DNA from: Calothrix sp. PCC 7103
Lineage (GTDB): Bacteria; Cyanobacteriota; Cyanobacteriia; Cyanobacteriales; Nostocaceae
Direction of reading: 5' to 3'
Length of the DNA: 64,000 nt
Assembly: GCF_000331305.1 (NCBI RefSeq)
Contig: NZ_KB217478.1
Coordinates: 4,204,575 to 4,268,574, forward strand
The notes under the pieces are model-generated. The model was not told the origin of the DNA and did not search any database. It worked only from the letters and a program-made list of their open reading frames with translations. Made by a program: the position numbers and the translations under genes. Below are positions 1 through 64,000 of the stretch, in pieces. Numbering within the stretch: position 1 is the stretch's first letter; each line of letters starts with the position of its first letter.

Positions 1-1
1 T

Positions 2-907
2 GAAGGTAAACTCAAAAAGATTCGTCTTGATATTGAAGCAGTTATTCCTACAGGTTTTAATGAAAACCCAGAAGTTGAAAAAGCTGTAACTAATTGGCAA
101 CACTGGCGCCAGTTTAATAATTTGCACCCAGGTGTACAAGACTTGGAAACTAAAGCAATGCGTCAGTTAGGTTCGTTGGGTGGTGGTAATCACTTTATTG
201 AGGTTTGTGTCGATACAGATAACCAAGTTTGGCTAATGTTGCACTCTGGTTCACGTAATATTGGTAATAAGCTAGCTAGCTGTCATATTAATACAGCTAA
301 AGACCTAGCAAAATTGGCTGGTAATAATTTGCCTGACCCAGATTTAGCTTACTTTATTGCTGGTACACCTGAATTTGAAGCTTACTGGCGAGATTTACAG
401 TGGGCACAAGAATATGCCAAGATGAACCGTGATGTGATGATGGCACGCTTTAAGCGAATTATCGAGAAGCATTTAGCGGGTGGTAAAGTCACAAAACCTT
501 TACTCGAAGTAAATTGTCACCATAACTACGCTGAAAAAGAAGTACATTTTGGCGAAGAAGTAATAGTAACTCGTAAAGGTGCCGTGCGCGCGCAACAAGA
601 TGATTTCGGTATTATCCCTGGTTCAATGGGAGCAAAATCTTACATTGTTAAAGGTAAAGGTTGTACTGAAAGTTTTTGCTCCTGCAGCCACGGAGCAGGT
701 CGTTTACTATCTCGAAATAAAGCTAAAAACGTTTATACACTCGATGATTTGATTAAACAAACTGAGGGTGTAGAATGTCGTAAAGACGAAGACGTTTTAG
801 ATGAAATTCCCGGCGCCTATAAACCGATAGAGACAGTCATGGCAAATCAGGCTGACCTAGTTGAAGTTGTAGCAACACTAAAACAAGTTGTCTGTGTAAA
901 AGGTTAA
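2..907 (+). CDS. rtcB: RNA-splicing ligase RtcB (5' end outside window)
   Basis: C-terminal part of RtcB, the GTP- and Mn2+-dependent ligase that joins 2',3'-cyclic-phosphate (or 3'-phosphate) RNA ends to 5'-OH ends. The reading frame is open from base 2, so the start lies upstream. Seen in order: LGSLGGGNHFIE and HSGSR (metal-binding His), VNCHHNYA (metal-binding His), RKGAVRA, IIPGSMGAKSYIVKGKG, and SCSHGAGR, which carries the His that is guanylylated in studied homologues. The visible ~300 codons are intact to the TAA stop. Family assignment is secure. The physiological substrate in cyanobacteria cannot be read from sequence. Confidence 0.96.
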   Translation, partial: EGKLKKIRLDIEAVIPTGFNENPEVEKAVTNWQHWRQFNNLHPGVQDLETKAMRQLGSLGGGNHFIEVCVDTDNQVWLMLHSGSRNIGNKLASCHINTAKDLAKLAGNNLPDPDLAYFIAGTPEFEAYWRDLQWAQEYAKMNRDVMMARFKRIIEKHLAGGKVTKPLLEVNCHHNYAEKEVHFGEEVIVTRKGAVRAQQDDFGIIPGSMGAKSYIVKGKGCTESFCSCSHGAGRLLSRNKAKNVYTLDDLIKQTEGVECRKDEDVLDEIPGAYKPIETVMANQADLVEVVATLKQVVCVKG

Positions 908-943
908 CTATAAGAAGTTTGCTTTCTTTACAATTAATAGAAT

Positions 944-988
944 TGATCCCCTCAACCCCCCTTATTAAGGCTTTCAAGGGTAGGGGGG
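944..988 (+). terminator. possible terminator-like hairpin after rtcB
   Basis: Downstream of the rtcB stop, a C6 run (956-961) can pair with a G6 run (983-988) around an AT-rich loop, followed by a T-rich stretch. It resembles a weak rho-independent terminator, but it could equally be one of the small dispersed repeats. Base 945 also begins the first of only ten GATC sites in the window. Confidence 0.3.
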
Positions 989-1092
989 ATTTGTATTTGT
1001 ACAACCAAAAATATGAGACAATTGTAAAGGTCAAAACTAACAACCGTCTAGTTTAGACTTGCGATAAATATAAATGCTCAGAACAATTTAAA

Positions 1093-2541
1093 ATGTCTGA
1101 AAATCGAGTATCTACAAGTATTGTAGGTTTGGATGAAGTTTTAGAGGGTGGTTTCATTGCTAATCGCGCTTATCTATTGCGTGGTGGACCCGGTACAGGC
1201 AAGACGACGTTAGGGTTACATTTTCTCACGGCAGGCGCCGCTCAAGGAGAACGAACCCTGTTAATTACACTAGCAGAAGCTGGGGAACAGATATTTCAAA
1301 ATGCTCAACGGTTAGGTTTCGATACTGATGGTGTCACCTTTCTCGACCTTAGTCCAACTTCAAACTTTTTTGCCGAGGTGCAAACCTATGATATATTCTC
1401 TCCAGCAGAAGTAGAACGAGAACCGACGACGCAAAGAATTGTTGAGCAGGTACAGACTCTTAAACCTCAACGTGTTTTTCTTGATTCAATGACGCAATTA
1501 CGCTATCTTGTCAGCGATGCGTTTTTGTTTCGCAAGCAAGCATTATCGTTTCTACGTTTTTTGATAGAACAAGGTGCCACAGTATTATTTACTTCCGAAA
1601 GCAGTGAAGAGGCGCCTGACGAAGATTTACAATTTATTAGCGATGGAGTAATTAATCTCAGCTTTTCTAACCAAGAACGAACAGTATGTGTTAGCAAATT
1701 TCGCGGTTCTAACTTTCAGAGCGGGTTGCACTCAATGCGCTTGACAAAAACAGGAATGAAAGTATACAGACGCTTAATTCCAGAAAGTCACCGACAGGAG
1801 TTTATCAAGGAAACAATTCCTTCAGGAGTGGTGGAAATCGATGAATTATTGCACGGTGGGTTAGAGCGTGGAACTATTACAATTTTAACAGGCCCTAGTG
1901 GTGTGGGTAAAACTACACTAGGACTTCAGTTTATGAAAGAAGCAGCAGGGAGAGGAGAGCGTTCGGTTGTTTACACATTTGAAGAGTGGAAAGAGACGCT
2001 ATTACATCGGTGTGAAGCAATTAATATCCCTGTTCGCATTATGATGGAACGTGATATACTTTCTATTGTTCAGGTGGAACCATTACATTATACTTCTGAT
2101 GAGTTAGCAGATTTGATTCGCCATGAAGTCGAAGTTAACTGTGCAAAAATTATCATGATTGATAGCATTTCTGGCTATCGTTTGTCAGTGAGGGGTGATG
2201 ATTTAGTTAGCCATATCCATGCGTTATGTAAGTATTTACAAAATATGGGTGTTGCAGTATTGTTAATCAACGAAGTCGAAAGCATTACAGGTGAATTTAA
2301 AGTAACGGAAAATGGTATTAGCTATATAGCTGACAATATTATATTTTTACGTTATATAGAATTTAAAGGAGAAATACGACGTGCCATAGGTGTACTAAAA
2401 AAACGCTTAACTAACTTTGAGAAAACCTTGCGCGAGTTTGAAATTAGCCGCTATGGGATAAAAGTTGGCAAGCCACTTACAAGTTTACGTGGTATTCTCA
2501 AAGGTGTACCCGATATTTTAGATTCGTCCGATTTAGAATAA
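1093..2541 (+). CDS. KaiC-like tandem RecA-fold ATPase
   Basis: 482 aa with two KaiC/RecA domains. Walker A motifs are GGPGTGKTT (residues 31-39, CI) and GPSGVGKTT (about residue 267, CII). CII keeps the double acidic pair (FEEW), while CI reads LAEA, so the first of its two glutamates is lost. Aligning by eye to the KaiC phospho-loop, VTENGISYIADN gives Thr at the T426 position, Ser at S431, and Tyr where KaiC has T432. It is therefore a KaiC paralogue rather than the core clock KaiC; no kaiA or kaiB lies nearby. A histidine kinase begins 36 bp downstream on the same strand, suggesting a KaiC-like/kinase signalling pair. Starts at ATG 1093. Confidence 0.9.
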   Translation: MSENRVSTSIVGLDEVLEGGFIANRAYLLRGGPGTGKTTLGLHFLTAGAAQGERTLLITLAEAGEQIFQNAQRLGFDTDGVTFLDLSPTSNFFAEVQTYDIFSPAEVEREPTTQRIVEQVQTLKPQRVFLDSMTQLRYLVSDAFLFRKQALSFLRFLIEQGATVLFTSESSEEAPDEDLQFISDGVINLSFSNQERTVCVSKFRGSNFQSGLHSMRLTKTGMKVYRRLIPESHRQEFIKETIPSGVVEIDELLHGGLERGTITILTGPSGVGKTTLGLQFMKEAAGRGERSVVYTFEEWKETLLHRCEAINIPVRIMMERDILSIVQVEPLHYTSDELADLIRHEVEVNCAKIIMIDSISGYRLSVRGDDLVSHIHALCKYLQNMGVAVLLINEVESITGEFKVTENGISYIADNIIFLRYIEFKGEIRRAIGVLKKRLTNFEKTLREFEISRYGIKVGKPLTSLRGILKGVPDILDSSDLE

Positions 2542-2577
2542 CCGTTGTTTGTGTAGCTAGTGGTGGCAAATCAGCAC

Positions 2578-4116
2578 ATGAGTCGCATTCTACTTTTATT
2601 ACAGCATACAGAGAATCGGCGCCTGCTGTCTGAATGGTTAGAGCGTTACTACGAGGTAATAATTGGAGATGCTGCTGTACTAACACGACAAGCAGTTCCT
2701 TTACTTGATGATAAATTTGACCTTTGTATAGTAGATGGTGTTGCATTAAACCATCTATGGCAATGGGTACGGGCAAGAAAACAAGCAGAATACCCAGTAT
2801 TTCTCCCCTTTGTCCTCAGTACAATTTGTTCAGACGTAAAATTACTTACCCGTGACTTATGGCAAAGTATTGACGAATTAATTACCAAACCACTTGAAAA
2901 ACGAGAATTACACGCGCGTATAGAAATGCTGTTACGCTCGCGTCAACTATCTTTAGAGCTTAATGCTACCAATATAAAATTACAACAGGAAATAGCCGAG
3001 CGCGAACAAGCTGTATCATTACTGCGTCAAAGTGAACTTCGCTTTCAACGTATTGTTCAATCAAGCATTGTTGGTATTGTAATCGCAGATTTTGATGGTA
3101 ACATTTACGAAGCAAACGACACATTTTTACAAATAGTTGGTTACACACGACAAGACTTAGAAGCTGGCAAAGTTAGGTGGATTGAGATGACACCAAGCGA
3201 GTATTTACCACTTGATGAACGCGCAATTGAGCAAATCAAAGCAACAGGTGATTATACTGTATATGAAAAAGAATATATTCGTAAAGATGGCAGTCGCGTT
3301 CCGGTATTAGTCGGTCCAATACAAATAGAACCTGAACAGCCAAATGTCCTTGCTTTTATACTTGATATTACAGAGCGTAAAATTGCCGAAGTCGAAACTC
3401 AAAAAGCTTTAGAACAAGAAAAAGAACTTAACCAACTAAAATCACGCTTTGTCTCAATGGTTAGCCATGAGTTTCGTAATCCCCTAAATATTATACAGGG
3501 TTACGCTGCTTTACTCGAAAAAAAAGGCGCCGGATGGTCACAAGAAAAACAAGCAGAAGTATTACAAAAGATAAGAAAATCCGTTAATAATGTAGTTGGT
3601 TTATTGGATGATGTATTAGTAATTAGTAAAGGACAAGTTAGCAGTCAAGCATTCAACCCAACTATAATAAATCTGAAGCAATTTTGTCAAAACCTAGTTA
3701 CCGAAATGCAATTGGTCGCTAACCCCAAACACCAAATTTTCTTACTGGCGCCAGAACACGAAATTCAAGTTAACTTAGATGAAAAAGCGTTACAACAAAT
3801 TCTAACTAACTTGCTATCAAACGCCATAAAATACTCACCAAAAGGAGGAGATATATTATTTGAACTCGCTTACTATGATAAAGCAATAACATTTAAAATT
3901 GAAGACAAAGGCATTGGCATTTCTACAGAAGACCAGCAAAAGTTATTTCAGTCATTCTATAGAGCCAAAAATGTTGGCAATATTCCCGGTACCGGATTAG
4001 GATTAGCAATTGTCAAGCAAGCAGTAGAATTACACCAAGGTGAAATAAACGTAACAAGTCATCTTGGTTCTGGTACAACATTTACAATCACAATTTCTAT
4101 TGATTCACAAATATAG
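2578..4116 (+). CDS. hybrid receiver-PAS-histidine kinase
   Basis: About 512 aa from ATG 2578; tandem GTG codons at 2560 and 2563 are in-frame alternatives. Order: a receiver-like domain with candidate phospho-acceptor D53 (CIVDG) and K104 (TKP), but without the usual N-terminal acidic pair (QHTENR instead), so its phosphorylation is doubtful. Then a coiled coil, a PAS domain (roughly 155-275), and HisKA with H297 in SMVSHEFRNPL. Last is HATPase_c with N box LLSNAIKYSP, DKGIGIS, and GTGLGLAI. No membrane segment is seen, so it is probably cytoplasmic. Probably co-transcribed with the KaiC-like ATPase, whose output it may transmit (inference). Confidence 0.92.
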   Translation: MSRILLLLQHTENRRLLSEWLERYYEVIIGDAAVLTRQAVPLLDDKFDLCIVDGVALNHLWQWVRARKQAEYPVFLPFVLSTICSDVKLLTRDLWQSIDELITKPLEKRELHARIEMLLRSRQLSLELNATNIKLQQEIAEREQAVSLLRQSELRFQRIVQSSIVGIVIADFDGNIYEANDTFLQIVGYTRQDLEAGKVRWIEMTPSEYLPLDERAIEQIKATGDYTVYEKEYIRKDGSRVPVLVGPIQIEPEQPNVLAFILDITERKIAEVETQKALEQEKELNQLKSRFVSMVSHEFRNPLNIIQGYAALLEKKGAGWSQEKQAEVLQKIRKSVNNVVGLLDDVLVISKGQVSSQAFNPTIINLKQFCQNLVTEMQLVANPKHQIFLLAPEHEIQVNLDEKALQQILTNLLSNAIKYSPKGGDILFELAYYDKAITFKIEDKGIGISTEDQQKLFQSFYRAKNVGNIPGTGLGLAIVKQAVELHQGEINVTSHLGSGTTFTITISIDSQI

Positions 4117-4129
4117 ATATACGAGAGTG

Positions 4130-4151
4130 GAATGGGCATCCTTGCCCGTTC
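4130..4151. repeat. small GGGCATCC-type hairpin repeat
   Basis: Inverted repeat with the core GGGCATCCTTGCCC between the kinase and the convergent macro-domain gene. Related hairpins with the same GGCA-TCC-TGCC core recur at 12007-12034 and 44285-44311, with looser variants at 8924-8955 and 25598-25619, so it is a dispersed element rather than a gene-specific site. It may also act as a bidirectional terminator here. Confidence 0.6.
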
Positions 4152-4199
4152 TAAACAATGGATGGTTACACTGCCAGATATAATTCATATTAAAGCTAA

Positions 4200-4787
4200 T
4201 CATCCCTCCCAAATTTGTAATTGTCTTGATGCTGCAACAAAGCAGTTAATAACCTTTGGTGGGTAAACAAAATGGTCATAAGCAACAGACATTTGTCTAG
4301 CTGCTTCACAATAAGGTACTCGTCCAATACCTGTTCCTAACCCAGGACAAGCTACGCTATTAATTAGATGCTTAGAATTTTTATTATGTTGTCGAATTGC
4401 TAATAGCATTGCCCACATTGCTATATATGGTACATCAGTACCTTGTATAATCATTGGCACCCGCATTGTAGGAGTATGTGCCAAAAAAGAATGCTTAGGA
4501 TGTCCCGTTTCAATAATAAATGATGTACCAACTGGCTGTTCCCCTAAATAATCTTCAAGTATTCGCTCTTGTACTCTCTTTTCTAAAGAAATACCAAAGA
4601 ATTTGATAATAGCTGCATCCATACCACCATCCATCATGCCAAACGAGTTAGCAGGACTTACTAAGCAATCAAATTCTGTTAGCTGCTCAAAGTAACTATT
4701 AACTATTTCAACATTAGGGAAGTAAGCAAAGTATTCTTGAAATGCAGTATATAACGAGTAGTCAGGCGCCACGAGTATTAGTTTCAT
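4200..4787 (-). CDS. macro-domain-like protein
   Basis: 195 aa. The N-terminal half carries a macro-domain signature: CLVSPANSFGMMDGGMDAAI, then GTSFIIETGHP, and later CPGLGTGIGRVPYCEAARQM, which match the ligand-loop positions of macro domains that bind or hydrolyse ADP-ribose derivatives. No signal peptide or extra domain is seen. It stands alone, convergent with the kinase gene. Binding to an ADP-ribose-like ligand is expected from the family; the actual substrate is unknown. Confidence 0.8.
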   Translation of the reverse strand: MKLILVAPDYSLYTAFQEYFAYFPNVEIVNSYFEQLTEFDCLVSPANSFGMMDGGMDAAIIKFFGISLEKRVQERILEDYLGEQPVGTSFIIETGHPKHSFLAHTPTMRVPMIIQGTDVPYIAMWAMLLAIRQHNKNSKHLINSVACPGLGTGIGRVPYCEAARQMSVAYDHFVYPPKVINCFVAASRQLQIWEG

Positions 4788-4954
4788 ATCTATGATTGTA
4801 GCTTAACATCAGCGCATGTGTCTGCATAAAAGAGGGGCGGGTTTACTATATCGTAGTTAAGAGTGAAGATTTTTGGTTAACCCGCCCTTACAATACCTGC
4901 TCTGTGTATTCAATATAATATCAGTAATTACCGTATTAGGGATTGCTGATTTTA

Positions 4955-5081
4955 GGGATGATTTGTCATTCTGAGCGGAACGAAGTGTAGCGTAATGCGT
5001 AGCATTTGCCGCAGGCTAGAATCCTTATAGATGCTTCACTTCGCTGCGCTACGTTCAGCATGACAAATCTAATTTCATCCC
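4955..5081. repeat. MITE-like inverted repeat element
   Basis: Non-coding element of about 127 bp with long inverted ends: 4961-4974 (atttgtcattctga) pairs with 5055-5068 (tcagcatgacaaat, 13 of 14), flanked by gggatga and tcatccc. The interior also pairs (gaacgaagtg with cacttcgctg). It lies in the 620-bp gap between the macro-domain gene and the PEP-CTERM gene. A second hairpin, ggcgggtt/aacccgcc, lies at about 4837-4890. No coding capacity was found in this gap. Confidence 0.65.
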
Positions 5082-5408
5082 GCATTTATGCAACGCCCCG
5101 TATTAATTAATTATGGCTCTTGATAATTGGCGCCAAGAAGGCTTCTTGTTCTTACCTCCGAATTATTGAGAGGATGACTAGAAAATATATTCTAAAATCA
5201 TAATTATCTGTGTTTTTTCAGTATATCTACGGTACTGTTTCAATTTTTTGTTTCATTAAACCTCATATATCAAGAACTTTTTGCTAATTTCTCTCTAACT
5301 AGATACAAATATGTTTTTTAGTTAAAAATATTACTATAGCTATACTCAGATAGCCTTTTCATATGCCAGATTATTTATAGCAAACATACATAAGAAGCAT
5401 ACAAATCA

Positions 5409-6131
5409 ATGTTGACTTTAAAAACACTATCATTAGCTTTAGTCGGAACAGCAGTTATTTTTATGGGTGCTAACCCAGCTAACGCGGTTAGCCTAACAAA
5501 AGGAGGTTCTACACCTATTGCTGGAGAGGGTCAATACACTAATATTCAAGGAGCTAAAACTATCAACTTTAATGATGGGATAGCACCTTCTTCTGGTAAT
5601 GTCACTTACTCTGCAACTAATGGAATTGTCCAAGGAAGTGTAGGTGGTCAATACGCTAGTCCATTTGGTAATAACAGTAAATATTTAACAATTTCCCCAA
5701 CGGGTGACAAAGTGAATGGTCAAGATTTTGCAGGAAGCTCTGGTGATGTAACTATTCGCTTTGCTTCTGCTCTTGATTACTTCGGCTTCTACTGGGGGTC
5801 GGTAGACACATATAATTTTGTAGATGTCTATAGCGGAGGAAGTCTTCTCAAAACATTCAGTGGTACAGATGTTCCGGACGCCCCTGCGAATGGTGAGCAG
5901 AGTGGCAACGCAAATAATGTTTACGTTAATTTATTAGCAGATAAAGGGCAGACTTTCGATAAAGTTGTAATGAGATCAACTGGTCGTGCGTTTGAAACTG
6001 ATAACCATAGCTATAGAGTTGCTTCTGTCCCTGAACCTACTTCTGTTTTAGGCTTAGTTGCTTTCGGCGCTTTGGGTGCAGGGTCATTCATCAAGCGCAA
6101 ATCAAAAAAAGTACAATCTTTGGGATTGTAG
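5409..6131 (+). CDS. PEP-CTERM sorted extracellular protein
   Basis: 240 aa. A signal peptide (hydrophobic core LALVGTAVIFMGA, likely cleavage after NANA-type residues near position 26) is followed by a beta-rich middle. The C-terminus is a PEP-CTERM sorting signal: VPEPTS, a hydrophobic helix and a basic tail (KRKSKK). PEP-CTERM proteins are exported and processed by an exosortase/archaeosortase-type system linked to exopolysaccharide. The middle part, with Asp/Asn-rich loops and DYFGFYWGSVDTYN, resembles cyanobacterial Npun/PEP-CTERM surface proteins of unknown function. An inverted repeat, aaaggggttgc (6164) with gcaaccctttttt (6237), may terminate it. Confidence 0.88.
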   Translation: MLTLKTLSLALVGTAVIFMGANPANAVSLTKGGSTPIAGEGQYTNIQGAKTINFNDGIAPSSGNVTYSATNGIVQGSVGGQYASPFGNNSKYLTISPTGDKVNGQDFAGSSGDVTIRFASALDYFGFYWGSVDTYNFVDVYSGGSLLKTFSGTDVPDAPANGEQSGNANNVYVNLLADKGQTFDKVVMRSTGRAFETDNHSYRVASVPEPTSVLGLVAFGALGAGSFIKRKSKKVQSLGL

Positions 6132-6436
6132 ATGCTCTCTTAATTTATTTAGTTTGAGTTTTTAAAGGGGTTGCTAAATTAGCCTATTCTGAACGAATTA
6201 TAACTAGTTTTAGCCGCAGATTCATACTGCATCTACGCAACCCTTTTTTCAAATCTCGCCATTTATTTAAATACCAAATTTATATCTTAATAAATTATAA
6301 TATACTCTCCTTTGTATTTTATCATAATCTTTTTTTAATAATAAAGTTTGATTATTATATTTTTATTTACTATTAAGATGAATATTGAGGAATGGCGCCA
6401 ATTTCTTAAACGTTACAGCATTGAATTGCTACAATT

Positions 6437-6628
6437 TTAAAACTTAAATTTCATTTGGGAACCAATGGTTCCCATTATATTTTCTACAAATCTAAACTTG
6501 CGTTTGTTATATAGAACCTCCTCAACTTCATCGGGTACAACTTGATGTTTAACAGCAAGTTTTTCTACAACTGCATCTAACCAAATGATTTCTTCAACTC
6601 TCACACCACTAATTCTAGACTGACACAC
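6437..6628 (-). pseudogene. truncated BrnT/DUF4258-like toxin remnant
   Basis: 63 codons. IIWLDAVVEKLAVKHQV followed by EVEEVLYNKRKFRFVE matches the first half of BrnT-like (DUF4258) cyanobacterial proteins, which normally continue with a GEDVY/GQT...GRYL half that is absent here. The frame instead runs into a perfect palindromic arm pair, gggaacc/ggttccc (6455-6471), and stops. I read it as a 3'-truncated relic, not a working toxin. No antitoxin partner is visible. Confidence 0.55.
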
Positions 6629-6850
6629 GTAATATGATTTTAGCTCACTTACTGTGAATACTTTTGTGGCACAACGCGCGCACGATAAAAATTTGTTGCA
6701 CGCTCTTAAGTATATATTATAACCTAGTAAAACAGTAAGTAATAATTTGATTCTTATTATTCAGAGCCACTCAAAGATTTATGCACGCAAAGTTCTTTTA
6801 AGAGGTAAAATTGAACACTACGACACTCAAAAGCGATTACCAAAATTGAT

Positions 6851-7405
6851 ATGTCAAAACCATTTAAATTTGTCCCGAAGTTAAGATGGAAGTTGTCAAT
6901 CCTATGGATGCTTGGTACTGGTTTTACATTGATGTGTGTGCCTTTGACAAGTGGTTATGCATTCATAGCACTCCCTTTTGTACAATGGCTACTGCTAAAA
7001 AGTTATGTAGGTGAGCCTGGACTATGGATTTTAGCAACGCTTTTCGGTGGAATTGCAGGATTCGCTAGTTTAATTTTCGCTTTATTTTTTCTTCCTTCAA
7101 GATATTTAGCAGCAGCAGTTGCAGGGGCTGTATTAGGTTTCGCGCAATCACTAGTACTTAGGCGCCTTTGTTATAAGGCTAACTGGTGGATTCTCTCAAG
7201 TTCCCTAGCTTTGACTATTGGAGCAGGATGGGTTATAGATATTGATTTTCCAACATATTTTAAATTTGGTGGCTCCAAACCAAGTCAACAGGTGTTAATA
7301 ATTATGTACTTAGTAAGTGGGCTTATTGGTGGCGCCATTAAAGGTGGAACACTTGGTTGGCTGATTGAAAATCACAAGAAGGCGCCAAGGAAGCCGACTC
7401 TGTAA
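6851..7405 (+). CDS. multi-pass membrane protein of unknown function
   Basis: 184 aa with about four to five hydrophobic segments (roughly residues 16-36, 38-48, 55-77, 84-98, 112-130 and 148-165). The LGFAQSLVLRRLCYKANWWI stretch is like that of cyanobacterial hypothetical membrane proteins with a QxLVLRR...WW signature. No catalytic motif is recognised. The methyltransferase gene begins 44 bp downstream on the same strand, so the two may be co-transcribed. Function unknown. Confidence 0.7.
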   Translation: MSKPFKFVPKLRWKLSILWMLGTGFTLMCVPLTSGYAFIALPFVQWLLLKSYVGEPGLWILATLFGGIAGFASLIFALFFLPSRYLAAAVAGAVLGFAQSLVLRRLCYKANWWILSSSLALTIGAGWVIDIDFPTYFKFGGSKPSQQVLIIMYLVSGLIGGAIKGGTLGWLIENHKKAPRKPTL

Positions 7406-7448
7406 CTGCAACCTACCATAGGTAGTAGTAGCATTACCAAATTTAGCA

Positions 7449-8285
7449 ATGTTAGAAGCAAAACGTATAGAAGAATATAAACAGCAATTACTCGCTGACT
7501 TTAATTCTCGTAACAATTACGACGGTGGCAGATTTTACTTACCAATAGCCAAGCGTTTAATTGAAGTGGCTAACCTCAACTCTGTACAAAAAATACTAGA
7601 TGTAGCTACAGGTACAGGAATAGTAGCATTAGCAGCAGCAGAAAAAGCAGGTGCCCAATGTAAAGTAATTGGTATAGATATTTCTACAGCGATGCTAAAT
7701 AACGCTATACAAAAACTAGCTACCTCTGGTTTACAAAATGTAAAATTTATCGAAGCTGATGCCGAATTAATAGACTTTGAGCAAAACAGTTTTGATGTAA
7801 TATTATGTTCTCTAGCAATTTGTTATTTAACTGATATCCCTACGGCTTTACATAAATGGCATAGTTTTCTCAAACCAGGTGGAAAACTTGTATTTAACGC
7901 TTGGACAGAAAACGCATTTACAACAAGTGTTTTATTTCGAGAAGTCGCAGCTAAATACGGTATTACTGTAACGAACCCAAATGCACCACTAGGTACACCA
8001 CAAAAATGCCAGCAATTATTGTCAGCAGCAGGTTTTGAGAATAAAAATATTATAATCCAAGAGGAGCAGTTTGGCTGGTATTTTACCCCTGATTTAGACA
8101 TAGCACAACAAATATGGGAAGTTAACGCTAAAAACGTCTTTGGCTACCAAGTACAACAACTGGCGCCCGAAAAACTGCAAGAATGTTTTGCAGAATATAT
8201 AAAAGAAGTTCAAGCATTACCTGTGACTGAACAAGGCGCCTGGTGTGATGCATCAATATTTTTTGTAACAGCAGTAAAAATATAA
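7449..8285 (+). CDS. class I SAM-dependent methyltransferase
   Basis: 278 aa with a UbiE/MenG-like Rossmann methyltransferase fold. Motif I is ILDVATGTGIVALAAAEKAG, motif II is VIGIDISTAML, then the post-I acidic EADAELIDF and motif IV-like DVILCSLAICYL. The C-terminal third (about 170-278) is less conserved and probably contacts the substrate. Substrate unknown; no cofactor-biosynthesis genes are nearby. ATG at 7449. Confidence 0.85.
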   Translation: MLEAKRIEEYKQQLLADFNSRNNYDGGRFYLPIAKRLIEVANLNSVQKILDVATGTGIVALAAAEKAGAQCKVIGIDISTAMLNNAIQKLATSGLQNVKFIEADAELIDFEQNSFDVILCSLAICYLTDIPTALHKWHSFLKPGGKLVFNAWTENAFTTSVLFREVAAKYGITVTNPNAPLGTPQKCQQLLSAAGFENKNIIIQEEQFGWYFTPDLDIAQQIWEVNAKNVFGYQVQQLAPEKLQECFAEYIKEVQALPVTEQGAWCDASIFFVTAVKI

Positions 8286-8294
8286 TAATCAAAT

Positions 8295-8315
8295 GTAGAG
8301 ACGTTACATGTAACG
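8295..8315. repeat. GTAGAGACGTTACATGTAACG dispersed palindrome
   Basis: Palindromic repeat (cgttac-atgtaacg core) just after the methyltransferase stop. The same sequence recurs at 13838-13862, and relatives occur at 37220-37247 and 59876-59899. This is a family of short mobile-like palindromes, mostly immediately downstream of genes. Confidence 0.7.
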
Positions 8316-8424
8316 TTTTTACTAAAATAGGTGTTTGGCAGGATATCACTACTTTTTTTGCGATTAGTCGTAAAGCTTAGTTGTTAATATAAGATTAGAG
8401 TAATTATACCTATGTTATAGCTTT

Positions 8425-8919
8425 ATGAGACCGCAACGCATTGAACCTCAACCTGGGCAAGAGTCAGTATGGGACTATCCCCGTCCACCACGTTTAGAAG
8501 ATGTCAGCAAACACATTCAGATTATTTTTAATGGTGAAACAATCGCTGATACTCACAATGCAAAACGAGTTTTAGAAACTAGCCATCCGCCAGTTTACTA
8601 TATTCCACCTGCCGATATTAAGATGGAATATCTCATAAAAATGCCCCAATCTAGTTTTTGCGAATGGAAAGGAGCAGCAGGATATTACACACTGCGCGTA
8701 GGTGATAAAGAATTGCAAAACGTTGCTTGGTTCTATCCTAACCCCACACCTGAATTTGAATCTATGAAAGATTATGTGGCGTTTTATGCACATCCAATGG
8801 ATGCATGTTATATAGATGGCGAAAAAGTGGCGCCGCAACCAGGTAATTTTTATGGTGGTTGGATAACTAAAGATATTGTTGGGCCATTTAAAGGAATTCC
8901 TGGTAGTTGGGGATGGTAA
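8425..8919 (+). CDS. DUF427 domain protein
   Basis: 164 aa. A DUF427 fold covers most of the protein: IQIIFNGETIADTHNAKRVLE, HPPVYYIPPADIKMEYL, CEWKGAAGYYTL, NVAWFYPNP and DYVAFYAHPMDACYIDGE are family-typical blocks. It is a small cytoplasmic beta-barrel protein without an established biochemical function. Length is normal for cyanobacterial members. It stands alone. Confidence 0.85.
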   Translation: MRPQRIEPQPGQESVWDYPRPPRLEDVSKHIQIIFNGETIADTHNAKRVLETSHPPVYYIPPADIKMEYLIKMPQSSFCEWKGAAGYYTLRVGDKELQNVAWFYPNPTPEFESMKDYVAFYAHPMDACYIDGEKVAPQPGNFYGGWITKDIVGPFKGIPGSWGW

Positions 8920-8923
8920 TACT

Positions 8924-8955
8924 GTAGGGGCAGGCGGAGGATGCCCGCTCCACAA
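8924..8955. repeat. small GGGCA/TGCCC hairpin repeat
   Basis: gtaggggcaggcggaggatg followed by cccgctccac between two convergent genes; ggggca pairs with tgcccg. It is a variant of the dispersed GGCATCC-type repeat seen at 4130, 12007 and 44285. Confidence 0.45.
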
Positions 8956-8976
8956 GAGTTTATCCACAAGAATAAA

Positions 8977-9705
8977 TTATTTTTGCCAACCTAATTTAGT
9001 TGGTTGTTCATATACCTTTTTTAGTGTGTTCACATCTCTAGCTGAGATTAATGGTGGGTTACGTACTTGCGAAAAGTATAAAGCATCGCTTTGTAATGGG
9101 CTATGTCCCCAAATACCTAATGCGTGTCCAAGTTCGTGTCGTGCGGCAGCAATAAGGTATTCACCCGTTTGACTGGGACTCAATAAAATATTAAATCTAT
9201 GGTATAGAATATTATCTTTTGTATACAAATTATATGTTGTTTGTGCAGAACGTGCGCGCGGTGGGTTTCCTTGAAGTGGCGGCGCCTTTCTTAAAATTAT
9301 AATATCGGCTGACTCTAACTGCTCAACTATCTGTAACGGTAAATAAGCATTCCATTCTTGAATAGTCGATGATACAGTTTTTACCCATGTATCTGCTTGA
9401 TTCTTATTAAGATTCTTTGGCGTTTCGATATAAACCTTAACAGGAAAATTTGACCAGACTAAGTATCCTACTTCTGTTGGTTTCACTGCATCAAAATAAT
9501 CACCACTGTTTCTCACGTCTTGCCAGCGAGCGAGTGTTGACGGTAAAGGATGTGTAAGTGTTGAAGGTGTTTGCCCAACAACAATAAACTGCGAGTTAAT
9601 TAGAACTAGCAGCCAAGTGGTTAATAATATTCCTAAAAATATAAATATGCGGGTTTGGATATTGGGTCTAGGGTTACGGTTATAGTATTTTTGTTCCGTT
9701 CCCAT
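8977..9705 (-). CDS. matrixin-type zinc metalloprotease, membrane-anchored
   Basis: 242 aa. One N-terminal membrane segment (about residues 17-37) is followed by a periplasmic/extracellular domain. RHELGHALGIWGHS holds the metzincin zinc site HExxHxxGxxH, with a fitting Met region downstream (SPLQSDALYF). Family: matrixin/Peptidase M10-like. ATG 9705 is preceded on the minus strand by GGGAGG about 10 nt upstream, supporting this start. The protein substrate is unknown. SecG is the next gene downstream on the same strand's far side (9969), without overlap. Confidence 0.85.
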   Translation of the reverse strand: MGTEQKYYNRNPRPNIQTRIFIFLGILLTTWLLVLINSQFIVVGQTPSTLTHPLPSTLARWQDVRNSGDYFDAVKPTEVGYLVWSNFPVKVYIETPKNLNKNQADTWVKTVSSTIQEWNAYLPLQIVEQLESADIIILRKAPPLQGNPPRARSAQTTYNLYTKDNILYHRFNILLSPSQTGEYLIAAARHELGHALGIWGHSPLQSDALYFSQVRNPPLISARDVNTLKKVYEQPTKLGWQK

Positions 9706-9735
9706 TCCCCTATCCTCCCTATAATGTCGTACTAA

Positions 9736-9969
9736 TTATTTAGGCAACCAACCAGCGCTTAACACAACTGTCAACCCCATAAATATAGCAGTTAATGCCC
9801 AAGTAACCCGGTTAAGAGTACTTTCAGCGCTTTTGGCACTGCTAAATAATTGAGCTTGTCCACCAATGGCGCCAATACCATCACCTTTAGGACTGTGAAG
9901 TAGTACTAAAATAATTAAGCCAACAGCAGAGAAAGTCCAGATTCCTTGAACAATATTAGTGACGGTCAT
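9736..9969 (-). CDS. secG: protein-export channel subunit SecG
   Basis: 77 aa starting at ATG 9969; an in-frame TTG lies two codons upstream. Two membrane helices (about 5-23 and 54-73) flank the conserved LHSPKGDGIGAIGGQAQLFSS cytoplasmic loop of SecG. It assists SecYE-mediated protein export in the cytoplasmic and thylakoid membranes. It follows gpmI, as commonly in cyanobacteria, separated by a strong hairpin. secY is encoded at 32.8-34.1 kb. Confidence 0.93.
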   Translation of the reverse strand: MTVTNIVQGIWTFSAVGLIILVLLHSPKGDGIGAIGGQAQLFSSAKSAESTLNRVTWALTAIFMGLTVVLSAGWLPK

Positions 9970-9997
9970 AACCAAAATTACTTAAAAGAGGTTGATG

Positions 9998-10034
9998 AAT
10001 AGTATAGACGCTTGGATATCGCGTCTATACTATT
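9998..10034. terminator. perfect 14-bp inverted repeat between gpmI and secG
   Basis: Arms 9998-10011 (aatagtatagacgc) and 10021-10034 pair perfectly over 14 bp with a 9-nt loop. The repeat abuts the gpmI stop codon on the minus strand and precedes secG. It could attenuate read-through from gpmI into secG or protect the gpmI mRNA 3' end. No clear U-tract follows on the minus strand, so a classic terminator is not certain. Confidence 0.6.
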
Positions 10035-11633
10035 CTACATTCCTACTTGTGCAGGTGTGCGGTTGTTTCGCACTTCGTAGTCAGCAGATACTACTAGGGA
10101 TTTCCCAGTCATTTCTACTGGTTGGGGAATTTGCAAAATTTCTAAAATTGTTGGGGCAATGTCCGCTAGCTTACCATCTGAGCGTAAGTTAACATCTGTA
10201 CCGTGTCCAGGAATTTTAGCTCCTTCGCCTTCGACTAGTATGAGGGGTACTGGGTTTGTGGTGTGGGCAGTCCAAGGATTGCCCGAATTGTCTAACATAT
10301 ATTCTGCGTTGCCGTGGTCGGCTGTAATAATTGCCGTGCCACCTGCTTTTATTACACCCTCTAGCAGGCGCCCCACACAACGGTCTACTGTTTCAATAGC
10401 TTGCACTGTGGCTGGAATTTGACCTGTATGCCCTACCATATCTGGGTTGGCATAATTGATTACCACTAATGAGTAAATTTGCTTACTTATCGCAGAAGTC
10501 GCTACATCTGTAACGGCATCGGCAGACATTTTAGGCGCCTGGTCATAAGTTGCCACCATTGGACTCGATACGAGTTCGCGGTCTTCGCCTGGGTAGGGGT
10601 CTTCTAAACCACCGTTGAAGAAATAAGTTACATGGGCGTATTTTTCAGTTTCGGAAGTGCGGAACTGTTTTAAACCCTGGTTTGAGATTACTTCCCCCAA
10701 AATGTTACTAAGATTTTGTGGCTCAAATGCAACACTGACTGGTAGTTCAGGGTCGTATTGAGTAAAAGTAACAAACGACAGTGGCGCAATTAACTGTCTC
10801 TCAAAACTATTAAAATTAGGACTCACCAAAGCTTGAGTTAGCTGCCGCGCGCGGTCAGGGCGGAAGTTAAAAAATATAACACCATCGCCAGCTTCAATTG
10901 CCCCTGGTGCTAACCGCACGGGAACAATAAACTCGTCGGTTATGTCGGCAGCATAAGAAGCCTTGACAGTTTCCATTGCCGAGAGTCCATTACCCTCACC
11001 ATCAATAGTCATCACATCGTAGGCAAGTTTGACTCTATCCCAACGACGGTCTCTATCCATTGCGTAATAACGACCGCTAATTGTCGCTATTTTACCAACG
11101 CCGATACGGTCTATGTAATTTTGAATCAGTCCTACTGCTTCTACACTCTCTTTAGGTGCAGTATCACGACCATCAGCGATAGCGTGAATACAAACTTGAG
11201 AAATACCTTGTGCTTTAGCTAAGTCAAGTAGTCCAAACAGGTGGCTAATGTGGGAGTGTACACCTCCCTCAGAACAAAGCCCGACCATATGCAGTTTGCC
11301 GTTGCGACTCAGGACTTCCTGACAAATCTTTATTAACGCTGGATTTTTATTAATGGAACCGTCTTCTACCGCATCTGAAATGCGTACTAACTCTTGCGGT
11401 ACCACTCGACCAGCGCCAATATTCAAATGACCAACTTCTGAGTTACCCATTTGACCTTCTGGCAAACCGACGGCTTTTCCTGACGTGCGAATGAGGGTGT
11501 GCGGATATGCAGACCATAGGCTATTCATGACTGGAGTCTTAGCCTGTGCAATTGCATTTCCTTTCGTCTCCTCGCAGTAGCCCCATCCGTCTAAAATGAC
11601 TAGCACCACGGGAGCAACAGGTGCCTTGGTCAT
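10035..11633 (-). CDS. gpmI: 2,3-bisphosphoglycerate-independent phosphoglycerate mutase
   Basis: 532 aa from ATG 11633 (MTKAPVAPVVLVILDGWGYC). The frame is open for 19 more codons upstream, but that stretch is not conserved. It is an alkaline-phosphatase-superfamily enzyme interconverting 3- and 2-phosphoglycerate in glycolysis. Seen: ILDGWG metal Asp, GQMGNSEVGHLNIG with the catalytic Ser, the FFNFRPDRARQ block, NYANPDMVGHTG and TADHGNAEYM metal ligands. Full length for the family. It is upstream of secG in the same direction. Confidence 0.96.
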   Translation of the reverse strand: MTKAPVAPVVLVILDGWGYCEETKGNAIAQAKTPVMNSLWSAYPHTLIRTSGKAVGLPEGQMGNSEVGHLNIGAGRVVPQELVRISDAVEDGSINKNPALIKICQEVLSRNGKLHMVGLCSEGGVHSHISHLFGLLDLAKAQGISQVCIHAIADGRDTAPKESVEAVGLIQNYIDRIGVGKIATISGRYYAMDRDRRWDRVKLAYDVMTIDGEGNGLSAMETVKASYAADITDEFIVPVRLAPGAIEAGDGVIFFNFRPDRARQLTQALVSPNFNSFERQLIAPLSFVTFTQYDPELPVSVAFEPQNLSNILGEVISNQGLKQFRTSETEKYAHVTYFFNGGLEDPYPGEDRELVSSPMVATYDQAPKMSADAVTDVATSAISKQIYSLVVINYANPDMVGHTGQIPATVQAIETVDRCVGRLLEGVIKAGGTAIITADHGNAEYMLDNSGNPWTAHTTNPVPLILVEGEGAKIPGHGTDVNLRSDGKLADIAPTILEILQIPQPVEMTGKSLVVSADYEVRNNRTPAQVGM

Positions 11634-12006
11634 AATAAAACTGCCCTTTACTTTTTGTAATATCCGAATAATACCACTGCTACCTGCCATCGCAAGTGAA
11701 TTTCTGCTTATTAGCTTCTTTTATTATAAATATCTGTTTTTTTAGACATTTCTTAATTATTGAACACCTACAGACATATTTACTATCTTTCACTACTGTC
11801 ACCAGATAGATGCAATTTATTCATATCTCGCTTGACTGTATCGGCGCCAACTGTTAGGTAATAATCTCGATACTTTTCAATTATATTTTCTAATACAATT
11901 CCCTGTAACCAATTAGTAATTTCAAATTAGTTTTTTATTTATTTTAAACAATTGCAATAAATTCTCATTTAAGAATAATGATGATTATAATGCAAGCTGT
12001 ATTTAA

Positions 12007-12034
12007 AAGGGGCGGGCATCCTTGCCCACCCCAC
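12007..12034. repeat. GGGCATCC-type hairpin in the gpmI upstream gap
   Basis: ggggcgggcatccttgccca then cccc forms a 9-bp-class hairpin immediately 3' of the ABC-F gene (minus-strand stop at 12060). The rest of the 11634-12059 gap is AT-rich with no supported gene. It should hold the gpmI promoter, but I could not assign a box with confidence. Confidence 0.55.
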
Positions 12035-12059
12035 AAGATTGTGATTTGACAAACAATTC

Positions 12060-13754
12060 CTACTTTTTCTTTGCGGTAGATTTAGCGCTTTTAGCAGCTT
12101 TTTTAGCAGCTTTTTCTTTCTCAATATCAGCCAGACGTGAGGCTTCTTTTTCTTCTTCAAGCTTGCTGAGATAGTAATGGTAATCACCTAAATAAACACG
12201 AAACTCACCATCGCGAATTTCGACGATTTTATTTGCTATCTGCGAAACAAAATAACGGTCGTGTGATACAACAATTACGCTACCATCATAATTTTGCAGC
12301 GCATCTTCGAGCATTTCCTTAGCAGGAATGTCTAAGTGGTTTGTTGGCTCATCTAGAATTAATAAATTCGCTGGACGTAGGAGCATCTTAGCTAATGCCA
12401 ACCGTGCTTTTTCACCACCGCTTAATGCTGATACATTTTTAAATACAGTGTCACCACTAAATAAAAATCGTCCTAAAATTGTCCGAACTTCTTCGTTTGT
12501 CCAGGTAGGCACTTCGTCATGGATAGTTTCCATAACACTTTTACTTAAATCAAGTGCTTCTGCTTGGTTCTGTTCAAAGTAACCAGGAAGAACATTATGG
12601 TCGCCTAGTTTTACAATACCTTCACTCGGCGCTTCCATTCCCATAATCAAACGTAGCAATGTAGACTTACCTGCACCATTGGGAGCAACAAAGGCAATTC
12701 TATCACCGCGCTCAACTATTAAACTGGCGCCTAAGAACAGAATTTTGTCGTCATATGTATGTGTCAACTCATCAATAATTACAACTTCGCGTCCGCTACG
12801 AGGTGCGGGAGGAAACTGGAAGTGTAAAGTACGTACTGAACTTGTAGGCGCCTCAATACGTTCAATTTTATCAAGTAGCTTTTCTCGGCTTTTTGCTTGA
12901 GTACTACGAGTCGCACTAGCACGGAATTTTTCTACAAACGCTTGTTGCTTTTCGAGTTCTTTTTGCTGACGTTCAAAAGCACTAAGCTGCGCTGATTGAT
13001 TTTCAGCTTTTTGTTGCAGGTACGAAGAGTAATTACCTAAATATGTAGAAGAAACACCACGTTCAGTCTCGACTATTTGAGTACACAAACGGTCAAGAAA
13101 CTCCCGGTCATGCGATACTATCACCATCGGGGTAGTAAGTTTTTTGAGATAACCTTCTAACCACTCTATTGTTTCTAAATCTAAGTGGTTCGTAGGTTCG
13201 TCCAGCAGTAACAAATCAGGTTCTTGCAGCAAAATCTTACCTAAACCCATTCGCATTTGCCACCCACCACTGAAAGCGCTTACCAAACGCTCACCATCTT
13301 CGATTTGAAAACCCATTTCTGGTAAAATCTTACCGATACGCGCATCCAAGCCGTAACCATCGAGTGCTTCAAACTGGCGCTGTAACTTATCTAATTTATT
13401 AATTAATTTATCGAGTTCTTCGGGTGTGGCACTTTCCATCTCGCGCGTTACTTGTGCCAACGCCAACTGTACTTCGTTTGCTTCCTTAAATACAGTCCAA
13501 AATTCTTCGTTAACAGTGTGTGATGGGTCTACCTCAAACTCTTGGTTGAGGTAAGCTATATGTAAACTCGAAGGACGAACAATTTCACCCGAAGTCGGCT
13601 CGACCTCACCTGTGATAATCTTAAGCTGGGTGGACTTGCCGGCGCCGTTTACACCAACTAAACCAATTCTATCGCCAGCTTTGACCTCCCAATTAACATC
13701 CTTGAGGACTTCACCAGTCGGGTAAATTTTACTGATATGTTCGAGTCGTAGCAT
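12060..13754 (-). CDS. ABC-F family ATPase (Uup/EttA-type)
   Basis: 564 aa from ATG 13754 (MLRLEHISKIYP); an upstream in-frame extension of 23 codons lacks conservation. Two ABC cassettes are joined by a charged linker, with no membrane segments. Cassette 1: GVNGAGKST, SGGWQMR, LLLDEPTNHLD. Cassette 2: APNGAGKST, LSGGEKAR, LILDEPTNHLD. The C-terminus is a Lys/Ala/Glu coiled coil (EEEKEASRLADIEKEKAAKK). ABC-F proteins act on the ribosome E site in translation or antibiotic protection, or in Uup's DNA-related role. Which applies here is open. Confidence 0.92.
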   Translation of the reverse strand: MLRLEHISKIYPTGEVLKDVNWEVKAGDRIGLVGVNGAGKSTQLKIITGEVEPTSGEIVRPSSLHIAYLNQEFEVDPSHTVNEEFWTVFKEANEVQLALAQVTREMESATPEELDKLINKLDKLQRQFEALDGYGLDARIGKILPEMGFQIEDGERLVSAFSGGWQMRMGLGKILLQEPDLLLLDEPTNHLDLETIEWLEGYLKKLTTPMVIVSHDREFLDRLCTQIVETERGVSSTYLGNYSSYLQQKAENQSAQLSAFERQQKELEKQQAFVEKFRASATRSTQAKSREKLLDKIERIEAPTSSVRTLHFQFPPAPRSGREVVIIDELTHTYDDKILFLGASLIVERGDRIAFVAPNGAGKSTLLRLIMGMEAPSEGIVKLGDHNVLPGYFEQNQAEALDLSKSVMETIHDEVPTWTNEEVRTILGRFLFSGDTVFKNVSALSGGEKARLALAKMLLRPANLLILDEPTNHLDIPAKEMLEDALQNYDGSVIVVSHDRYFVSQIANKIVEIRDGEFRVYLGDYHYYLSKLEEEKEASRLADIEKEKAAKKAAKSAKSTAKKK

Positions 13755-13837
13755 CCAGTGTCTCCAAGGTAGGGAATGAGTAGGAAAGTGCGAGCGTTTA
13801 CGCTTCGTGTCCAATCTTAACAAAAATTAATCCAAAT

Positions 13838-13862
13838 GTAGAGACGTTACATGTAACGTCTA
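13838..13862. repeat. dispersed palindrome GTAGAGACGTTACATGTAACGTC
   Basis: Second copy of the palindrome found at 8295-8315, here with the longer arm (acgttac-atgtaacgt, then ctac). It lies upstream of the ABC-F gene in a 533-bp gene-free gap (13755-14287) that holds at least four separate repeats. Confidence 0.7.
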
Positions 13863-13887
13863 CACAAAATTTTGATATTTATTTCTT

Positions 13888-13919
13888 GTAGGTTGGGTGG
13901 AGGCTTTGCGGAACCCAAC
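13888..13919. repeat. 32-bp GTAGGTTGGGTGGAGG repeat, copy 1
   Basis: Inverted-repeat element with ends gtaggttgggt and aacccaac. An exact 32-bp copy in the opposite orientation lies at 25555-25586, and a longer, diverged relative at 48974-49072. It belongs to the dispersed repeats common in Nostocales genomes. Confidence 0.75.
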
Positions 13920-14046
13920 TTGCGTCTTGAAAATGTTGGGTCTTGCTACCCTGCTGGAAAAATACCCTAGCTTATATCTTGTACCATATAAAAATAGATA
14001 ACTACTGATACTAAGTAATTAGAGATTATCTGCTACGTTCCTACCC

Positions 14047-14098
14047 GCATAGGGTTGAAAACCCCTATGCTAATAGTAAAAGTCCTCTTAAGAGGACT
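14047..14098. repeat. paired palindromes upstream of the DUF2887 gene
   Basis: Two adjacent palindromes: gcataggg/cccctatgc (14047-14070, one bulge) and the perfect 18-bp agtcctcttaagaggact (14081-14098). No gene is supported between 13755 and 14287. Probably another dispersed repeat type. Confidence 0.55.
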
Positions 14099-14287
14099 AA
14101 AGAATAAATGTTAATTTTGTTACTTTAATTTATTTGTTAGAGAGTTTTTACTTAGAAGTGCAAGATATAAGCCGTACTACTGGCGCCGCAAACGCTCAGT
14201 CAAATATAGGACTTGCACATCTTTTGAAACCCTTGTAATATGTAGATTTTTTAAATGTGCAAGTTAAGAGCCTCTGACTGGCGCCTG

Positions 14288-15199
14288 TCAAGAGCCTGAG
14301 TCGTTATTTTGTACTACCTGTCTAACCAGTTCCACATTTATATCAAGGGCTTGAGCTATTTGTTCTGGAGTTAAGCCCATAGCTATTAAGCCAGGTACAG
14401 ATTCTAGTTTAGTTTCCTGCTTAACTTCTTCCTTAACTTCCTGCTTAACTTCTTCCTTAACTTCTTCCTTAACTTCCTGCTTGAGTTTTTGCTTAACTCT
14501 TTTTTCGATTTTTCGTTCAATCTGTTGTTCAAGCTCTTCTTGTATCTCTTCTTTGACTTCCTGATAAAATGTTGTTTTCTTCAAATCGCTTATTCCAAAC
14601 ATAGCTCTTAACTCCTTCCTGTTTATCTTAGGTAATTTATACAGTAAGATTGTTCCAATTAAATCCAGTAGTTGCAGCTGTTGGGGTTGTGTAAGACCCT
14701 GTTGCTTGGTTCTTGCAACTAACTCCTTAGCTTTTGCCTTGGCTTTTCTTTTATTTTCGACGATTAACTTAATAGTAGCAATTCCAATCGGTAACGAAGC
14801 ATCATCACCCAAGTCCTCAAGATAGATACGAGTCACTCGCCCACTGTCGAAGAATTCACGGAAGTGCTTTGTGTCTGCGACATCTAAACTTTTCCTTGGG
14901 TATATAACTACACCATACCAATCATTTTTAATTGTGTTCTGGCGTAGGTATAAAGAAACTTCTGAAATCAGCCGTGAGTAGATTTCTTTATCTTGTTGAA
15001 ACTGCACCTCTATAAAATAAGTTGGTTTGTCTTTACCTCTTTTAGGTATAAAAACACCATCAATACGGAATGCTGTTTGCTTGACTTCAATTGATTTGAA
15101 GTTGTATGCACTGGCTGTAGTAGATGCATCTCCAATGAGTTCAAAGAAAATTCCGGGAAATTCTTTGAACAAACGATAAAATATGCTGTCGGTCTTCAC
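14288..15199 (-). CDS. Rpn/DUF2887-type PD-(D/E)XK nuclease-like protein
   Basis: 303 aa. The N-terminal domain (1-140) matches DUF2887 of the recombination-promoting nuclease (Rpn) group: FYRLFKEFPGIFFELIG, FRIDGVFIP, then YFIEVQFQQD, giving the PD-(D/E)XK-like D...ExQ core. The middle is helical. Residues 215-265 are a highly charged Lys/Glu coiled coil built from repeated KEEVKQEV-type units, mirrored in DNA by direct repeats at about 14420-14490. Such proteins are frequent and often mobile in cyanobacteria; their role in recombination is known only for a few enteric members. Confidence 0.8.
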   Translation of the reverse strand: MKTDSIFYRLFKEFPGIFFELIGDASTTASAYNFKSIEVKQTAFRIDGVFIPKRGKDKPTYFIEVQFQQDKEIYSRLISEVSLYLRQNTIKNDWYGVVIYPRKSLDVADTKHFREFFDSGRVTRIYLEDLGDDASLPIGIATIKLIVENKRKAKAKAKELVARTKQQGLTQPQQLQLLDLIGTILLYKLPKINRKELRAMFGISDLKKTTFYQEVKEEIQEELEQQIERKIEKRVKQKLKQEVKEEVKEEVKQEVKEEVKQETKLESVPGLIAMGLTPEQIAQALDINVELVRQVVQNNDSGS

Positions 15200-15381
15200 A
15201 AATTATCAATTATTTCAAATTAGATATATATGTATCACTAAAACGACACTTTATATCTACTTTTTAAAATATTTTCTTTATCGTCTGTTATTTTTCGGCT
15301 TCTAGAGATTTAATTTATACACCAGTTTTGGGAATAAAGTGATATAGGATACACATGATGTTATAGCTGACTAATATTTAT

Positions 15382-16122
15382 TTAATGACCTAAAATTAAC
15401 TTCTTTAATTCTTCAGCTTTTTCTTGACTCAAGCGATAAATATCAGAGCTAGGTTCACCAACTATGTATCCTTGAATATAGTTAACACCTATTTGTCTAA
15501 GTCTATGTAGACTTATTGGGGTTTTTTCATCTACTCCTTCAACAATAATATCAGGAGGGTCTAAATCATTTGCTCCTACTAATTCATGAAGAAATCGGAT
15601 AATCATCCCACTGGGTCGAGAATGAAGAATCTCTCTGTCTATTTTTATATGAGATGGTCTAAGACCTGCTAAACGAGATATTGAAGCGTAAGCAACACCA
15701 AAGTCATCTATTGCAAATTTAATTTTGGTTTGCTGTACATACTCTACAAGTCTATTTTTAAAAATTTGGAGTGCAGAATCATAAGCAATATCTTCAAACT
15801 GTGGCAATTCAGTTTTCTCTAATATTTCTAATACTAATTTTCTCGGTGGAATTAATTGGTCTTTAATTACACTTTTTACTGTTTCAAAATAAGCTTTCCG
15901 TATCAAAGATGCTGGATATACGTTAACTGATAAAGGAGCGATTTCTTGAGACCTGTTTTGCCTTAACTTTGCTCTAGTTTGTTTATAACTGTATGTAGCT
16001 ACTCTTAAAAAGTGCTGGTCGAGTTCAATTGTAAATCGAGGACCCCAAAGCTCTGCTGCCTTGAACATGTCGGAAGGCACCGTCAGACTCTCTGGGTCTC
16101 TGGCTAATGCTTCCCAACTACT
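15382..16122 (-). pseudogene. EAL domain (c-di-GMP phosphodiesterase-like) without its own good start
   Basis: The frame is open from 16122 down to 15382 and begins SSWEALARDPESL, i.e. exactly at the EAL signature. It continues with VLEILEKTE, FAIDDFGVAYAS, IKIDREIL, VEGVDE and QGYIVGEP, the metal- and ligand-binding blocks of EAL phosphodiesterases. It has no ATG before the EAL motif; the first usable start (GTG 16080) would delete the catalytic Glu of EAL. Immediately upstream, in the same frame, is the TAG stop of the EACC1-like gene. It is either a truncated remnant fused by deletion or the product of stop read-through. Function is doubtful without that Glu. Confidence 0.7.
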
Positions 16123-16482
16123 CTATGTCAGTTTAATATACTCAAACTCTTCTTTGCTACTGGCTTCGATTTCTAATTCTCTACCATCAGTGGCTTTGAC
16201 TTTTAACTTCATCGGTTTATTCCCGAAACGGTCTGATAAGAATCCAAATAATTTTTTGAGGTTTGCTGGGCTAACTTCAGCCATCAGAAAACCCGCTAAA
16301 ATTCCACCAAATGCTTTGTTTCCTGCGGGTAGGTTGGGGTCAGGTAGAAGTTCTGCTGCTTCAATTTCATCTAGCTCTCTAATTTCTTGCAGCAGTTTCT
16401 GGACTTGTTCGTTTTTCTCTTCGTCGTCCAAGTCGGGGTCGTTGAAACCAATTATAAGTTTTACGTTTGATACATCAGGCAT
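16123..16482 (-). CDS. EACC1-like (effector-associated constant component) protein
   Basis: 119 aa. A helical N-terminal part (VQKLLQEIRELDEIEAAELL) leads to AGNKAFGGILAGFLMAEVSPANLKKLFGFL, then LKVKATDGRELEIEAS, the layout of the EACC1 family: a small adaptor found beside effector modules in bacterial conflict systems. The ending (SKEEFEYIKLT) looks clipped relative to expected family members, and the TAG at 16123-16125 is followed in frame by an EAL domain. The name rests on recognition by eye of pattern and length, not on a search. Moderate confidence. Confidence 0.45.
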   Translation of the reverse strand: MPDVSNVKLIIGFNDPDLDDEEKNEQVQKLLQEIRELDEIEAAELLPDPNLPAGNKAFGGILAGFLMAEVSPANLKKLFGFLSDRFGNKPMKLKVKATDGRELEIEASSKEEFEYIKLT

Positions 16483-16890
16483 AGTCGCGACTCAAGATAA
16501 AAGCTTAGTAAATGAAAGATATAAGTAGTTTTTTGCCTACCTTATTTATACCAACTGTGATTGATGGTTTTCCGGAAATCTACGATTACTTTTTCATACT
16601 GTCATATATAAGTACTACTTGGTGAAGCGGAAGAATCGAACTACGCAGGTTGAGTTGACCTTTTGGCTTGAAACATCTTGCCTTATCACTCTTACGGCAA
16701 GATGCCTGTGCTATACTAAACACGGCTTAGAACTTTACTTTCAACAAGCACCACAATCTTTTAGATGCTACCCTACCCTACCCTTCGGGAAAACTCCGTT
16801 TACGGGATATCCTTCGGATAACGGGAAAACTACCCTGCGAGAAAACTGCGTTTACGTTAACGTTCCTCAGCATGAAATAAAGTTCACATT
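16483..16890. other. gene-free gap with tRNA-like 3' end and short palindromes
   Basis: No gene is supported here. On the minus strand, 16621-16645 reads as a tRNA-like 3' end (TTCGATTC, then TTCCGCTTCACCA), but no full cloverleaf forms. A perfect 9-bp hairpin, catcttgcc/ggcaagatg, lies at 16673-16706. From 16786 to 16860 there are several mini-palindromes (cccttcggg, atccttcggat, ccgtttacgg). This could be the scar of an integrated element. Confidence 0.35.
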
Positions 16891-17388
16891 TTACCCGTTT
16901 GCACTATACATGTCGCCGTCTCTGACTTTTAGTAATTCGTCTTTTGATTTTCCTAAGATGCGGGCGAGCGGCGCCATCAATGCGTCATCTATTTTATCAC
17001 CTACGTAGATATTGTTTAATTCGACAGGTGAAACTTTAAAAGTGTCGCAAAATTTAGCAAATTCTTTATCGCCTAAATCTAATTCTTGCTGTCTTTCACG
17101 TAGAAAAGCTGCAATTGCAAATGTGCCTGACTTTGGAAGCTCGCTGGTTTTTAGATATTTTTTGATTAGTTCTTTAACTTGACTAGCATCACCACCTGAC
17201 TGCCTAATTAAATCGATACAAGCTGTAGTCAATGCTTTTTTCAATAATTCGTCTTCGTTTAACTGTTTGATTATTGTGTCTGAATATTCTTTTTTGAAAA
17301 ATCCAGCTACGGCGCCTTTATAATAAATAGGCATGTAACTCTCATGTACACCTAATTGCCAATCGGTAGGTTCGTTTCGTAAGGACAT
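16891..17388 (-). CDS. hypothetical protein with HTH-like C-terminus
   Basis: 165 aa, not recognised. It is soluble and mostly helical. Residues about 110-158 (FAKFCDTFKVSPVELNNIYV... LARILGKSKDELL) look like a helix-turn-helix of the lambda-repressor type. The N-terminal half has no clear family. The EACC1-like gene is 408 bp downstream on the same strand, so the two may belong to one accessory unit (inference). Confidence 0.6.
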   Translation of the reverse strand: MSLRNEPTDWQLGVHESYMPIYYKGAVAGFFKKEYSDTIIKQLNEDELLKKALTTACIDLIRQSGGDASQVKELIKKYLKTSELPKSGTFAIAAFLRERQQELDLGDKEFAKFCDTFKVSPVELNNIYVGDKIDDALMAPLARILGKSKDELLKVRDGDMYSANG

Positions 17389-17731
17389 GGCTGCACCTGT
17401 AACTCGTTTTGACTGTACCTGTTATAACCTGACTTTTTAGTATATGTGTCAAATTTAGCACCAGGTTACGTTTTTTAGCAGCTAAAATCATTTTTATAAC
17501 CATATTTCACCATTTTTGTCAAGTATTTTACTCTCTGTCTATATCTTATAACTGTAGTTTTAGTTCAAATGCTTTTAAGAATCTACAAATAGTATTAGTT
17601 TGTTTGGACGTGAAAAATGTACTATATAAGTAATTGCATTTTTGGAAATAAATAGCGCTTCGTTCTAAAGTGCTGCTTGCGCGCGTGCATTGAGATTATA
17701 CATTCAACCATAAATAACAGGAATAATAAGA
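17389..17731. other. 343-bp intergenic region between divergent genes
   Basis: AT-rich spacer separating the leftward hypothetical gene (starting at 17388) from the rightward MFS gene. It should carry both promoters. I see no convincing repeat, RNA or operator in it. Confidence 0.4.
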
Positions 17732-19030
17732 GTGGAAGTACTTCTGCGCTTGGATGCCAAGATACGTAATTACATGCTGATTTTATTCGCAGCGGGTTTA
17801 CTATTTTGGTCGAGTATTGGAGCGTTGCTATCAACGCTTCCGCTTTATATTGAGGATTTAGGGGGTTCTAAACAGGAAGTTGGCATTGTCATGGGTAGCT
17901 TTGCTGTTGGGTTGTTAATATTTCGTCCTCAACTGGGAGAGTTAGCAGACCGACGTAACCGTAAAATTGTTTTGATTATTGGCGCCTTAGTTGCAGCTAT
18001 TGCACCATTGGGTTATCAAGTATTTACATCAATACCTGGACTTATTGCACTACGAGCGTTTCATGGGATTAGTATTGCAGCTTTTACTACAGCATACGCA
18101 GCACTAGTTTCCGATATAGCTCCGGCAGAAAATCGCGGTGAAGTTTTGGGCTATATGACTTTGACTGGGGCAACTGGTTTAGCACTTGGGCCAGCAATTG
18201 GTACCTATATTCAAGAAAATGCTAGTTACACATTATTATTTAATACTACTGCTATTTTAGGTTTACTCTCGCTTTTATTTGTACTGCCAATCGAAAGCTT
18301 TCCAGTATCGCAAGATGTGAGTGAAGATAATCGCGACGAAACTATTTGGCAAATTTACAAAAGTCCAAGGGTGCGGGTTCCAGCGCTAACTATGTTGCTA
18401 ATTGGGTTAGCGGTGGGTACGTTAAATACTTTTATTCCATTATTTATTAAATCTATACATGTTGATTTTGATTGCGGTTTGTTTTATACAATTGCAGCGG
18501 TATCAAGTTTAGTATCGCGGTTTTTTACTAGTGGTGGTAGTGACCGAATTGGTAGGGGTATATTTGTAACTCTTGGTTTAATTGCTTATACGCTCTCGAT
18601 GTTACTCCTATGGCAAGCAAACAACGATTTGTCATTTTTTTTGTCAGCAATACTTGAAGGCGCCGGGGGTGGCACATTTCTTTCGACAATGGATGTAGTT
18701 ATAGCCGACCGTTCACTTCCTACTGAACGCGGACGAATATTTGCTCTATGTGTAGTGGGGTTTGACTTAGGTATTGCAATTGCTGGCCCACTTGGAGGTT
18801 CGATTGCCGAACAAGTCGGTTATCATAATATGTTTGGTATTGCAGGCGCCTTAACTTTCTTAGCCATTATAATTTTCCTAACGTTATCAAACAAAAATCT
18901 AATTAACTCATTACGCTTTGCCTTTGGACGTAGTGATGATGACTTTGCTTATAGTACATTTGTAGTTCTGGCGCCGGATTTTGACAATAGCGAAAATTAT
19001 ACCGCACTATCTGGTATTACAGCAGAGTAG
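17732..19030 (+). CDS. MFS transporter
   Basis: 432 aa from GTG 17732, with AGGA about 9 nt upstream. Twelve hydrophobic segments are visible. The loop 2-3 signature GELADRRNRKIV (the G-x-x-x-D-R-x-x-R/K motif) and its half-repeat SDRIGRGIF in the second half identify a major facilitator. ALGPAIGTYI in helix 5 resembles the motif C of drug/H+ antiporters, so export is likely. Substrate unknown. The last 45 residues are cytoplasmic. Convergent with the restriction-endonuclease gene. Confidence 0.9.
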   Translation: MEVLLRLDAKIRNYMLILFAAGLLFWSSIGALLSTLPLYIEDLGGSKQEVGIVMGSFAVGLLIFRPQLGELADRRNRKIVLIIGALVAAIAPLGYQVFTSIPGLIALRAFHGISIAAFTTAYAALVSDIAPAENRGEVLGYMTLTGATGLALGPAIGTYIQENASYTLLFNTTAILGLLSLLFVLPIESFPVSQDVSEDNRDETIWQIYKSPRVRVPALTMLLIGLAVGTLNTFIPLFIKSIHVDFDCGLFYTIAAVSSLVSRFFTSGGSDRIGRGIFVTLGLIAYTLSMLLLWQANNDLSFFLSAILEGAGGGTFLSTMDVVIADRSLPTERGRIFALCVVGFDLGIAIAGPLGGSIAEQVGYHNMFGIAGALTFLAIIIFLTLSNKNLINSLRFAFGRSDDDFAYSTFVVLAPDFDNSENYTALSGITAE

Positions 19031-19124
19031 TTGCAAAATAAAATTAGAAACGGATAGTTGATTTTAAAGAATTAGACTTGTTTTATAACGAGTAACTCAT
19101 CCGTTACATCAGTTTAATCCGTTG

Positions 19125-20051
19125 CTAAAGCTGCTGTCTAATAATTTCAGCAAGTAACCCACTAGAAGCCATATTCAAATTTAATGTATAGTCAATATAA
19201 TTAAAAGTTTCTTCCAAAGGTTTTAAAGTACTCTTCCAACCTAAACCATCAGTAATCCAAATAAATTTGTGATTTTGCGCCGTTAAAAAATCATACAAAC
19301 CCTTATATTCACCTGCGGTGGCTTTCAACTTAGAACCACCTCCACCATAGAAATTGACTTCAATTAAATAAATTAATTCTTGATTATTAATTGCAAAATC
19401 AAATCTTCTGCTTGATTTATCTACTTCAACAATAATATCCCATTCAGCCAAAATCTTCTCAGCAGTAGCTTGTTTAATATATGTAAAATTACTCGCGTTA
19501 CAAATAGACTTTACTAACTCTTCAACGATAATTTCCATCGTATCTCCAGCACGATTTTTTCTACCGTTACTATCTAGTCCCACCTCAATTCCTAATACAT
19601 AATCTGGAATACTCTTAATAGTACGGTTCTCAAATAGTTCCAGCACCCCAGTTTCTCTGACAAACTCTACTGCTGCATCAATATTTTCTGGAAATAAAAG
19701 ACTTTGATCACTAAAATTAAACCCTTGATATTGAAAATTTTTTTCTGTAAAGCTAGTTAGAATTCTAAAACTTTTTGTTCGACAAGCTATTAAAATTGGA
19801 ATTGCGCTGTAAATACCTGGATAAGTTTGTAATAGTTCTCTAAACTCTTGCTCTATATTATTTTTTCCAATTAAATAATTTAGAGTATTCAAATGAATTT
19901 CAACGCTTTTAAAATTGGATAGGACTTTTTGCCAATTAACAAAATAGTCCCATATTGTTATAGAGTCAGTCAAAGTATTTTTCAAATGCTTAAATACATC
20001 TTTGGTAGCAGCACTTCCCAAAAAATCATGAAATACCTGACTATTTTTCAT
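19125..20051 (-). CDS. DpnII-family type II restriction endonuclease (GATC)
   Basis: 308 aa. Several blocks align by eye with R.DpnII/MboI-type enzymes that cut GATC: GIEVGLDSNGRKNRAGDTME, then RRFDFAIN, YLIEVNFYGGGGSKL and FIWITDGLGW, in the same order and at the same spacing. The gene starts 51 bp downstream of the Dam-type methylase gene on the same strand, the normal partner arrangement. The frame is intact, so an active enzyme is plausible. It contains one of the window's ten GATC sites (19706). Specificity is inferred from the family and supported by the near-absence of GATC here. Confidence 0.88.
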   Translation of the reverse strand: MKNSQVFHDFLGSAATKDVFKHLKNTLTDSITIWDYFVNWQKVLSNFKSVEIHLNTLNYLIGKNNIEQEFRELLQTYPGIYSAIPILIACRTKSFRILTSFTEKNFQYQGFNFSDQSLLFPENIDAAVEFVRETGVLELFENRTIKSIPDYVLGIEVGLDSNGRKNRAGDTMEIIVEELVKSICNASNFTYIKQATAEKILAEWDIIVEVDKSSRRFDFAINNQELIYLIEVNFYGGGGSKLKATAGEYKGLYDFLTAQNHKFIWITDGLGWKSTLKPLEETFNYIDYTLNLNMASSGLLAEIIRQQL

Positions 20052-20102
20052 ACCTAACCTGCGAATGACTTCGTAATAAGCAATTCAGTGCTTCCTACAA
20101 GC

Positions 20103-21146
20103 TTAATAATTCATAATTAGTAACTCATTAATCTGACCACGCTTAGAAGCATTACAATTAATCTTCCGCGCAGCTCTGACTCTCTCAATCCTATACTTAT
20201 CATAAGCATCTTCAAAAAAATTATCATTAACATCCTCGTTTTTTGGGTCTGAATTACTCAATAATAGATCTGCGCCTTTACCATCCAACTCAGCAAAAAA
20301 GTTTCTCAACCTTAACTGCTCACTATCATGCCATATATTTTGAGAATAACCAGTAAAATTAGCGGTACTGCTTATAGGTCGGTAAGGAGGGTCAAAATAT
20401 ACAAAAGTCTTATCATCAACAAAATCTTTACACTTCGTAAAATCTCCCAACTCAATACGAGTTTTTTGCAGCACTAAAGAAATAGCCTTCAAATTATCGA
20501 CATTACAAATTAAAGGCTTTTTATACTTGCCGCAAGGAACATTAAACTCACCTCTAGAATTAACTCTAAACAAGCCATTAAAACAAGTACGGTTTAAAAA
20601 AATAATCTGAGCCGCACGCTCTACCCAATTACTACTAAATACACTAAAATCAATAGTTCTTCGCTTTGAATTAAATGATTGCCGCACATAATAAAAATAT
20701 TGGCTTTTTTCCATATCAGACATAGACCAATACTTAGATTGAATCTTTGATAACGCATCAATCAACGCATACACATCAAACTTAATAGTTTTATAGGCAA
20801 GTATTAATTCAGGATTAACATCATAAATAAAAAACTCATCAATACTCGACTCATAACCCGAAGAAGCAAGATAGAAAAACATTGCCCCTCCTCCCACAAA
20901 TGGCTCAACATACCTTTTGATTGAACCATTCAACAAGCCTTGCGGCAAATATCTACTACTTATTTGTTCCAGAAGCTGACCCTTGCCTCCTGCCCATTTT
21001 AAAAACGGTTTTGCTGGAGCCTGGTTTGCTGTATAAACATTGTAATTAGAAGGCGCCTCAAATACACCTCGCTTTGCCACACCTTTTTGCAAAGCTAAAT
21101 GAGTTCCTACTTTCACATCATAGTTGTTACGTACTATATAAGCCAT
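20103..21146 (-). CDS. Dam/DpnM-type N6-adenine DNA methyltransferase
   Basis: 347 aa, D12-class adenine methylase. FLKWAGGKGQLLEQ (residues 48-61) is the SAM-binding FxGG block, VEPFVGGGAMFFYL follows, and DPPYRPIS (D252) is the catalytic motif IV. These and the restriction partner point to GATC. There is a non-conserved N-terminal extension of about 45 residues compared with Dam or M.DpnII, so the true start might be internal, although no good internal ATG is present. It protects host GATC sites. It holds one GATC (20267). Unlike the Streptococcus DpnII locus, no second (DpnA-like) methylase is seen. Confidence 0.9.
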   Translation of the reverse strand: MAYIVRNNYDVKVGTHLALQKGVAKRGVFEAPSNYNVYTANQAPAKPFLKWAGGKGQLLEQISSRYLPQGLLNGSIKRYVEPFVGGGAMFFYLASSGYESSIDEFFIYDVNPELILAYKTIKFDVYALIDALSKIQSKYWSMSDMEKSQYFYYVRQSFNSKRRTIDFSVFSSNWVERAAQIIFLNRTCFNGLFRVNSRGEFNVPCGKYKKPLICNVDNLKAISLVLQKTRIELGDFTKCKDFVDDKTFVYFDPPYRPISSTANFTGYSQNIWHDSEQLRLRNFFAELDGKGADLLLSNSDPKNEDVNDNFFEDAYDKYRIERVRAARKINCNASKRGQINELLIMNY

Positions 21147-21386
21147 TAATTTATGATGAATCTAGTTTAGTACTATCGTACTTTAAAAAACGAAAAAAGA
21201 ATACTTGTTCTACTTTACTCCAAAGAATAAAATTGCAAAACAAAACAGTGTAATATCTTACCCGTTTTTACCACTAGCCAACCCAAATCCAGGCAATACA
21301 GACACCTTATTGTCAAAAAAATGACTTACATTACTGACATAATGCCCTAAACTAAAACAAACAAATATTAGCCGTAAGGCACCAAC

Positions 21387-21749
21387 TTAACTAACTTTAA
21401 TCTCCGAACCCGATAACTCAATCGAAGAAGCAAGTCTATCCATAACAACACGACCAATAACCGCCACATCAGACAATGGCATCACCTTAATTTGCTTAAC
21501 AATCTGATTCAAATCTGAAGAATTAGATTGTGGCTTAATCCCCAAATAATTTAAAAGCTCCTCAATTGTGTAACCCGCTCTATCAGCAATATTTGCCAGG
21601 TTAAGAACATCCGGAATTGACTCGCCTTTCTCCCACAGCTGCACCGTTGTATAAGACACACCAAGTAATTTTGCAAACGCTCTTTGGCTCATGGAATCAC
21701 GAGCCGTTTTAACAACTTCACCTAATTTCTTCCGCGCTTCTAAATCCAC
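21387..21749 (-). CDS. XRE-family regulator, paralogue 1
   Basis: 120 aa. N-terminal lambda-repressor-type HTH (MSQRAFAKLLGVSYTTVQLWEKGESIPD, residues about 19-46) is followed by a conserved tail, YTIEELLNYLGIKP, and IVKQIKVMPLSDVA. It is closely similar to the gene at 23863-24225 and more distantly to that at 21867-22226. It lies upstream of the GATC methylase on the same strand, a possible controller of the restriction system (inference). Confidence 0.85.
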   Translation of the reverse strand: MDLEARKKLGEVVKTARDSMSQRAFAKLLGVSYTTVQLWEKGESIPDVLNLANIADRAGYTIEELLNYLGIKPQSNSSDLNQIVKQIKVMPLSDVAVIGRVVMDRLASSIELSGSEIKVS

Positions 21750-21866
21750 TTCTGTAATATTCTTCTAACCTACAGACCAGAATATTTTAGCCTGGAAAAC
21801 CTAAACATTAAACTTGTATGTGAATAATTCCAGTGATTGTAGAGTATACAGCGATTATTTATACCG

Positions 21867-22226
21867 CTAACTAGCTTTTGGCTCCTCCAAAGATTCAACA
21901 GCAGCAGCCAACCGACTGGCGCCTGCCTGAACAATCTGAGCCACTTGAGATAAAGGCATATGATTAATTTGCCTCAAAATCAAACTCAAATCAGAAGCTT
22001 GTTGTATTGGCTTACCTTCTATGGAAGAGAGTAATTGTTCAATAGAGTAACCAGCGTGCGCTGCAATATGAGCTAAATTCTCGGTATCTGGGACTTTTAA
22101 ACCTTTTTCCCACATGTTAACAGCTGTAGCAGAAACTCCCAAAAGCTTACCAAAAGCTCGCTGACTCATAGAACCACGAGCCTGCTTAATAATATCAACT
22201 AGTTTTTTTCTGCTTTCGTCATTCAC
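21867..22226 (-). CDS. XRE-family regulator, paralogue 2
   Basis: 119 aa with the same architecture as its neighbours: HTH MSQRAFGKLLGVSATAVNMW at about residues 19-38, then YSIEQLL and LILRQINHMPLSQVAQIV. It is the most diverged of the three paralogues. Divergent from the hypothetical gene at 22409; their shared 180-bp spacer carries inverted copies of actttagttg that could be its operators. The 117-bp spacing to paralogue 1 suggests tandem duplication. Confidence 0.83.
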   Translation of the reverse strand: MNDESRKKLVDIIKQARGSMSQRAFGKLLGVSATAVNMWEKGLKVPDTENLAHIAAHAGYSIEQLLSSIEGKPIQQASDLSLILRQINHMPLSQVAQIVQAGASRLAAAVESLEEPKAS

Positions 22227-22256
22227 TGGCGTTTTAACTACTCCACTGTCGTTATA

Positions 22257-22351
22257 ACTTTAGTTGTCATATTACAACTTTACTTTCATATTGACAGACT
22301 TGCATACTAGCGGTAAATTAAATCTAAAGTTTGAATTATTCCAACTAAAGT
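22257..22351. promoter_or_regulatory. candidate XRE operator pair
   Basis: actttagttg at 22257-22266 and its exact inverse caactaaagt at 22342-22351, with a partial third copy (caacttta) at about 22275, sit in the divergent spacer between the XRE gene (start 22226) and the gene starting at 22409. The symmetry and placement fit binding sites of a dimeric HTH regulator. No binding data exist; this is an inference from position and symmetry. Confidence 0.4.
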
Positions 22352-22408
22352 AAACATAACTTGTTCTTTAGACGTACTTACCAATACGCAGTCAGAGGTG
22401 CATCCAAA

Positions 22409-22867
22409 ATGGCTCGACGACTATACAATCGAAACCGCAAAAGGGTTACAGGGTTTATTACAGCTGGTAAAATTACACCACATGTTTGGCGCCTGCGTGA
22501 AGCTGACATAATAGAAGCACTTAACGCACAAGGCTGCAACGCGAAGAAAATCAAGAAAATCTCTTATCTTAAGCACCAAGTATCTATTTCTTACTGGGAC
22601 AAAAACGGTGGAGTATGTAGTGGATTTTTCAGCTATCGAATATTCGCACGCTGGCAATTTGCAGTGCAAAGGTTAGTCCACAACTGTGGAAATACAAGAG
22701 ACTTACAGAATTTAAAAAATTTCATCGAGTATGAGTTTGCCCACTATCCCTACCTTTGGGAGATACAAGAAGCTATTGAGAGTACTCTAGAGCTTTGTGC
22801 TTCTGAACTAGCAGCACTTGAAAGCTACAAACGAAACAGTCATCCAGAACTAGTAGGCGTTTCCTAG
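22409..22867 (+). CDS. hypothetical protein in the defence-like island
   Basis: 152 aa from ATG 22409 (MARRLYNRNRKRV); sixteen further codons are open upstream. Basic N-terminus, one middle stretch (HQVSISYWDKNGGVCSGFFSYRIFARWQFAVQRL), and an acidic helical C-terminus. No known domain recognised. Divergent from XRE paralogue 2, so it may be its regulatory target. Confidence 0.55.
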   Translation: MARRLYNRNRKRVTGFITAGKITPHVWRLREADIIEALNAQGCNAKKIKKISYLKHQVSISYWDKNGGVCSGFFSYRIFARWQFAVQRLVHNCGNTRDLQNLKNFIEYEFAHYPYLWEIQEAIESTLELCASELAALESYKRNSHPELVGVS

Positions 22868-22974
22868 AGCAATGGACGAATTGATGTTACGACTTCACAG
22901 CAAAATTTTAGAATTTCGAGCAAAATATAGATAAGATACATACTCTAACTAAAAAATCTTATCTGGATACGCAA

Positions 22975-23163
22975 ATGAGTCCAACAAAAGAAAAAATACA
23001 ATCCTTGTTAAATCAATTGCCCGATGATTGTTCTATTGAAGATGTTCAATATCACTTGTACGTGATAGAGAAAATTAACAATGGATTGAAAGCTGCTGAG
23101 ACACAAGGTACTATTTCGCAAAAAGAAGCAGAGCAACGTTTAAGCAAATGGCTTATCTCGTAG
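22975..23163 (+). CDS. orphan type II antitoxin (RelB/ParD-like)
   Basis: 62 aa: a helical protein, EKIQSLLNQLPDDCSIEDVQYHLYVIEKI... SQKEAEQRLSKWL. The pattern matches small cyanobacterial antitoxins that precede a RelE/ParE toxin (LPDDCSxEDVxYxLYVxxKIxxGL). Its stop overlaps the start of a broken toxin reading frame, so it is an antitoxin without its functional partner. Confidence 0.65.
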   Translation: MSPTKEKIQSLLNQLPDDCSIEDVQYHLYVIEKINNGLKAAETQGTISQKEAEQRLSKWLIS

Positions 23164-23207
23164 TTTGGGCGCCTAAAGCCGTGCGAAAAATCAAGCTTGT
23201 TGTATAG
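23148..23207 (+). pseudogene. RelE/ParE toxin fragment (19 codons)
   Basis: ATG 23148 overlaps the antitoxin's last codons in the -1 frame, as in coupled toxin-antitoxin pairs. It reads MAYLVVWAPKAVRKIKLVV and stops at TAG 23205-23207. The opening resembles RelE/ParE toxins (MAYxVVWxPxAxxD...), but about 80 residues are missing. The remnant shows the pair has lost its toxin. Confidence 0.6.
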
Positions 23208-23256
23208 GTAAGTCCACAAAGATAAAATATAAAGTACTGCTGAATACAAAGTAAAA

Positions 23257-23460
23257 ATGCTAAAAACAGTTTGGGCTACTGTCCGACAAGGAAAAATTGA
23301 ATTATTGGAATCAACAGAGCTTCCTGAAGGGGCAAAAGTGCTAGTAACACTCTTACCTGACGATGAAACTGATTTCTGGCTTCAAACAAGCCAAGTCTCA
23401 CTTGATGCAGTGTGGGATAACACTGAGGATGATGTATATGCCCAGCTACTCGAAAAATGA
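23257..23460 (+). CDS. MazE/AbrB-like antitoxin
   Basis: 67 aa. The N-terminal beta strands KTVWATVRQGKIELLESTELPEGAKVLV are like those of cyanobacterial AbrB/MazE-type antitoxins. The acidic C-terminal tail (WDNTEDDVYAQLLEK) would wrap the toxin. It overlaps the toxin start by 23 nt, giving translational coupling. It would neutralise the MazF-like toxin and autoregulate the pair. Confidence 0.75.
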   Translation: MLKTVWATVRQGKIELLESTELPEGAKVLVTLLPDDETDFWLQTSQVSLDAVWDNTEDDVYAQLLEK

Positions 23461-23770
23461 CATTATCTTGGTGCGGTATCCTTTTTCAGATTTATCTAGT
23501 TCAAAGGTAAGACCTGCGGTTGTTGTCAATGCACCACATATTTCCCAAGATTTATTTATCACTCCGCTTACAAGTAAAACAGAATCGCTGCTTGTAGGTG
23601 AATTCGTACTTTCTGAGTGGTCAGCAGCAGGACTCAATGTCCCAACAGCAGTCAAACGTGGTTTGTATACAGTAAATAAGAGTTTGGTTGTCACAATTAT
23701 TGGAAAGTTGCTTGACCCTGACATTGAACAGCTAGAACGCTCACTCCGAGATTGGTTGGGATTAAATTAA
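23438..23770 (+). CDS. MazF/PemK-like toxin
   Basis: 110 aa from ATG 23438 (MPSYSKNDIILVRYPFSDLS). DIILVRYPFSD, KVRPAVVVN and LFITPLTSKTES are conserved blocks of the MazF/PemK endoribonuclease fold. The length is normal and the frame intact. An antitoxin overlaps it upstream, so the pair looks functional. It would cleave mRNA when the antitoxin is lost. Convergent with XRE paralogue 3. Confidence 0.85.
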   Translation: MPSYSKNDIILVRYPFSDLSSSKVRPAVVVNAPHISQDLFITPLTSKTESLLVGEFVLSEWSAAGLNVPTAVKRGLYTVNKSLVVTIIGKLLDPDIEQLERSLRDWLGLN

Positions 23771-23862
23771 GCGCACGGAACCAACCTACCACTGTAAATA
23801 CCTTTTCTTACTTACTTGATGTAATTTGTTTTTTTACTGCAAAATTTGAGAAACCTTATACG

Positions 23863-24225
23863 TTAACTAGCCTTAACCTCTTCACCCAAAGCAGCCGCAG
23901 CATCAGCAAATCTTTCAGCAGTAGCTTTGGCAATTACTGCTACCTCTGATAAAGGCATCACCTTTATTTGTTTAAGAATTTGGTTTACATCTGAAGTCTC
24001 GGATTGCGGTTTAACACCAAGATAGTTCAAAAGTTCTTCAATCGTGTAACCTGCCCTATCAGCAATATTAGCTAAATTCTCAATATCTGGTACAGATTCT
24101 CCTTTTTCCCATGCCTGCACCGTAGTATAAGAAACACCCAAAAGCGTAGCAAAAGCTCGTTGACTCATCGAAGCGCGAGCCTTTTTTGCTATTTCACCTA
24201 GTTTCTTTCTAGCTTCTGGATTCAC
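23863..24225 (-). CDS. XRE-family regulator, paralogue 3
   Basis: 120 aa, very similar to the product of 21387-21749: HTH MSQRAFATLLGVSYTTVQAW, then YTIEELLNYLGVKP and ILKQIKVMPLSEVAVIAK. The pair probably arose by recent duplication, with a toxin-antitoxin stretch now between them. Immediately downstream of a broken AAA ATPase on the same strand. Targets unknown. Confidence 0.85.
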   Translation of the reverse strand: MNPEARKKLGEIAKKARASMSQRAFATLLGVSYTTVQAWEKGESVPDIENLANIADRAGYTIEELLNYLGVKPQSETSDVNQILKQIKVMPLSEVAVIAKATAERFADAAAALGEEVKAS

Positions 24226-24249
24226 TGCTTTAGTTTTATTGCGAGCTAA

Positions 24250-25391
24250 CTAATTTATTGTATCGTACATATGAATAATTTCAGTTTCGCTATACACTTG
24301 CTTGTTAGTTTGCGAAGCTTGTTTTACACAAAAGATTTTTGAGTAAGCTTGGCGAACTTGTTCAGCTTCGACAAACTCGATTTTACCTTTAAAGAGTTTT
24401 CCTATACTTTTCTGAATACCTGTTAAACTGTCTTCATTCTCAACAAGTCCCATATATCCAAATAATACTACACGAGTAGTGTCTTTTAATTTATCGATTA
24501 TTTCTACCCAAGGTTCCAAGTAAGTATCTAAGTCATGCTCATCAATTATTTTTGATTCTCTCATAACTTCAATTTGTTGTAAATAATCTAAAAATCTATC
24601 AAAATTGTCTCTAATAGCCGCTTCGATAAATTGAGGGACATTTTTTAAAGGAGTATCAGGATTTCCGTTTTGCAAATTTTGATAATTTTTTTTGCCTTCC
24701 TTTATTGCTGCCTTGGAGTCTTGCTCGCTCAAAGCACTTATTAACTCTTTTTCCTCTACCGCTACAAATTTATTAATACTTTTACTTTCAGTTGGATATT
24801 GGCTATATTCAAGCAGTCGAGGAATGGAGGCAAAACCCAAAGCATTCGTATGTATATTATCTAAAGGCTCAAAATGGGTTCCTGGGTTTTGTCCTGAAGG
24901 GTTATAAACAGATACGGCGCCTTTTCCTGGTTCTTTATCATGAAATTTGTAATAGTAGAAGGGCTGGATGAAGATGATTCATGTAAATTTTCTCCGCTAT
25001 ATAGAAATTCTTCGGAAACACTAACTCTAGGTTTATTTTTATCAACGTAAATATTTAAATCAAGAATTCCGCTACTTCCAGCACTGCCATTCGGTGAAAT
25101 TTGTGAAAAACAATATGCAAATCTGACTACAGAAGGACTTGCTGCATTACCATCTAAAATTCTATTACTACCAATTTGGGCAACTGCATTCTCAAAACTG
25201 CTAACACCTCGGCTTTCGTCGGGAATAGTAATCAGGCTATTTTTTAAAAGTTTTAGGCAGTTGATAAAGTTGCTTTTGCCTGAACCGTTTGAACCGATAA
25301 ATATATTGAGTTTTTTTAGATTTACTTGTGTATCTAAAGATAAGTTTTTATAATTTTTGGTAGCTAGGAAGCGAAGAAGAGGTTGATTCAT
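24250..25391 (-). pseudogene. frameshifted and chimeric RecF-like AAA ATPase gene
   Basis: The 5' part (25391 to 24861) encodes MNQPLLRFLATKNYKNLSLD and Walker A GSNGSGKSNFINCL of a RecF/OLD-like AAA ATPase. Near 24945-24965 the protein match shifts by one frame: the expected FYYYKFHDKEPGKG continues in the other frame. That frame runs on as FEPLDNIHTNALGFASIPRLLEYS, then changes to a different helical protein (NFDRFLDYLQQIEVM... DTTRVVLFGYMGLVE, DUF4760-like) until 24250. Walker B and the D-loop are missing. I read it as a decayed defence ATPase joined by deletion to the end of another gene. Confidence 0.65.
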
Positions 25392-25554
25392 AGCACTTAA
25401 AAAAATTGCATATCATAAGTTTCTCACAATTTATTTCTATTATACAAAAAGTGTGAATCTTCACAAAAGTTTATAGAGGCGATACGTTTCGTAAGCTCGT
25501 CTAATTGAGGAATGGCGCCTAAATTTTTGTATTACAGCAAGCAGTGTATGGAAT

Positions 25555-25586
25555 GTTGGGTTCCGCAAAGCCTCCACCCAACCTAC
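25555..25586. repeat. 32-bp GTAGGTTGGGTGGAGG repeat, copy 2 (inverted)
   Basis: Exact reverse complement of the repeat at 13888-13919. It lies in the 257-bp spacer downstream of prfA together with the hairpin at 25598. Confidence 0.75.
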
Positions 25587-25597
25587 ATAAAATAATA

Positions 25598-25619
25598 GAA
25601 CAGGCAGGGATGCCTGTTC
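25598..25619 (-). terminator. hairpin downstream of prfA
   Basis: Perfect 9-bp stem gaacaggca/tgcctgttc with a 4-nt loop (ggga), 30 bp beyond the prfA stop on the minus strand. It could end the long ribosomal transcript, but it also matches the dispersed GGCA/TGCC hairpin family and has no strong U-tract. Confidence 0.45.
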
Positions 25620-25648
25620 CACAAGATAAGTAATTAATTGCACAATGA

Positions 25649-26749
25649 TTAGTTGTTGCCAGCATTGGCGGCTAGTTCGGCTAGTTGGTCTTGTTGGTCT
25701 TGGGAGATACAAGACTGTATGACTGTTTCTAGGTCGCCTTCGAGAACTGGGGTTAAAGAGAAGTTTTGGTTGAGACGATGGTCGGTGACGCGGTTGTCTT
25801 TGTAGTTGTAGGTGCGAATTTTTTCGGAACGGGCGCCTGTTCCTACTTGCAAGCGCCTTGCTGAAGTAATGGCTGCTTGTTGTTCTTGCAGTTTCATTTC
25901 ATACAATTTTGCGCGCAAGATTTGCATTGCTCGTTCTTTGTTTTGCAACTGGCTTCGTTCTTCTGTACAGAAGATGCGGATACCTGTTGGTTTGTGCAAT
26001 AAGTCAGCGGCTGTTTCTACTTTGTTGACGTTTTGTCCACCTGCACCACCCGAACGCGCGGTTTTCATTTCGATGTCTTTAGGGTCGATATGTACTTCTA
26101 CATCATCGACTTCTGGCATTATTGCTACTGTCGCTGTTGATGTATGTACTCTTCCACCTGCTTCGGTAAGGGGGACACGCTGAACTCTGTGTACTCCTGC
26201 CTCAAATTTTAATTGGCTATATACGTCGTCGCCTTTAATTTCTAGAATTACTTCTTTCCATCCACCCATGTCTCCTAATGATTCACTCATTAACGAAACT
26301 TTCCAACCTTGGGTTTGAGCATAACGAGTATACATCCGCATTAAGTCTCCAGCCCAAATACTGGCTTCGTCACCTCCAGTACCCGCACGAATTTCTAACA
26401 TGATGTTTTTATCATCGTTAGGGTCGCGTGGTAGTAGTAGTAATTTTAAGCGGTTCTCTAAATACTCAATTTTTTCTTCGAGTTCTTTTACTTCCAGTCC
26501 TGCCATTTCTTGCATTTCTGGGTCACTCGCTGACTCTTTATATATTTGACGCGCTCCAACTAAGTCGTCGGTAGCTTGTTTCCAAGTTTCGTAGGTGTTT
26601 ACTACTTCTTCTAAACCTGACCGTGCCTTGGCTATCTGTTGATACTCGTCTTGGTCTCTTGCGGTATCTGGGTCTCCTAGGCGCCGAGTCAACTCGTTAA
26701 AAGTTTGTTCGACAGATTTTAATTTCTCCAGCAAATATTGTTCAGCCAT
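25649..26749 (-). CDS. prfA: peptide chain release factor 1
   Basis: 366 aa from ATG 26749 ([17 protein letters not shown]); the frame is open 19 codons further up without conservation. RF1 releases peptides at UAA and UAG. The catalytic [15 protein letters not shown] block with GGQ is intact, domain 2/4 segments ([15 protein letters not shown]) are normal, and the length is as expected. It is the last gene of the ribosomal cluster, a common cyanobacterial ending after rpmE. Because RF1 reads UAG, it is relevant to the in-frame TAG at 16123. Confidence 0.96.
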
Positions 26750-26859
26750 AATGCGTGCCTCACGCTCCTTCAAAAATAAGTTGATTAGCTCAATTGCAAA
26801 GAACACAAAATCGACCCGGCACTTCTCTGTGCGGGGTCGTTCAAAGCAAAGCTAACCAG

Positions 26860-27102
26860 CTACTTCTGGTCTTCTTCTTTTGCTGCGGCTGATTGGTCGA
26901 ACATACCGTACTTACGCAGGAAGCGTTCTACGCGACCTTCGGTGTCAATAATCTTCTGAGTTCCTGTGTAAAAGGGGTGGTTTCCAGACCAAACGTCTAC
27001 GTGTAATTCGGGTTTGGTGGAGCCTACTGTCATTACAACTTTTCCGTTGCAATACACTTTCGCTTCTGGATACCACTCAGGGTGAATTCCGTCTTTTGCC
27101 AT
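26860..27102 (-). CDS. rpmE: 50S ribosomal protein bL31
   Basis: 80 aa: MAKDGIHPEWYPEAKVYCNG, then SGNHPFYTGTQ and RVERFLRKYG. It has only one Cys in the usual zinc region (YCNG), so it is the non-zinc (C-) type of L31 typical of cyanobacteria and plastids. It lies between rpsI and prfA on the minus strand. Confidence 0.95.
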   Translation of the reverse strand: MAKDGIHPEWYPEAKVYCNGKVVMTVGSTKPELHVDVWSGNHPFYTGTQKIIDTEGRVERFLRKYGMFDQSAAAKEEDQK

Positions 27103-27135
27103 TTTCCTGTTGTGGTGAATCTATATAAATTATAA

Positions 27136-27204
27136 CAAGTTATGAGTTATGAGTGATGAGTTATGAGTTCAAATTCCTAACTCCTAACTCCTAACTCCTA
27201 ACTT
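27136..27204. repeat. heptamer (STRR-type) repeats between rpmE and rpsI
   Basis: Tandem 7-mers of agttatg (27139-27170) followed by tandem ctcctaa (27176-27203). The two blocks are roughly complementary (gagtta/taactc) and can fold back. Such short tandem repeats are typical of heterocystous cyanobacteria. The array ends two bases before the rpsI stop. Confidence 0.85.
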
Positions 27205-27205
27205 T

Positions 27206-27619
27206 TTATCGTTTCGAGTATTGAGGAGCTTTGCGAGCTTTGTGTAAACCGTATTTTTTACGCTCTTTTGCACGAGGGTCACGAGTTAAGTAACCTTCGG
27301 TTTTGAGTGGAGGACGGTTGCCTGGGTCTAGTTGGCACAATGCACGCGCTACACCTAAACGTACTGCGTCTGATTGACCTGTAAGACCACCACCTTCGGC
27401 TTTTACCATGATGTCGTAGTCATTTTCCATACCTAGTGTTTCTAAGGGGGCTTTAATAATACCTAGGTAGTTGGCGTTGAATTGGAAATACAAATCTCCT
27501 GGTTTGCCGTTGACTATTAGTTGTCCGGTACCTGGAACGAGACGTACTCGTGCTACTGCTGATTTACGGCGCCCTGTACCAAAGTACATCGCGCGACCGC
27601 TGGTTTCGGTGGCTTGCAT
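27206..27619 (-). CDS. rpsI: 30S ribosomal protein uS9
   Basis: 137 aa with the conserved core [17 protein letters not shown], the [15 protein letters not shown] middle and the C-terminal [13 protein letters not shown] tail that reaches the P-site tRNA. It shares one base with the rplM stop region, so the two are translationally coupled. Confidence 0.97.
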
Positions 27620-28080
27620 TAACCTTCTGCTCCTGGAATTGTATTGATTATTAATTCTTTCGGTTTTTGAGCGGTATGAGGGTGGGTTGGACCTGCGTAA
27701 ACTTTAAGCTTTGTAAATAGACTTTTTCCAAGGCTATTTTTGGGGAGCATACCCTTAACCGCTTGTTCGATAATCCGTTCGGGTATACGTTCTTGCAGTT
27801 TAGCAAAGGTTTCTGTTTTCATCCCACCTGGGCGCCCAGAGTGGCGACGGTAAAGCTTTTGTGAGCGCTTTTTACCTGTTACTGCAACTTTTTCAGCGTT
27901 AACTACAATTACAAAGTCACCTGTATCTAAATGAGGGGTGAACTCAGGTTTTCTCTTGCCTCTGAGAACCATTGCAATTTCGCTGGCTAAACGACCAAGA
28001 CGTTGGTCTGCTGCATCTACTACATACCAGTCACCCTCAAGGGTATTAACTGGTGGAAGATAAGTTTTTTGAGCTGTCAT
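27619..28080 (-). CDS. rplM: 50S ribosomal protein uL13
   Basis: 153 aa: [20 protein letters not shown], then [18 protein letters not shown] and GMLPKNSLG are standard L13 blocks. It assembles early on 23S rRNA. Preceded by truA and followed directly by rpsI, the conserved L13-S9 pair. Confidence 0.97.
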
Positions 28081-28122
28081 CTTTTTTATTTCCTTTGTTT
28101 ATGAGAATTGGTTTATTATCCC

Positions 28123-28947
28123 CTATTCCCCAAATACAAATTTCGGCTGCGTGTCGTACCAAATTTCTTTTGGAACTGCAAAGTCTGGATAGCCTACTCG
28201 CAATAAGCATAAGCCTTGTGCGGGCGCCGAATGTTTCACTTGTTCTCGGAGTTGGTTCTTCCAAAGATTTGTGAAGTTTGAAACTGTTCTTTCTTTTGTT
28301 CCTACCTGTACTAACATCCCTACAATCAACCGCACCATACCGTACAAAAAGCCGTCTGCTTGTATTTCTAAATTTAGAAACGCACCGTCGCGATTACATT
28401 CTGCTGCTTGGACTTCTACTATTGAGTGCGCTCGTTTTGAGTTGGCACGTCGAAAAGCACTTAAGTCATGCTTTCCTACCAGAGGTTCTAACGCTCTCTG
28501 GATTAATGATTCATCGAGTGGCGCGTGATAATAATGCCAGCAAAAGGGTTGGATAAACAAATTTGGGCGTGCTTCAGTATAAAGCGTATAACGATAACGT
28601 CGGTACAATGCGCTAAAACGTGAATGCCATGTGCTATCTACTTCGATTGAGGCTCTTATCAATATGTCTTTCGGTAAGTAAGTGTTGAGAACAGGTGCCC
28701 ACTTATGTGGTGGCAGCGGACTTGCAACATCAAAATGTGCTACCTGTGCTGCTGCATGAACACCACTGTCGGTACGTCCGGCACCATGCAAGTTGATGTG
28801 TGAACCCACAATACTCGCAATCGCTTTCTCAATTTCTTCTTGTACGGTACGGTGTTGTGCTTGCCTTTGCCACCCATGAAAATTAGTGCCAAGGTATTGA
28901 ATTACTATGGCTATGCGCTGCAAATCTATGGGCTGAGACGTTAACAT
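28123..28947 (-). CDS. truA: tRNA pseudouridine(38-40) synthase TruA
   Basis: 274 aa from ATG 28947. It converts U38-U40 of tRNA anticodon arms to pseudouridine. The catalytic Asp sits in GAGRTDSGVHAAAQVAHF, with YLGTNFHGWQ near the N-terminus and GFLYGMVRLIVG near the C-terminus. Located between rplQ and rplM, as in other cyanobacteria. Confidence 0.95.
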   Translation of the reverse strand: MLTSQPIDLQRIAIVIQYLGTNFHGWQRQAQHRTVQEEIEKAIASIVGSHINLHGAGRTDSGVHAAAQVAHFDVASPLPPHKWAPVLNTYLPKDILIRASIEVDSTWHSRFSALYRRYRYTLYTEARPNLFIQPFCWHYYHAPLDESLIQRALEPLVGKHDLSAFRRANSKRAHSIVEVQAAECNRDGAFLNLEIQADGFLYGMVRLIVGMLVQVGTKERTVSNFTNLWKNQLREQVKHSAPAQGLCLLRVGYPDFAVPKEIWYDTQPKFVFGE

Positions 28948-28960
28948 TGAATTAGGACTT

Positions 28961-29311
28961 TTATACTAATTCAATAATTGCCATTTCGGAATTGTCGCCA
29001 CGGCGTGGTACGGTACGCAAAATACGGGTGTAACCACCATTACGATTTTCATATCGTTTTGGTGCCTGCTCAAATAAGGCTTGTACTAGGTCTTTATCAT
29101 AGATATAACCTAGTGCTTGGCGCCTACTGGATAATGAGCCATCTTTTGCTAAGGTAATCATTTTGTCAACTTCGGCTCGTACAACTTTGGCACGAACTAA
29201 AGTAGTAGTAATTCGACCGTGACGAATTACTTCGGTTGTGAGCGCGCGCAAAAGGGCACGACGCTGGTCTGCTGGTTTGCTTAGTTGTTTAACTCGACAA
29301 CGGTGACGCAT
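28961..29311 (-). CDS. rplQ: 50S ribosomal protein bL17
   Basis: 116 aa: [20 protein letters not shown] is the standard L17 start, and [21 protein letters not shown] follows. It lies directly downstream of rpoA, separated by a 187-bp repeat-bearing spacer. Confidence 0.97.
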
Positions 29312-29370
29312 AATAATTGACGCATGAAAAATAGAATGGAATTGATATCTGAATCAGCGGTTGATAGCTA

Positions 29371-29449
29371 GTGGGTAATAGGTAACGGGTAATAGTTAAG
29401 CTGTTTATAACGCTCCTACTATTACCCTTTGCACCTAATAACTACCAAT
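29371..29449. repeat. repeat-rich spacer between rpoA and rplQ
   Basis: Heptamer-like units (gggtaatag, ggtaacgggtaatag) followed by the complementary ctattaccc... ctaataactacc. Same style as the arrays at 27136, 32214 and 40547. Confidence 0.65.
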
Positions 29450-29498
29450 CATATGCAAATAACTATTAACTATTAATTCTTCAGATTTACCTTAGTTA

Positions 29499-30446
29499 CT
29501 AGCTATGCTTTGAACCCCGCTCTTGAGGTAAGGTAATACCCAAACGTCGCTGCAAAGCTTCTACGACTTCTTCAGCAGACTTTTGACCGAAATTCTTTAT
29601 TTCTAAGAGGTCTTCTTGAGTATAATCCAATAAGTCAGCTACAGAGTTGACTTGGGCACGCTTCAAACAGTTGTAAGCGCGTACAGAAAGTTGTAACTCT
29701 TCGATAGGAATTTGTGCGGTTGGATCTAAGTCTTCAGCGATACCTGTATCTTGCTCAGTGTAAGTGAAGTCTTTTAATGGATTAAATAAATCCACTAATA
29801 TACTTGCTGCTGAAGATAGCGCTTCTTGTGGGCTAAGACTACCATTTGTCCAGACTTCTAACAAAAGTCTGTCTTTGGGTATGTTGCTTTCACCACGTGT
29901 TTCTTCAACACTATAGTTAACTTTCCGCACTGGCATAAATACAGAGTCTATCTGTAAAAAATCTAACGATGTCGCTTCTTCCCGACCACGTTCGACAGTA
30001 CGATAACCCTTGCCCTTTTCAATCCGAAACTCCATTTCCAGTTTGGCACCTTCTGCAAGAGTGGCGACATACTGAGTTTGGTCAATCACTTCAACTTCAC
30101 TAGGTAAATCAAAATGCGCTGAAGTGACGTTCGCAGGGCCAGTAACAAGCAAGCGACCGATTTGAGGTTGAGAGGAATAGCTTTTGAGGATAACTTCTTT
30201 CATCCGCATTAGGATTTCAAGAACGTCTTCCCGCACACCTGGAACGGTGGCAAACTCATGTGTAACGCCCGCAATTCGTACCGCAGTAACCGCCGTACCC
30301 TCTAAGTTAGAGAGTAATACTCGTCTAAGGGCGTTACCAACCGTTGTTCCTTGACCTCTTTCTAAAGGTTCTAAGACAAACTTACTGTAATGGCTCCGAG
30401 TTTCTTCTGTATTGGACTCTACACATTCAATTTGAAATTGCGCCAC
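29499..30446 (-). CDS. rpoA: RNA polymerase subunit alpha
   Basis: 315 aa when started at GTG 30446 (VAQFQIECVESNTEETRS), the conserved cyanobacterial N-terminus. A longer frame from 30539 lacks conservation. The GTG is preceded 7 nt upstream by AGGGAGG. The N-terminal domain (RGQGTTVGNALRRVLLSNLEG) dimerises and assembles RNAP. The C-terminal domain (LQLSVRAYNCLKRAQVNSVADLLDY) binds promoter DNA and activators. Confidence 0.97.
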   Translation of the reverse strand: MAQFQIECVESNTEETRSHYSKFVLEPLERGQGTTVGNALRRVLLSNLEGTAVTAVRIAGVTHEFATVPGVREDVLEILMRMKEVILKSYSSQPQIGRLLVTGPANVTSAHFDLPSEVEVIDQTQYVATLAEGAKLEMEFRIEKGKGYRTVERGREEATSLDFLQIDSVFMPVRKVNYSVEETRGESNIPKDRLLLEVWTNGSLSPQEALSSAASILVDLFNPLKDFTYTEQDTGIAEDLDPTAQIPIEELQLSVRAYNCLKRAQVNSVADLLDYTQEDLLEIKNFGQKSAEEVVEALQRRLGITLPQERGSKHS

Positions 30447-30453
30447 GGAGCAG

Positions 30454-30460
30454 CCTCCCT
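30454..30460 (-). promoter_or_regulatory. strong Shine-Dalgarno deciding the rpoA start
   Basis: AGGGAGG on the minus strand, 7 nt upstream of GTG 30446. This selects the GTG over the upstream in-frame codon at 30539. Confidence 0.8.
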
Positions 30461-30665
30461 TGTATAACAGTCCTGAATTCGCAACTGTGTAAAAATTGCT
30501 AGTTCTTTCTTTGACAAACGTTGCCCAGTTAAAGCTCAATTACGAACTGAAGTTCGTATTACGGGTGAGCATGGGCGATACGAATTAATTTGCGGCCACT
30601 ATAGCGAGTGAGGAGAACTTCAAAAACGCTCTAATAAGGGTTTATAACCCAATTTACTACTATCT

Positions 30666-31061
30666 CTATACACGGCGCCGCTTAGGAGGACGGCAACCAT
30701 TGTGGGGTATAGGAGTGATATCGCGAATCAATGTAATCTCTAGTCCTGCTCCTTGTAATGCTCGAATCGCTGTTTCACGACCCGCTCCAGGACCCGAAAC
30801 CATTACTTCCACTTGACGCATACCAGAGTCAATTGCTCGGCGTGCTGCACTTTCTGCTGCGGTTTGAGCGGCAAAGGGAGTACCTTTTTTCGCTCCTTTA
30901 AAGCCGCTTGACCCTGCACTTGCCCACGATATGACATCGCCGTTTTGGTCGGCAATAGTCACAATACTATTGTTGAAAGTCGATTGAATGTAAGCAACTC
31001 CGTTGGGAACGTTACGTTTTGCTTTCTTGCTCCCGGCTTTTTTAGGTGTTTGACGCGCCAT
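30666..31061 (-). CDS. rpsK: 30S ribosomal protein uS11
   Basis: 131 aa: [29 protein letters not shown] middle, and [13 protein letters not shown] at the C-terminus. It sits on the 30S platform. Followed by rpoA after 219 bp, which may hold an extra promoter. Confidence 0.97.
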
Positions 31062-31112
31062 ATTAATTCGTTTGAGTAAGCGTATAACTTGCTATGGAGC
31101 AAGCGATGAAAT

Positions 31113-31493
31113 TTATTTACCTGGTGCTTTCTTCTTACCAGCTACTGTCTGACGTCTACCGCGTCGAGTCCGAGCGTTCGTCCGAGTTCTTTGTCCCCTT
31201 ACTGGTAGTCCCATCCGGTGACGGCGCCCTCTGTAGGTGCCAATATCGACTAAGCGCTTGATGTTCATTGCTTCGAGGCGCCGCAAATCACCTTCTACTT
31301 GGTAATTGCTTTCAACTTCACCCCGTAATGCTGTGACATCAGCATCACTTAAGTCTTTAACTCGTGTGTCAGGATTAACACCAGTGGCTGACAATATCGC
31401 TTGTGCCCGCGATAAACCAATTCCAAAAATATAAGTCAGACCAATTTCAATCCGCTTGTCACGCGGAAGGTCTACTCCGGCAATACGTGCCAC
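31113..31493 (-). CDS. rpsM: 30S ribosomal protein uS13
   Basis: 126 aa: [20 protein letters not shown], the HTH-like middle, [15 protein letters not shown] and a basic tail ending [10 protein letters not shown]. It contacts uL5 and bL31 across the subunit bridge. Confidence 0.97.
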
Positions 31494-31597
31494 TATGAAT
31501 ATCTCCCATTGATTGCGTTGTTTTGTGCGCTGTACAAAATACAGCTGATACTATGTACTTAGTGAAGAAAAGAAAGTGCGCGGTTACACTGGGGGTC

Positions 31598-31711
31598 TTA
31601 ACCTTGACGTTGCTTGTGCTTGGGGTTTACACAAATTACCATGACGCGACCGCGACGCTTTATGACGTTGCACTTTTCGCAAATTCGCTTGACTGAAGCT
31701 CTAACTTTCAT
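31598..31711 (-). CDS. rpmJ: 50S ribosomal protein bL36
   Basis: 37 aa: [20 protein letters not shown], then [17 protein letters not shown]. The Cys/Cys/Cys/His zinc pattern (C11, C14, C27, H32) is complete, so this is the zinc-binding form. It lies between infA and rpsM, its usual place, and is short enough to be missed by length-filtered gene finding. Confidence 0.96.
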
Positions 31712-31826
31712 GTTTCGCTCTTTAACTCCAAATGTTAAATTATACCATTTTTAAGAAAAAAAATTCTGTTTTCAGAGTAGATATGACCCCAAAAATTTTT
31801 TGTTGTGGTAAAATCCTCTACATAAT

Positions 31827-32051
31827 CTACTTTTTCCTCAATCGATAGGTGATTCGACCCTTCGTTAAGTCATAGGGAGTAAGCTCCACTTTGACTCGGT
31901 CACCAGGTAGAATTTTGATGTAATTACGGCGAATTTTGCCGGAAATGTGAGCAAGGACGTTAAAGCCATTGTCCAGGTCAACACGAAACATCGCGTTGGG
32001 TAATGACTCTGTTACCGTCCCTTCCATTTCTATTAGGTCTTGTTTAGACAA
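31827..32051 (-). CDS. infA: translation initiation factor IF-1
   Basis: 74 aa S1-like OB fold: [36 protein letters not shown] and [14 protein letters not shown]. It binds the 30S A site during initiation. Located between adk and rpmJ. Confidence 0.97.
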
Positions 32052-32213
32052 GTTGCTTTCCTCTTTCCAATCAATTAATTTTTGCGCTTTTTCGAGCGTA
32101 AGTTGGATTTTTTAAAATGGCTTGCTGTATCGTCTATACTACAAGCACATAGATTTTGTCAAATACACTAACAGTTTATTAATATATCTTATTTAATCAA
32201 GAACTGGCAGCTT

Positions 32214-32276
32214 CGGTTAGGGTTAGCGGTTAGCGGTTAGCCAACAGCTAACAGCCAACAACTAACAGCTAATAGC
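32214..32276. repeat. heptamer repeats running into the adk 3' end
   Basis: Tandem gcggtta units followed by complementary acagcta/acaacta units. The adk stop codon (32262-32264) lies inside the array, so its last residues (AISC) are encoded by repeat sequence. The repeats therefore reshaped the C-terminus or tolerate translation. Confidence 0.8.
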
Positions 32277-32816
32277 TTGACCAATTTCAACAGTGACTTC
32301 TTCTAGGGACTGGTTGCCATTGACTATTACTAGTTGCTGTTTGCCTGTGTAGTAGTCAATTAAAGGAGCTGTTTCTGAACGATATACTTCAAGACGGCGC
32401 CGTATTACTTCTTCGGTATCATCTTTACGTCCTCGCTCAAGCAGGCGCCCAATAACAATTTCGTCAGGAACGTCAAGATTAACAACCTTTTCTCCATGAT
32501 GGTCTAACCTATCAAGCAAACCTTCTAAAAAACCAGCTTGTTGAACAGTTCGAGGAAAACCATCGAGAATCCAGCCATGTTTGGTATCAGCTTGAGTTAA
32601 GCGTTGCTCCACCATGTCTTGTACTAACTGGTCGGGCACTAACTCACCCCTATCCATATAACCTTTAGCTTTGATTCCTAAAGGAGTTTGGTCTTTTAAT
32701 GCTTGACGTAAAATGTCACCCGTCGAAATGTGGGGAATTTGCCAGTGGTCGGCTAGCGCTTTCGCTTGCGTCCCTTTACCTGCTCCGGGCGGTCCCAAGA
32801 AGATTAGTCGCGTCAC
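32262..32816 (-). CDS. adk: adenylate kinase
   Basis: 184 aa from GTG 32816, which overlaps the secY TAG by one base. It makes 2 ADP from ATP + AMP. Seen: P-loop FLGPPGAGKGTQAK, AMP-binding STGDILR, and WILDGFPRTVQQA. The LID is short (RGRKDDTEEVIRRRL) without zinc Cys. This is the short form usual in cyanobacteria. Confidence 0.96.
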   Translation of the reverse strand: MTRLIFLGPPGAGKGTQAKALADHWQIPHISTGDILRQALKDQTPLGIKAKGYMDRGELVPDQLVQDMVEQRLTQADTKHGWILDGFPRTVQQAGFLEGLLDRLDHHGEKVVNLDVPDEIVIGRLLERGRKDDTEEVIRRRLEVYRSETAPLIDYYTGKQQLVIVNGNQSLEEVTVEIGQAISC

Positions 32817-34129
32817 TATTGTTTCACCATTCCTTCATAGCGCTGAGAGATGACGTAGGTTTGTACTTGCTTCGCAGTATCAATTGCTACACCAACCAGA
32901 ATTAATAACGAGGTAGCACCCAATCCTCTAAAGGTAGGAACTTTTAGCGCCTGCTCAATTGCTGTAGGAATAATAGCAATCAAGCCTAAAAAGATAGCAC
33001 CCAAAAAGGTTAGTCGATTTAATACACGCTCTATATATTCGCTTGTTGCTTTACCAGGACGAATACCGGGAATACTTGAACCCATTTTCTTTAAGTTCTG
33101 TGACACATCAACTGGGTTAACAATTAATGAGGAATAGAAATAGCTAAAGAAAACAATCGACACAAGGTAAACGAGGGCATAAACCCAAGAACCACTGCCA
33201 CCAGGACTCAAATAATTATTCACGATACTTGCAAATTCAGCATTTTTAGTAAAGCCAGCAATTAGTGAAGGCAAACTAAGAATTGCAGCAGCGAAGATGA
33301 TTGGCATTACACCACCTTGATTAAGGCGTAAAGGTAAGTAGCTGCGTTGTTCTGCTAAAACCCTACGACCAACTTGGCGCCGTGCTGAGATAATAGGAAT
33401 ACGTCGAACACCTTCTTGTACGAAGACGATACCGACGATTGTTACCAAGAACAGCAGTAATAAGACGATGACGCGACCGACAATTTCACGACCACCAGAT
33501 TCAACAAATTGAATTGTGTCGCCTAATGATTTTGGCAGCGTTGACACAATGTTGACAAAAATCAACAAAGAGGCACCGTTTCCAACTCCACGTTCTGTAA
33601 TTACCTCAGAAGCCCACATTACGAACATTGAACCAGCCACTAATGCAATTGCAGTTTGGGCGACAAATAACGGTCCAAAGTTGTAAGCATACGGTTTCAA
33701 CCAGAATGACGCGAGGAAAACACTTTGTACAATCCCCCATCCCAATGATACGTAACGTGTATATTGAGACAGTTTGCGTCTACCTGCTTCACCTTCGTTT
33801 TTCTGTAAATTTTCTAAAGATGGAATGGCGGCAGTCAAAAGTTGGATAATAATCGAAGCATTAATATAGGGTAGAATCCCTAAAGCAAAGATTCCCAACG
33901 CGGAAAGTCCGCCACCCGAAAAGATATCCAAAAAGCTTAATATCTGATTATTACTGGCAACAGCACGGGCAAATTCTACACGATTAATTCCTGGAATTGG
34001 TAAATGAATACCAAGGCGAATCAACACGAGAATACCGACCGTGACAAGCAGCCGACCTCTTAGTCCAGCTGCTTGCGCCATTTGCATAAAAGTTTCTTGA
34101 GCGGTTGGGGGTTTATCTCGACTAATCAT
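32816..34129 (-). CDS. secY: protein translocase subunit SecY
   Basis: 437 aa with ten hydrophobic helices. FSGGGLSALGIFALGILPYI is in the plug/TM2 region, and RRQVGRRVLAEQRSYLPLRL and PGKATSEYIERVLNRLT are cytoplasmic loops. It forms the central export channel, partnered by SecG (9.7 kb). Located between rplO and adk as in the spc operon. Confidence 0.97.
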   Translation of the reverse strand: MISRDKPPTAQETFMQMAQAAGLRGRLLVTVGILVLIRLGIHLPIPGINRVEFARAVASNNQILSFLDIFSGGGLSALGIFALGILPYINASIIIQLLTAAIPSLENLQKNEGEAGRRKLSQYTRYVSLGWGIVQSVFLASFWLKPYAYNFGPLFVAQTAIALVAGSMFVMWASEVITERGVGNGASLLIFVNIVSTLPKSLGDTIQFVESGGREIVGRVIVLLLLFLVTIVGIVFVQEGVRRIPIISARRQVGRRVLAEQRSYLPLRLNQGGVMPIIFAAAILSLPSLIAGFTKNAEFASIVNNYLSPGGSGSWVYALVYLVSIVFFSYFYSSLIVNPVDVSQNLKKMGSSIPGIRPGKATSEYIERVLNRLTFLGAIFLGLIAIIPTAIEQALKVPTFRGLGATSLLILVGVAIDTAKQVQTYVISQRYEGMVKQ

Positions 34130-34206
34130 AGCGGGTGTTACCTAGAGAACGAACGGAGGCGCCAACATTTGAGAGTTTGCGAGAGCATCATAGTGGGCGC
34201 CGAGGC

Positions 34207-34653
34207 TCACCCTATAACTTCGCAGCTCCCACCAGCAGCCTCAATTTTGCTGCGTGCCGAACCTGTAAAGGCTGCGGCTTTAACTTGAAGCGCAACACCT
34301 AACTCTCCGTTACCCAAAATTTTCAAAGGTGCTTTACCACTTGTGAGAATCCCAGTTTCTTTGAGTGACTCCAAAGTTACCTCTGTATTTGCGGGGAGCG
34401 ATGCGAGCTTTTCTACATTAATCGTAGTGTATTCTTTGCGCGGAGCGAGGGGAAAACCCTTCAATTTCGGTAAACGACGGTATAAAGGTTGTTGACCACC
34501 TTCAAAACCTGGACGGGTACCACCACCAGAACGCGCATTTTGACCGCGCATCCCCTTACCTGAACTGGCGCCTTGTCCGGCAGAAATACCGCGACCTAGA
34601 CGGCGCGGTCGCTGTTTCGAGCCGACTTGCGGCTTTAAATCATTAAGTCTCAT
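34207..34653 (-). CDS. rplO: 50S ribosomal protein uL15
   Basis: 148 aa: [40 protein letters not shown] with the glycine-rich rRNA-binding arm, and a globular C-terminus with [12 protein letters not shown]. Immediately before secY. Confidence 0.97.
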
Positions 34654-34693
34654 GACTCTATATTTAGTCCTTAATTACACTACAACCTGTCTA

Positions 34694-35224
34694 CTACTGA
34701 GCGTAGAGATTTTCGATTGGCACACCTCTATCTTCTGCGACTTCCGAGAAAGTACGTAGAGTCGAGAGTGCATTAACTGCGGCGCGTGCATTATTTAAAG
34801 GATTGTTCGAGCCGAGTTGTTTTGCCAATATATTGCGGATTCCGGCTAGTTCCAAAACAGTACGCACGGCGCCACCTGCAATTACACCTGTACCAGGTGA
34901 TGCTGGACGCATGAGAACTTTTGCACTACCACCAACTCCATTAACTGGGTGAGGTATGGAATTAGCTTTGGTCATTGGAATGTCAACGAGGTGCTTTTTG
35001 CCATCAGCAACACCTTTTTTGACAGCGCCAATTACATCAGATGCTTTACCAACACCAACACCAACTTGACCGCGTTCGTTGCCGACAACAACAATGGCAC
35101 GGAAGCTGAGTTTTTTACCACCTTTTACTACTTTGCTAACGCGACGAATTTGAATAACCCGTTCTTGCCAGTTGGTTTCTTCTTTTTTCGCTTTGTTAGT
35201 TTTACGACGACCACCTGTAGCCAT
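34694..35224 (-). CDS. rpsE: 30S ribosomal protein uS5
   Basis: 176 aa: [20 protein letters not shown] dsRBD-like part, [20 protein letters not shown], and [20 protein letters not shown]. It takes part in decoding fidelity with S4 and S12. Normal length. Confidence 0.97.
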
Positions 35225-35260
35225 ATGTATTCTTCTGTTGTAAAGTTGTTTGCGACTGCC

Positions 35261-35623
35261 TTAAAAACTTAAACCAGCTTCGCGCGCAGCTTCGGCGAGA
35301 GCTTTAATGCGACCGTGATAAAGGTTTCCACCTCTGTCAAACACAACTTGGGTAATACCTTTTTCTCGCGCACGCAGGGCAATTAGCCTACCGACTTCGG
35401 TTGAAGCAGAGCAATTTCCACCTGAAGTTATTTTTGATTTAATTTCAGGTTCAACTGTTGAAGCTGCGACTAAAGTATGTTGAGCAGCATCATCAATAAC
35501 TTGGGCATATATATGGTCGTTCGAGCGGAAGACTGATAATCTTGGACGTTCGGGAGAACCATTTACTTTGCCGCGAACACGACGATGGCGCCGTTGTTTC
35601 GATTCTTTGCGAGTCAGTTTCAT
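35261..35623 (-). CDS. rplR: 50S ribosomal protein uL18
   Basis: 120 aa: [20 protein letters not shown] and [20 protein letters not shown]. It binds 5S rRNA together with uL5. Confidence 0.97.
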
Positions 35624-35626
35624 ATT

Positions 35627-36172
35627 TTACTTCTTACCCTTACCAGTCTTACCAGCCTTACGAAGAACCACCTCACCGGCGTAACGAATACCTTTACCTT
35701 TGTAAGGTTCAGGTGGTCGAACCGCGCGAATACGCGCAGCAGTGTTACCAACGATTTCTTTGTCGTAACCGCTAACTATAACGTTTGTGGGATTTTCTAC
35801 TGCAAATTGGATACCATCTGGTGGTGGTATTTGTACTTGGTGACTGTAACCCATGCTTAATACCAAGTTACGTCCGGAAAGAGCAGCACGATAACCAACC
35901 CCTTGAATTTCCAACCTCCGTTGGAAACCAGTCGAGACACCTTCTACCATGTTGGCGACAAGTGTCCGACACAAACCGTGTAGTTGGCGAGATACGCGCG
36001 AATCATCTATACGGTTAACATTAAGTGTTTCTCCATCTTGGACAACCTGAATGTTAACTGGCAATTCGCGAGACAGTTCGCCTTTGGGACCTTTAACAGC
36101 TATTTTGGCACCATCCAAAGTTATTTGAACTTTGGCAGGAACCGTAATTGGACGTTTACCAATTCGAGACAT
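35627..36172 (-). CDS. rplF: 50S ribosomal protein uL6
   Basis: 181 aa: [45 protein letters not shown] and the C-terminal [16 protein letters not shown]. Two similar beta domains near the factor-binding site. Confidence 0.97.
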
Positions 36173-36187
36173 AATGTTTACCTTTCT

Positions 36188-36589
36188 TTACCAAACGTAG
36201 CAAAGTACTTCACCACCAACATTTTGACGACGTGCTTCACGGTCGGTCATAATGCCACTGGATGTTGAAATAATCGCAATACCAATACCACCTAAAACTC
36301 GTGGCAGGTCTTTTCGGTTTGAATAAACGCGAAGTCCGGGTCTGCTAACTCTTTTCAAAGCGGTGATTAAAGGTTGACGACCTTTGCCTTTATACTTAAG
36401 GGCAATTACTAGGTTCGTTTTTACACCTTCACCTTTCTCTTCAAACTCACCAATAAAGCCTTCTTCACGAAGAACTTTTGCAATACTGCGAGTCATTCTG
36501 GTTGCGGGCACTTCTGTAGTCTGATGCCGCGCCATGTTAGCATTGCGGATGCGCGTGAGCATATCTGCAACTGTATCGTTTGCCGCCAT
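36188..36589 (-). CDS. rpsH: 30S ribosomal protein uS8
   Basis: 133 aa: [20 protein letters not shown] and the C-terminal [20 protein letters not shown]. It directly follows uL5 here; the gene for uS14 that separates them in E. coli is absent, as normal for cyanobacteria. Confidence 0.97.
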
Positions 36590-36610
36590 CTTTACCCTCT
36601 AATGGTTAAA

Positions 36611-37156
36611 TTACTGGTCGCGAAAGGGCATACCCATTTCTTTTAACAACGCGCGACCTTCTTCGTCGTTCTTCGCAGTTGTAATGATGGAAATATCCAT
36701 CCCGCGAATTTGGTCAACTTTGTCGTATTCGACTTCAGGGAATATCAATTGTTCGCGAACACCGAGTGTATAATTACCGCGTCCGTCAAAACTTTTTGGA
36801 CTAACACCACGAAAGTCACGGATACGGGGCAATGTCAAATTGATGAATCGTTCTAAGAACGAGTACATCCGCTCACCACGTAATGTCACCATGATACCGA
36901 CGGGCATCCCCTGACGAATTTTAAAGCCTGCAATCGCTTTTTTAGCGCGCGTGACAACTGGCTTTTGTCCTGTAATCAAAGCAATTTCAGCCAATGAGGC
37001 TTCGAGAGATTTCGCGTTTTGCGCTGCTTCTCCCATTCCTCGGTTAACAGTAACTTTAATCACCTTGGGAACTTGGTGAACGTTCGTATATTCAAACTGC
37101 TTAATCAGTTTAGGAACAATTGTTTCCTGATATGTAGTTTTGAGTTTATTTGCCAT
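36611..37156 (-). CDS. rplE: 50S ribosomal protein uL5
   Basis: 181 aa: [40 protein letters not shown] and [20 protein letters not shown]. It binds 5S rRNA and contacts P-site tRNA. Confidence 0.97.
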
Positions 37157-37219
37157 AAATCTTAGAAGAGTTCTGTTAATCCCTGGTCTTGGTCAGGAAA
37201 AAAGTAATGAATTTGCCGT

Positions 37220-37247
37220 GTAGAGACGTGATTAATCAAGTCTCTAC
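37220..37247. repeat. GTAGAGAC palindrome overlapping the rplX stop
   Basis: gtagagacgtgattaatcaa then gtctctac: a near-perfect palindrome whose right arm contains the rplX TAG stop (37244-37246). It is a relative of the palindromes at 8295 and 13838. A dispersed repeat has apparently inserted at the very end of an essential gene. Confidence 0.7.
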
Positions 37248-37597
37248 TTGTCAACAATTTCCCCAGTTTTCTTGAGCATCCGTACTTTCTTTCCTTCGGC
37301 TGTTACTGTGTAGCAAACACGACTAGCGACGTTTTGCTTGGTGGAGTACAGCATGACGTTGGAACTGTGAATGGGGTACTCTTGAGTAACAATACGTCCA
37401 GATTCCCCTTCTGCTTGGGGTTTGACGTGTTTTGTTTTGATGTTTACGCCTTTAACAATGACTTCGCTGTCTTGAGGAAACGCTTTCATTATTTCCCCAA
37501 CTTTGCCTTTGTCTTTGCCTGTGATTACCTGAACGGTATCACCTGTTTTGACGTGCATCTTGTGAAATTTGGGTTTTTCTTTTGTTTTATTACCCAT
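37244..37597 (-). CDS. rplX: 50S ribosomal protein uL24
   Basis: 117 aa: the KOW motif in [20 protein letters not shown] followed by VGEIMKAFP and the [12 protein letters not shown] segment. It initiates 50S assembly. Its start overlaps the rplN stop by one base. The stop codon lies in a dispersed palindrome. Confidence 0.97.
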
Positions 37598-37965
37598 TAC
37601 AGAACCTCCGGCGCCAGCGATACAATTTTGGTAAAGCTTTTATCACGCAGTTCGCGAGCTACTGGTCCAAAAACGCGAGTACCTCTAGGATTTCCATCTT
37701 TGTTGATGATGACTGCGGCGTTGTCGTCAAAACGAATACTCATGCCACTATCTCTACGGATAGTATGACGAGTCCGAACGATAACTGCTTCAACAACATC
37801 AGACTTTTTAACTGCCATGTTGGGTGAAGCATCTTTGACAACAGCAATAATGCGGTCGCCAATGAAACCGTAACGACTGTTACCTGCACCCAATACGCGG
37901 ATACACATTAATTTACGGGCGCCGCTGTTATCTGCGACATTTAAATAGCTTTGCTGCTGAATCAC
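37597..37965 (-). CDS. rplN: 50S ribosomal protein uL14
   Basis: 122 aa: [40 protein letters not shown] and [20 protein letters not shown]. Standard length, intersubunit bridge protein. Confidence 0.97.
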
Positions 37966-38019
37966 GATTTGTTCTCCTTAGCTTGTGAAACCGTGAAACC
38001 ACGATTTACATTTTTAGTC

Positions 38020-38256
38020 TTATTTCAGGATTTCTGTGACTTTCCAGCGTTTGGTTTTGCTCAAAGGACGAGTTTCAGAAATGCGAACACGGTCGCCAAT
38101 TTTACACTGATTCTCTTCGTCGTGAGCTTTGTAACGCTTGGTCTTCACAACAATTTTTTTGTACTTAGGATGTGGAGCGCGGTTCTCAACGGCAACAACT
38201 ACCGTTTTTTGCATTTTGTCGCTAACCACTAAACCAACTCGTTCTTTAAGTGCCAT
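38020..38256 (-). CDS. rpsQ: 30S ribosomal protein uS17
   Basis: 78 aa OB fold: [20 protein letters not shown], then [20 protein letters not shown] and [19 protein letters not shown]. Confidence 0.97.
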
Positions 38257-38264
38257 AATGTCTC

Positions 38265-38480
38265 CTAACTTTGTTTCGCTGCTTCACGTTTACGCTCGTT
38301 TTCTACAGTTAACAACTGCGAGAGACGGTGACGAGCATGACGAAACTGGTGAGGCTTTTCTAACTGACGTGTGGCTTTTTGTAAACGCAACTGAAATAAC
38401 TGCTTTTTAACTGCGGTTATTTGTTCTGACAGTTGCTCGTCGCTCAATTCTCTTGCTTCTGAAACTTTGGAAAGTGCCAT
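38265..38480 (-). CDS. rpmC: 50S ribosomal protein uL29
   Basis: 71 aa, two helices: [20 protein letters not shown] and [20 protein letters not shown]. Located at the tunnel exit next to uL23. Confidence 0.95.
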
Positions 38481-38483
38481 TAC

Positions 38484-38993
38484 CTACTCCTGTTCACTCA
38501 AAACTGGCTCGCTGGCAGTTGCTTCATTTGCAACTCCTTCTGAGGTAACTGCTTCGCTATCATCTATATCAACAGATGGTTCGATTTGAGTACGCGAAAT
38601 AAACTTTGTCTTGATTGGCAGTTTATATGATGCCAAACGCATTGCTTCGCGTGCCACTTCTTCACTAACACCAGCGATTTCAAACAAAATTCGACCGGGT
38701 TTCACAACAGCTACCCAAAATTCTGGGTTTCCCTTACCAGAACCCATCCGGGTTTCAGCAGGACGCATTGTTACAGGTTTATCAGGGAAGATACGAATCC
38801 AGATTTTACCACCCCGACGAATATAACGAGTCATCGCACGACGTGAAGCTTCGATTTGTCGGGAAGTAATCCAGCATGGCTCTTGTGCTTGAAGTGCAAA
38901 ATCTCCAAACGACAAAGAGCTACCACGCGATGCCAACCCTTTCATTCGTCCGCGTTGCTGTTTGCGGAATTTAGTTCTTCTTGGACTTAACAT
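38484..38993 (-). CDS. rplP: 50S ribosomal protein uL16 with acidic C-terminal extension
   Basis: 169 aa. The core ([20 protein letters not shown] to [15 protein letters not shown], about 138 residues) is standard uL16, including [20 protein letters not shown]. It then continues about 30 residues with an acidic, Ser/Glu/Ala-rich tail ending [10 protein letters not shown], which usual uL16 proteins lack. The tail is in the same frame, ending 3 bp before rpmC. Function of the tail unknown. Confidence 0.96.
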
Positions 38994-39049
38994 AATTGGG
39001 TACCAAACATTTTAGATTTTAGATAATCCAAAAAAGATCCAAAATCTAT

Positions 39050-39832
39050 TTATCCTTCATTTGAACGGTCTTCAAACTGTTGACGGCGCCTTTGACCACC
39101 ACGACGACGCTGGTCGCGGTCTCCACGCTGGTCGCGGTCTCCACGGTCACGTGCGACTGGGGGCAATTCGCGGTCTTCTTGACCTGGAATAATTTCTCCC
39201 TTGAATACCCAAACTTTGATACCAAGGATTCCGTAAATAGTTTTCGCAGTGCAATAAGAGTAATCGATATCAGCACGTAAAGTATGTAAAGGCACACTAC
39301 CCTCACGCGAAGCCTCTGTACGTGCAATTTCAGCACCGTTAAGACGACCGCTAACTTGAATTTTGATACCTTGTACACCCGCACGTTGCGCGCGCTGAAT
39401 TGCTTGGCGAACTACACGACGGAACGAAACCCGACGTTCGAGTTGTTGTGCTACATACTCAGCAATTAAGAAAGCATTAGCGTCTACTCGCTGTACTTCA
39501 ACAACGTTGATGCGAATTTGACGATTACTGCCTAAAAGTTGTTGTAACCCAGTTCTGAGCGAATCAATACCTTGACCACCACGACCAACAACAACACCAG
39601 GTCTAGCTGTACGAACTTCAAGGTCAATTTGATCAGCTTTACGCTCAATTCGGACTTCTGAAATTCCGGCGTTGTTTTGTGCGTATCTACCCAGTTTTTC
39701 TTCTATATATTTACGAAGCTTATAATCTTCTTGCAGAAGCTCTGGGTAACGACTGGGGTCAGCAAACCAACGAGATTGATGTTCTTGAGTAATCCCTAGG
39801 CGAAAACCTACTGGATGAATCTTCTGTCCCAC
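39050..39832 (-). CDS. rpsC: 30S ribosomal protein uS3
   Basis: 260 aa: [22 protein letters not shown] domain [20 protein letters not shown] and the C-terminal domain [20 protein letters not shown]. The last 45 residues form an Arg/Asp-rich tail with [17 protein letters not shown], encoded by a tandem 18-bp repeat at about 39109-39150. It forms the mRNA entry channel. Confidence 0.97.
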
Positions 39833-39876
39833 AAATACTTCCTCTAAAATTTCTTACTGTAGAAGTTTTTCATTTC

Positions 39877-40245
39877 TTATTCCGCAACTGCACCAGCAGC
39901 TACAGCAAGAGTTATATGACACGTTGGTTTGCGAATTTGATATGCTCGGCCTTGCGCTCTAGGTTGAAAACGCTTTAAAACTGGACCTTGGTCAGCAAAA
40001 GCTTGTGTAATTACTAGTTCCGCACGATTAAGTCCATTGTTATGTTCAGCGTTTGCTGCTGCACTTCGCAATAACTTTAAAACAGGGTCGCACGAGCGAT
40101 AAGGCATAAACTCTAGAATTACCAAAGCTTCGCGGTAAGAGCGTCCGCGTATTTGGTCGAGAACACGTCGCACTTTTAAAGGAGACATGCGTACAAAACG
40201 TGCGATAGCTTTGACTTCTGGGCTAGTAACTTCAGTTTTTGGCAT
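39877..40245 (-). CDS. rplV: 50S ribosomal protein uL22
   Basis: 122 aa: [20 protein letters not shown] and the loop [20 protein letters not shown] that lines the exit tunnel. Confidence 0.97.
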
Positions 40246-40253
40246 AGTTTCTT

Positions 40254-40532
40254 CTATCTCCCACCTTTCTTATCGCTTTTAGCATGACCACGATAGGTAC
40301 GTGTAGGAGCAAATTCGCCTAATTTATGACCAACCATTTGGTCACTTACAAACACAGGCACATGCTGTCTACCGTTGTGTACAGCAATTGTATGTCCAAC
40401 CATTTGTGGCAGAATTGTCGAAGCACGCGACCAAGTTTTAATAACTTCTTTTCTATTAGAAGCGTTAAGCCTATCTACTTTTTTCAGCAAATGGTCTGCA
40501 ACAAAGGGACCTTTTTTTAGAGAACGACCCAT
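40254..40532 (-). CDS. rpsS: 30S ribosomal protein uS19
   Basis: 92 aa: [40 protein letters not shown] and [16 protein letters not shown]. Complete. Confidence 0.97.
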
Positions 40533-40546
40533 AACAAAAATTTAGT

Positions 40547-40618
40547 AGTGAGTAATGAGTGCTGAGTTCTGAGTGCTGAGTGCTGAGTTTTTTACTTTAC
40601 ACTCAGCACTTTTTACTC
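40547..40618. repeat. gagtgct heptamer array and hairpin between rplB and rpsS
   Basis: Tandem gagtgct/gagttct units (about 40551-40588). agtgctgagt (40579-40588) pairs perfectly with actcagcact (40601-40610), a 10-bp stem that the rplB-rpsS transcript would form. Could act in mRNA stability or attenuation, or be a neutral repeat. Confidence 0.8.
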
Positions 40619-40621
40619 TTT

Positions 40622-41485
40622 TTACGATTCGCGTCCGCCGCGTCCACGTTTCGATGTCTTACGACGACGACGTACTATATATTTAGAACTTGGGTTCTTA
40701 CGCTTACGGGTTTTCATACCCAAAGCTGGTTTACCCCAAGGTGTAACAGGTCCAGAACGACCGATAGGTGCCCGACCTTCACCACCACCATGTGGGTGGT
40801 CTACTGGGTTCATTACGCTACCACGAACCGTAGGACGACGCCCTTTCCAACGATTACGTCCTGCCTTACCTGCACTGAGGTTACGCGCTTCTACGTTACC
40901 TACTTGTCCAATTGTGGCGTAGCATTCGCGACGCACCATACGGACTTCAGTAGAAGGTAATTTCAAAGTTACATAATCGCCTTCTTTAGCTACTACTTGA
41001 GCAGCAGCGCCTGCCGAACGCACGATTTGACCGCCTTTACCAGCTTTGAGTTCTACGTTGTGAACTGTAGTACCTAAAGGAATATTAGCTAAAGGTAATG
41101 CGTTACCAATTTCAATTGGAGAAGTTGGACCTGCGATTATAGTTGTTCCAACTCCTAAACCAGCAGGTTGGATAATATAACGCTTTTCGCCGTCTTCGTA
41201 TTGCAAAAGCGCAATGCGAGCGTTACGGTTTGGATCGTACTCAATAGCTATGACGTTTGCCGGAATATTCCGCTTGTCGCGTTTAAAATCGATAATTCGA
41301 TAAAGTCTTTTGTGTCCACCACCGCGATGACGACATGTAATGCGTCCTTGGTTGTTACGACCTTTAGCGCGGTGTTTGTAGACGGTTAGAGACTTTTCTG
41401 GGTCTTTTTTAGTAATTTCTGCGAAGTCCGAAATTGTGACTTGTCGCGTACTGGGAGTATAGGGACGGAAAGAACGAGTACCCAT
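40622..41485 (-). CDS. rplB: 50S ribosomal protein uL2
   Basis: 287 aa: [20 protein letters not shown], the RNA-binding [20 protein letters not shown] region, and [16 protein letters not shown] with the conserved His at the peptidyl-transferase-proximal loop. Normal length. Confidence 0.98.
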
Positions 41486-41494
41486 TTTGCTTTC

Positions 41495-41809
41495 TTACAC
41501 TTCTGGGAATAGGACTTTTCTGATTTTCTCTTCATCCCCAGGAGCGACAGTGACTATCGCACGCTTGTAATGGGGCTTATAGCCAACAAACTTACCAACA
41601 CGACGTTTTTTACGTGGTGGGTTTGCAGTGTTGACTTTTACAACTTTGACATCAAATAAGCTTTCAATTGCTTCTCTAATTTGCAACTTGTCGGCTTTTG
41701 GAGCAACTTCAAAAGTATATTTATTTTGCTCCATATTAATAGTCGCTTTTTCAGTCACAATCGGACGACGTACTAAATCAGGTAAGTCACGGGTGTCAAT
41801 TCTAGGCAC
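41495..41809 (-). CDS. rplW: 50S ribosomal protein uL23
   Basis: 104 aa: [38 protein letters not shown]. It docks the trigger factor and SRP at the tunnel exit. The start overlaps the rplD stop by 8 nt, giving coupling. Confidence 0.97.
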
Positions 41810-42434
41810 TGTAAACCTCCTGAATTTGTTCTAAAGCATTGGCGGTAACAATAATTTTGTCAGCGTTTAACAAGTCGTAAACGTTAAGTTGATTTGCTGA
41901 TAACAACTTTAAATTTTCAACGTTACGAGCTGAATAATAGACGTTATCGTCACGTTCCGAAGTTATTAATAAAGTTTTGTTCTCAGGTTCTGAACCCCAG
42001 CGAGTTATTGCCTGCACCAATTCTTTGGTTTTGGGACGAGACATTTGGGCGCCAAATTCTTCTACAACGATTAAATCGTCAATTCGACTAGCAAATGCTG
42101 TACGCAGTGCTAACTTCCGCTCTTTGCGGTTCATATCTAAGTTAAAATCACGCGGTTTGGGTCCGAAAATGACACCACCACCACGCCACAACGGTGAACG
42201 TATCGAACCAGCACGTGCGCGACCAGTTCCTTTTTGGCGCCAAGGTTTGCGACCACCACCTCGTACTTCCGAACGGGTTTTAGTATTTGCCGTTCCGCTA
42301 CGCGAATTATGCAATTGGCGAATCAAAGCGCGATGCACGATGTGAGAAGCTGATTCTTCCTTAGCAACCTTCATCTCGAACGTCTTTTGCCCGACTTGCT
42401 CACCTTGCCAGTTTTTGACTGTACACTCAAACAT
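41802..42434 (-). CDS. rplD: 50S ribosomal protein uL4
   Basis: 210 aa: the extended loop [20 protein letters not shown], then [19 protein letters not shown], reaches the exit tunnel. The globular part is complete. No E. coli-type L4 autoregulatory leader is evident upstream of rplC. Confidence 0.97.
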
Positions 42435-42456
42435 TTCTGTTTCCTTCGTAAGAAAG

Positions 42457-43098
42457 CTATTTTTGTCTGCCGACTAAATTGGCAGGGACGACGTTTACTA
42501 AAGCTCCAGGTTTGCCAGGAATAGCTCCCTTGATTAGCAACAAATTACGTTCAGTATCAACTCTAATGACAGTTAACTTTTTAACAGTTACCTGTTTACC
42601 ACCGAGACGACCAGCCATCCGCATACCAGGAAAAACACGACCTGGGGTTGTACCCGCACCAATCGAACCTGGTTCACGGTGGTTTTTAGAACCGTGTGAC
42701 ATGGGTCCTCGACCGAAGTTATTGCGTTTTTGGTTCCCCGCAAAACCTCGACCAATACTAGTCCCGCATACGTCAACTATTTGACCTGCGCTAAAAATAT
42801 CTGCCTGAATCTGTTGACCTAAAGAATACTCGCTAGAATTTTCAATGCGATATTCCCGTAAGTGACGCAAAGAAGTCGCTTCCGACTTTGCTAAATGTCC
42901 CAACTTTGGCTTATTTAAAGATTTGGGTCTCACTTCACGATAGCCAACCTGAATGGCAGAGTAACCGTCGGTCTGTTTTGTCTTTACTTGTGTAACAGTG
43001 CATGGCCCCGCTTGAATGACGGTAACAGGAATTGCAGCTCCTGCTTCATCAAAAATTTGAGTCATGCCCAGTTTGGTGCCGAGAATACCTACAGACAC
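42457..43098 (-). CDS. rplC: 50S ribosomal protein uL3
   Basis: 213 aa: [20 protein letters not shown] and [20 protein letters not shown] near the peptidyl-transferase centre, [20 protein letters not shown]. First gene of the leftward ribosomal cluster; in cyanobacteria uS10 is encoded elsewhere, consistent with its absence here. Confidence 0.97.
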
Positions 43099-43792
43099 AG
43101 TTACTGGTTCTCCTTTTTATACGTACTTTTGTACTTATCTTTTTGTTTGTTCGCGCCCAATATAAATTGAGAGGTTTACTTTTTATCAAAGCAAAACCTT
43201 TATCAATGCCGAAAGCAATGCATTAATTTACTTTGCTTCTGCTCTGACACTGTGGCGCCTTTAAATGGACTTAGACAGCTATTCGCTTCCAGTATCCTTT
43301 TGTTCTTCGCCTTAACATCAACCTTAAATATAATATTCAAGGTTCAACTTACTTGTCGGGACTAGTCAATAAAACTAATATACCAGTCAAATTGGGTCTG
43401 AGAATGAATTTACAAACTTTTCCCAAGCTCTCTAAGTCTATCAGCCACTGGCGCCAGTTTCAACTAGCGGTTTGTCGCGATTCATAACCTAGACATTATA
43501 ATATATCTAAATTCAAATGGCGGTACATCTAGATGTGACTTTCAGACAATGCGACGAGGCAACCAAATTTTACTTTGGTCACAATCTAACAATATAAACC
43601 GTTTATAAAGATTTGTCTAGAGGTAATTTAAAGAAACCCGGTTTCTAATGAAAGATTATAGTTAAGCATGTAGTTTATCGTAAGGAACGGGGTTTCTAGG
43701 GTTCTATGCTGACTATAAGTTTATCGCGTAACTTAAATTAACAGTTCGGAGTTGATAATAGATATATTGAAGTGGAATATGACTAAAAATCT
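43099..43792. promoter_or_regulatory. divergent spacer between rplC and ndhN
   Basis: 694 bp with no supported gene. It must carry the promoter of the ribosomal cluster (leftward) and of ndhN (rightward). It holds two GGCGCC sites (about 43254 and 43450) and the palindrome agaaacccggtttct at 43632-43646. I could not identify -35/-10 boxes with confidence. Confidence 0.5.
43632..43646. repeat. AGAAACCCGGTTTCT dispersed palindrome (three copies)
   Basis: Perfect 15-bp near-palindrome found identically at 43632-43646, 49157-49171 and 61088-61102, each in an intergenic position. A related ggggtttct lies at about 43688. Confidence 0.75.
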
Positions 43793-44272
43793 ATGGCACT
43801 AATAACCACTGGTAAAGGATTAATCCGCGATTTGGAGAAATACGGCGCCCTTGGCGTTTACGTACCACTCGAAGGCGGTTTTGAGGGTCGGTATCGGCGC
43901 CGTCTACGTGCAAACGGATACGCGACTCTCAATATTACTGCGCGCGGTTTGGGTGACGTGGCTGCTTATTTAACTCGCATTCACGGCGTAAGACCTCCAC
44001 ACCTTGGTAAAAAGAGTACTGGTAGTGGTGCGGCTGTTGGTGCTGTATATTATATACCACCAATTTTGTCGTACCAAATCGAACAGTTACCACCAAAGTC
44101 GAAGGGACTTGTATTGTGGATTATTGAGGGACATATTCTCTCTGACCAAGAGATAGAATATTTAGCCGCGTTACCTAGTATGGAACCGAAAGTTAAGGTA
44201 ATTATCGAACGGGGAGGTGACCGCAGTTTCCGTTGGACGCCTTTAGAGAAAACTTTGGCTGTTGCTAGCTAA
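43793..44272 (+). CDS. ndhN: NAD(P)H-quinone oxidoreductase subunit N
   Basis: 159 aa, cyanobacteria/plant-specific subunit of the NDH-1 complex in thylakoids, serving respiration and cyclic electron flow. Recognised by LIRDLEKYGALGVYVPLEGG, YRRRLRANGYATLNITARGL and the C-terminal VIIERGGDRSFRWTPLEK. Divergent from rplC, a conserved cyanobacterial neighbourhood. Confidence 0.96.
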   Translation: MALITTGKGLIRDLEKYGALGVYVPLEGGFEGRYRRRLRANGYATLNITARGLGDVAAYLTRIHGVRPPHLGKKSTGSGAAVGAVYYIPPILSYQIEQLPPKSKGLVLWIIEGHILSDQEIEYLAALPSMEPKVKVIIERGGDRSFRWTPLEKTLAVAS

Positions 44273-44284
44273 TAACATAATTAT

Positions 44285-44311
44285 GTGGCACAGGCATCCT
44301 GCCTGTGCTAC
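44285..44311. repeat. GCACAGGCA/TGCCTGTGC hairpin after ndhN
   Basis: Perfect 9-bp stem (44288-44296 with 44300-44308) and 3-nt loop tcc, 15 bp after the ndhN stop. A member of the GGCATCC hairpin family. No U-tract follows, so terminator activity is uncertain. Confidence 0.6.
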
Positions 44312-44421
44312 GGGTGACACAATTATTCAAAATATTAGTCATACTTATATGGAGGGGAAAGCAGTTTAGATTTAGACTACTTGCTCCTAATACTTCAATT
44401 AAACTAACTCATAATTTAAAA

Positions 44422-44961
44422 ATGAGACGCAGACCTCCCGGTAGACAAGCTACTACTTCTAAACCATCTGCTTTACAATCCCCACTTTTCAACTTCACGA
44501 CTATTGCGATTTTGGGAGGGGTGTTTGTATTGGGTATTGGGATTGGTATAGCTTTTAGTTCGACTACTACATTAACTCCCTCGAATGTGGCGTCACGTGA
44601 ATTTATTGATACCAAGGCGCCAAACCCTGAAATTTGCGTTCAGTATGGAGCTAGCGCAATGGTTATGGACGCGCGCTTGTTTGTAACGCTCAACCCGTTT
44701 AACGTTTACGTTGCTCAACCGAGTATGCGTCCTGGATGTGTTATTCGCCAAAACAACTGGGCAATTTTAGAATCAAGAAAGCTTGTAACTGCTCAACAGG
44801 TTAATGAATGTAAAAACCGTTTGAACACTTTTGGTTTTACAGGTGATTTAGGTAGTGAAAAACCCGATATTCGCTGTATTTATCAAAACGAAGCAGCCCA
44901 AAACTTGTTCCTTAGTCAACCTGGGGCAGTTGGCACACCCCAAGAAACAGATAGATTTTAA
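44422..44961 (+). CDS. DUF3172 membrane-anchored protein
   Basis: 179 aa from ATG 44422 (MRRRPPGRQA). It has a basic N-terminus, one membrane helix (FTTIAILGGVFVLGIGIGIAF), then a lumenal/periplasmic DUF3172 domain with conserved Cys (PEICVQYGASAMVMDARLFV, MRPGCVIRQNNWAILE, ECKNRLNTFGFTGDLG, IRCIYQNE). Unknown function; conserved in cyanobacteria, often near ndhN. Confidence 0.85.
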   Translation: MRRRPPGRQATTSKPSALQSPLFNFTTIAILGGVFVLGIGIGIAFSSTTTLTPSNVASREFIDTKAPNPEICVQYGASAMVMDARLFVTLNPFNVYVAQPSMRPGCVIRQNNWAILESRKLVTAQQVNECKNRLNTFGFTGDLGSEKPDIRCIYQNEAAQNLFLSQPGAVGTPQETDRF

Positions 44962-44995
44962 TCAAAAGTATGGTGAGCACTGCCCACCATACTAT

Positions 44996-45973
44996 CTATC
45001 TTTGAATTGGTAAGTTTTGCCCCCAAGGAACGATGTCATTCGGATTAGTATTGGTTATGGGAATATTTGGGGATGTTGGGACTGTAGTAGTTGGGACTGT
45101 AGTAGTAGGAAAGTTATTGTTAGGCGTAATTAATGGTGGAGTGTTAATAATTCCTCCAGATGGGTTTGGAAAGGTTGCTGGTGGAAGTATTGAGTCAGGT
45201 ATTGGTGAAGTGTTATTAATAGTGAGTGGAGGTACACTCACAAATGGTTGTTGCTGCTGCTGAATATTGGTGTTTGTTGAGGGCAGACTGGCGCCAGGTG
45301 GTGTAATTATTCCTGGTTGTTGTGGTGTATAAATGGGCGCCGTATTGTTTGGTGATTGTGGTGCGTAAATGGTTTGTGGGATATTATTGTTTGGTGGTTG
45401 TGGTGCGTAAATGGGTTGTGGTGCGTAAATGGTTTGTGGGATATTATTGTTCGGTGGTTGTGGTGCGTAAATGGGTTGTGGGATATTGTTTGTATAGTTA
45501 GCAAATGGGCGTAATACCCAACTAGTAGGAGAGGTTGGTTGTACGAGTACTTGGCTTGGATTTATTGGTGTTCCTGGCGCCAAATCTAAGACAATACGTG
45601 TAACGCTCTCGTTGAGTTGAGATAAACGAATACGTTGAATGGCACCAGAATAATTTTGTTGAGTTGGTACAAAGCCTAATTTTGTTCCTGGTAAGTCTAT
45701 AACTAAGCGCTCTGGTTGAGAAAGAAAGAAAACTTTTGGTTGAGAAACAGCAGATAGAGTAAATTCAAGTTGTCCAAATTCCGGAGAAAAGCGCCAATCT
45801 TGAAGTTGAGCATTTAGTGCGACGGCGATAGTTGTGCTAGAAAGTGTTAATACTCCACACAAACTTACTATGCTAGTTGAGAATAATCGCTTACACCAAC
45901 TATTAGCGTTAAGTCGGCGCCACAACAGTAAACCAAAAAATCGTTTACTCGTACTTCTACTTCGTTTCAGCAT
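44996..45973 (-). CDS. AMIN-domain exported protein with Pro/Gln repeats
   Basis: 325 aa. An N-terminal membrane/signal segment (FSTSIVSLCGVLTLSSTTIAV) is followed by an AMIN domain (about 55-155: LQDWRFSPEFGQLEFTLSAV to LVQPTSPTSWVLRP). AMIN domains bind peptidoglycan and place amidases or secretins. The rest is low complexity with YAPQPPNNNIPQTIYAPQP-type repeats, encoded by tandem DNA repeats at about 45344-45490. No amidase domain follows, so it may be a wall-binding adaptor. Confidence 0.82.
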   Translation of the reverse strand: MLKRSRSTSKRFFGLLLWRRLNANSWCKRLFSTSIVSLCGVLTLSSTTIAVALNAQLQDWRFSPEFGQLEFTLSAVSQPKVFFLSQPERLVIDLPGTKLGFVPTQQNYSGAIQRIRLSQLNESVTRIVLDLAPGTPINPSQVLVQPTSPTSWVLRPFANYTNNIPQPIYAPQPPNNNIPQTIYAPQPIYAPQPPNNNIPQTIYAPQSPNNTAPIYTPQQPGIITPPGASLPSTNTNIQQQQQPFVSVPPLTINNTSPIPDSILPPATFPNPSGGIINTPPLITPNNNFPTTTVPTTTVPTSPNIPITNTNPNDIVPWGQNLPIQR

Positions 45974-46007
45974 ATTATCATCCTTTGCTATTCAAAACAC
46001 TCAAGAT

Positions 46008-46499
46008 TTATTTGAATGACTGTGTTGATTGCTCTTGAGGTTTCTGGAGAATAGCATTAAATTTAATCGATTTTGAAACATCTTTGAAAGTTACTTGTCC
46101 AGAAAGTCCTCCTTCTGGTACTAAGCTAGCTTGTAACCTTTCAGGTATGGCATTACACAATATAGTGTTATTAACCCTTCCAGATAAGCTGAAAGAATTA
46201 TTATGAAGTTTGCCATTTAGCGAAGGATTTTTTTCTATGTAAGTAGATATTTCTTGGTTATTTGGAGTCGATGATAAAGACGCATTCAGAAAAATTCCTG
46301 ATTGTTGAACATCTAACACCAAAGTATTTTTTTTGCAGTTAGATAAATTTTCGGCAAGTGTAATATAATATTTGCCGCTAATTGATTTTGGAGCTTTGAG
46401 TTGGCTTTCTCCGTATACTGTGACGACTTTAAACAGCAGCATAACTGAAGTTATGGCAATAGTGTAGAAGGTTAGAGATTTGACGTTAAATTGATGCAT
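46008..46499 (-). CDS. exported hypothetical protein
   Basis: 163 aa. An N-terminal hydrophobic segment (FYTIAITSVMLLFKVVTVYG) acts as a signal or anchor, followed by a beta-rich domain with one Cys pair (LSNCKKNTLVLDV, NTILCNAIPE). Not recognised. It lies between the antiporter and the AMIN protein on the same strand with short gaps (34 and 26 bp), so an operon is possible. Confidence 0.65.
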   Translation of the reverse strand: MHQFNVKSLTFYTIAITSVMLLFKVVTVYGESQLKAPKSISGKYYITLAENLSNCKKNTLVLDVQQSGIFLNASLSSTPNNQEISTYIEKNPSLNGKLHNNSFSLSGRVNNTILCNAIPERLQASLVPEGGLSGQVTFKDVSKSIKFNAILQKPQEQSTQSFK

Positions 46500-46525
46500 A
46501 AGAATCCCTTTTATTTATTCAATCT

Positions 46526-48712
46526 CTAACTGGCAACTTGTGAGTGCATATCTGCAAGTACAGATGTTAGGTGTGCGGTAACTGGACTGTAGCGACGGGT
46601 AATAAGAAGCGAGGAACGACAGTAAATTGCCAGTTGGTCAGTATATCTACCAAGGGTTTGCCGTTCAATACCCCAAGCACGACTAGTTCCTGCAATGGTT
46701 AAATCAATTCCTTCTGATGCTGCAACTACTGCTTGAATTGGTTCGACTGCTTCAACGGTTTCTACATGGATACGTTCACGTACACTAGACGGTAGCTGTT
46801 CCATAAGTGTTTGCACTTCGTAACTCAATTCTTTTTTGATGTGTTTATCTGTGACGACTTGAAGTATTTTGACTGTACAAGTATCTTTATTTAGTAGTAG
46901 TCTTAGTGCCAAAATGATGGCTAAATCGTCATGAATATTGGCAGAAAAGGGTACTAAGATACTTTCTATTTTTTGTTGACCTCTATCTATATATACTGCG
47001 ACATCAACATCTGCAGTAGAAAGAATTTGACCGACTCTGCCACCTAGACGGTTTTTACTAAAAGCTGGACGGTGCCAACCAAGTAATATTAAATTAGCTT
47101 GCTCAATGCGGGCAATTTCGATGGTTTGGCGCGCGACGTTATTGGTAATTCTAACAATTGGCTGAATTTGATAAAAATTTGCTGGGTCGAAACGATAAAT
47201 GAGTTCTTCTAACTCTTGCTGACGTTGGCGAATCATTTTCTCAGCTTCGGCTGGAGTACTTTCAAAAGCATAGTCTTCAGGAAGCTCAATTAAGCTCAAG
47301 GGATTTACTATAGTGTTTTGCTGACGATTAAAACTAATTGCAGTTGCTAAATGTAGTAATCCTCTTTGGGTGCTGGGGTTAGCAACTGGTACCAAAATTC
47401 GGTAAGGACGTTCACTTGAAGAAACACTAACCGTTGCGGCGGCATTAATTTCTTCAGTATCCATTTCTGGCTCAATAATATCTTTACGTATCAAACGTTT
47501 AGGATATGTTAGCTCCAGCAATGGGGAAGTCATAAACGTTGTGACTAATGCCATAATCACTAGCATTGTAAATAGAAGCGGCGAAATGACTTTCAGTTCC
47601 AAACCAATGTTAAGAACAATCAACTCTGTTAAACCACGAGTATTCATTAACCAACCAAGAGCAGATGCTTCACGCTTATTGATTCCACAAACCCGCGCGG
47701 CAATGTAAGTCCCGATATATTTACCTGCAATTGCAACTAATAATACAAGTAAACATAATCCCCATAATTGTGGACTATTGAGTAAACCGATTTGTGTTTT
47801 TAATCCACTATACGCAAAAAACACGGGTAACAAAAATATTAAGACAAAATCTTCAGTTTTAACGGCAAGTTCGCGTACTAAACCCTCATTTTTAGGCATA
47901 ACAGCCCCAAGTAAAAAGGCACCAAAAATTAAGTGTATTCCGATATATTCTGTAATTAATGCTGATGCAACTACACCGCTATAAATCAGAGCCATTGTTA
48001 ACTGACTTAAGCGTCCAGCACGTTCATAAGAGCGAGAAAGACGTTTGAGAAACCAACGTCCTATAGTAAACATGAAACCGATGTAGAGTAAACTCTCAAT
48101 AATCGTTAATACTGCTTTTTGGTCGATACTACCATTACGCGCAACAGCAATTGCAACAGCTAGTACGCACCAAGCTGTTACATCATCAACTGCTGCACAA
48201 GTCAATGCTAATGTTCCCAATCTAGTACGCTGCAAATTATTTTCGGTTATAATACGCGCTAATACTGGAAACGCTGTAATAGACATTGCGGCGCCTAAAA
48301 ATAAAGTAAATGCAGTAAACGGTACACTGCTAATAGAAACTAAAGGATACAGTATTACCGCTAAGAAAGTACCTAGACAAAAAGGTACTAATATACTGAT
48401 ATGCGATGTCAATATTGCTGTTTCTAAATTGCCTGTCAGGTATTTAGGGTCTAATTCCAACCCAATCAAGAACATGAAAAATATTAACCCTACTTGCGAC
48501 AGCACATTTAAAAAAGGAACTGCTTCAGAAGGAAATAAAGTAGCTGCTACCCCAGGAGCAACCAGACCAAGCAGCGAAGGACCAAGCATAATACCTGCGA
48601 CAATTTCACCGATTACTAATGGTTGATTAATCCATCTAAATGCTACCCCTACAAGCCTTGATAATCCTATTACTACTAGAATTTCAAGTAAAACTATAAC
48701 GACTATATGCAT
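46526..48712 (-). CDS. CPA2 cation/H+ antiporter with tandem USP domains
   Basis: 728 aa. About 12 membrane helices (1-400) with the CPA2 core: FLFLIGLELDPKYL-type helix, LTCAAVDDVTAWCVLAVAIA (DD pair for ion exchange), FGAFLLGAVMPKN and WLMNTRGLTELIVLNIGLEL. The cytoplasmic tail (about 430-715) has two UspA-like units, with LLGWHRP and LTIAGTSRAWGIERQ. Family: KefB/NapA-like Na+ or K+/H+ exchange, gated by the USP tail. Ion not determinable. Confidence 0.9.
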   Translation of the reverse strand: MHIVVIVLLEILVVIGLSRLVGVAFRWINQPLVIGEIVAGIMLGPSLLGLVAPGVAATLFPSEAVPFLNVLSQVGLIFFMFLIGLELDPKYLTGNLETAILTSHISILVPFCLGTFLAVILYPLVSISSVPFTAFTLFLGAAMSITAFPVLARIITENNLQRTRLGTLALTCAAVDDVTAWCVLAVAIAVARNGSIDQKAVLTIIESLLYIGFMFTIGRWFLKRLSRSYERAGRLSQLTMALIYSGVVASALITEYIGIHLIFGAFLLGAVMPKNEGLVRELAVKTEDFVLIFLLPVFFAYSGLKTQIGLLNSPQLWGLCLLVLLVAIAGKYIGTYIAARVCGINKREASALGWLMNTRGLTELIVLNIGLELKVISPLLFTMLVIMALVTTFMTSPLLELTYPKRLIRKDIIEPEMDTEEINAAATVSVSSSERPYRILVPVANPSTQRGLLHLATAISFNRQQNTIVNPLSLIELPEDYAFESTPAEAEKMIRQRQQELEELIYRFDPANFYQIQPIVRITNNVARQTIEIARIEQANLILLGWHRPAFSKNRLGGRVGQILSTADVDVAVYIDRGQQKIESILVPFSANIHDDLAIILALRLLLNKDTCTVKILQVVTDKHIKKELSYEVQTLMEQLPSSVRERIHVETVEAVEPIQAVVAASEGIDLTIAGTSRAWGIERQTLGRYTDQLAIYCRSSLLITRRYSPVTAHLTSVLADMHSQVAS

Positions 48713-48973
48713 CTTTCCCTCACTAGCTAATGTCCAGTGTCCTTAAGATAATTAATGAAATCAGTCATGAAAGTCAACTCTTTTTAGTTGCTATTATCGC
48801 CTATTTATTGTTTTCTAAAGATTTATTTTTTTTCGTTATTTATAATCTTGCTAACACAGTTAACTTGAAATGTCGAGTTAATTCTTATCATTTATGTAAA
48901 AACTATTTGTAAATATATTTTCTTAAAGATTAATTATGAAGTTTTATGTAGATTATGTTACAAATGTTTAATC

Positions 48974-49072
48974 GTAGGTTGGGTGGAGGAACGGAACCCA
49001 ACATTAACAATTCGCAATTACCAATTCGCAATTACCTTGTTGGGTTACGCACTCGCGCTCCACCCAAGCTAC
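48974..49072. repeat. long variant of the GTAGGTTGGGTGGAGG repeat
   Basis: Inverted ends gtaggttgggtggagg... and ...ctccacccaagctac with an internal duplicated aattcgcaattacc unit. It fills most of the gap before the CHASE2 kinase (48713-49199), where no gene is supported. The last part also has the agaaacccggtttct palindrome (49157-49171). Confidence 0.7.
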
Positions 49073-49199
49073 AACTACAAGTAATGTAAAATCTATAGTG
49101 TATGCACTATGGTAAGCAAAATTACAAATCTCAATGCTAAATGTTATCAAGATTTAAGAAACCCGGTTTCTATATCCTATTAAGTTAAATGGGTGCGCG

Positions 49200-51608
49200 A
49201 TGCTAAAAAGTCTACAGGACGGACGTTATCGAATTATCGCAGCTATTGGAGGCGGGGGATTTGGGCGCATTTATGTTGCGGAAGATACTCGGCGCCCTGG
49301 TAATCCTAGATGTGTTGTCAAGCATCTCCAGCCTGCTAGTAGGGAATTAAATTTTTTGGAACTTGCGCGGCGCCTATTTAACACAGAGGCAGAAATTCTT
49401 GAGCAGCTTGGTCGGCACGAGCAAATACCCCAATTACTCGCATATTTTGAGGAAAATGAGGAATTTTACTTAGTTCAGGAATTTATTGATGGTATTTCAC
49501 TGTCTGATGAGTTAGTTAATAATGCTAAGTTTGATGAAGCCCAGGTAATTGTGCTTTTGCAAGATATACTTAGTATTTTAGTATTTGTCCACGCGCACAA
49601 CTGTATTCATCGGGATATTAAACCGAGTAATTTAATTCGGCGTGCGAGCGATGGCAAGTTGGTTTTGATTGATTTTGGTGCGGTTAAACAAATTCGTCAA
49701 CTACCAAATAATTCGGGGCAATCGGAAATGAGTGTTGCAATTGGCACTCAAGGATATATGCCAAATGAGCAATCTGGTGGTAAACCCAGACTAAATAGTG
49801 ATATTTACGCATTAGGTATAGTAGCAATTCAAGCGATAACTGGCTTACGTCCTTCAAAGTTACCCGAAGACCCTAATACTGGTGAAATAGTTTGGCGCCA
49901 TCAAGCAAGAGTTAGTAACAAGCTAGCGGATATTATCGATAAGATGGTGCGCTACGATTATCGTACTCGCTATCAATCTGCAACTGAAGTACTACAAGCT
50001 TTACAAGAAATAACAAATCCGGCTTTGGCAAATAAACGATACACTTGGAAACAATTTTATCGTAGTGGTTTGAGTATTATTGGCGCCAGTTGGTTAGTAA
50101 CTATAGCATTGGTTTTGGGAGTTCGTGAACTAAAATTATTTCAACCATTAGAACTTGCTGCTTACGACCGAATGATGCGGTTGCGATTTACAACTGAGTT
50201 TTACCAAAGTTTAAGTTACGAAGACCAAGCGAACCAAAATACCGACCGAAACTTATTAGTAGTTAATGTTGGTGATGAAAACATATCTAACGATACTATA
50301 AATAAGTTATTAATTAAGCTTCAATCTTACAAACCAAGTGTAATAGGCTTAAATTTATATAAGCCTCAACAAAAATTAGCTGCTTTTAGTAGGCAACATA
50401 ATATCATCGGTGTTTGTGGTCTTGGTAGCTCATCAAAACCAGCAATTTCACCACCTTCACTTCCAATAGAAAACATCGGTTTTAACGATGTGTTGGTAGA
50501 CGACGATAATATTGTGCGACGCAGTTTACTATTTGCCAATCCTGACACAAGCAAAAAATGCACAACCCAATATTCCTTTGCAGCTTTACTTGCAACTCAA
50601 TTTCTCCAACAGAAGGGTTTACAAACTAACTTTACTCCAAAAGGAGAGTGGAAAATAGGACAAGTCTCAATACAACCCCTCAATTCTAATTCTGGTGGGT
50701 ATCGCAGAACACGTGATGCACGGGGTTATGAAATTATGCTTGATTATCATTCAGTCGGTGAAATAGCAGAGAAAGTTAGTCTAGATAATGTGCTGGCAAA
50801 CCGAATCGACCCTGCTAAGGTGAAAGACCGTATTATTATAGTTGGGACGAGTATATCAAAATCTAACCCAGGTTTTTACACTCCCTATAGTCAACGGCGC
50901 CGAATTAGCGGTGTACAACTTCAAGCGCAAGCAGTTAGTCAAATTTTGAACGCTGTAACTGATAATCGTCCTTTATTAAAAATTTGGTCAGAATATGAGC
51001 AAATAGCATGGATTAGTTTTTGGGCACTCGCTGGAGGTATTCTCTCGTGGCCACTACGTCGCTTTTGGGTTTTATTCCCTAGCAAAGTTGCTATATTGCT
51101 CGTACTGTTACTAACTACATTCTATATTTTTACGCAGTCCGGCTGGGTACCTCTTATTGCTCCAGCTCTGGCTTTAATAATAACAGGATGGATGGTAGCA
51201 GGTTTGCGGGTTTATTTGAATAAACATCAATTGAAAATCCGCACTCCTCGCACTTCTATATCTAGGATACAGAAACAAGTTGGAGACTCACAGCTAATAA
51301 CAGTTCCACCAATTAGCATTTTACAAGGTTCGGGGAATACCGTACTTGAAGGAGAATCAAGAGCAAATCAAATTACTCGCTACACAATCACTTGTGAACA
51401 AGGACAACAGCTAACACTAGATTTATTAGAAGGTGACATAAATATAAAAGTAATCGACCCAGATGGTATTACTATTACTACCGCTATAACTAAAGCTATG
51501 GGACAAAAAACCCAATGGCAAGGTTTAGTATCTACACGCGGAGATTTTATACTGGAAGTCGCCACTATTAATGAATCTTATTATTCAGTAAGCGTCAGCG
51601 TTCAGTAA
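49200..51608 (+). CDS. Ser/Thr protein kinase with CHASE2 and PPC-like domains
   Basis: 802 aa. Kinase domain (about 8-275): [18 protein letters not shown] Lys, [12 protein letters not shown] catalytic loop and IDFGAVKQI (DFG). One membrane helix (about 290-310) leads to an extracytoplasmic CHASE2 sensor (roughly 315-595), then three helices (about 600-685). The C-terminal tail (about 705-802: [37 protein letters not shown]) resembles PPC-type beta domains. With an odd or even number of helices the tail's side is uncertain. Likely senses an extracellular signal and phosphorylates cytoplasmic proteins. Confidence 0.9.
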
Positions 51609-51633
51609 ATTCTGAATTATTAATATTTGGAGA

Positions 51634-51707
51634 CGGGGTCGACGAGGCTCGAACTCGCAACTTCCGCCGTGACAGGGCGGTGCTCTAACCGATTGAACTA
51701 CGACCCC
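51634..51707 (-). tRNA. tRNA-Asp (GUC)
   Basis: 74-nt cloverleaf on the minus strand: acceptor GGGGTCG/CGACCCC, D-arm with AGTTCAATCGGTTAGAGC, anticodon arm CCGCC-CTGTCAC-GGCGG with anticodon GTC, T-arm GTTCGAGCC, discriminator G, CCA not encoded. It lies between the two kinase genes. Confidence 0.96.
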
Positions 51708-51853
51708 AAGTAGTAGTTTGTTTTAAAGAGCGTCTGCTCTTTTCGGCAACTTATTCATTATGCTCAGATAAAATAAATTTGTCAAGTGCCTCTTCAAATT
51801 TTATCAACTAAATTTTATCTACTGGTGTCAATGTATAACATAGATGTATTTCA

Positions 51854-53503
51854 TTATACATTCTTATCTCGAAATACTGGGCGTGATATGACGTGCGAGA
51901 CTTTGGAAACAGCATAGTTAAGCCATTCTCGAACGCTGAATTTTTGATTTCGCTGATTTTCGGCTAATTGACTGATAATTTCTGGCTTCTTTTTTTCCAG
52001 ATGTAACCGCAACATATTTTTGCTCTCATTCAATTCAATAATTGACTTTGTATTTTCAATCGACTCTAAACAATCAATAATTTGTTGACGTTGACGTGCA
52101 GACAAGGTGAGAGTTATTACCTTTTCACACTTACCTGGATTCTCCAACGAGAAAAACAGTAAATGGTAATAACCTGTATTTACAAGAGCTTGTGCAATTT
52201 TTTGGCTCTTCCTATCCTTCATGTCGAGAAAATACGACAGCCAGCGTGTTAAATCAAACTTTTTATCACATAAAGTTGTCACCCAAAGCAATAAGGGGTA
52301 CAAATTTTTCTGAAAGATAAATTCAGTATTAGTAATTTGCTTAAGTAGTACATCTATTTCTTTTTTCGGTAGCATTGCCCACAGGGTAGGGATGCTACCT
52401 TGGGTTGATTGTAGTAAATGCGGAAAGCAAATTAGTGCCTTTGGTTTATTCACAGGCCATGTTTTCTGCAAACAAATTTTTTCGGATATTGAGGTAACGG
52501 GTACTAGTTGTACATTTGCAGGATTATAAGATTGGTTTGTTGAGTTAAGAACTTCGCCATTCTCCAACTGCTGGATACGTTCCAAACTACTTAAAATTTT
52601 TCCTATATCTTGAGGACGGTTTTTGACTTCTTTTGCTAAACAAGTCATTACTAGCTCTTGTAGCTCTCTAGGAATTCTCAAGTCAGGATTTATTTCTTTA
52701 AATGCTGGTGGTGCTTGAAACCTATGTGCTTGATACCAATCTCCAAACGAATTGGTTTTGAGCGCAAAAGGATGTTGTCCTGCAAGCATTTCGTACATTA
52801 GTACTCCCAAACTGTAAATATCAGAACGCACATCTATCAATTTGCGTCCCTCCATATGTTCTGGAGAGCAATAAGGCAAACTACCAATAAAAGATTCAGT
52901 CAGGGTCATTCCAGCACGCTCTGTTAAAAACTTAGCAATGCCAAAATCTAGTATTTTTACTACATCCCCTTGTTTTGCATCCTCGGCAAGAAAGATATTT
53001 TCAGGTTTAATATCGCGGTGTAAAACAGGGTATATTTCTCCTTTGAGGCTAATTCCTTGATGCGCGCATTGTAAACCTAAACAAATTTGATAGATAATTT
53101 CTAATGATTTAATTAGATTTAATGAATTAGATTTAATAATAGATTTGAGATTTCTACCTTGTAGGTATTCCATCACATAAAACGGAATTTTATCATCAGT
53201 GACACCATAACTTAAAACACGAGCAATTTGTTTACTCTTACGTCCTAATTGGGCGCCAATAAAAATTTCTCTACCAAAGCGTTGTGAGATTTGCTGGTTA
53301 TCAATACTTAAAGATAGAATCTTGACTGCTACAGGCATTCCACCCTTAGCAGCATCTTCAGCCAGGTAAACCCTGCCCATTCCACCTTTACCAATTAAAT
53401 CTCTAATTAAATAACGATTATTTAAAAATTTTCCTATGTATCCGTCTAACTCTGCCTTATGCATTACTTCGTTTTTAATATCCGACAACATAGAAGTTTT
53501 CAT
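51854..53503 (-). CDS. Ser/Thr protein kinase with unknown C-terminal half
   Basis: 549 aa. N-terminal kinase (about 28-295): IGKGGMGRVYLAED, VAVKILS, HRDIKPENIFLAED, ILDFGIAKF and SLPYCSPEHMEG are all intact, so it should be active. No membrane segment. The C-terminal half (300-549; DVLLKQITNTEFIFQKNLYP, ALVNTGYYHLLFFSLENP, LTLSARQRQQIIDCLESI) is helical and known to me only from cyanobacterial kinases. Input and substrates unknown. Confidence 0.88.
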   Translation of the reverse strand: MKTSMLSDIKNEVMHKAELDGYIGKFLNNRYLIRDLIGKGGMGRVYLAEDAAKGGMPVAVKILSLSIDNQQISQRFGREIFIGAQLGRKSKQIARVLSYGVTDDKIPFYVMEYLQGRNLKSIIKSNSLNLIKSLEIIYQICLGLQCAHQGISLKGEIYPVLHRDIKPENIFLAEDAKQGDVVKILDFGIAKFLTERAGMTLTESFIGSLPYCSPEHMEGRKLIDVRSDIYSLGVLMYEMLAGQHPFALKTNSFGDWYQAHRFQAPPAFKEINPDLRIPRELQELVMTCLAKEVKNRPQDIGKILSSLERIQQLENGEVLNSTNQSYNPANVQLVPVTSISEKICLQKTWPVNKPKALICFPHLLQSTQGSIPTLWAMLPKKEIDVLLKQITNTEFIFQKNLYPLLLWVTTLCDKKFDLTRWLSYFLDMKDRKSQKIAQALVNTGYYHLLFFSLENPGKCEKVITLTLSARQRQQIIDCLESIENTKSIIELNESKNMLRLHLEKKKPEIISQLAENQRNQKFSVREWLNYAVSKVSHVISRPVFRDKNV

Positions 53504-53803
53504 AAATATTAAGCTTTCATCCCATAGTTCTAATAGCCCTTACAGTTACTTACTTTTTAAGTATAGCGATGTTCAAAACCACTATTATAAAAGAATTGAA
53601 TAGAGTTCATAAAAATTAGTTCAAGTAAGAATAAAATATATATAAAGTCAATAAATAGCCTGTGTAAAACTATCTACACTAAGGTTTAACACATACTTCA
53701 AGCTATCCATATGAGAAAATTCACTGAAACATAAAAACCGCTCAATAAGCGGTTATGATTACTTCAGTACATATACTTATGTAGTTTTTACTATCCTGAA
53801 GTA
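53504..53803. other. intergenic region upstream of the kinase, left of the IS
   Basis: 300 bp, AT-rich, presumably the kinase promoter. A 7-bp hairpin, aaccgct/agcggtt, lies at 53736-53754. No gene supported. Confidence 0.4.
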
Positions 53804-53837
53804 GGCATTGCCCACCCAGCCCTTTCAACGCGAACTA

Positions 53838-54199
53838 GTGAACTAGTGTAGCAAGGCAGATGGCAGAGGGCAGATGGCAGAAGTGAAAAGCCTTATGAAA
53901 CATACGCTTTTTACTCTTTCAACTGTACTACTATTTTAGTCAAGCTGCACTAGTAACATAAGTACTAAAAGCTTAAGTAATTGGTTGCTTAAAAATAAGG
54001 TATTTTTTATAAAATATTAAATATACGAACTTTCAAAGTGGCAAGTATGTTTTCTTATTTATACATCTTATCAAATACGGTTTTATTCATAACTTTGTCT
54101 TAGATAAAACATCATATTTGATAAATTGTTGACATGAAAAATATGCACGAAAATATTTTACGTGCGGTAAGCAGTTAAAAAATATTCTTTCTTTTATAA
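53838..54199. other. non-coding 3' segment inside the IS
   Basis: About 360 bp between the left terminal repeat and the transposase stop. It begins with gaactagt repeats and a ggcagatggcagagggcaga repeat, then is AT-rich. Unusually long for a 3' flank of a simple IS; no gene supported. Confidence 0.4.
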
Positions 54200-55576
54200 C
54201 TAACTTTGTGATTTCTTTTTTTGGTGGGTCTCTAAAAGTCGTGCGGTAGAAACATGGCGATGGTTACTATTAACTATTAAAGGTTCTCGCTTTTTTTTCT
54301 TACCTCTCGTTGCTTTTAAAAAACGTTTCAAATGTACACCATCTGCAAGTCGTTGTAGAAGTTCTGCTATTTGGTCAAGAGAATATGTACCAAACACTTC
54401 CCACTTTGGTGGTGGTATCGCAATCATCATCCCTCTATATATTCCTTGAATCTCATCTACCAAATAAAAATCAGATAAGCCAACTTCAATTTTATTAACT
54501 CCATGTACACTTCCCAAGGCACCTCGTAAAGTCGCAAGTATATTGTATGCAACTAATGCCATTGAAAAAGAAAATAATGCAGCTTTGGGGTAGGCTAAAG
54601 TCTGAATTTCGCCGTTAAAATTTTCAGTGACAGTTTGAAAAAGTGTTTCTATTTTCCAACGATTGCGGTATATTTCAGCAACTTCGACTGCGTTTGCATC
54701 GCTACTTGGTAAGTTAGTAAAAATCGCTATTTCCCATTCTTTATCTCGCGTCGGTACATTTAGCTTTACCAAAACCCGCCTGAGTTGTAGGATTTCCCCT
54801 TCATATGATATTTCTATTTTCTGCTCAAACACTTTTCCTGTTTCAGTTTCTCCTATATACTTTAATTCACTTAATTCTTTAAATCCTAATGAACCATGTT
54901 GGCGAATTACAAAAAACGCTCCTTTCAATATTATTGTATATAAGAACTTTGCTGTACAAAAGTTACGGTCTCCACACCAAATATCTTTCGGTTTAACTAA
55001 AGCCAGTATTTGGTCAAATGACGCGCGCTCTTGAGCGTGACCGTCCTCAACTAATAAAACATCTGTTACTAACTTTGATGCTTGGTCTAATATTGCTATT
55101 GCTTTACCTGGTAGAGAAGAAGCTGCATAAGCGCGGATTGCATCTAGTCTATGGTCTGTTGCCGCAAGGCAGGTACCATCTACAAATTTCAGTTTATAAC
55201 CTGTCAATAAATCTGCTTGTTCTCCACCCATTGCTTGAATTAAATACATTAAATCACTTGCTGTTTCTCGTAATAATGCTTGACTTACATTTAATTCAAT
55301 TCCAGAGAGCTTGTTATATAATGCGGTTGTACTTACTATTTTTTCTATTGCTTTCGCTCTATAAGCAGCATGGACTGACTTATGAATCCCACATACGACC
55401 AAACTCATTAAATCGACCTGACTTGAAAACAATAAATCTTGCTGATATTGAACAGTCGCATGTGCCTCAAATATTTTATCCAAGCGTTCTGGCATGAAAA
55501 TACACTCCATTAACACTCGTGCCATCACACTTATGGGACTTTCTTCTACAAATTGCTCAAAGACAGTAGATAACAT
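54200..55576 (-). CDS. IS4-family transposase (DDE)
   Basis: 458 aa from ATG 55576; a TTG five codons up is also in frame. DDE catalytic triad candidates: FVDGTCLAATD (first Asp), DIWCGDRNF (second Asp) and YRNRWKIETLFQ (Glu in the Y-x2-R-x3-E motif; the following Lys of the YREK signature is not at its usual place). The frame is intact. It lies between matched terminal repeats, so it is probably functional. The C-terminal basic tail (KATRGKKKKREP) may bind DNA. Confidence 0.92.
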   Translation of the reverse strand: MLSTVFEQFVEESPISVMARVLMECIFMPERLDKIFEAHATVQYQQDLLFSSQVDLMSLVVCGIHKSVHAAYRAKAIEKIVSTTALYNKLSGIELNVSQALLRETASDLMYLIQAMGGEQADLLTGYKLKFVDGTCLAATDHRLDAIRAYAASSLPGKAIAILDQASKLVTDVLLVEDGHAQERASFDQILALVKPKDIWCGDRNFCTAKFLYTIILKGAFFVIRQHGSLGFKELSELKYIGETETGKVFEQKIEISYEGEILQLRRVLVKLNVPTRDKEWEIAIFTNLPSSDANAVEVAEIYRNRWKIETLFQTVTENFNGEIQTLAYPKAALFSFSMALVAYNILATLRGALGSVHGVNKIEVGLSDFYLVDEIQGIYRGMMIAIPPPKWEVFGTYSLDQIAELLQRLADGVHLKRFLKATRGKKKKREPLIVNSNHRHVSTARLLETHQKKKSQS

Positions 55577-55718
55577 TTTGATGCACCACAATTATTAATA
55601 CTGTCAAGAATACCTTGAAGTCGTTCTTAATAATCAATACCAGGAGCGGCTTACAGGCGCCGTCCTAGTAGTGCATTAGTTCGCGTTGAAAGGGCTGGCA
55701 TTGCCCACCCTACTTATA

Positions 55719-56912
55719 TTATTGTGGAAACAAGCGACGTAGTAGTCGTTGTAATCGTGATGAAGATTCGGTTTTGAGCTTGAAAGCGATGAATTGTGTA
55801 CGCTGGATTTTCTGAAAATTGTTATCACTCACAACAATTAAGGTTGGTTGTCCATTCGGTAGAACACGACCAAGCGTTAAACCTTCTATGTTGTCGAGGG
55901 AAATGTCAAGTTTACGAAAATCTAACAGTAGTTTTTTCTGAACAGGTATGATATCTTTTATGTCTACCTGTGAAAGACTGTCAACGTTTTTAATATCAGT
56001 GGCGCCTTCAAGAGAAACTTGAAACAGCGAAATTGCAAACCCTAAACCAGTGAAAGCGCGCTCAATACTAATAAAATGTCCTTGATTATCAATCGCGTGT
56101 AAGTCTGGTAAACCTTGAGCGTATTTACCAGTGATGTTAATCAATGGCTTTACTGCTTCAGTTCTATATAGATACTCTTTTTCTAACTGGTTAGTAAAAA
56201 GATTATATTGCAAAATACGGCTAGATGTGGTAATACCTGGTTTAGCTTCGGAACCGTCTTGAATAAGTGCATTTTCCGTAGCAGAGAATAAATACTTATT
56301 ATCGGGTGTAATCGTCAGGCTTTCAAACGCCAAATTATTGCGAATACCTTTTTTACCATCACGTGAAGGTAAAAACTTATCTGGGATAGGTAAACTACTA
56401 ACTTCTTTACCCGAAGCAAGCGAAAACTCTTTGATAAACGGGTTGATAAACTTTGCTGCATCACCTTCGGAAGATATAAATACAGTACCTCGATTCGTTA
56501 AAGCAATTCCCTCAGAGTCGATAGTGCTTTTAGCAAAATTTTGATTATTTTTGTCTACTAATAAAGTAACTCCAACAGGCGCCACTTTTCCATCTTTGAA
56601 TACTCCCTGACTCAAATCGATTCTAAAAGTATAAAACCGTGCAGGGGCTTTTTCGCTGCGGTCATCTGAAATTGCATAATAAAGCTGGTTGGTCTCATCG
56701 TAAGTAATGCCAGAAAGTCCTCCAACAGGTGTATTTTGAAAAATCGTACCTGTTGGGATAACAGCTTGCCCAATAAACTCGATACCAGTAATCTCAACCG
56801 CAGATGAAGGTTGATTAAAAAAAAATAAACTAATAATTAGAATAGGTATACAAAAGAAAACAGTGAATTGTAAGGCTTTGTTTTTTCTGATTAGCTGCAT
56901 AACTATAGCCAT
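55719..56912 (-). CDS. phytase-like esterase domain protein, exported
   Basis: 397 aa. An N-terminal hydrophobic segment (LQFTVFFCIPILIISLFFF) is a signal or anchor. The rest is one esterase-like/phytase-like beta-propeller domain: VGGLSGITYDETNQLYYAIS, DSEGIALTNRGTVFISSEGD, FESLTITPDNKYLFSATENA and DNIEGLTLGRVLPNGQPTLI. Likely periplasmic and perhaps a phosphoesterase; substrate unproven. Confidence 0.85.
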   Translation of the reverse strand: MAIVMQLIRKNKALQFTVFFCIPILIISLFFFNQPSSAVEITGIEFIGQAVIPTGTIFQNTPVGGLSGITYDETNQLYYAISDDRSEKAPARFYTFRIDLSQGVFKDGKVAPVGVTLLVDKNNQNFAKSTIDSEGIALTNRGTVFISSEGDAAKFINPFIKEFSLASGKEVSSLPIPDKFLPSRDGKKGIRNNLAFESLTITPDNKYLFSATENALIQDGSEAKPGITTSSRILQYNLFTNQLEKEYLYRTEAVKPLINITGKYAQGLPDLHAIDNQGHFISIERAFTGLGFAISLFQVSLEGATDIKNVDSLSQVDIKDIIPVQKKLLLDFRKLDISLDNIEGLTLGRVLPNGQPTLIVVSDNNFQKIQRTQFIAFKLKTESSSRLQRLLRRLFPQ

Positions 56913-56961
56913 CTCGTCAAAATCACCAACACAATATCATAATTAATTCGAGTTGATAAAT

Positions 56962-58671
56962 TTAAACTTCGGCAAAGAATTTAAATAACCAGTCTTTGAC
57001 ACAACGTGTAGCATGGCAATCATCTTCGTTATAACGCTGAATGATTGAAAGCATCGCATGATTTCCTGTTTTTAACCATTGATCATACCAGTAAATACAC
57101 TTAGCACCACTAGCATCACTATCACGCCATTCAAATTTTAACCACTTAGCAATAACTTTGAGTGCGTAGCTTTCTATGGGTAGAGCCACATTTTTAATAA
57201 GTTCTTCATACACATCAACAAAACGACTGAGTATTGGTAACACAACATCGTTGGGAGTGTGATATAGTTTTGCGAGTCGTTTGACAGTATCAAACTCATA
57301 CACGCAAAAATGGTAAATAGGCGCCTCTGGGTGATGGTTTACTAAGTCCACAAACTGCTGCCATACTAACTCTTCGTCTTCAGGTTTCTCTGCCAAAAAC
57401 GAATAAAACCGCTCAGTCTGTGCTATTTTATCAACAACCAAAACTCCCAGTAAGTAATTAAGATTCAAATCTGGTTGTGCTTCTATATCAAAGTAAAGTT
57501 CTACAGGATACTCTAGACGAATATCTTTAACGGCTATTTGACTTTGACGCAACGAAGAAATACTTGTATATGTATATGCTTGGGTTAAACCGATATTTTC
57601 TTCCACTTTGGGTGTTGACGGTTGAAGTCGCAAAGCGCGATTTTCGGTAATCGATTTAGCTTGTACTACCAACTTCGGGGCAATATAACTATCAAATCCA
57701 GGTAAATTTTCGAGCATCAGGGGATTAGTATTAGCCAGAGCTTCGGGAGTATTAATATTGAGAGCTTGAAGTTGAGCATAACGAACTGGAGTAACTCCAG
57801 GCATTAGTGAAAGATGACGTGAAGCACGCGCAACATTATAACAATCAGTATGCCAATGACAAAGAGTGCATTTTTGTCGTGAGATAAATATATCGGGTGC
57901 GATTTCCGCTTCGAGTGACTCTATGCATTGCGACAAAATTCGCTGCATTTGCACAGACCATCTTTTTAAATCAACGTGATAACTAGTTTCTTTGGAGCGT
58001 AGTATCAAGCCAGCAGTTGTAGGTTCGACGAGTTGCGTTATTCTAAGTATTTCGGCATGATAAGCAGCAATAACTTGATACTCTTGTTTAGGACGCTTAC
58101 CAAGTTCAATAGTGGTTGGGATGTACTGAAAATCGCCAAACCGTGATTTTCCTGGTTGTTTAATTAATAAATCAGGACAACTTACTAGTGTATACTCACG
58201 ACTTGGAACATAAGGAGAAAATAATGGCGACACCGTGTAATTAGTAAAAGAATCTTCAAGCGAGAAAGGAAGCGTAGAAACATTATCATCACTTCCGTTG
58301 TCTTCAGCAACGGCGCCGACAGCAGCTAACTCAGTACTCAAAATACTCTGTTGTAAACTATTTGAGACTTGGGTACGCCATTCAATATCAGCATAATCTG
58401 CCAATAAAACCCCTTGGTAGATACAATCAACACCTTGCTGCATCAATTCCAAAGTTTCCACCGCACCCGCACTCCAATCACGCGGTCGATAGTTCGGTCG
58501 AGTGACGGGCGTGCGTCGTAAAATACTTTTTTGGTGGTTAATTTTATCTTGTTGAAGTTTAAGCAGTAAATCGGTCGGTTCAGAGCGCAACGTATAGTCA
58601 CCGTAGATGTCTAAAAACGGTCGGCGCCTACAGCGTTGGAATTGCAGCAGAAGTTCAGCGTTAATTAACAT
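56962..58671 (-). CDS. TM0106-family RecB-like nuclease
   Basis: 569 aa. N-terminal part: RCRRRPFLDIYGD, then RecB-like motifs with LVSCPDLLIKQ and IELGKRPKQEYQVIAAYHAE, and the Cys cluster KCTLCHWHTDC (iron-sulfur type of the AddB/Cas4 kind). The C-terminal RNase H-like domain reads ELYFDIEAQPDLNLNYLLGV and FCVYEFDTVKRLAKLYHTP, ending YNEDDCHATRCVKDWL. This matches the TM0106 family of predicted DNA nucleases. Divergent from the PLP enzyme. Function in repair likely but unproven. Confidence 0.86.
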   Translation of the reverse strand: MLINAELLLQFQRCRRRPFLDIYGDYTLRSEPTDLLLKLQQDKINHQKSILRRTPVTRPNYRPRDWSAGAVETLELMQQGVDCIYQGVLLADYADIEWRTQVSNSLQQSILSTELAAVGAVAEDNGSDDNVSTLPFSLEDSFTNYTVSPLFSPYVPSREYTLVSCPDLLIKQPGKSRFGDFQYIPTTIELGKRPKQEYQVIAAYHAEILRITQLVEPTTAGLILRSKETSYHVDLKRWSVQMQRILSQCIESLEAEIAPDIFISRQKCTLCHWHTDCYNVARASRHLSLMPGVTPVRYAQLQALNINTPEALANTNPLMLENLPGFDSYIAPKLVVQAKSITENRALRLQPSTPKVEENIGLTQAYTYTSISSLRQSQIAVKDIRLEYPVELYFDIEAQPDLNLNYLLGVLVVDKIAQTERFYSFLAEKPEDEELVWQQFVDLVNHHPEAPIYHFCVYEFDTVKRLAKLYHTPNDVVLPILSRFVDVYEELIKNVALPIESYALKVIAKWLKFEWRDSDASGAKCIYWYDQWLKTGNHAMLSIIQRYNEDDCHATRCVKDWLFKFFAEV

Positions 58672-58722
58672 TTCTCTAGGCTAACAATAATTTGGTACGA
58701 ATAGGAGTAAAACATACGTAAT

Positions 58723-59877
58723 ATGACAGATAAACTACATCAACATCGCGCTCTGTTTCCAGCATTGGCAAATAAGACTTACTTTAACTATGGTGGACAG
58801 GGTCCAATGCCACAAGCTGCTATTGACGCAGTTGTTACAGCCCAAGTTCAAACGCAGCAGCTAGGCCCATTTAGTAATGCGGTGTATTCCTGGATGAATC
58901 AACAAATAGCGACGGCACGCAATAGCATTGCATCGCATCTACATGTTACATCTGAAACAATCACCCTTACAGAAAATGTTACTGTGGGTTGTAATATTGC
59001 AATGTGGGGTATAAATTGGCAACCAGGAGACCATTTGTTACTTACAGATTGTGAGCATCATGCTGTCATTGCAATTGCTCAAGCTATTAGGTGTCGTTTT
59101 CAAGTAGAAATTACAACTTGTCCAATTCTTGCAGCAGATAATCCTGTTGATGTAATAGCCCAACACCTTCGTCCTAATACTCGTTTGCTAGCTATTAGTC
59201 ATATATTGTGGAATACGGGTGAAGTTTTAGCAGTTAATAGAATATCTCAATTATGCCAAGCTAATGAAACGTTGTTATTAGTAGATGCAGCACAGTCGTT
59301 TGGTTCAATGCCTTTAGATTTGAATCAATTAGGAGTAGATTTTTATGCATTTACTGGTCATAAATGGATGTGTGGCGCCGCTGGGTTAGGTGGGTTGTAC
59401 GTGCGGAAAGAAGTTAGAGAAAATTTGCTACCAACATTTGTGGGATGGCGTAGTGTAATAACAGATACACAGGGACAACCGCAAGACTGGCAACCAGATG
59501 GACGAGGTTATGAGGTGGCAACTTCTGATATACCATTACTGGCAGGGTTACAGGAGGCAATGGCAATTCATGAGCAGTGGGGAAGTATTCAGGAACGTTA
59601 TGAGCAAATATTGAAAAATAGCGAGTATTTGTGGTGTAAGTTACAGAGTGTTTCTGGGGTACAGTGTTTGTTAAGTGTTACACCGCAAAGTGGATTGGTT
59701 TCGTTTCAATTAAGTAACACGCAGCATCAGAAGTTGGTTAATTATTTGGAGGGACGAAATATTTTTACTCGGACTATTGCAAATCCTGATTGTGTGCGTG
59801 CTTGTGTACATTATTTTACCTTAGAATCAGAAATTGACGCATTAGTTGCAGCAATTAAGGAATTTTGTCTGCTATAG
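58723..59877 (+). CDS. class-V PLP enzyme, cysteine/cystine lyase (C-DES)-like
   Basis: 384 aa fold-type I PLP enzyme related to cysteine desulfurases and isopenicillin-N epimerase. FPALANKTYFNYGGQGPMPQ at the start, ITLTENVTVGCNIAMWG, ISHILWNTGEVL, LLVDAAQSFGSMPLDL, and FYAFTGHKWMCGAAGLGGLY with the PLP-binding Lys. The opening resembles cyanobacterial C-DES, which splits cystine to thiocysteine. No active-site Cys loop of NifS type was seen. The exact reaction is an inference. Confidence 0.8.
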   Translation: MTDKLHQHRALFPALANKTYFNYGGQGPMPQAAIDAVVTAQVQTQQLGPFSNAVYSWMNQQIATARNSIASHLHVTSETITLTENVTVGCNIAMWGINWQPGDHLLLTDCEHHAVIAIAQAIRCRFQVEITTCPILAADNPVDVIAQHLRPNTRLLAISHILWNTGEVLAVNRISQLCQANETLLLVDAAQSFGSMPLDLNQLGVDFYAFTGHKWMCGAAGLGGLYVRKEVRENLLPTFVGWRSVITDTQGQPQDWQPDGRGYEVATSDIPLLAGLQEAMAIHEQWGSIQERYEQILKNSEYLWCKLQSVSGVQCLLSVTPQSGLVSFQLSNTQHQKLVNYLEGRNIFTRTIANPDCVRACVHYFTLESEIDALVAAIKEFCLL

Positions 59878-59899
59878 AGATGTTACACGTAACATCTCT
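59876..59899. repeat. AGAGATGTTAC palindrome at the PLP-enzyme stop
   Basis: agagatgttac-ac-gtaacatctct, 11-bp arms, overlapping the TAG stop (59875-59877). A diverged member of the gtagagacgttacatgtaacg family. As at rplX, the repeat abuts or includes a stop codon. Confidence 0.65.
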
Positions 59900-59953
59900 G
59901 TGTTCTCTGTGTCTCTGTGGTAAAAATAAACAAACCACAAAGAATAAATAACC

Positions 59954-61033
59954 ATGCAACGTCCAACTATATATATAGCTATCACTAATCATGGCTTTGG
60001 TCATGCAACACGTACTGCTGCTGTTGCTGCTACTATTCAAAAACTGTTTCCTGATGTTTTGCTGATTTTGGTGACAACGGCGCCGCGATGGTTATTAGAA
60101 TGTTATATACAGGGAGAATTTATACATCGTCCGCGTGCATACGATTTAGGAGTGGTGCAAGCTGACAGTTTAACGATGGACAAGGATGCAACATTGTCCA
60201 AGTTACTAGAAATTAAGAAAAAGCAAAATTCAATAATTGCCTCTGAAGTAAACTTTATTCGCCAAAACCGCGTTAATTTAATTTTGGCAGATGTACCCTT
60301 TCTTGCGGCGCCAATTGCAAGTGCAGCCAATATACCTTGTTGGATGATGACAAACTTTGGTTGGGATTTTATATATCGTGACTGGGGTGGAGAATTTATT
60401 GCCATTGCTGACTGGATAGGTGAATGTTATAGCAAATGCCAGCGAACTTTTCGTCTTCCTTTCCACGAACCAATGTCAATGTTTTCTAACATTACCAATG
60501 TGGGTTTAACTGGTGGTGCTCCCCATTACTCTACTGAAGAAATTAGTCAAAAATGGAAAATTAATGCTCCTAAAGAGAAAACTGCGTTACTTACATTTGG
60601 TGGTTTAGGTTTACAAGAAATTCCTTACCATAACCTCAATAAATTTCCCGACTGGCAATTTATCACCTTCGATGCTCCGGCGCCGGAATTACCAAATATA
60701 ATCAAAATTACAGACCGTAAATACCGTCCAGTAGATATTATGCCAGTTTGCGGTCAAGTTATTTCTAAACCTGGTTATGGAACATTTGCCGAAGCAAGCA
60801 AACTGAATATGCCCATAATAACAATTACGCGCGATAACTTCGCTGAAGCTGCGTACTTACTCGAAGGTACAAAAAAATACAACCAGCATAAAATTCTCTC
60901 ACCGCAAGAATTTTTTGAAGGGGACTGGAATTTTCTCAACCAAGAATTTCAGCAACCGAGTGAATCTGAAGTAATAGCCAAAGATGGGAATGAAGTAATT
61001 GCTCAAAACGTAATTAACTTTTTAAAACAATAA
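59954..61033 (+). CDS. MurG-like GT-B glycosyltransferase
   Basis: 359 aa. N-terminal Rossmann: YIAITNHGFGHATRTAAVAA (the Gly-rich acceptor-side loop typical of MurG/UDP-glucuronosyl-type GT-B enzymes). C-terminal donor side: TALLTFGGLGLQEIPYHNL and GQVISKPGYGTFAEASKLNM. No membrane segment, so cytoplasmic. Sugar donor and acceptor unknown. Confidence 0.82.
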   Translation: MQRPTIYIAITNHGFGHATRTAAVAATIQKLFPDVLLILVTTAPRWLLECYIQGEFIHRPRAYDLGVVQADSLTMDKDATLSKLLEIKKKQNSIIASEVNFIRQNRVNLILADVPFLAAPIASAANIPCWMMTNFGWDFIYRDWGGEFIAIADWIGECYSKCQRTFRLPFHEPMSMFSNITNVGLTGGAPHYSTEEISQKWKINAPKEKTALLTFGGLGLQEIPYHNLNKFPDWQFITFDAPAPELPNIIKITDRKYRPVDIMPVCGQVISKPGYGTFAEASKLNMPIITITRDNFAEAAYLLEGTKKYNQHKILSPQEFFEGDWNFLNQEFQQPSESEVIAKDGNEVIAQNVINFLKQ

Positions 61034-61102
61034 AAAAGCGCGACATTTTTAATATGTCGCGTCATCCATCGCGTATAAACTTATCCTAGAAACCCGGTTT
61101 CT

Positions 61103-63397
61103 TTAAGAGAGTGATTTTTTGTAAACAGCGTTATTGCCACCAACAATAAACACATCAAGTTTATTGCTGCCTTGTGAAGTTGCAGCAGGCGCCGAGATAG
61201 CTGTACCACCGATATTTTCCCAGGAACTCCAAGTTACGCCATCTGAGTATTTACGGTAGACTGCATTATCTGTACCAACTGCGAATATATCTAAACGGTT
61301 GGCGCCCCATGAAGTGACACTTGGAGCATATAACCATAAACCACCTAAAGATACCCAATCACTCCATACTTGACCATTCCAGTATTTATGGTAAATAGCA
61401 TGGTCGCCACTGCGTACAAATAAATCAATTCGATTTTCACCCCAAGATACTGCTGTAGGCGCCGATAGTGCAAGTCCACCCAAACTAGTCCAGTTACTCC
61501 AAGCGCTACCATCCCAAGTCATTTGGTAAACAGCGTTATCTGCACCTACAGTAAATACATCTTGACGTGTACCCCAACCTGAAACAGCGACACCTTGCTT
61601 ACAGAAACCACCTAAATTTTCCCATTCGCAGGCGCCCCAACTTGTATCACTACAAGATAAACGCTGTATTTGGCGTTCTTTACCAATAGTAAATGTATCG
61701 ATGCGGTTAGGTGCTGGTGAAATTGCAGCAGGCGCCGATAAGCTAAACCCACTTAGACTTTCCCACTCACTCCAAGTCGTACCATCCCAAGTCTTTTCGT
61801 AGACGGCACTGTCACCACCAATCGCAAAAATATTAAGACGTTGTTCACCTAAAGATACAGCACCAGGAGCAGAGAAGGCATTTCCACCCAAGCTTTCCCA
61901 GTCGCTCCAACGAGGTAATTGGGGATTTAATTTGTCAAAAGCAACTTTGGGTTGAAGAATACCTGCACCAGTATTTTGGTCGAAACCAGGTTCACCAATA
62001 TTCTTTGCAGTCTGCTTAAAGAGGTCTTTCATTTCCTCTTGGGTGATTCCTGGTTTTGCTTGTGTGAATAATGCTGCCACGCCAGCAGCAATTGGACAAG
62101 CCGCTGAAGTACCGTTATCGCTGCCAAAATAACCTCGGAAATGTGTAACTGAACAGAAATCTGGTTTGTTGGGGTCGAGTGTTGCTGGCCCTTGGCTACT
62201 GTAACCTACAAATTGTTCGTCTTTGTTAACAGCGCCAACTGTCATTACTAAAGGATGTCCATTGGCGCCCCAAATACTCTTACCAGAACCAATATCACCA
62301 CCGCAACGGTCAGCTGGACAAGTGCCACCACAGTTCCCTGCTGCAAACAGCATAATAATGCCTTCGTTGATTGCTTCTACAACCTTACGAGTGAACGGAT
62401 GGTCTGCATTGGTCGCGTAAAATTCATCCCAGCTTTTCTGATATATACCCCAGCTATTGGAAAGAATATGTGGTGTACCATCAATACGATGTTGGTTAAT
62501 TGCCCATTGAAATACAGACAGTGCGTTAGATATAGAATCACCACCAGCAATGCGACAGTCATATAACTTTGCTTCAGGCGCCATACCGAGAATATCTGTG
62601 GCACACATGTTACCGTGTTCACCCCAAGAACGTGCTTTCGTTCCCCAATCTTGTGCAGGGCCACCAATTACATTTGGAATGCGACGAATACCTTCAAATG
62701 GATCAACAGGGCGCCCTTCAGCAGTAATACCACCATCAACAACACCAACTACAATACCTTGACCTCTAAATCCAGCAGCCCAAATTTGGTCAACACCAAA
62801 ATATTTTGCGACATCTGCAATTGTCCCTTTTGCTGTAGTGGGTGAACAATCGCAAGTGCCAACAGGACAATTACCTTTACCATCCATCGGTTTGACTAAA
62901 TCGTAGGTAGTCTTTTCCAAAACCGATTGATTGAATGGAGCAATAGGTGTATCTTTATAGACTTTAACAACACTTGGTTGAGCTTCGAGTTCAGCAATTC
63001 CACGTTCTTCAACTTCACCGCGAATGATATAAGTCTCTTCGTTAGCAGCCATAATACTTGCAACAATGTTGCTAGATGGAGCAACTGGAACTGGCTCATA
63101 TGCGGTATCGAGTCGAAAACTGTCAATACTGGCGCCAACATTTTCTGATGCACCAACAATACCTTGTGTTCTAGAGACTCGTAACTCTACAAGAACCTTT
63201 TGCATCGCACTATAAGAGTCCGCATTCATCTGCGCGCTACTCATCACCCCAGTTCCACGCAACTCACCCATACCCAAAGACGGCATGTTACTAGAGTTGG
63301 ATGATGGAGGCACCTGTTTAGACTTACCATTACCGTTACCATTGCCATTACCATTGACGCTTCCATTGCCCGGAGCGTTAAATTCATTATTTTGCAT
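61103..63397 (-). CDS. subtilisin-family (S8) protease fused to PLL-like lectin propeller
   Basis: 764 aa. The N-terminus is Asn/Gly-rich with no signal peptide seen. S8 catalytic triad: D221 (VVGVVDGGI), H261 (WGEHGNM) and S431 (NGTSAACPIAAGVAALF), with NSWG oxyanion region between. Residues about 495-764 are six repeats of about 45 aa of the type WSxWESLGG...SAPAAxSWGxxRLDIFAVGTDNAVYxKxWDG, matching the PLL/fucose-binding lectin propeller family. It probably targets the protease to glycans. Substrate and export route unknown. Confidence 0.88.
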   Translation of the reverse strand: MQNNEFNAPGNGSVNGNGNGNGNGKSKQVPPSSNSSNMPSLGMGELRGTGVMSSAQMNADSYSAMQKVLVELRVSRTQGIVGASENVGASIDSFRLDTAYEPVPVAPSSNIVASIMAANEETYIIRGEVEERGIAELEAQPSVVKVYKDTPIAPFNQSVLEKTTYDLVKPMDGKGNCPVGTCDCSPTTAKGTIADVAKYFGVDQIWAAGFRGQGIVVGVVDGGITAEGRPVDPFEGIRRIPNVIGGPAQDWGTKARSWGEHGNMCATDILGMAPEAKLYDCRIAGGDSISNALSVFQWAINQHRIDGTPHILSNSWGIYQKSWDEFYATNADHPFTRKVVEAINEGIIMLFAAGNCGGTCPADRCGGDIGSGKSIWGANGHPLVMTVGAVNKDEQFVGYSSQGPATLDPNKPDFCSVTHFRGYFGSDNGTSAACPIAAGVAALFTQAKPGITQEEMKDLFKQTAKNIGEPGFDQNTGAGILQPKVAFDKLNPQLPRWSDWESLGGNAFSAPGAVSLGEQRLNIFAIGGDSAVYEKTWDGTTWSEWESLSGFSLSAPAAISPAPNRIDTFTIGKERQIQRLSCSDTSWGACEWENLGGFCKQGVAVSGWGTRQDVFTVGADNAVYQMTWDGSAWSNWTSLGGLALSAPTAVSWGENRIDLFVRSGDHAIYHKYWNGQVWSDWVSLGGLWLYAPSVTSWGANRLDIFAVGTDNAVYRKYSDGVTWSSWENIGGTAISAPAATSQGSNKLDVFIVGGNNAVYKKSLS

Positions 63398-64000
63398 ATT
63401 CTCAATCCTTTTATAAATTAATTTTGTTTCAGTGCGACCACCGCGCTCCTATTGCTTAAACCTTACTTTTTGGAGGGTAATGTAAGTACTGACGACTTTA
63501 AATAAAGGGCAAAAGATAAGGTCAAGAAAAATTTTACGCGAGATAGCCAAAAAAATACAGGTAAGGAAATTTACTAATTTTTTTACCTTTAATTTCCTGA
63601 GCTTTACCCACCAAATTTTTCTCACTAACTTAACTTTTGCCCATATTCAGATAGGCTTTTCGACTTGTCAGGGAGGAATTCTAGCCTCGGTTTTCACCGA
63701 ACTGCTATGGTTGATATTATGAGCAGTAATAAGACTAAAGTGAATACGTGTTTACACTGAAATTCTTACTTAACCACCGTTGAAGTTCAGTGTAAATCAC
63801 GGTATCATTTATAAATTAAGGCGCTATGCATCGCCAATTACTTATTTTGCCTGTCTTCGAGGGGCTTCACCCCTACTTGCTTATACCCCTACTGCACTTG
63901 ACCCCTACATTATGGCACCCCTCATACGTAATGGCAAGTTTTACGTATAAATTGTCATAAACCTCGTTGTAAGCACTTCAGTGCTTTCCATTCAAAGATT
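63398..64000. promoter_or_regulatory. right-end region with hairpin and 16-bp phased motif array
   Basis: No gene supported in 603 bp. An 11-bp perfect hairpin, tttacactgaa (63751-63761) with ttcagtgtaaa (63786-63796). Then acccctac at 63869, 63885 and 63901, and acccctca at 63917, exactly 16 bp apart. Farther right are acgtaatggcaagttttacgta and an agcacttcagtgctt hairpin (from about 63974). The array could be operators, transposon-end binding sites or an origin-like iteron set. The context continues beyond the window. Confidence 0.5.

Follow-up and report, generated by a model that had tools for sequence, protein, structure and literature searches.

Within the 64,000 nucleotides of Calothrix sp. 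PCC 7103 analysed here (the window, positions 1..64000), the tetramer GATC is found 10 times where a second-order Markov model expects 131 (ratio 0.076). This depletion is the result of selection on the word GATC itself, exerted through the recoding of genes, and its best explanation is restriction-site avoidance, to which we assign a probability of about 0.7. Both the depletion and the proposed cause are already known in print from Elhai 2015 (PMC4390886), making the present work an independent rediscovery. That study puts the GATC count of PCC 7103 at 16% of the expected number, more extreme than in any other of its 97 genomes, reports a putative active GATC endonuclease with avoidance proposed as the cause, and finds GATC levels to be without obvious general relation to such an enzyme. 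It also gives 14 copies per Mb of HIP1, whose function it leaves unsettled, 159 per Mb of CAGGCGCC, and an over-representation of GGCGCC. Added here to the 2015 study are genus-wide sampling, recoding, turnover, and further genomes with and without the enzyme.

GATC counts, recoding and turnover

Expectations for the window are 229 by base composition, 141 by a first-order and 131 by a second-order Markov model. The ten sites and the expectation of about 230 given in an earlier note, made by eye, agree with the exact count and the base-composition figure, and its statement that no site lies in a CGATCG context also stands, as CGATCG is absent from the window; the GC content is 39.8% rather than the roughly 41% it gave. 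The ratio for GATC is the lowest among all 256 tetramers, with (obs-exp)/sqrt(exp) = -10.6. The claim that the depletion is specific to GATC holds in that GATA (280), GATT (295) and GATG (202) are abundant, but GGCC, the second-lowest tetramer, is also low (13 vs 79 expected, 0.16).

A genome-wide count near expectation had been named as evidence that would speak against avoidance; the count lies far below expectation, at 162/1334 (0.121) over 544 kb, window included. In a spread sample from the main contig, made up of 19 readable stretches of 20 kb each (380 kb in all; L058, the twentieth, was all N and was excluded throughout), GATC stood at 117/943 (0.12) with HIP1 masked. Stretches purposely picked for bearing HIP1 have higher ratios, 0.22-0.58. 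Four such islands, selected for containing HIP1, are less depleted (0.49), an observation counted in favor of avoidance, while L080, L083 and L087, placed in neither stretch class of the 544-kb count, have HIP1-masked ratios of 0.24, 0.22 and 0.29. The base-composition measure of Elhai 2015 gives 0.092 in the spread sample, not 0.16, a difference that the islands may explain.

Recoding is evident in mechanically called ORFs. Aspartate is encoded by GAT in 76 of 634 cases (12%) before C vs 68-78% before A, G or T; isoleucine is encoded by ATC in 20 of 901 cases after G vs 13-23% otherwise; and serine by TCN in 11 of 114 cases after xGA vs 61%. Avoidance therefore acts on GATC in all three reading frames. 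A similar recoding pattern is seen in the DpnII-free relatives G022, G083 and G104.

The residual sites mostly turn over. Those within the endonuclease gene (19706..19709) and the methylase gene (20267..20270) described below are missing from all six genus relatives, and the site at 29723..29726 reads GGTC in the five genus relatives that align. In PCC 7716 the sites at 945..948 and 39036..39039 read AATC and that at 57081..57084 reads GGTC; NIES-4105 is partly gapped at the second of these, and the other relatives are unaligned at the first and third. The sites at 5974..5977 and 62701..62704 are unaligned in the relatives. Overall, PCC 7716 (94.5% identity) conserves 2 of 8 residual sites vs 64-89% for 15 other palindromes (Fisher p 0.0006), and NIES-4105 (87.7% identity) conserves 2 of 6, with other palindromes spanning 14-70%. 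In the S10 operon, GATC of two relatives is retained at 0/20 and 2/28 sites (p 0.0003 and 0.012), compared with 88/237 and 69/236 for seven other words in the same two relatives. GATC replacements are varied, GACC being the commonest.

Two residual sites are retained in both aligned genus relatives: 39631..39634, in an ORF (39050-39832) that we take from its position to be rpsC, and 41233..41236, in an ORF (40622-41485) adjoining the L4 gene. Their conservation was counted against the avoidance explanation.

The DpnII-type gene pair

The DpnII-type GATC system that the earlier note placed at 19.1-21.1 kb is borne out by an intact gene pair on the minus strand. The restriction endonuclease gene (19125..20051, 308 aa) matches PF04556 (7.5e-95; 317.8 bits for the separate endonuclease against a cut-off of 23) and PADLOC REase_II (2e-97). 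Adjoining it 51 bases upstream, the Dam/DpnM-type adenine methylase gene (20103..21146, 347 aa) matches PF02086 (2.6e-56), TIGR00571 (275.8 bits) and, across residues 44-347, PDB 2dpm (DpnM; 5.2e-49), with about 40 residues preceding the methylase domain. Further upstream on the same strand lie two HTH_3 proteins: one (21387..21749) may be a regulator, given its weak match to an R-M control-protein model (2.6e-4), while the other (21867..22226) is without such a match.

The arrangement is like that of DpnII of Streptococcus pneumoniae, where the PF04556 endonuclease adjoins a DpnM-type methylase. The second, single-strand methylase of the S. pneumoniae system is DpnA. Unlike that system, in which Rusinov 2015 (PMC4687349) describes a second methylase acting on single strands, the locus yielded no further methylase when ORFs on both flanks (17732-19030 and 21387-22867) were scanned.

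Neither gene of the pair has an internal stop in any of the seven genus genomes, and dN/dS in six genus comparisons is 0.08-0.15 for the endonuclease and 0.06-0.12 for the methylase, with dS up to 0.92. By these sequence measures the pair is an intact DpnII-type (type II, orthodox) system under purifying selection in the genus, with an endonuclease predicted to be active and specific for GATC. The pair sits at one shared place in all seven genomes, and endonuclease, methylase and an MFS gene co-occur in the six other genus loci. Five long loci of other genera have no common neighbors besides the pair, except one weak ABC match.

Depletion, enzyme and HIP1 across genomes

All seven genus genomes carry the DpnII-type enzyme and show GATC depletion (ratio 0.06-0.23; four of the seven ratios rest on one 21-kb locus each), while the eight carriers from other genera are mildly low (0.23-0.49). 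Eleven DpnII-free genomes range from 0.012 to 0.60, eight of them at 0.38-0.60 and three low: G022 (5/405, 0.012), G083 (29/485, 0.06) and G104 (0.27). For genomes that are not independent, a Mann-Whitney comparison of the eight outside carriers with the 11 DpnII-free genomes gives p 0.11, and p 0.022 when the seven genus members are counted among the carriers; p 0.001 is reached only with the three low DpnII-free genomes removed post hoc. A search for the MutH/Sau3AI family matched none of 12 genomes, G022 and G083 included, with the E. coli control matched. The DpnI search matched none of 118 genomes and none of the control genomes, and is uninformative on absence. Equal depletion in relatives without a GATC-cutting enzyme had also been named as counterevidence, and it was found: two relatives without PF04556 or MutH/Sau3AI, G022 and G083, are equally or more depleted. 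Since these two are depleted without the enzyme, and since GATC is just mildly reduced in the eight carriers from other genera, which keep HIP1, the DpnII-type enzyme as simple cause of the depletion is not supported. The link that the earlier note drew between avoidance and the local system thus stands as far as the intact pair, its purifying selection and the three-frame recoding go, but not as a simple cause.

A second protective GATC methylase as the reason for the milder depletion of the other carriers was considered and is not supported, as each of the 15 DpnII carriers has one strong methylase match (58-100% identity), adjoining the endonuclease. Nine chosen non-carriers have one methylase match each (45-48% identity). 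All remaining matches fall well below these in strength (E no better than 6e-14) and were regarded as methylases of other specificities.

HIP1, the octamer GCGATCGC with a GATC core, is not at high frequency in the genome of the window: 163 copies in 11.58 Mb, or 14.1 per Mb, a density that agrees with the published one, as do the 140-160 per Mb of CAGGCGCC in samples of this genome (Elhai 2015). Five sampled genus genomes have 31-163 copies, and 110 of 113 others have 1117-8803. HIP1 persists, at 1973-6966 copies, in all eight DpnII carriers from other genera, and HIP1 sites of relatives are broken at orthologous places in the genus. In G022, 10 of the 15 GATC remaining in 160 kb lie within HIP1 octamers that are intact and dispersed.

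All five genus genomes sampled are without a cytosine methylase that is otherwise near-universal. It is probably the CGATCG methylase, a candidate chosen by cross-genome occurrence and not from a named sequence. In all, 12 of 118 genomes are without it (best E above 1e-60), the five genus members and seven others. Among the latter, G020, G069, G093 and G096 have a best match that spans 130-164 residues of a long frame at 56-61% and is probably a divergent copy, while G032, G085 and G097 keep HIP1 without it. For G000, G076 and G115, only 14 of 19-27 cytosine-methylase candidates were scored; a family search of G000 (18/18 scored), with 13 of 15 matches compared, gave none above 34% identity. 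G022 and G083 possess the near-universal methylase yet are depleted. No neighboring GATC enzyme was indicated by eye at seven loci in G022, G083, G104 and G119, drawn in a partial search from 38 cytosine-methylase matches; two neighbors from these loci were scanned, one being NgoPII-type and the other without a family.

Weighing the explanations

We infer that an ancestor of the genus acquired an orthodox DpnII-type system close to its ribosomal protein operon, and that this system replaced the orphan GATC-type methylase seen in relatives. The endonuclease would cut unmethylated GATC and the adenine methylase protect it, so that each site would carry a small risk of self-cleavage whenever methylation lagged; because of this cost, GATC-breaking mutations, largely synonymous, would have been favored until roughly one in ten expected sites remained. 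Ancestral HIP1 octamers would have been purged too, and loss of the near-universal cytosine methylase may have taken away whatever preserves HIP1 in the other carriers. In Rusinov 2015 (PMC4687349), whose main text does not contain the string 'cyanobacteri', sites of orthodox type II R-M systems are avoided in ~50% of 1774 cases, and avoidance rises with residence time and outlasts loss of the system. Differences in residence time, and marks left by systems since lost, could reconcile the mismatch between carriers and non-carriers.

Composition or chance is a negligible contender: non-HIP1 GATC is also below expectation in eight of the 11 DpnII-free relatives, but the window (10 vs 131) and the 544-kb count fall far under those eight. 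It is unlikely, though less so, that another GATC-directed agent, neither PF04556 nor MutH/Sau3AI, drives the depletion in the genus, G022 and G083, with the DpnII pair incidental. The strong depletion of G022 and G083 and the mild depletion of other-genus carriers speak for such an agent, as do an adenine methylase in G022 that adjoins a predicted type II endonuclease (no specificity assigned) and a broken gene at L040 of the window's genome that looks alike by eye. No common candidate gene was found, however; in G083 the G022-type adenine methylase was not seen, only an orphan-type match passing. A documented alternative (PMC4687349) is that lost systems leave traces, and DpnII is present, under purifying selection, in every genus genome. 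Quite improbable, and behind that agent, is a mutational bias in which methylation-linked repair was lost or changed, cf. Elhai's methylation-dependent mismatch-repair model for HIP1; the near loss of HIP1 together with the missing cytosine methylase, and the strong over-representation of the GGCGCC palindrome in the genus, would fit it. Against this bias, the replacements are diverse, the commonest, GACC, requiring T to C, the three reading frames are depleted through different substitutions, and G022 and G083 retain the cytosine methylase.

The comparisons added here sharpen two questions: why this one DpnII lineage was stripped of almost all its GATC and HIP1 when HIP1 persists in eight other carriers, and what removed GATC from relatives that do not have the enzyme. 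A bolder and rather doubtful proposal is that at least three Nostocales lineages (the genus, G022 and G083) each came to purge GATC on their own, two of them via an agent outside known GATC-cutting families, and that HIP1 in G022 forms a protected class of sites, actively kept although hardly any other GATC is tolerated. G022, where most of the sampled remaining GATC sits inside HIP1, is a good place to seek HIP1 function. GATC-rich stretches within the GATC-poor genome may mark recently acquired DNA.

GATC depletion and selection against the word

The near-absence of GATC that the earlier note had read by eye was borne out by a recount, which finds exactly ten sites in the window (945, 5974, 19706, 20267, 29723, 39036, 39631, 41233, 57081 and 62701) against 229 expected from base composition and 131 from an order-2 Markov model; the latter ratio, 0.076, is the lowest observed/expected value among all 256 tetramers of the window. 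Depletion extends across the 11.58-Mb genome, with 162/1334 (0.121) by the Markov count in a 544-kb sample that includes the window. Over contig C7, of which the window is bases 4204575–4268574, the count is 117/943 (0.12; 19 readable spread 20-kb stretches) with HIP1, the octamer GCGATCGC with its GATC core, masked. The second most depleted tetramer of the window is GGCC (13 vs 79 expected, 0.16); it also falls below expectation in every relative sampled (0.00–0.67), so its depletion is not special to the genus, here the seven Calothrix/Dulcicalothrix genomes.

Codon counts of the genome (117185 codons in mechanically called ORFs) show that GATC is avoided in three reading frames by different substitutions. 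GAT makes up 75%, 78% and 68% of Asp codons that precede A, G and T, respectively, and 12% (76/634) of those that precede C; Ile is ATC in 2% of cases after G (20/901) and in 13–23% otherwise; Ser is TCN in 10% (11/114) after xGA vs 61%. The GAT to GAC shift in Asp codons runs opposite to cytosine deamination.

The residual sites are poorly conserved. Calothrix PCC 7716 (94.5% identity) keeps 2/8 aligned GATC, while 15 other palindromic tetramers are kept at 64–89% (Fisher p 0.0006); NIES-4105 (87.7% identity) keeps 2/6, along with 1/7 GGCC and 50–70% of the remaining palindromes. Most residual sites are therefore young and under removal, with two exceptions. The sites at 39631 and 41233, both kept in both relatives, lie within ribosomal operon ORFs. 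In this operon, the window retains 0/20, 2/28 and 0/1 of the GATC of the relatives G095, G003 and G022, and seven control palindromes are kept at 88/237 (G095) and 69/236 (G003). The operon holds six HIP1 places in G095, five in G003 and zero in G022, and the window has a broken octamer at every one of them; four replacement octamers occur in both the G095 and the G003 list, suggesting that an ancestor carried HIP1 there and subsequently lost it.

The enzyme pair and its distribution

The DpnII-type restriction system that had been placed at 19.1–21.1 kb is indeed present, comprising an intact endonuclease gene (19125–20051, minus strand; PF04556 DpnII, 7.5e-95) and a Dam-family methylase gene (20103–21146, minus strand; 275.8 bits). 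The nearest solved structure to the methylase is DpnM (2dpm, 5.2e-49); a search of solved structures with the endonuclease sequence returned no match. Named endonuclease relatives at 88–96% identity are Calothrix and Dulcicalothrix, and the other six genomes of the genus correspond, by match coordinates, to Calothrix HK-06, FI2-JRJ7, PCC 7716, NIES-4105, C42_A2020_038 and Dulcicalothrix desertica PCC 7102. Both genes lack internal stops in 7/7 genus genomes, the same MFS gene lies near the pair in 6/6 other genus loci (one by fragment match only), and dN/dS is 0.08–0.15 for the endonuclease and 0.06–0.12 for the methylase (six comparisons each). Judged by these features, the predicted system is maintained and long resident in the genus.

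HIP1 is commonly frequent in cyanobacteria. Of the 118 family genomes searched with the profile, 13 carry PF04556, five in the genus and eight elsewhere. HIP1 copies in the same 118 number 31–163 in the five genus genomes and 1117–8803 in 110 of the 113 others, the low remainder being G022 (535), G083 (990) and G082 (30, in an 88% complete genome); all eight outside carriers keep HIP1 (1973–6966 copies). Outside HIP1, the GATC ratio is 0.06–0.23 in the genus (seven genomes, four from a single 21-kb enzyme locus), 0.23–0.49 in the eight other carriers and 0.38–0.60 in eight of 11 DpnII-free genomes, with G104 at 0.27, G083 at 0.06 and G022 at 0.012; the 11 were hand-picked, these three with low HIP1 in mind, and samples outside the window's genome span 11–160 kb each. 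Outside carriers differ from the 11 at Mann-Whitney p 0.11, or p 0.001 post hoc without the three low genomes, while all 15 carriers against the 11 give p 0.022. Within single genera the direction is as expected in g20 (carriers 0.23 and 0.25, non-carrier 0.38) and g39 (0.41 vs 0.52) but fails in g45 (carrier 0.33, non-carriers 0.27 and 0.06). The same recoding occurs in DpnII-free G022 and G083 (GAT in 4/203 and 18/152 Asp codons that precede C).

The earlier note had found the depletion to fit restriction-site avoidance, with an inferred link to the local DpnII-type system, and proposed comparing sister genomes with and without the restriction gene. Depletion in 7/7 genus genomes, all with the enzyme, supports this link; the mildly low outside carriers and the equally or more depleted G022 and G083 do not, and show that DpnII alone does not bring about a strong purge and, as far as two searchable families show, is not required for one. 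Excerpts of Rusinov 2015 (PMC4687349) report that roughly half of the cases with orthodox type II systems show site avoidance, which increases with longer residence and outlasts system loss. This residence-time frame fits the genus, the other carriers and G022/G083: an old resident system would have driven the strong purge in the genus, the other genera possibly hold younger residents, and lost or unrecognised systems may lie behind the purge in G022 and G083. Younger residence elsewhere is a tenuous proposal. Beyond the pair, the five long loci of other genera have no shared neighbours apart from a single weak ABC match; one of the five ends just past the endonuclease, and three more loci are too short to judge. 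Endonuclease dS in two within-genus pairs elsewhere (0.13 and 0.24) is no less than in some genus pairs. Avoidance driven by the local DpnII system is the best, not the exclusive, explanation of the depletion.

Methylases that differ between genomes

Methylase redundancy as the reason for the difference among carriers is not supported. All 15 carriers have one strong GATC-type methylase match, adjoining the endonuclease, and 9/9 non-carriers examined have one GATC-type methylase at 45–48% identity, beside rbfA in eight. The DpnII system thus appears to replace an orphan methylase both inside and outside the genus, and redundancy does not explain the difference. A cytosine methylase (E < 1e-90) is found in 106/118 genomes and is missing in 5/5 genus genomes sampled, whose best matches are 8.5e-28 to 3.1e-46; scoring covered 14 of 19–27 candidates in G000, G076 and G115. 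It is presumably the CGATCG methylase, since Elhai 2015 (PMC4390886, in excerpt) gives that enzyme nearly the same distribution as HIP1 and describes it as damaged in PCC 7103. Its loss is not the whole answer, as G032, G085 and G097 are without it yet keep HIP1, and low-HIP1 G022, G083, G104 and G082 possess it.

Published precedent, HIP1 islands and GGCGCC

The GATC depletion is real, strong, selected and already reported. Excerpts of Elhai 2015 (PMC4390886) put GATC in Calothrix PCC 7103 at 16% of expectation, HIP1 at 14 per Mb and CAGGCGCC at 159 per Mb, propose that a putative active GATC endonuclease drove GATC down, and see no obvious general relationship between GATC level and the presence of such an enzyme. 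HIP1 density here is 14.1 per Mb (163 copies), CAGGCGCC density 140–160 per Mb in the present samples, and GATC on the base-composition measure of that paper 0.092 for the spread sample; the full 684 kb, a set that over-samples HIP1-bearing stretches, gives 0.158, so the published 16% is not neatly matched. The window thus very probably belongs to PCC 7103, and the depletion and its proposed cause are then both in print there; an open-access literature search for GATC avoidance in this group found no further papers.

Of the 163 HIP1 places in the window's genome, the first 100 listed fall in clusters. Four stretches of C7 picked for their HIP1 (L078, L079, L081 and L082) are GATC-rich (observed/expected 0.49), and the three inspected carry large ORFs; L063, L080 and L083, with fewer HIP1, stand at 0.22–0.37. 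These graded levels possibly reflect acquired DNA of different ages. In G022, 10/15 GATC in 160 kb lie within intact dispersed HIP1 (stretches L162, L163 and L194–L199), all in stop-free frames of 221–1408 codons, and core-broken HIP1 octamers stand at 3.5–3.8 times expectation (the window's genome: 1.34 and 0.85 times), a pattern suggesting that the purge in G022 is more recent and that HIP1 has a special status. An adenine methylase adjoins a predicted type II endonuclease of unassigned specificity at L199:13298–14669 of G022, and a broken gene in L040 of the window's genome is similar to it by eye.

Among hexamers of the window, GGCGCC is the most strongly over-represented (95 vs 4.0 expected, 24-fold); it is termed an alternative HIP in PCC 7103 in the Elhai 2015 (PMC4390886) excerpts. 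Its density is 1195–1768 per Mb in genus samples and 0–50 per Mb in other genomes, with 912 per Mb in the genome's own HIP1 islands.
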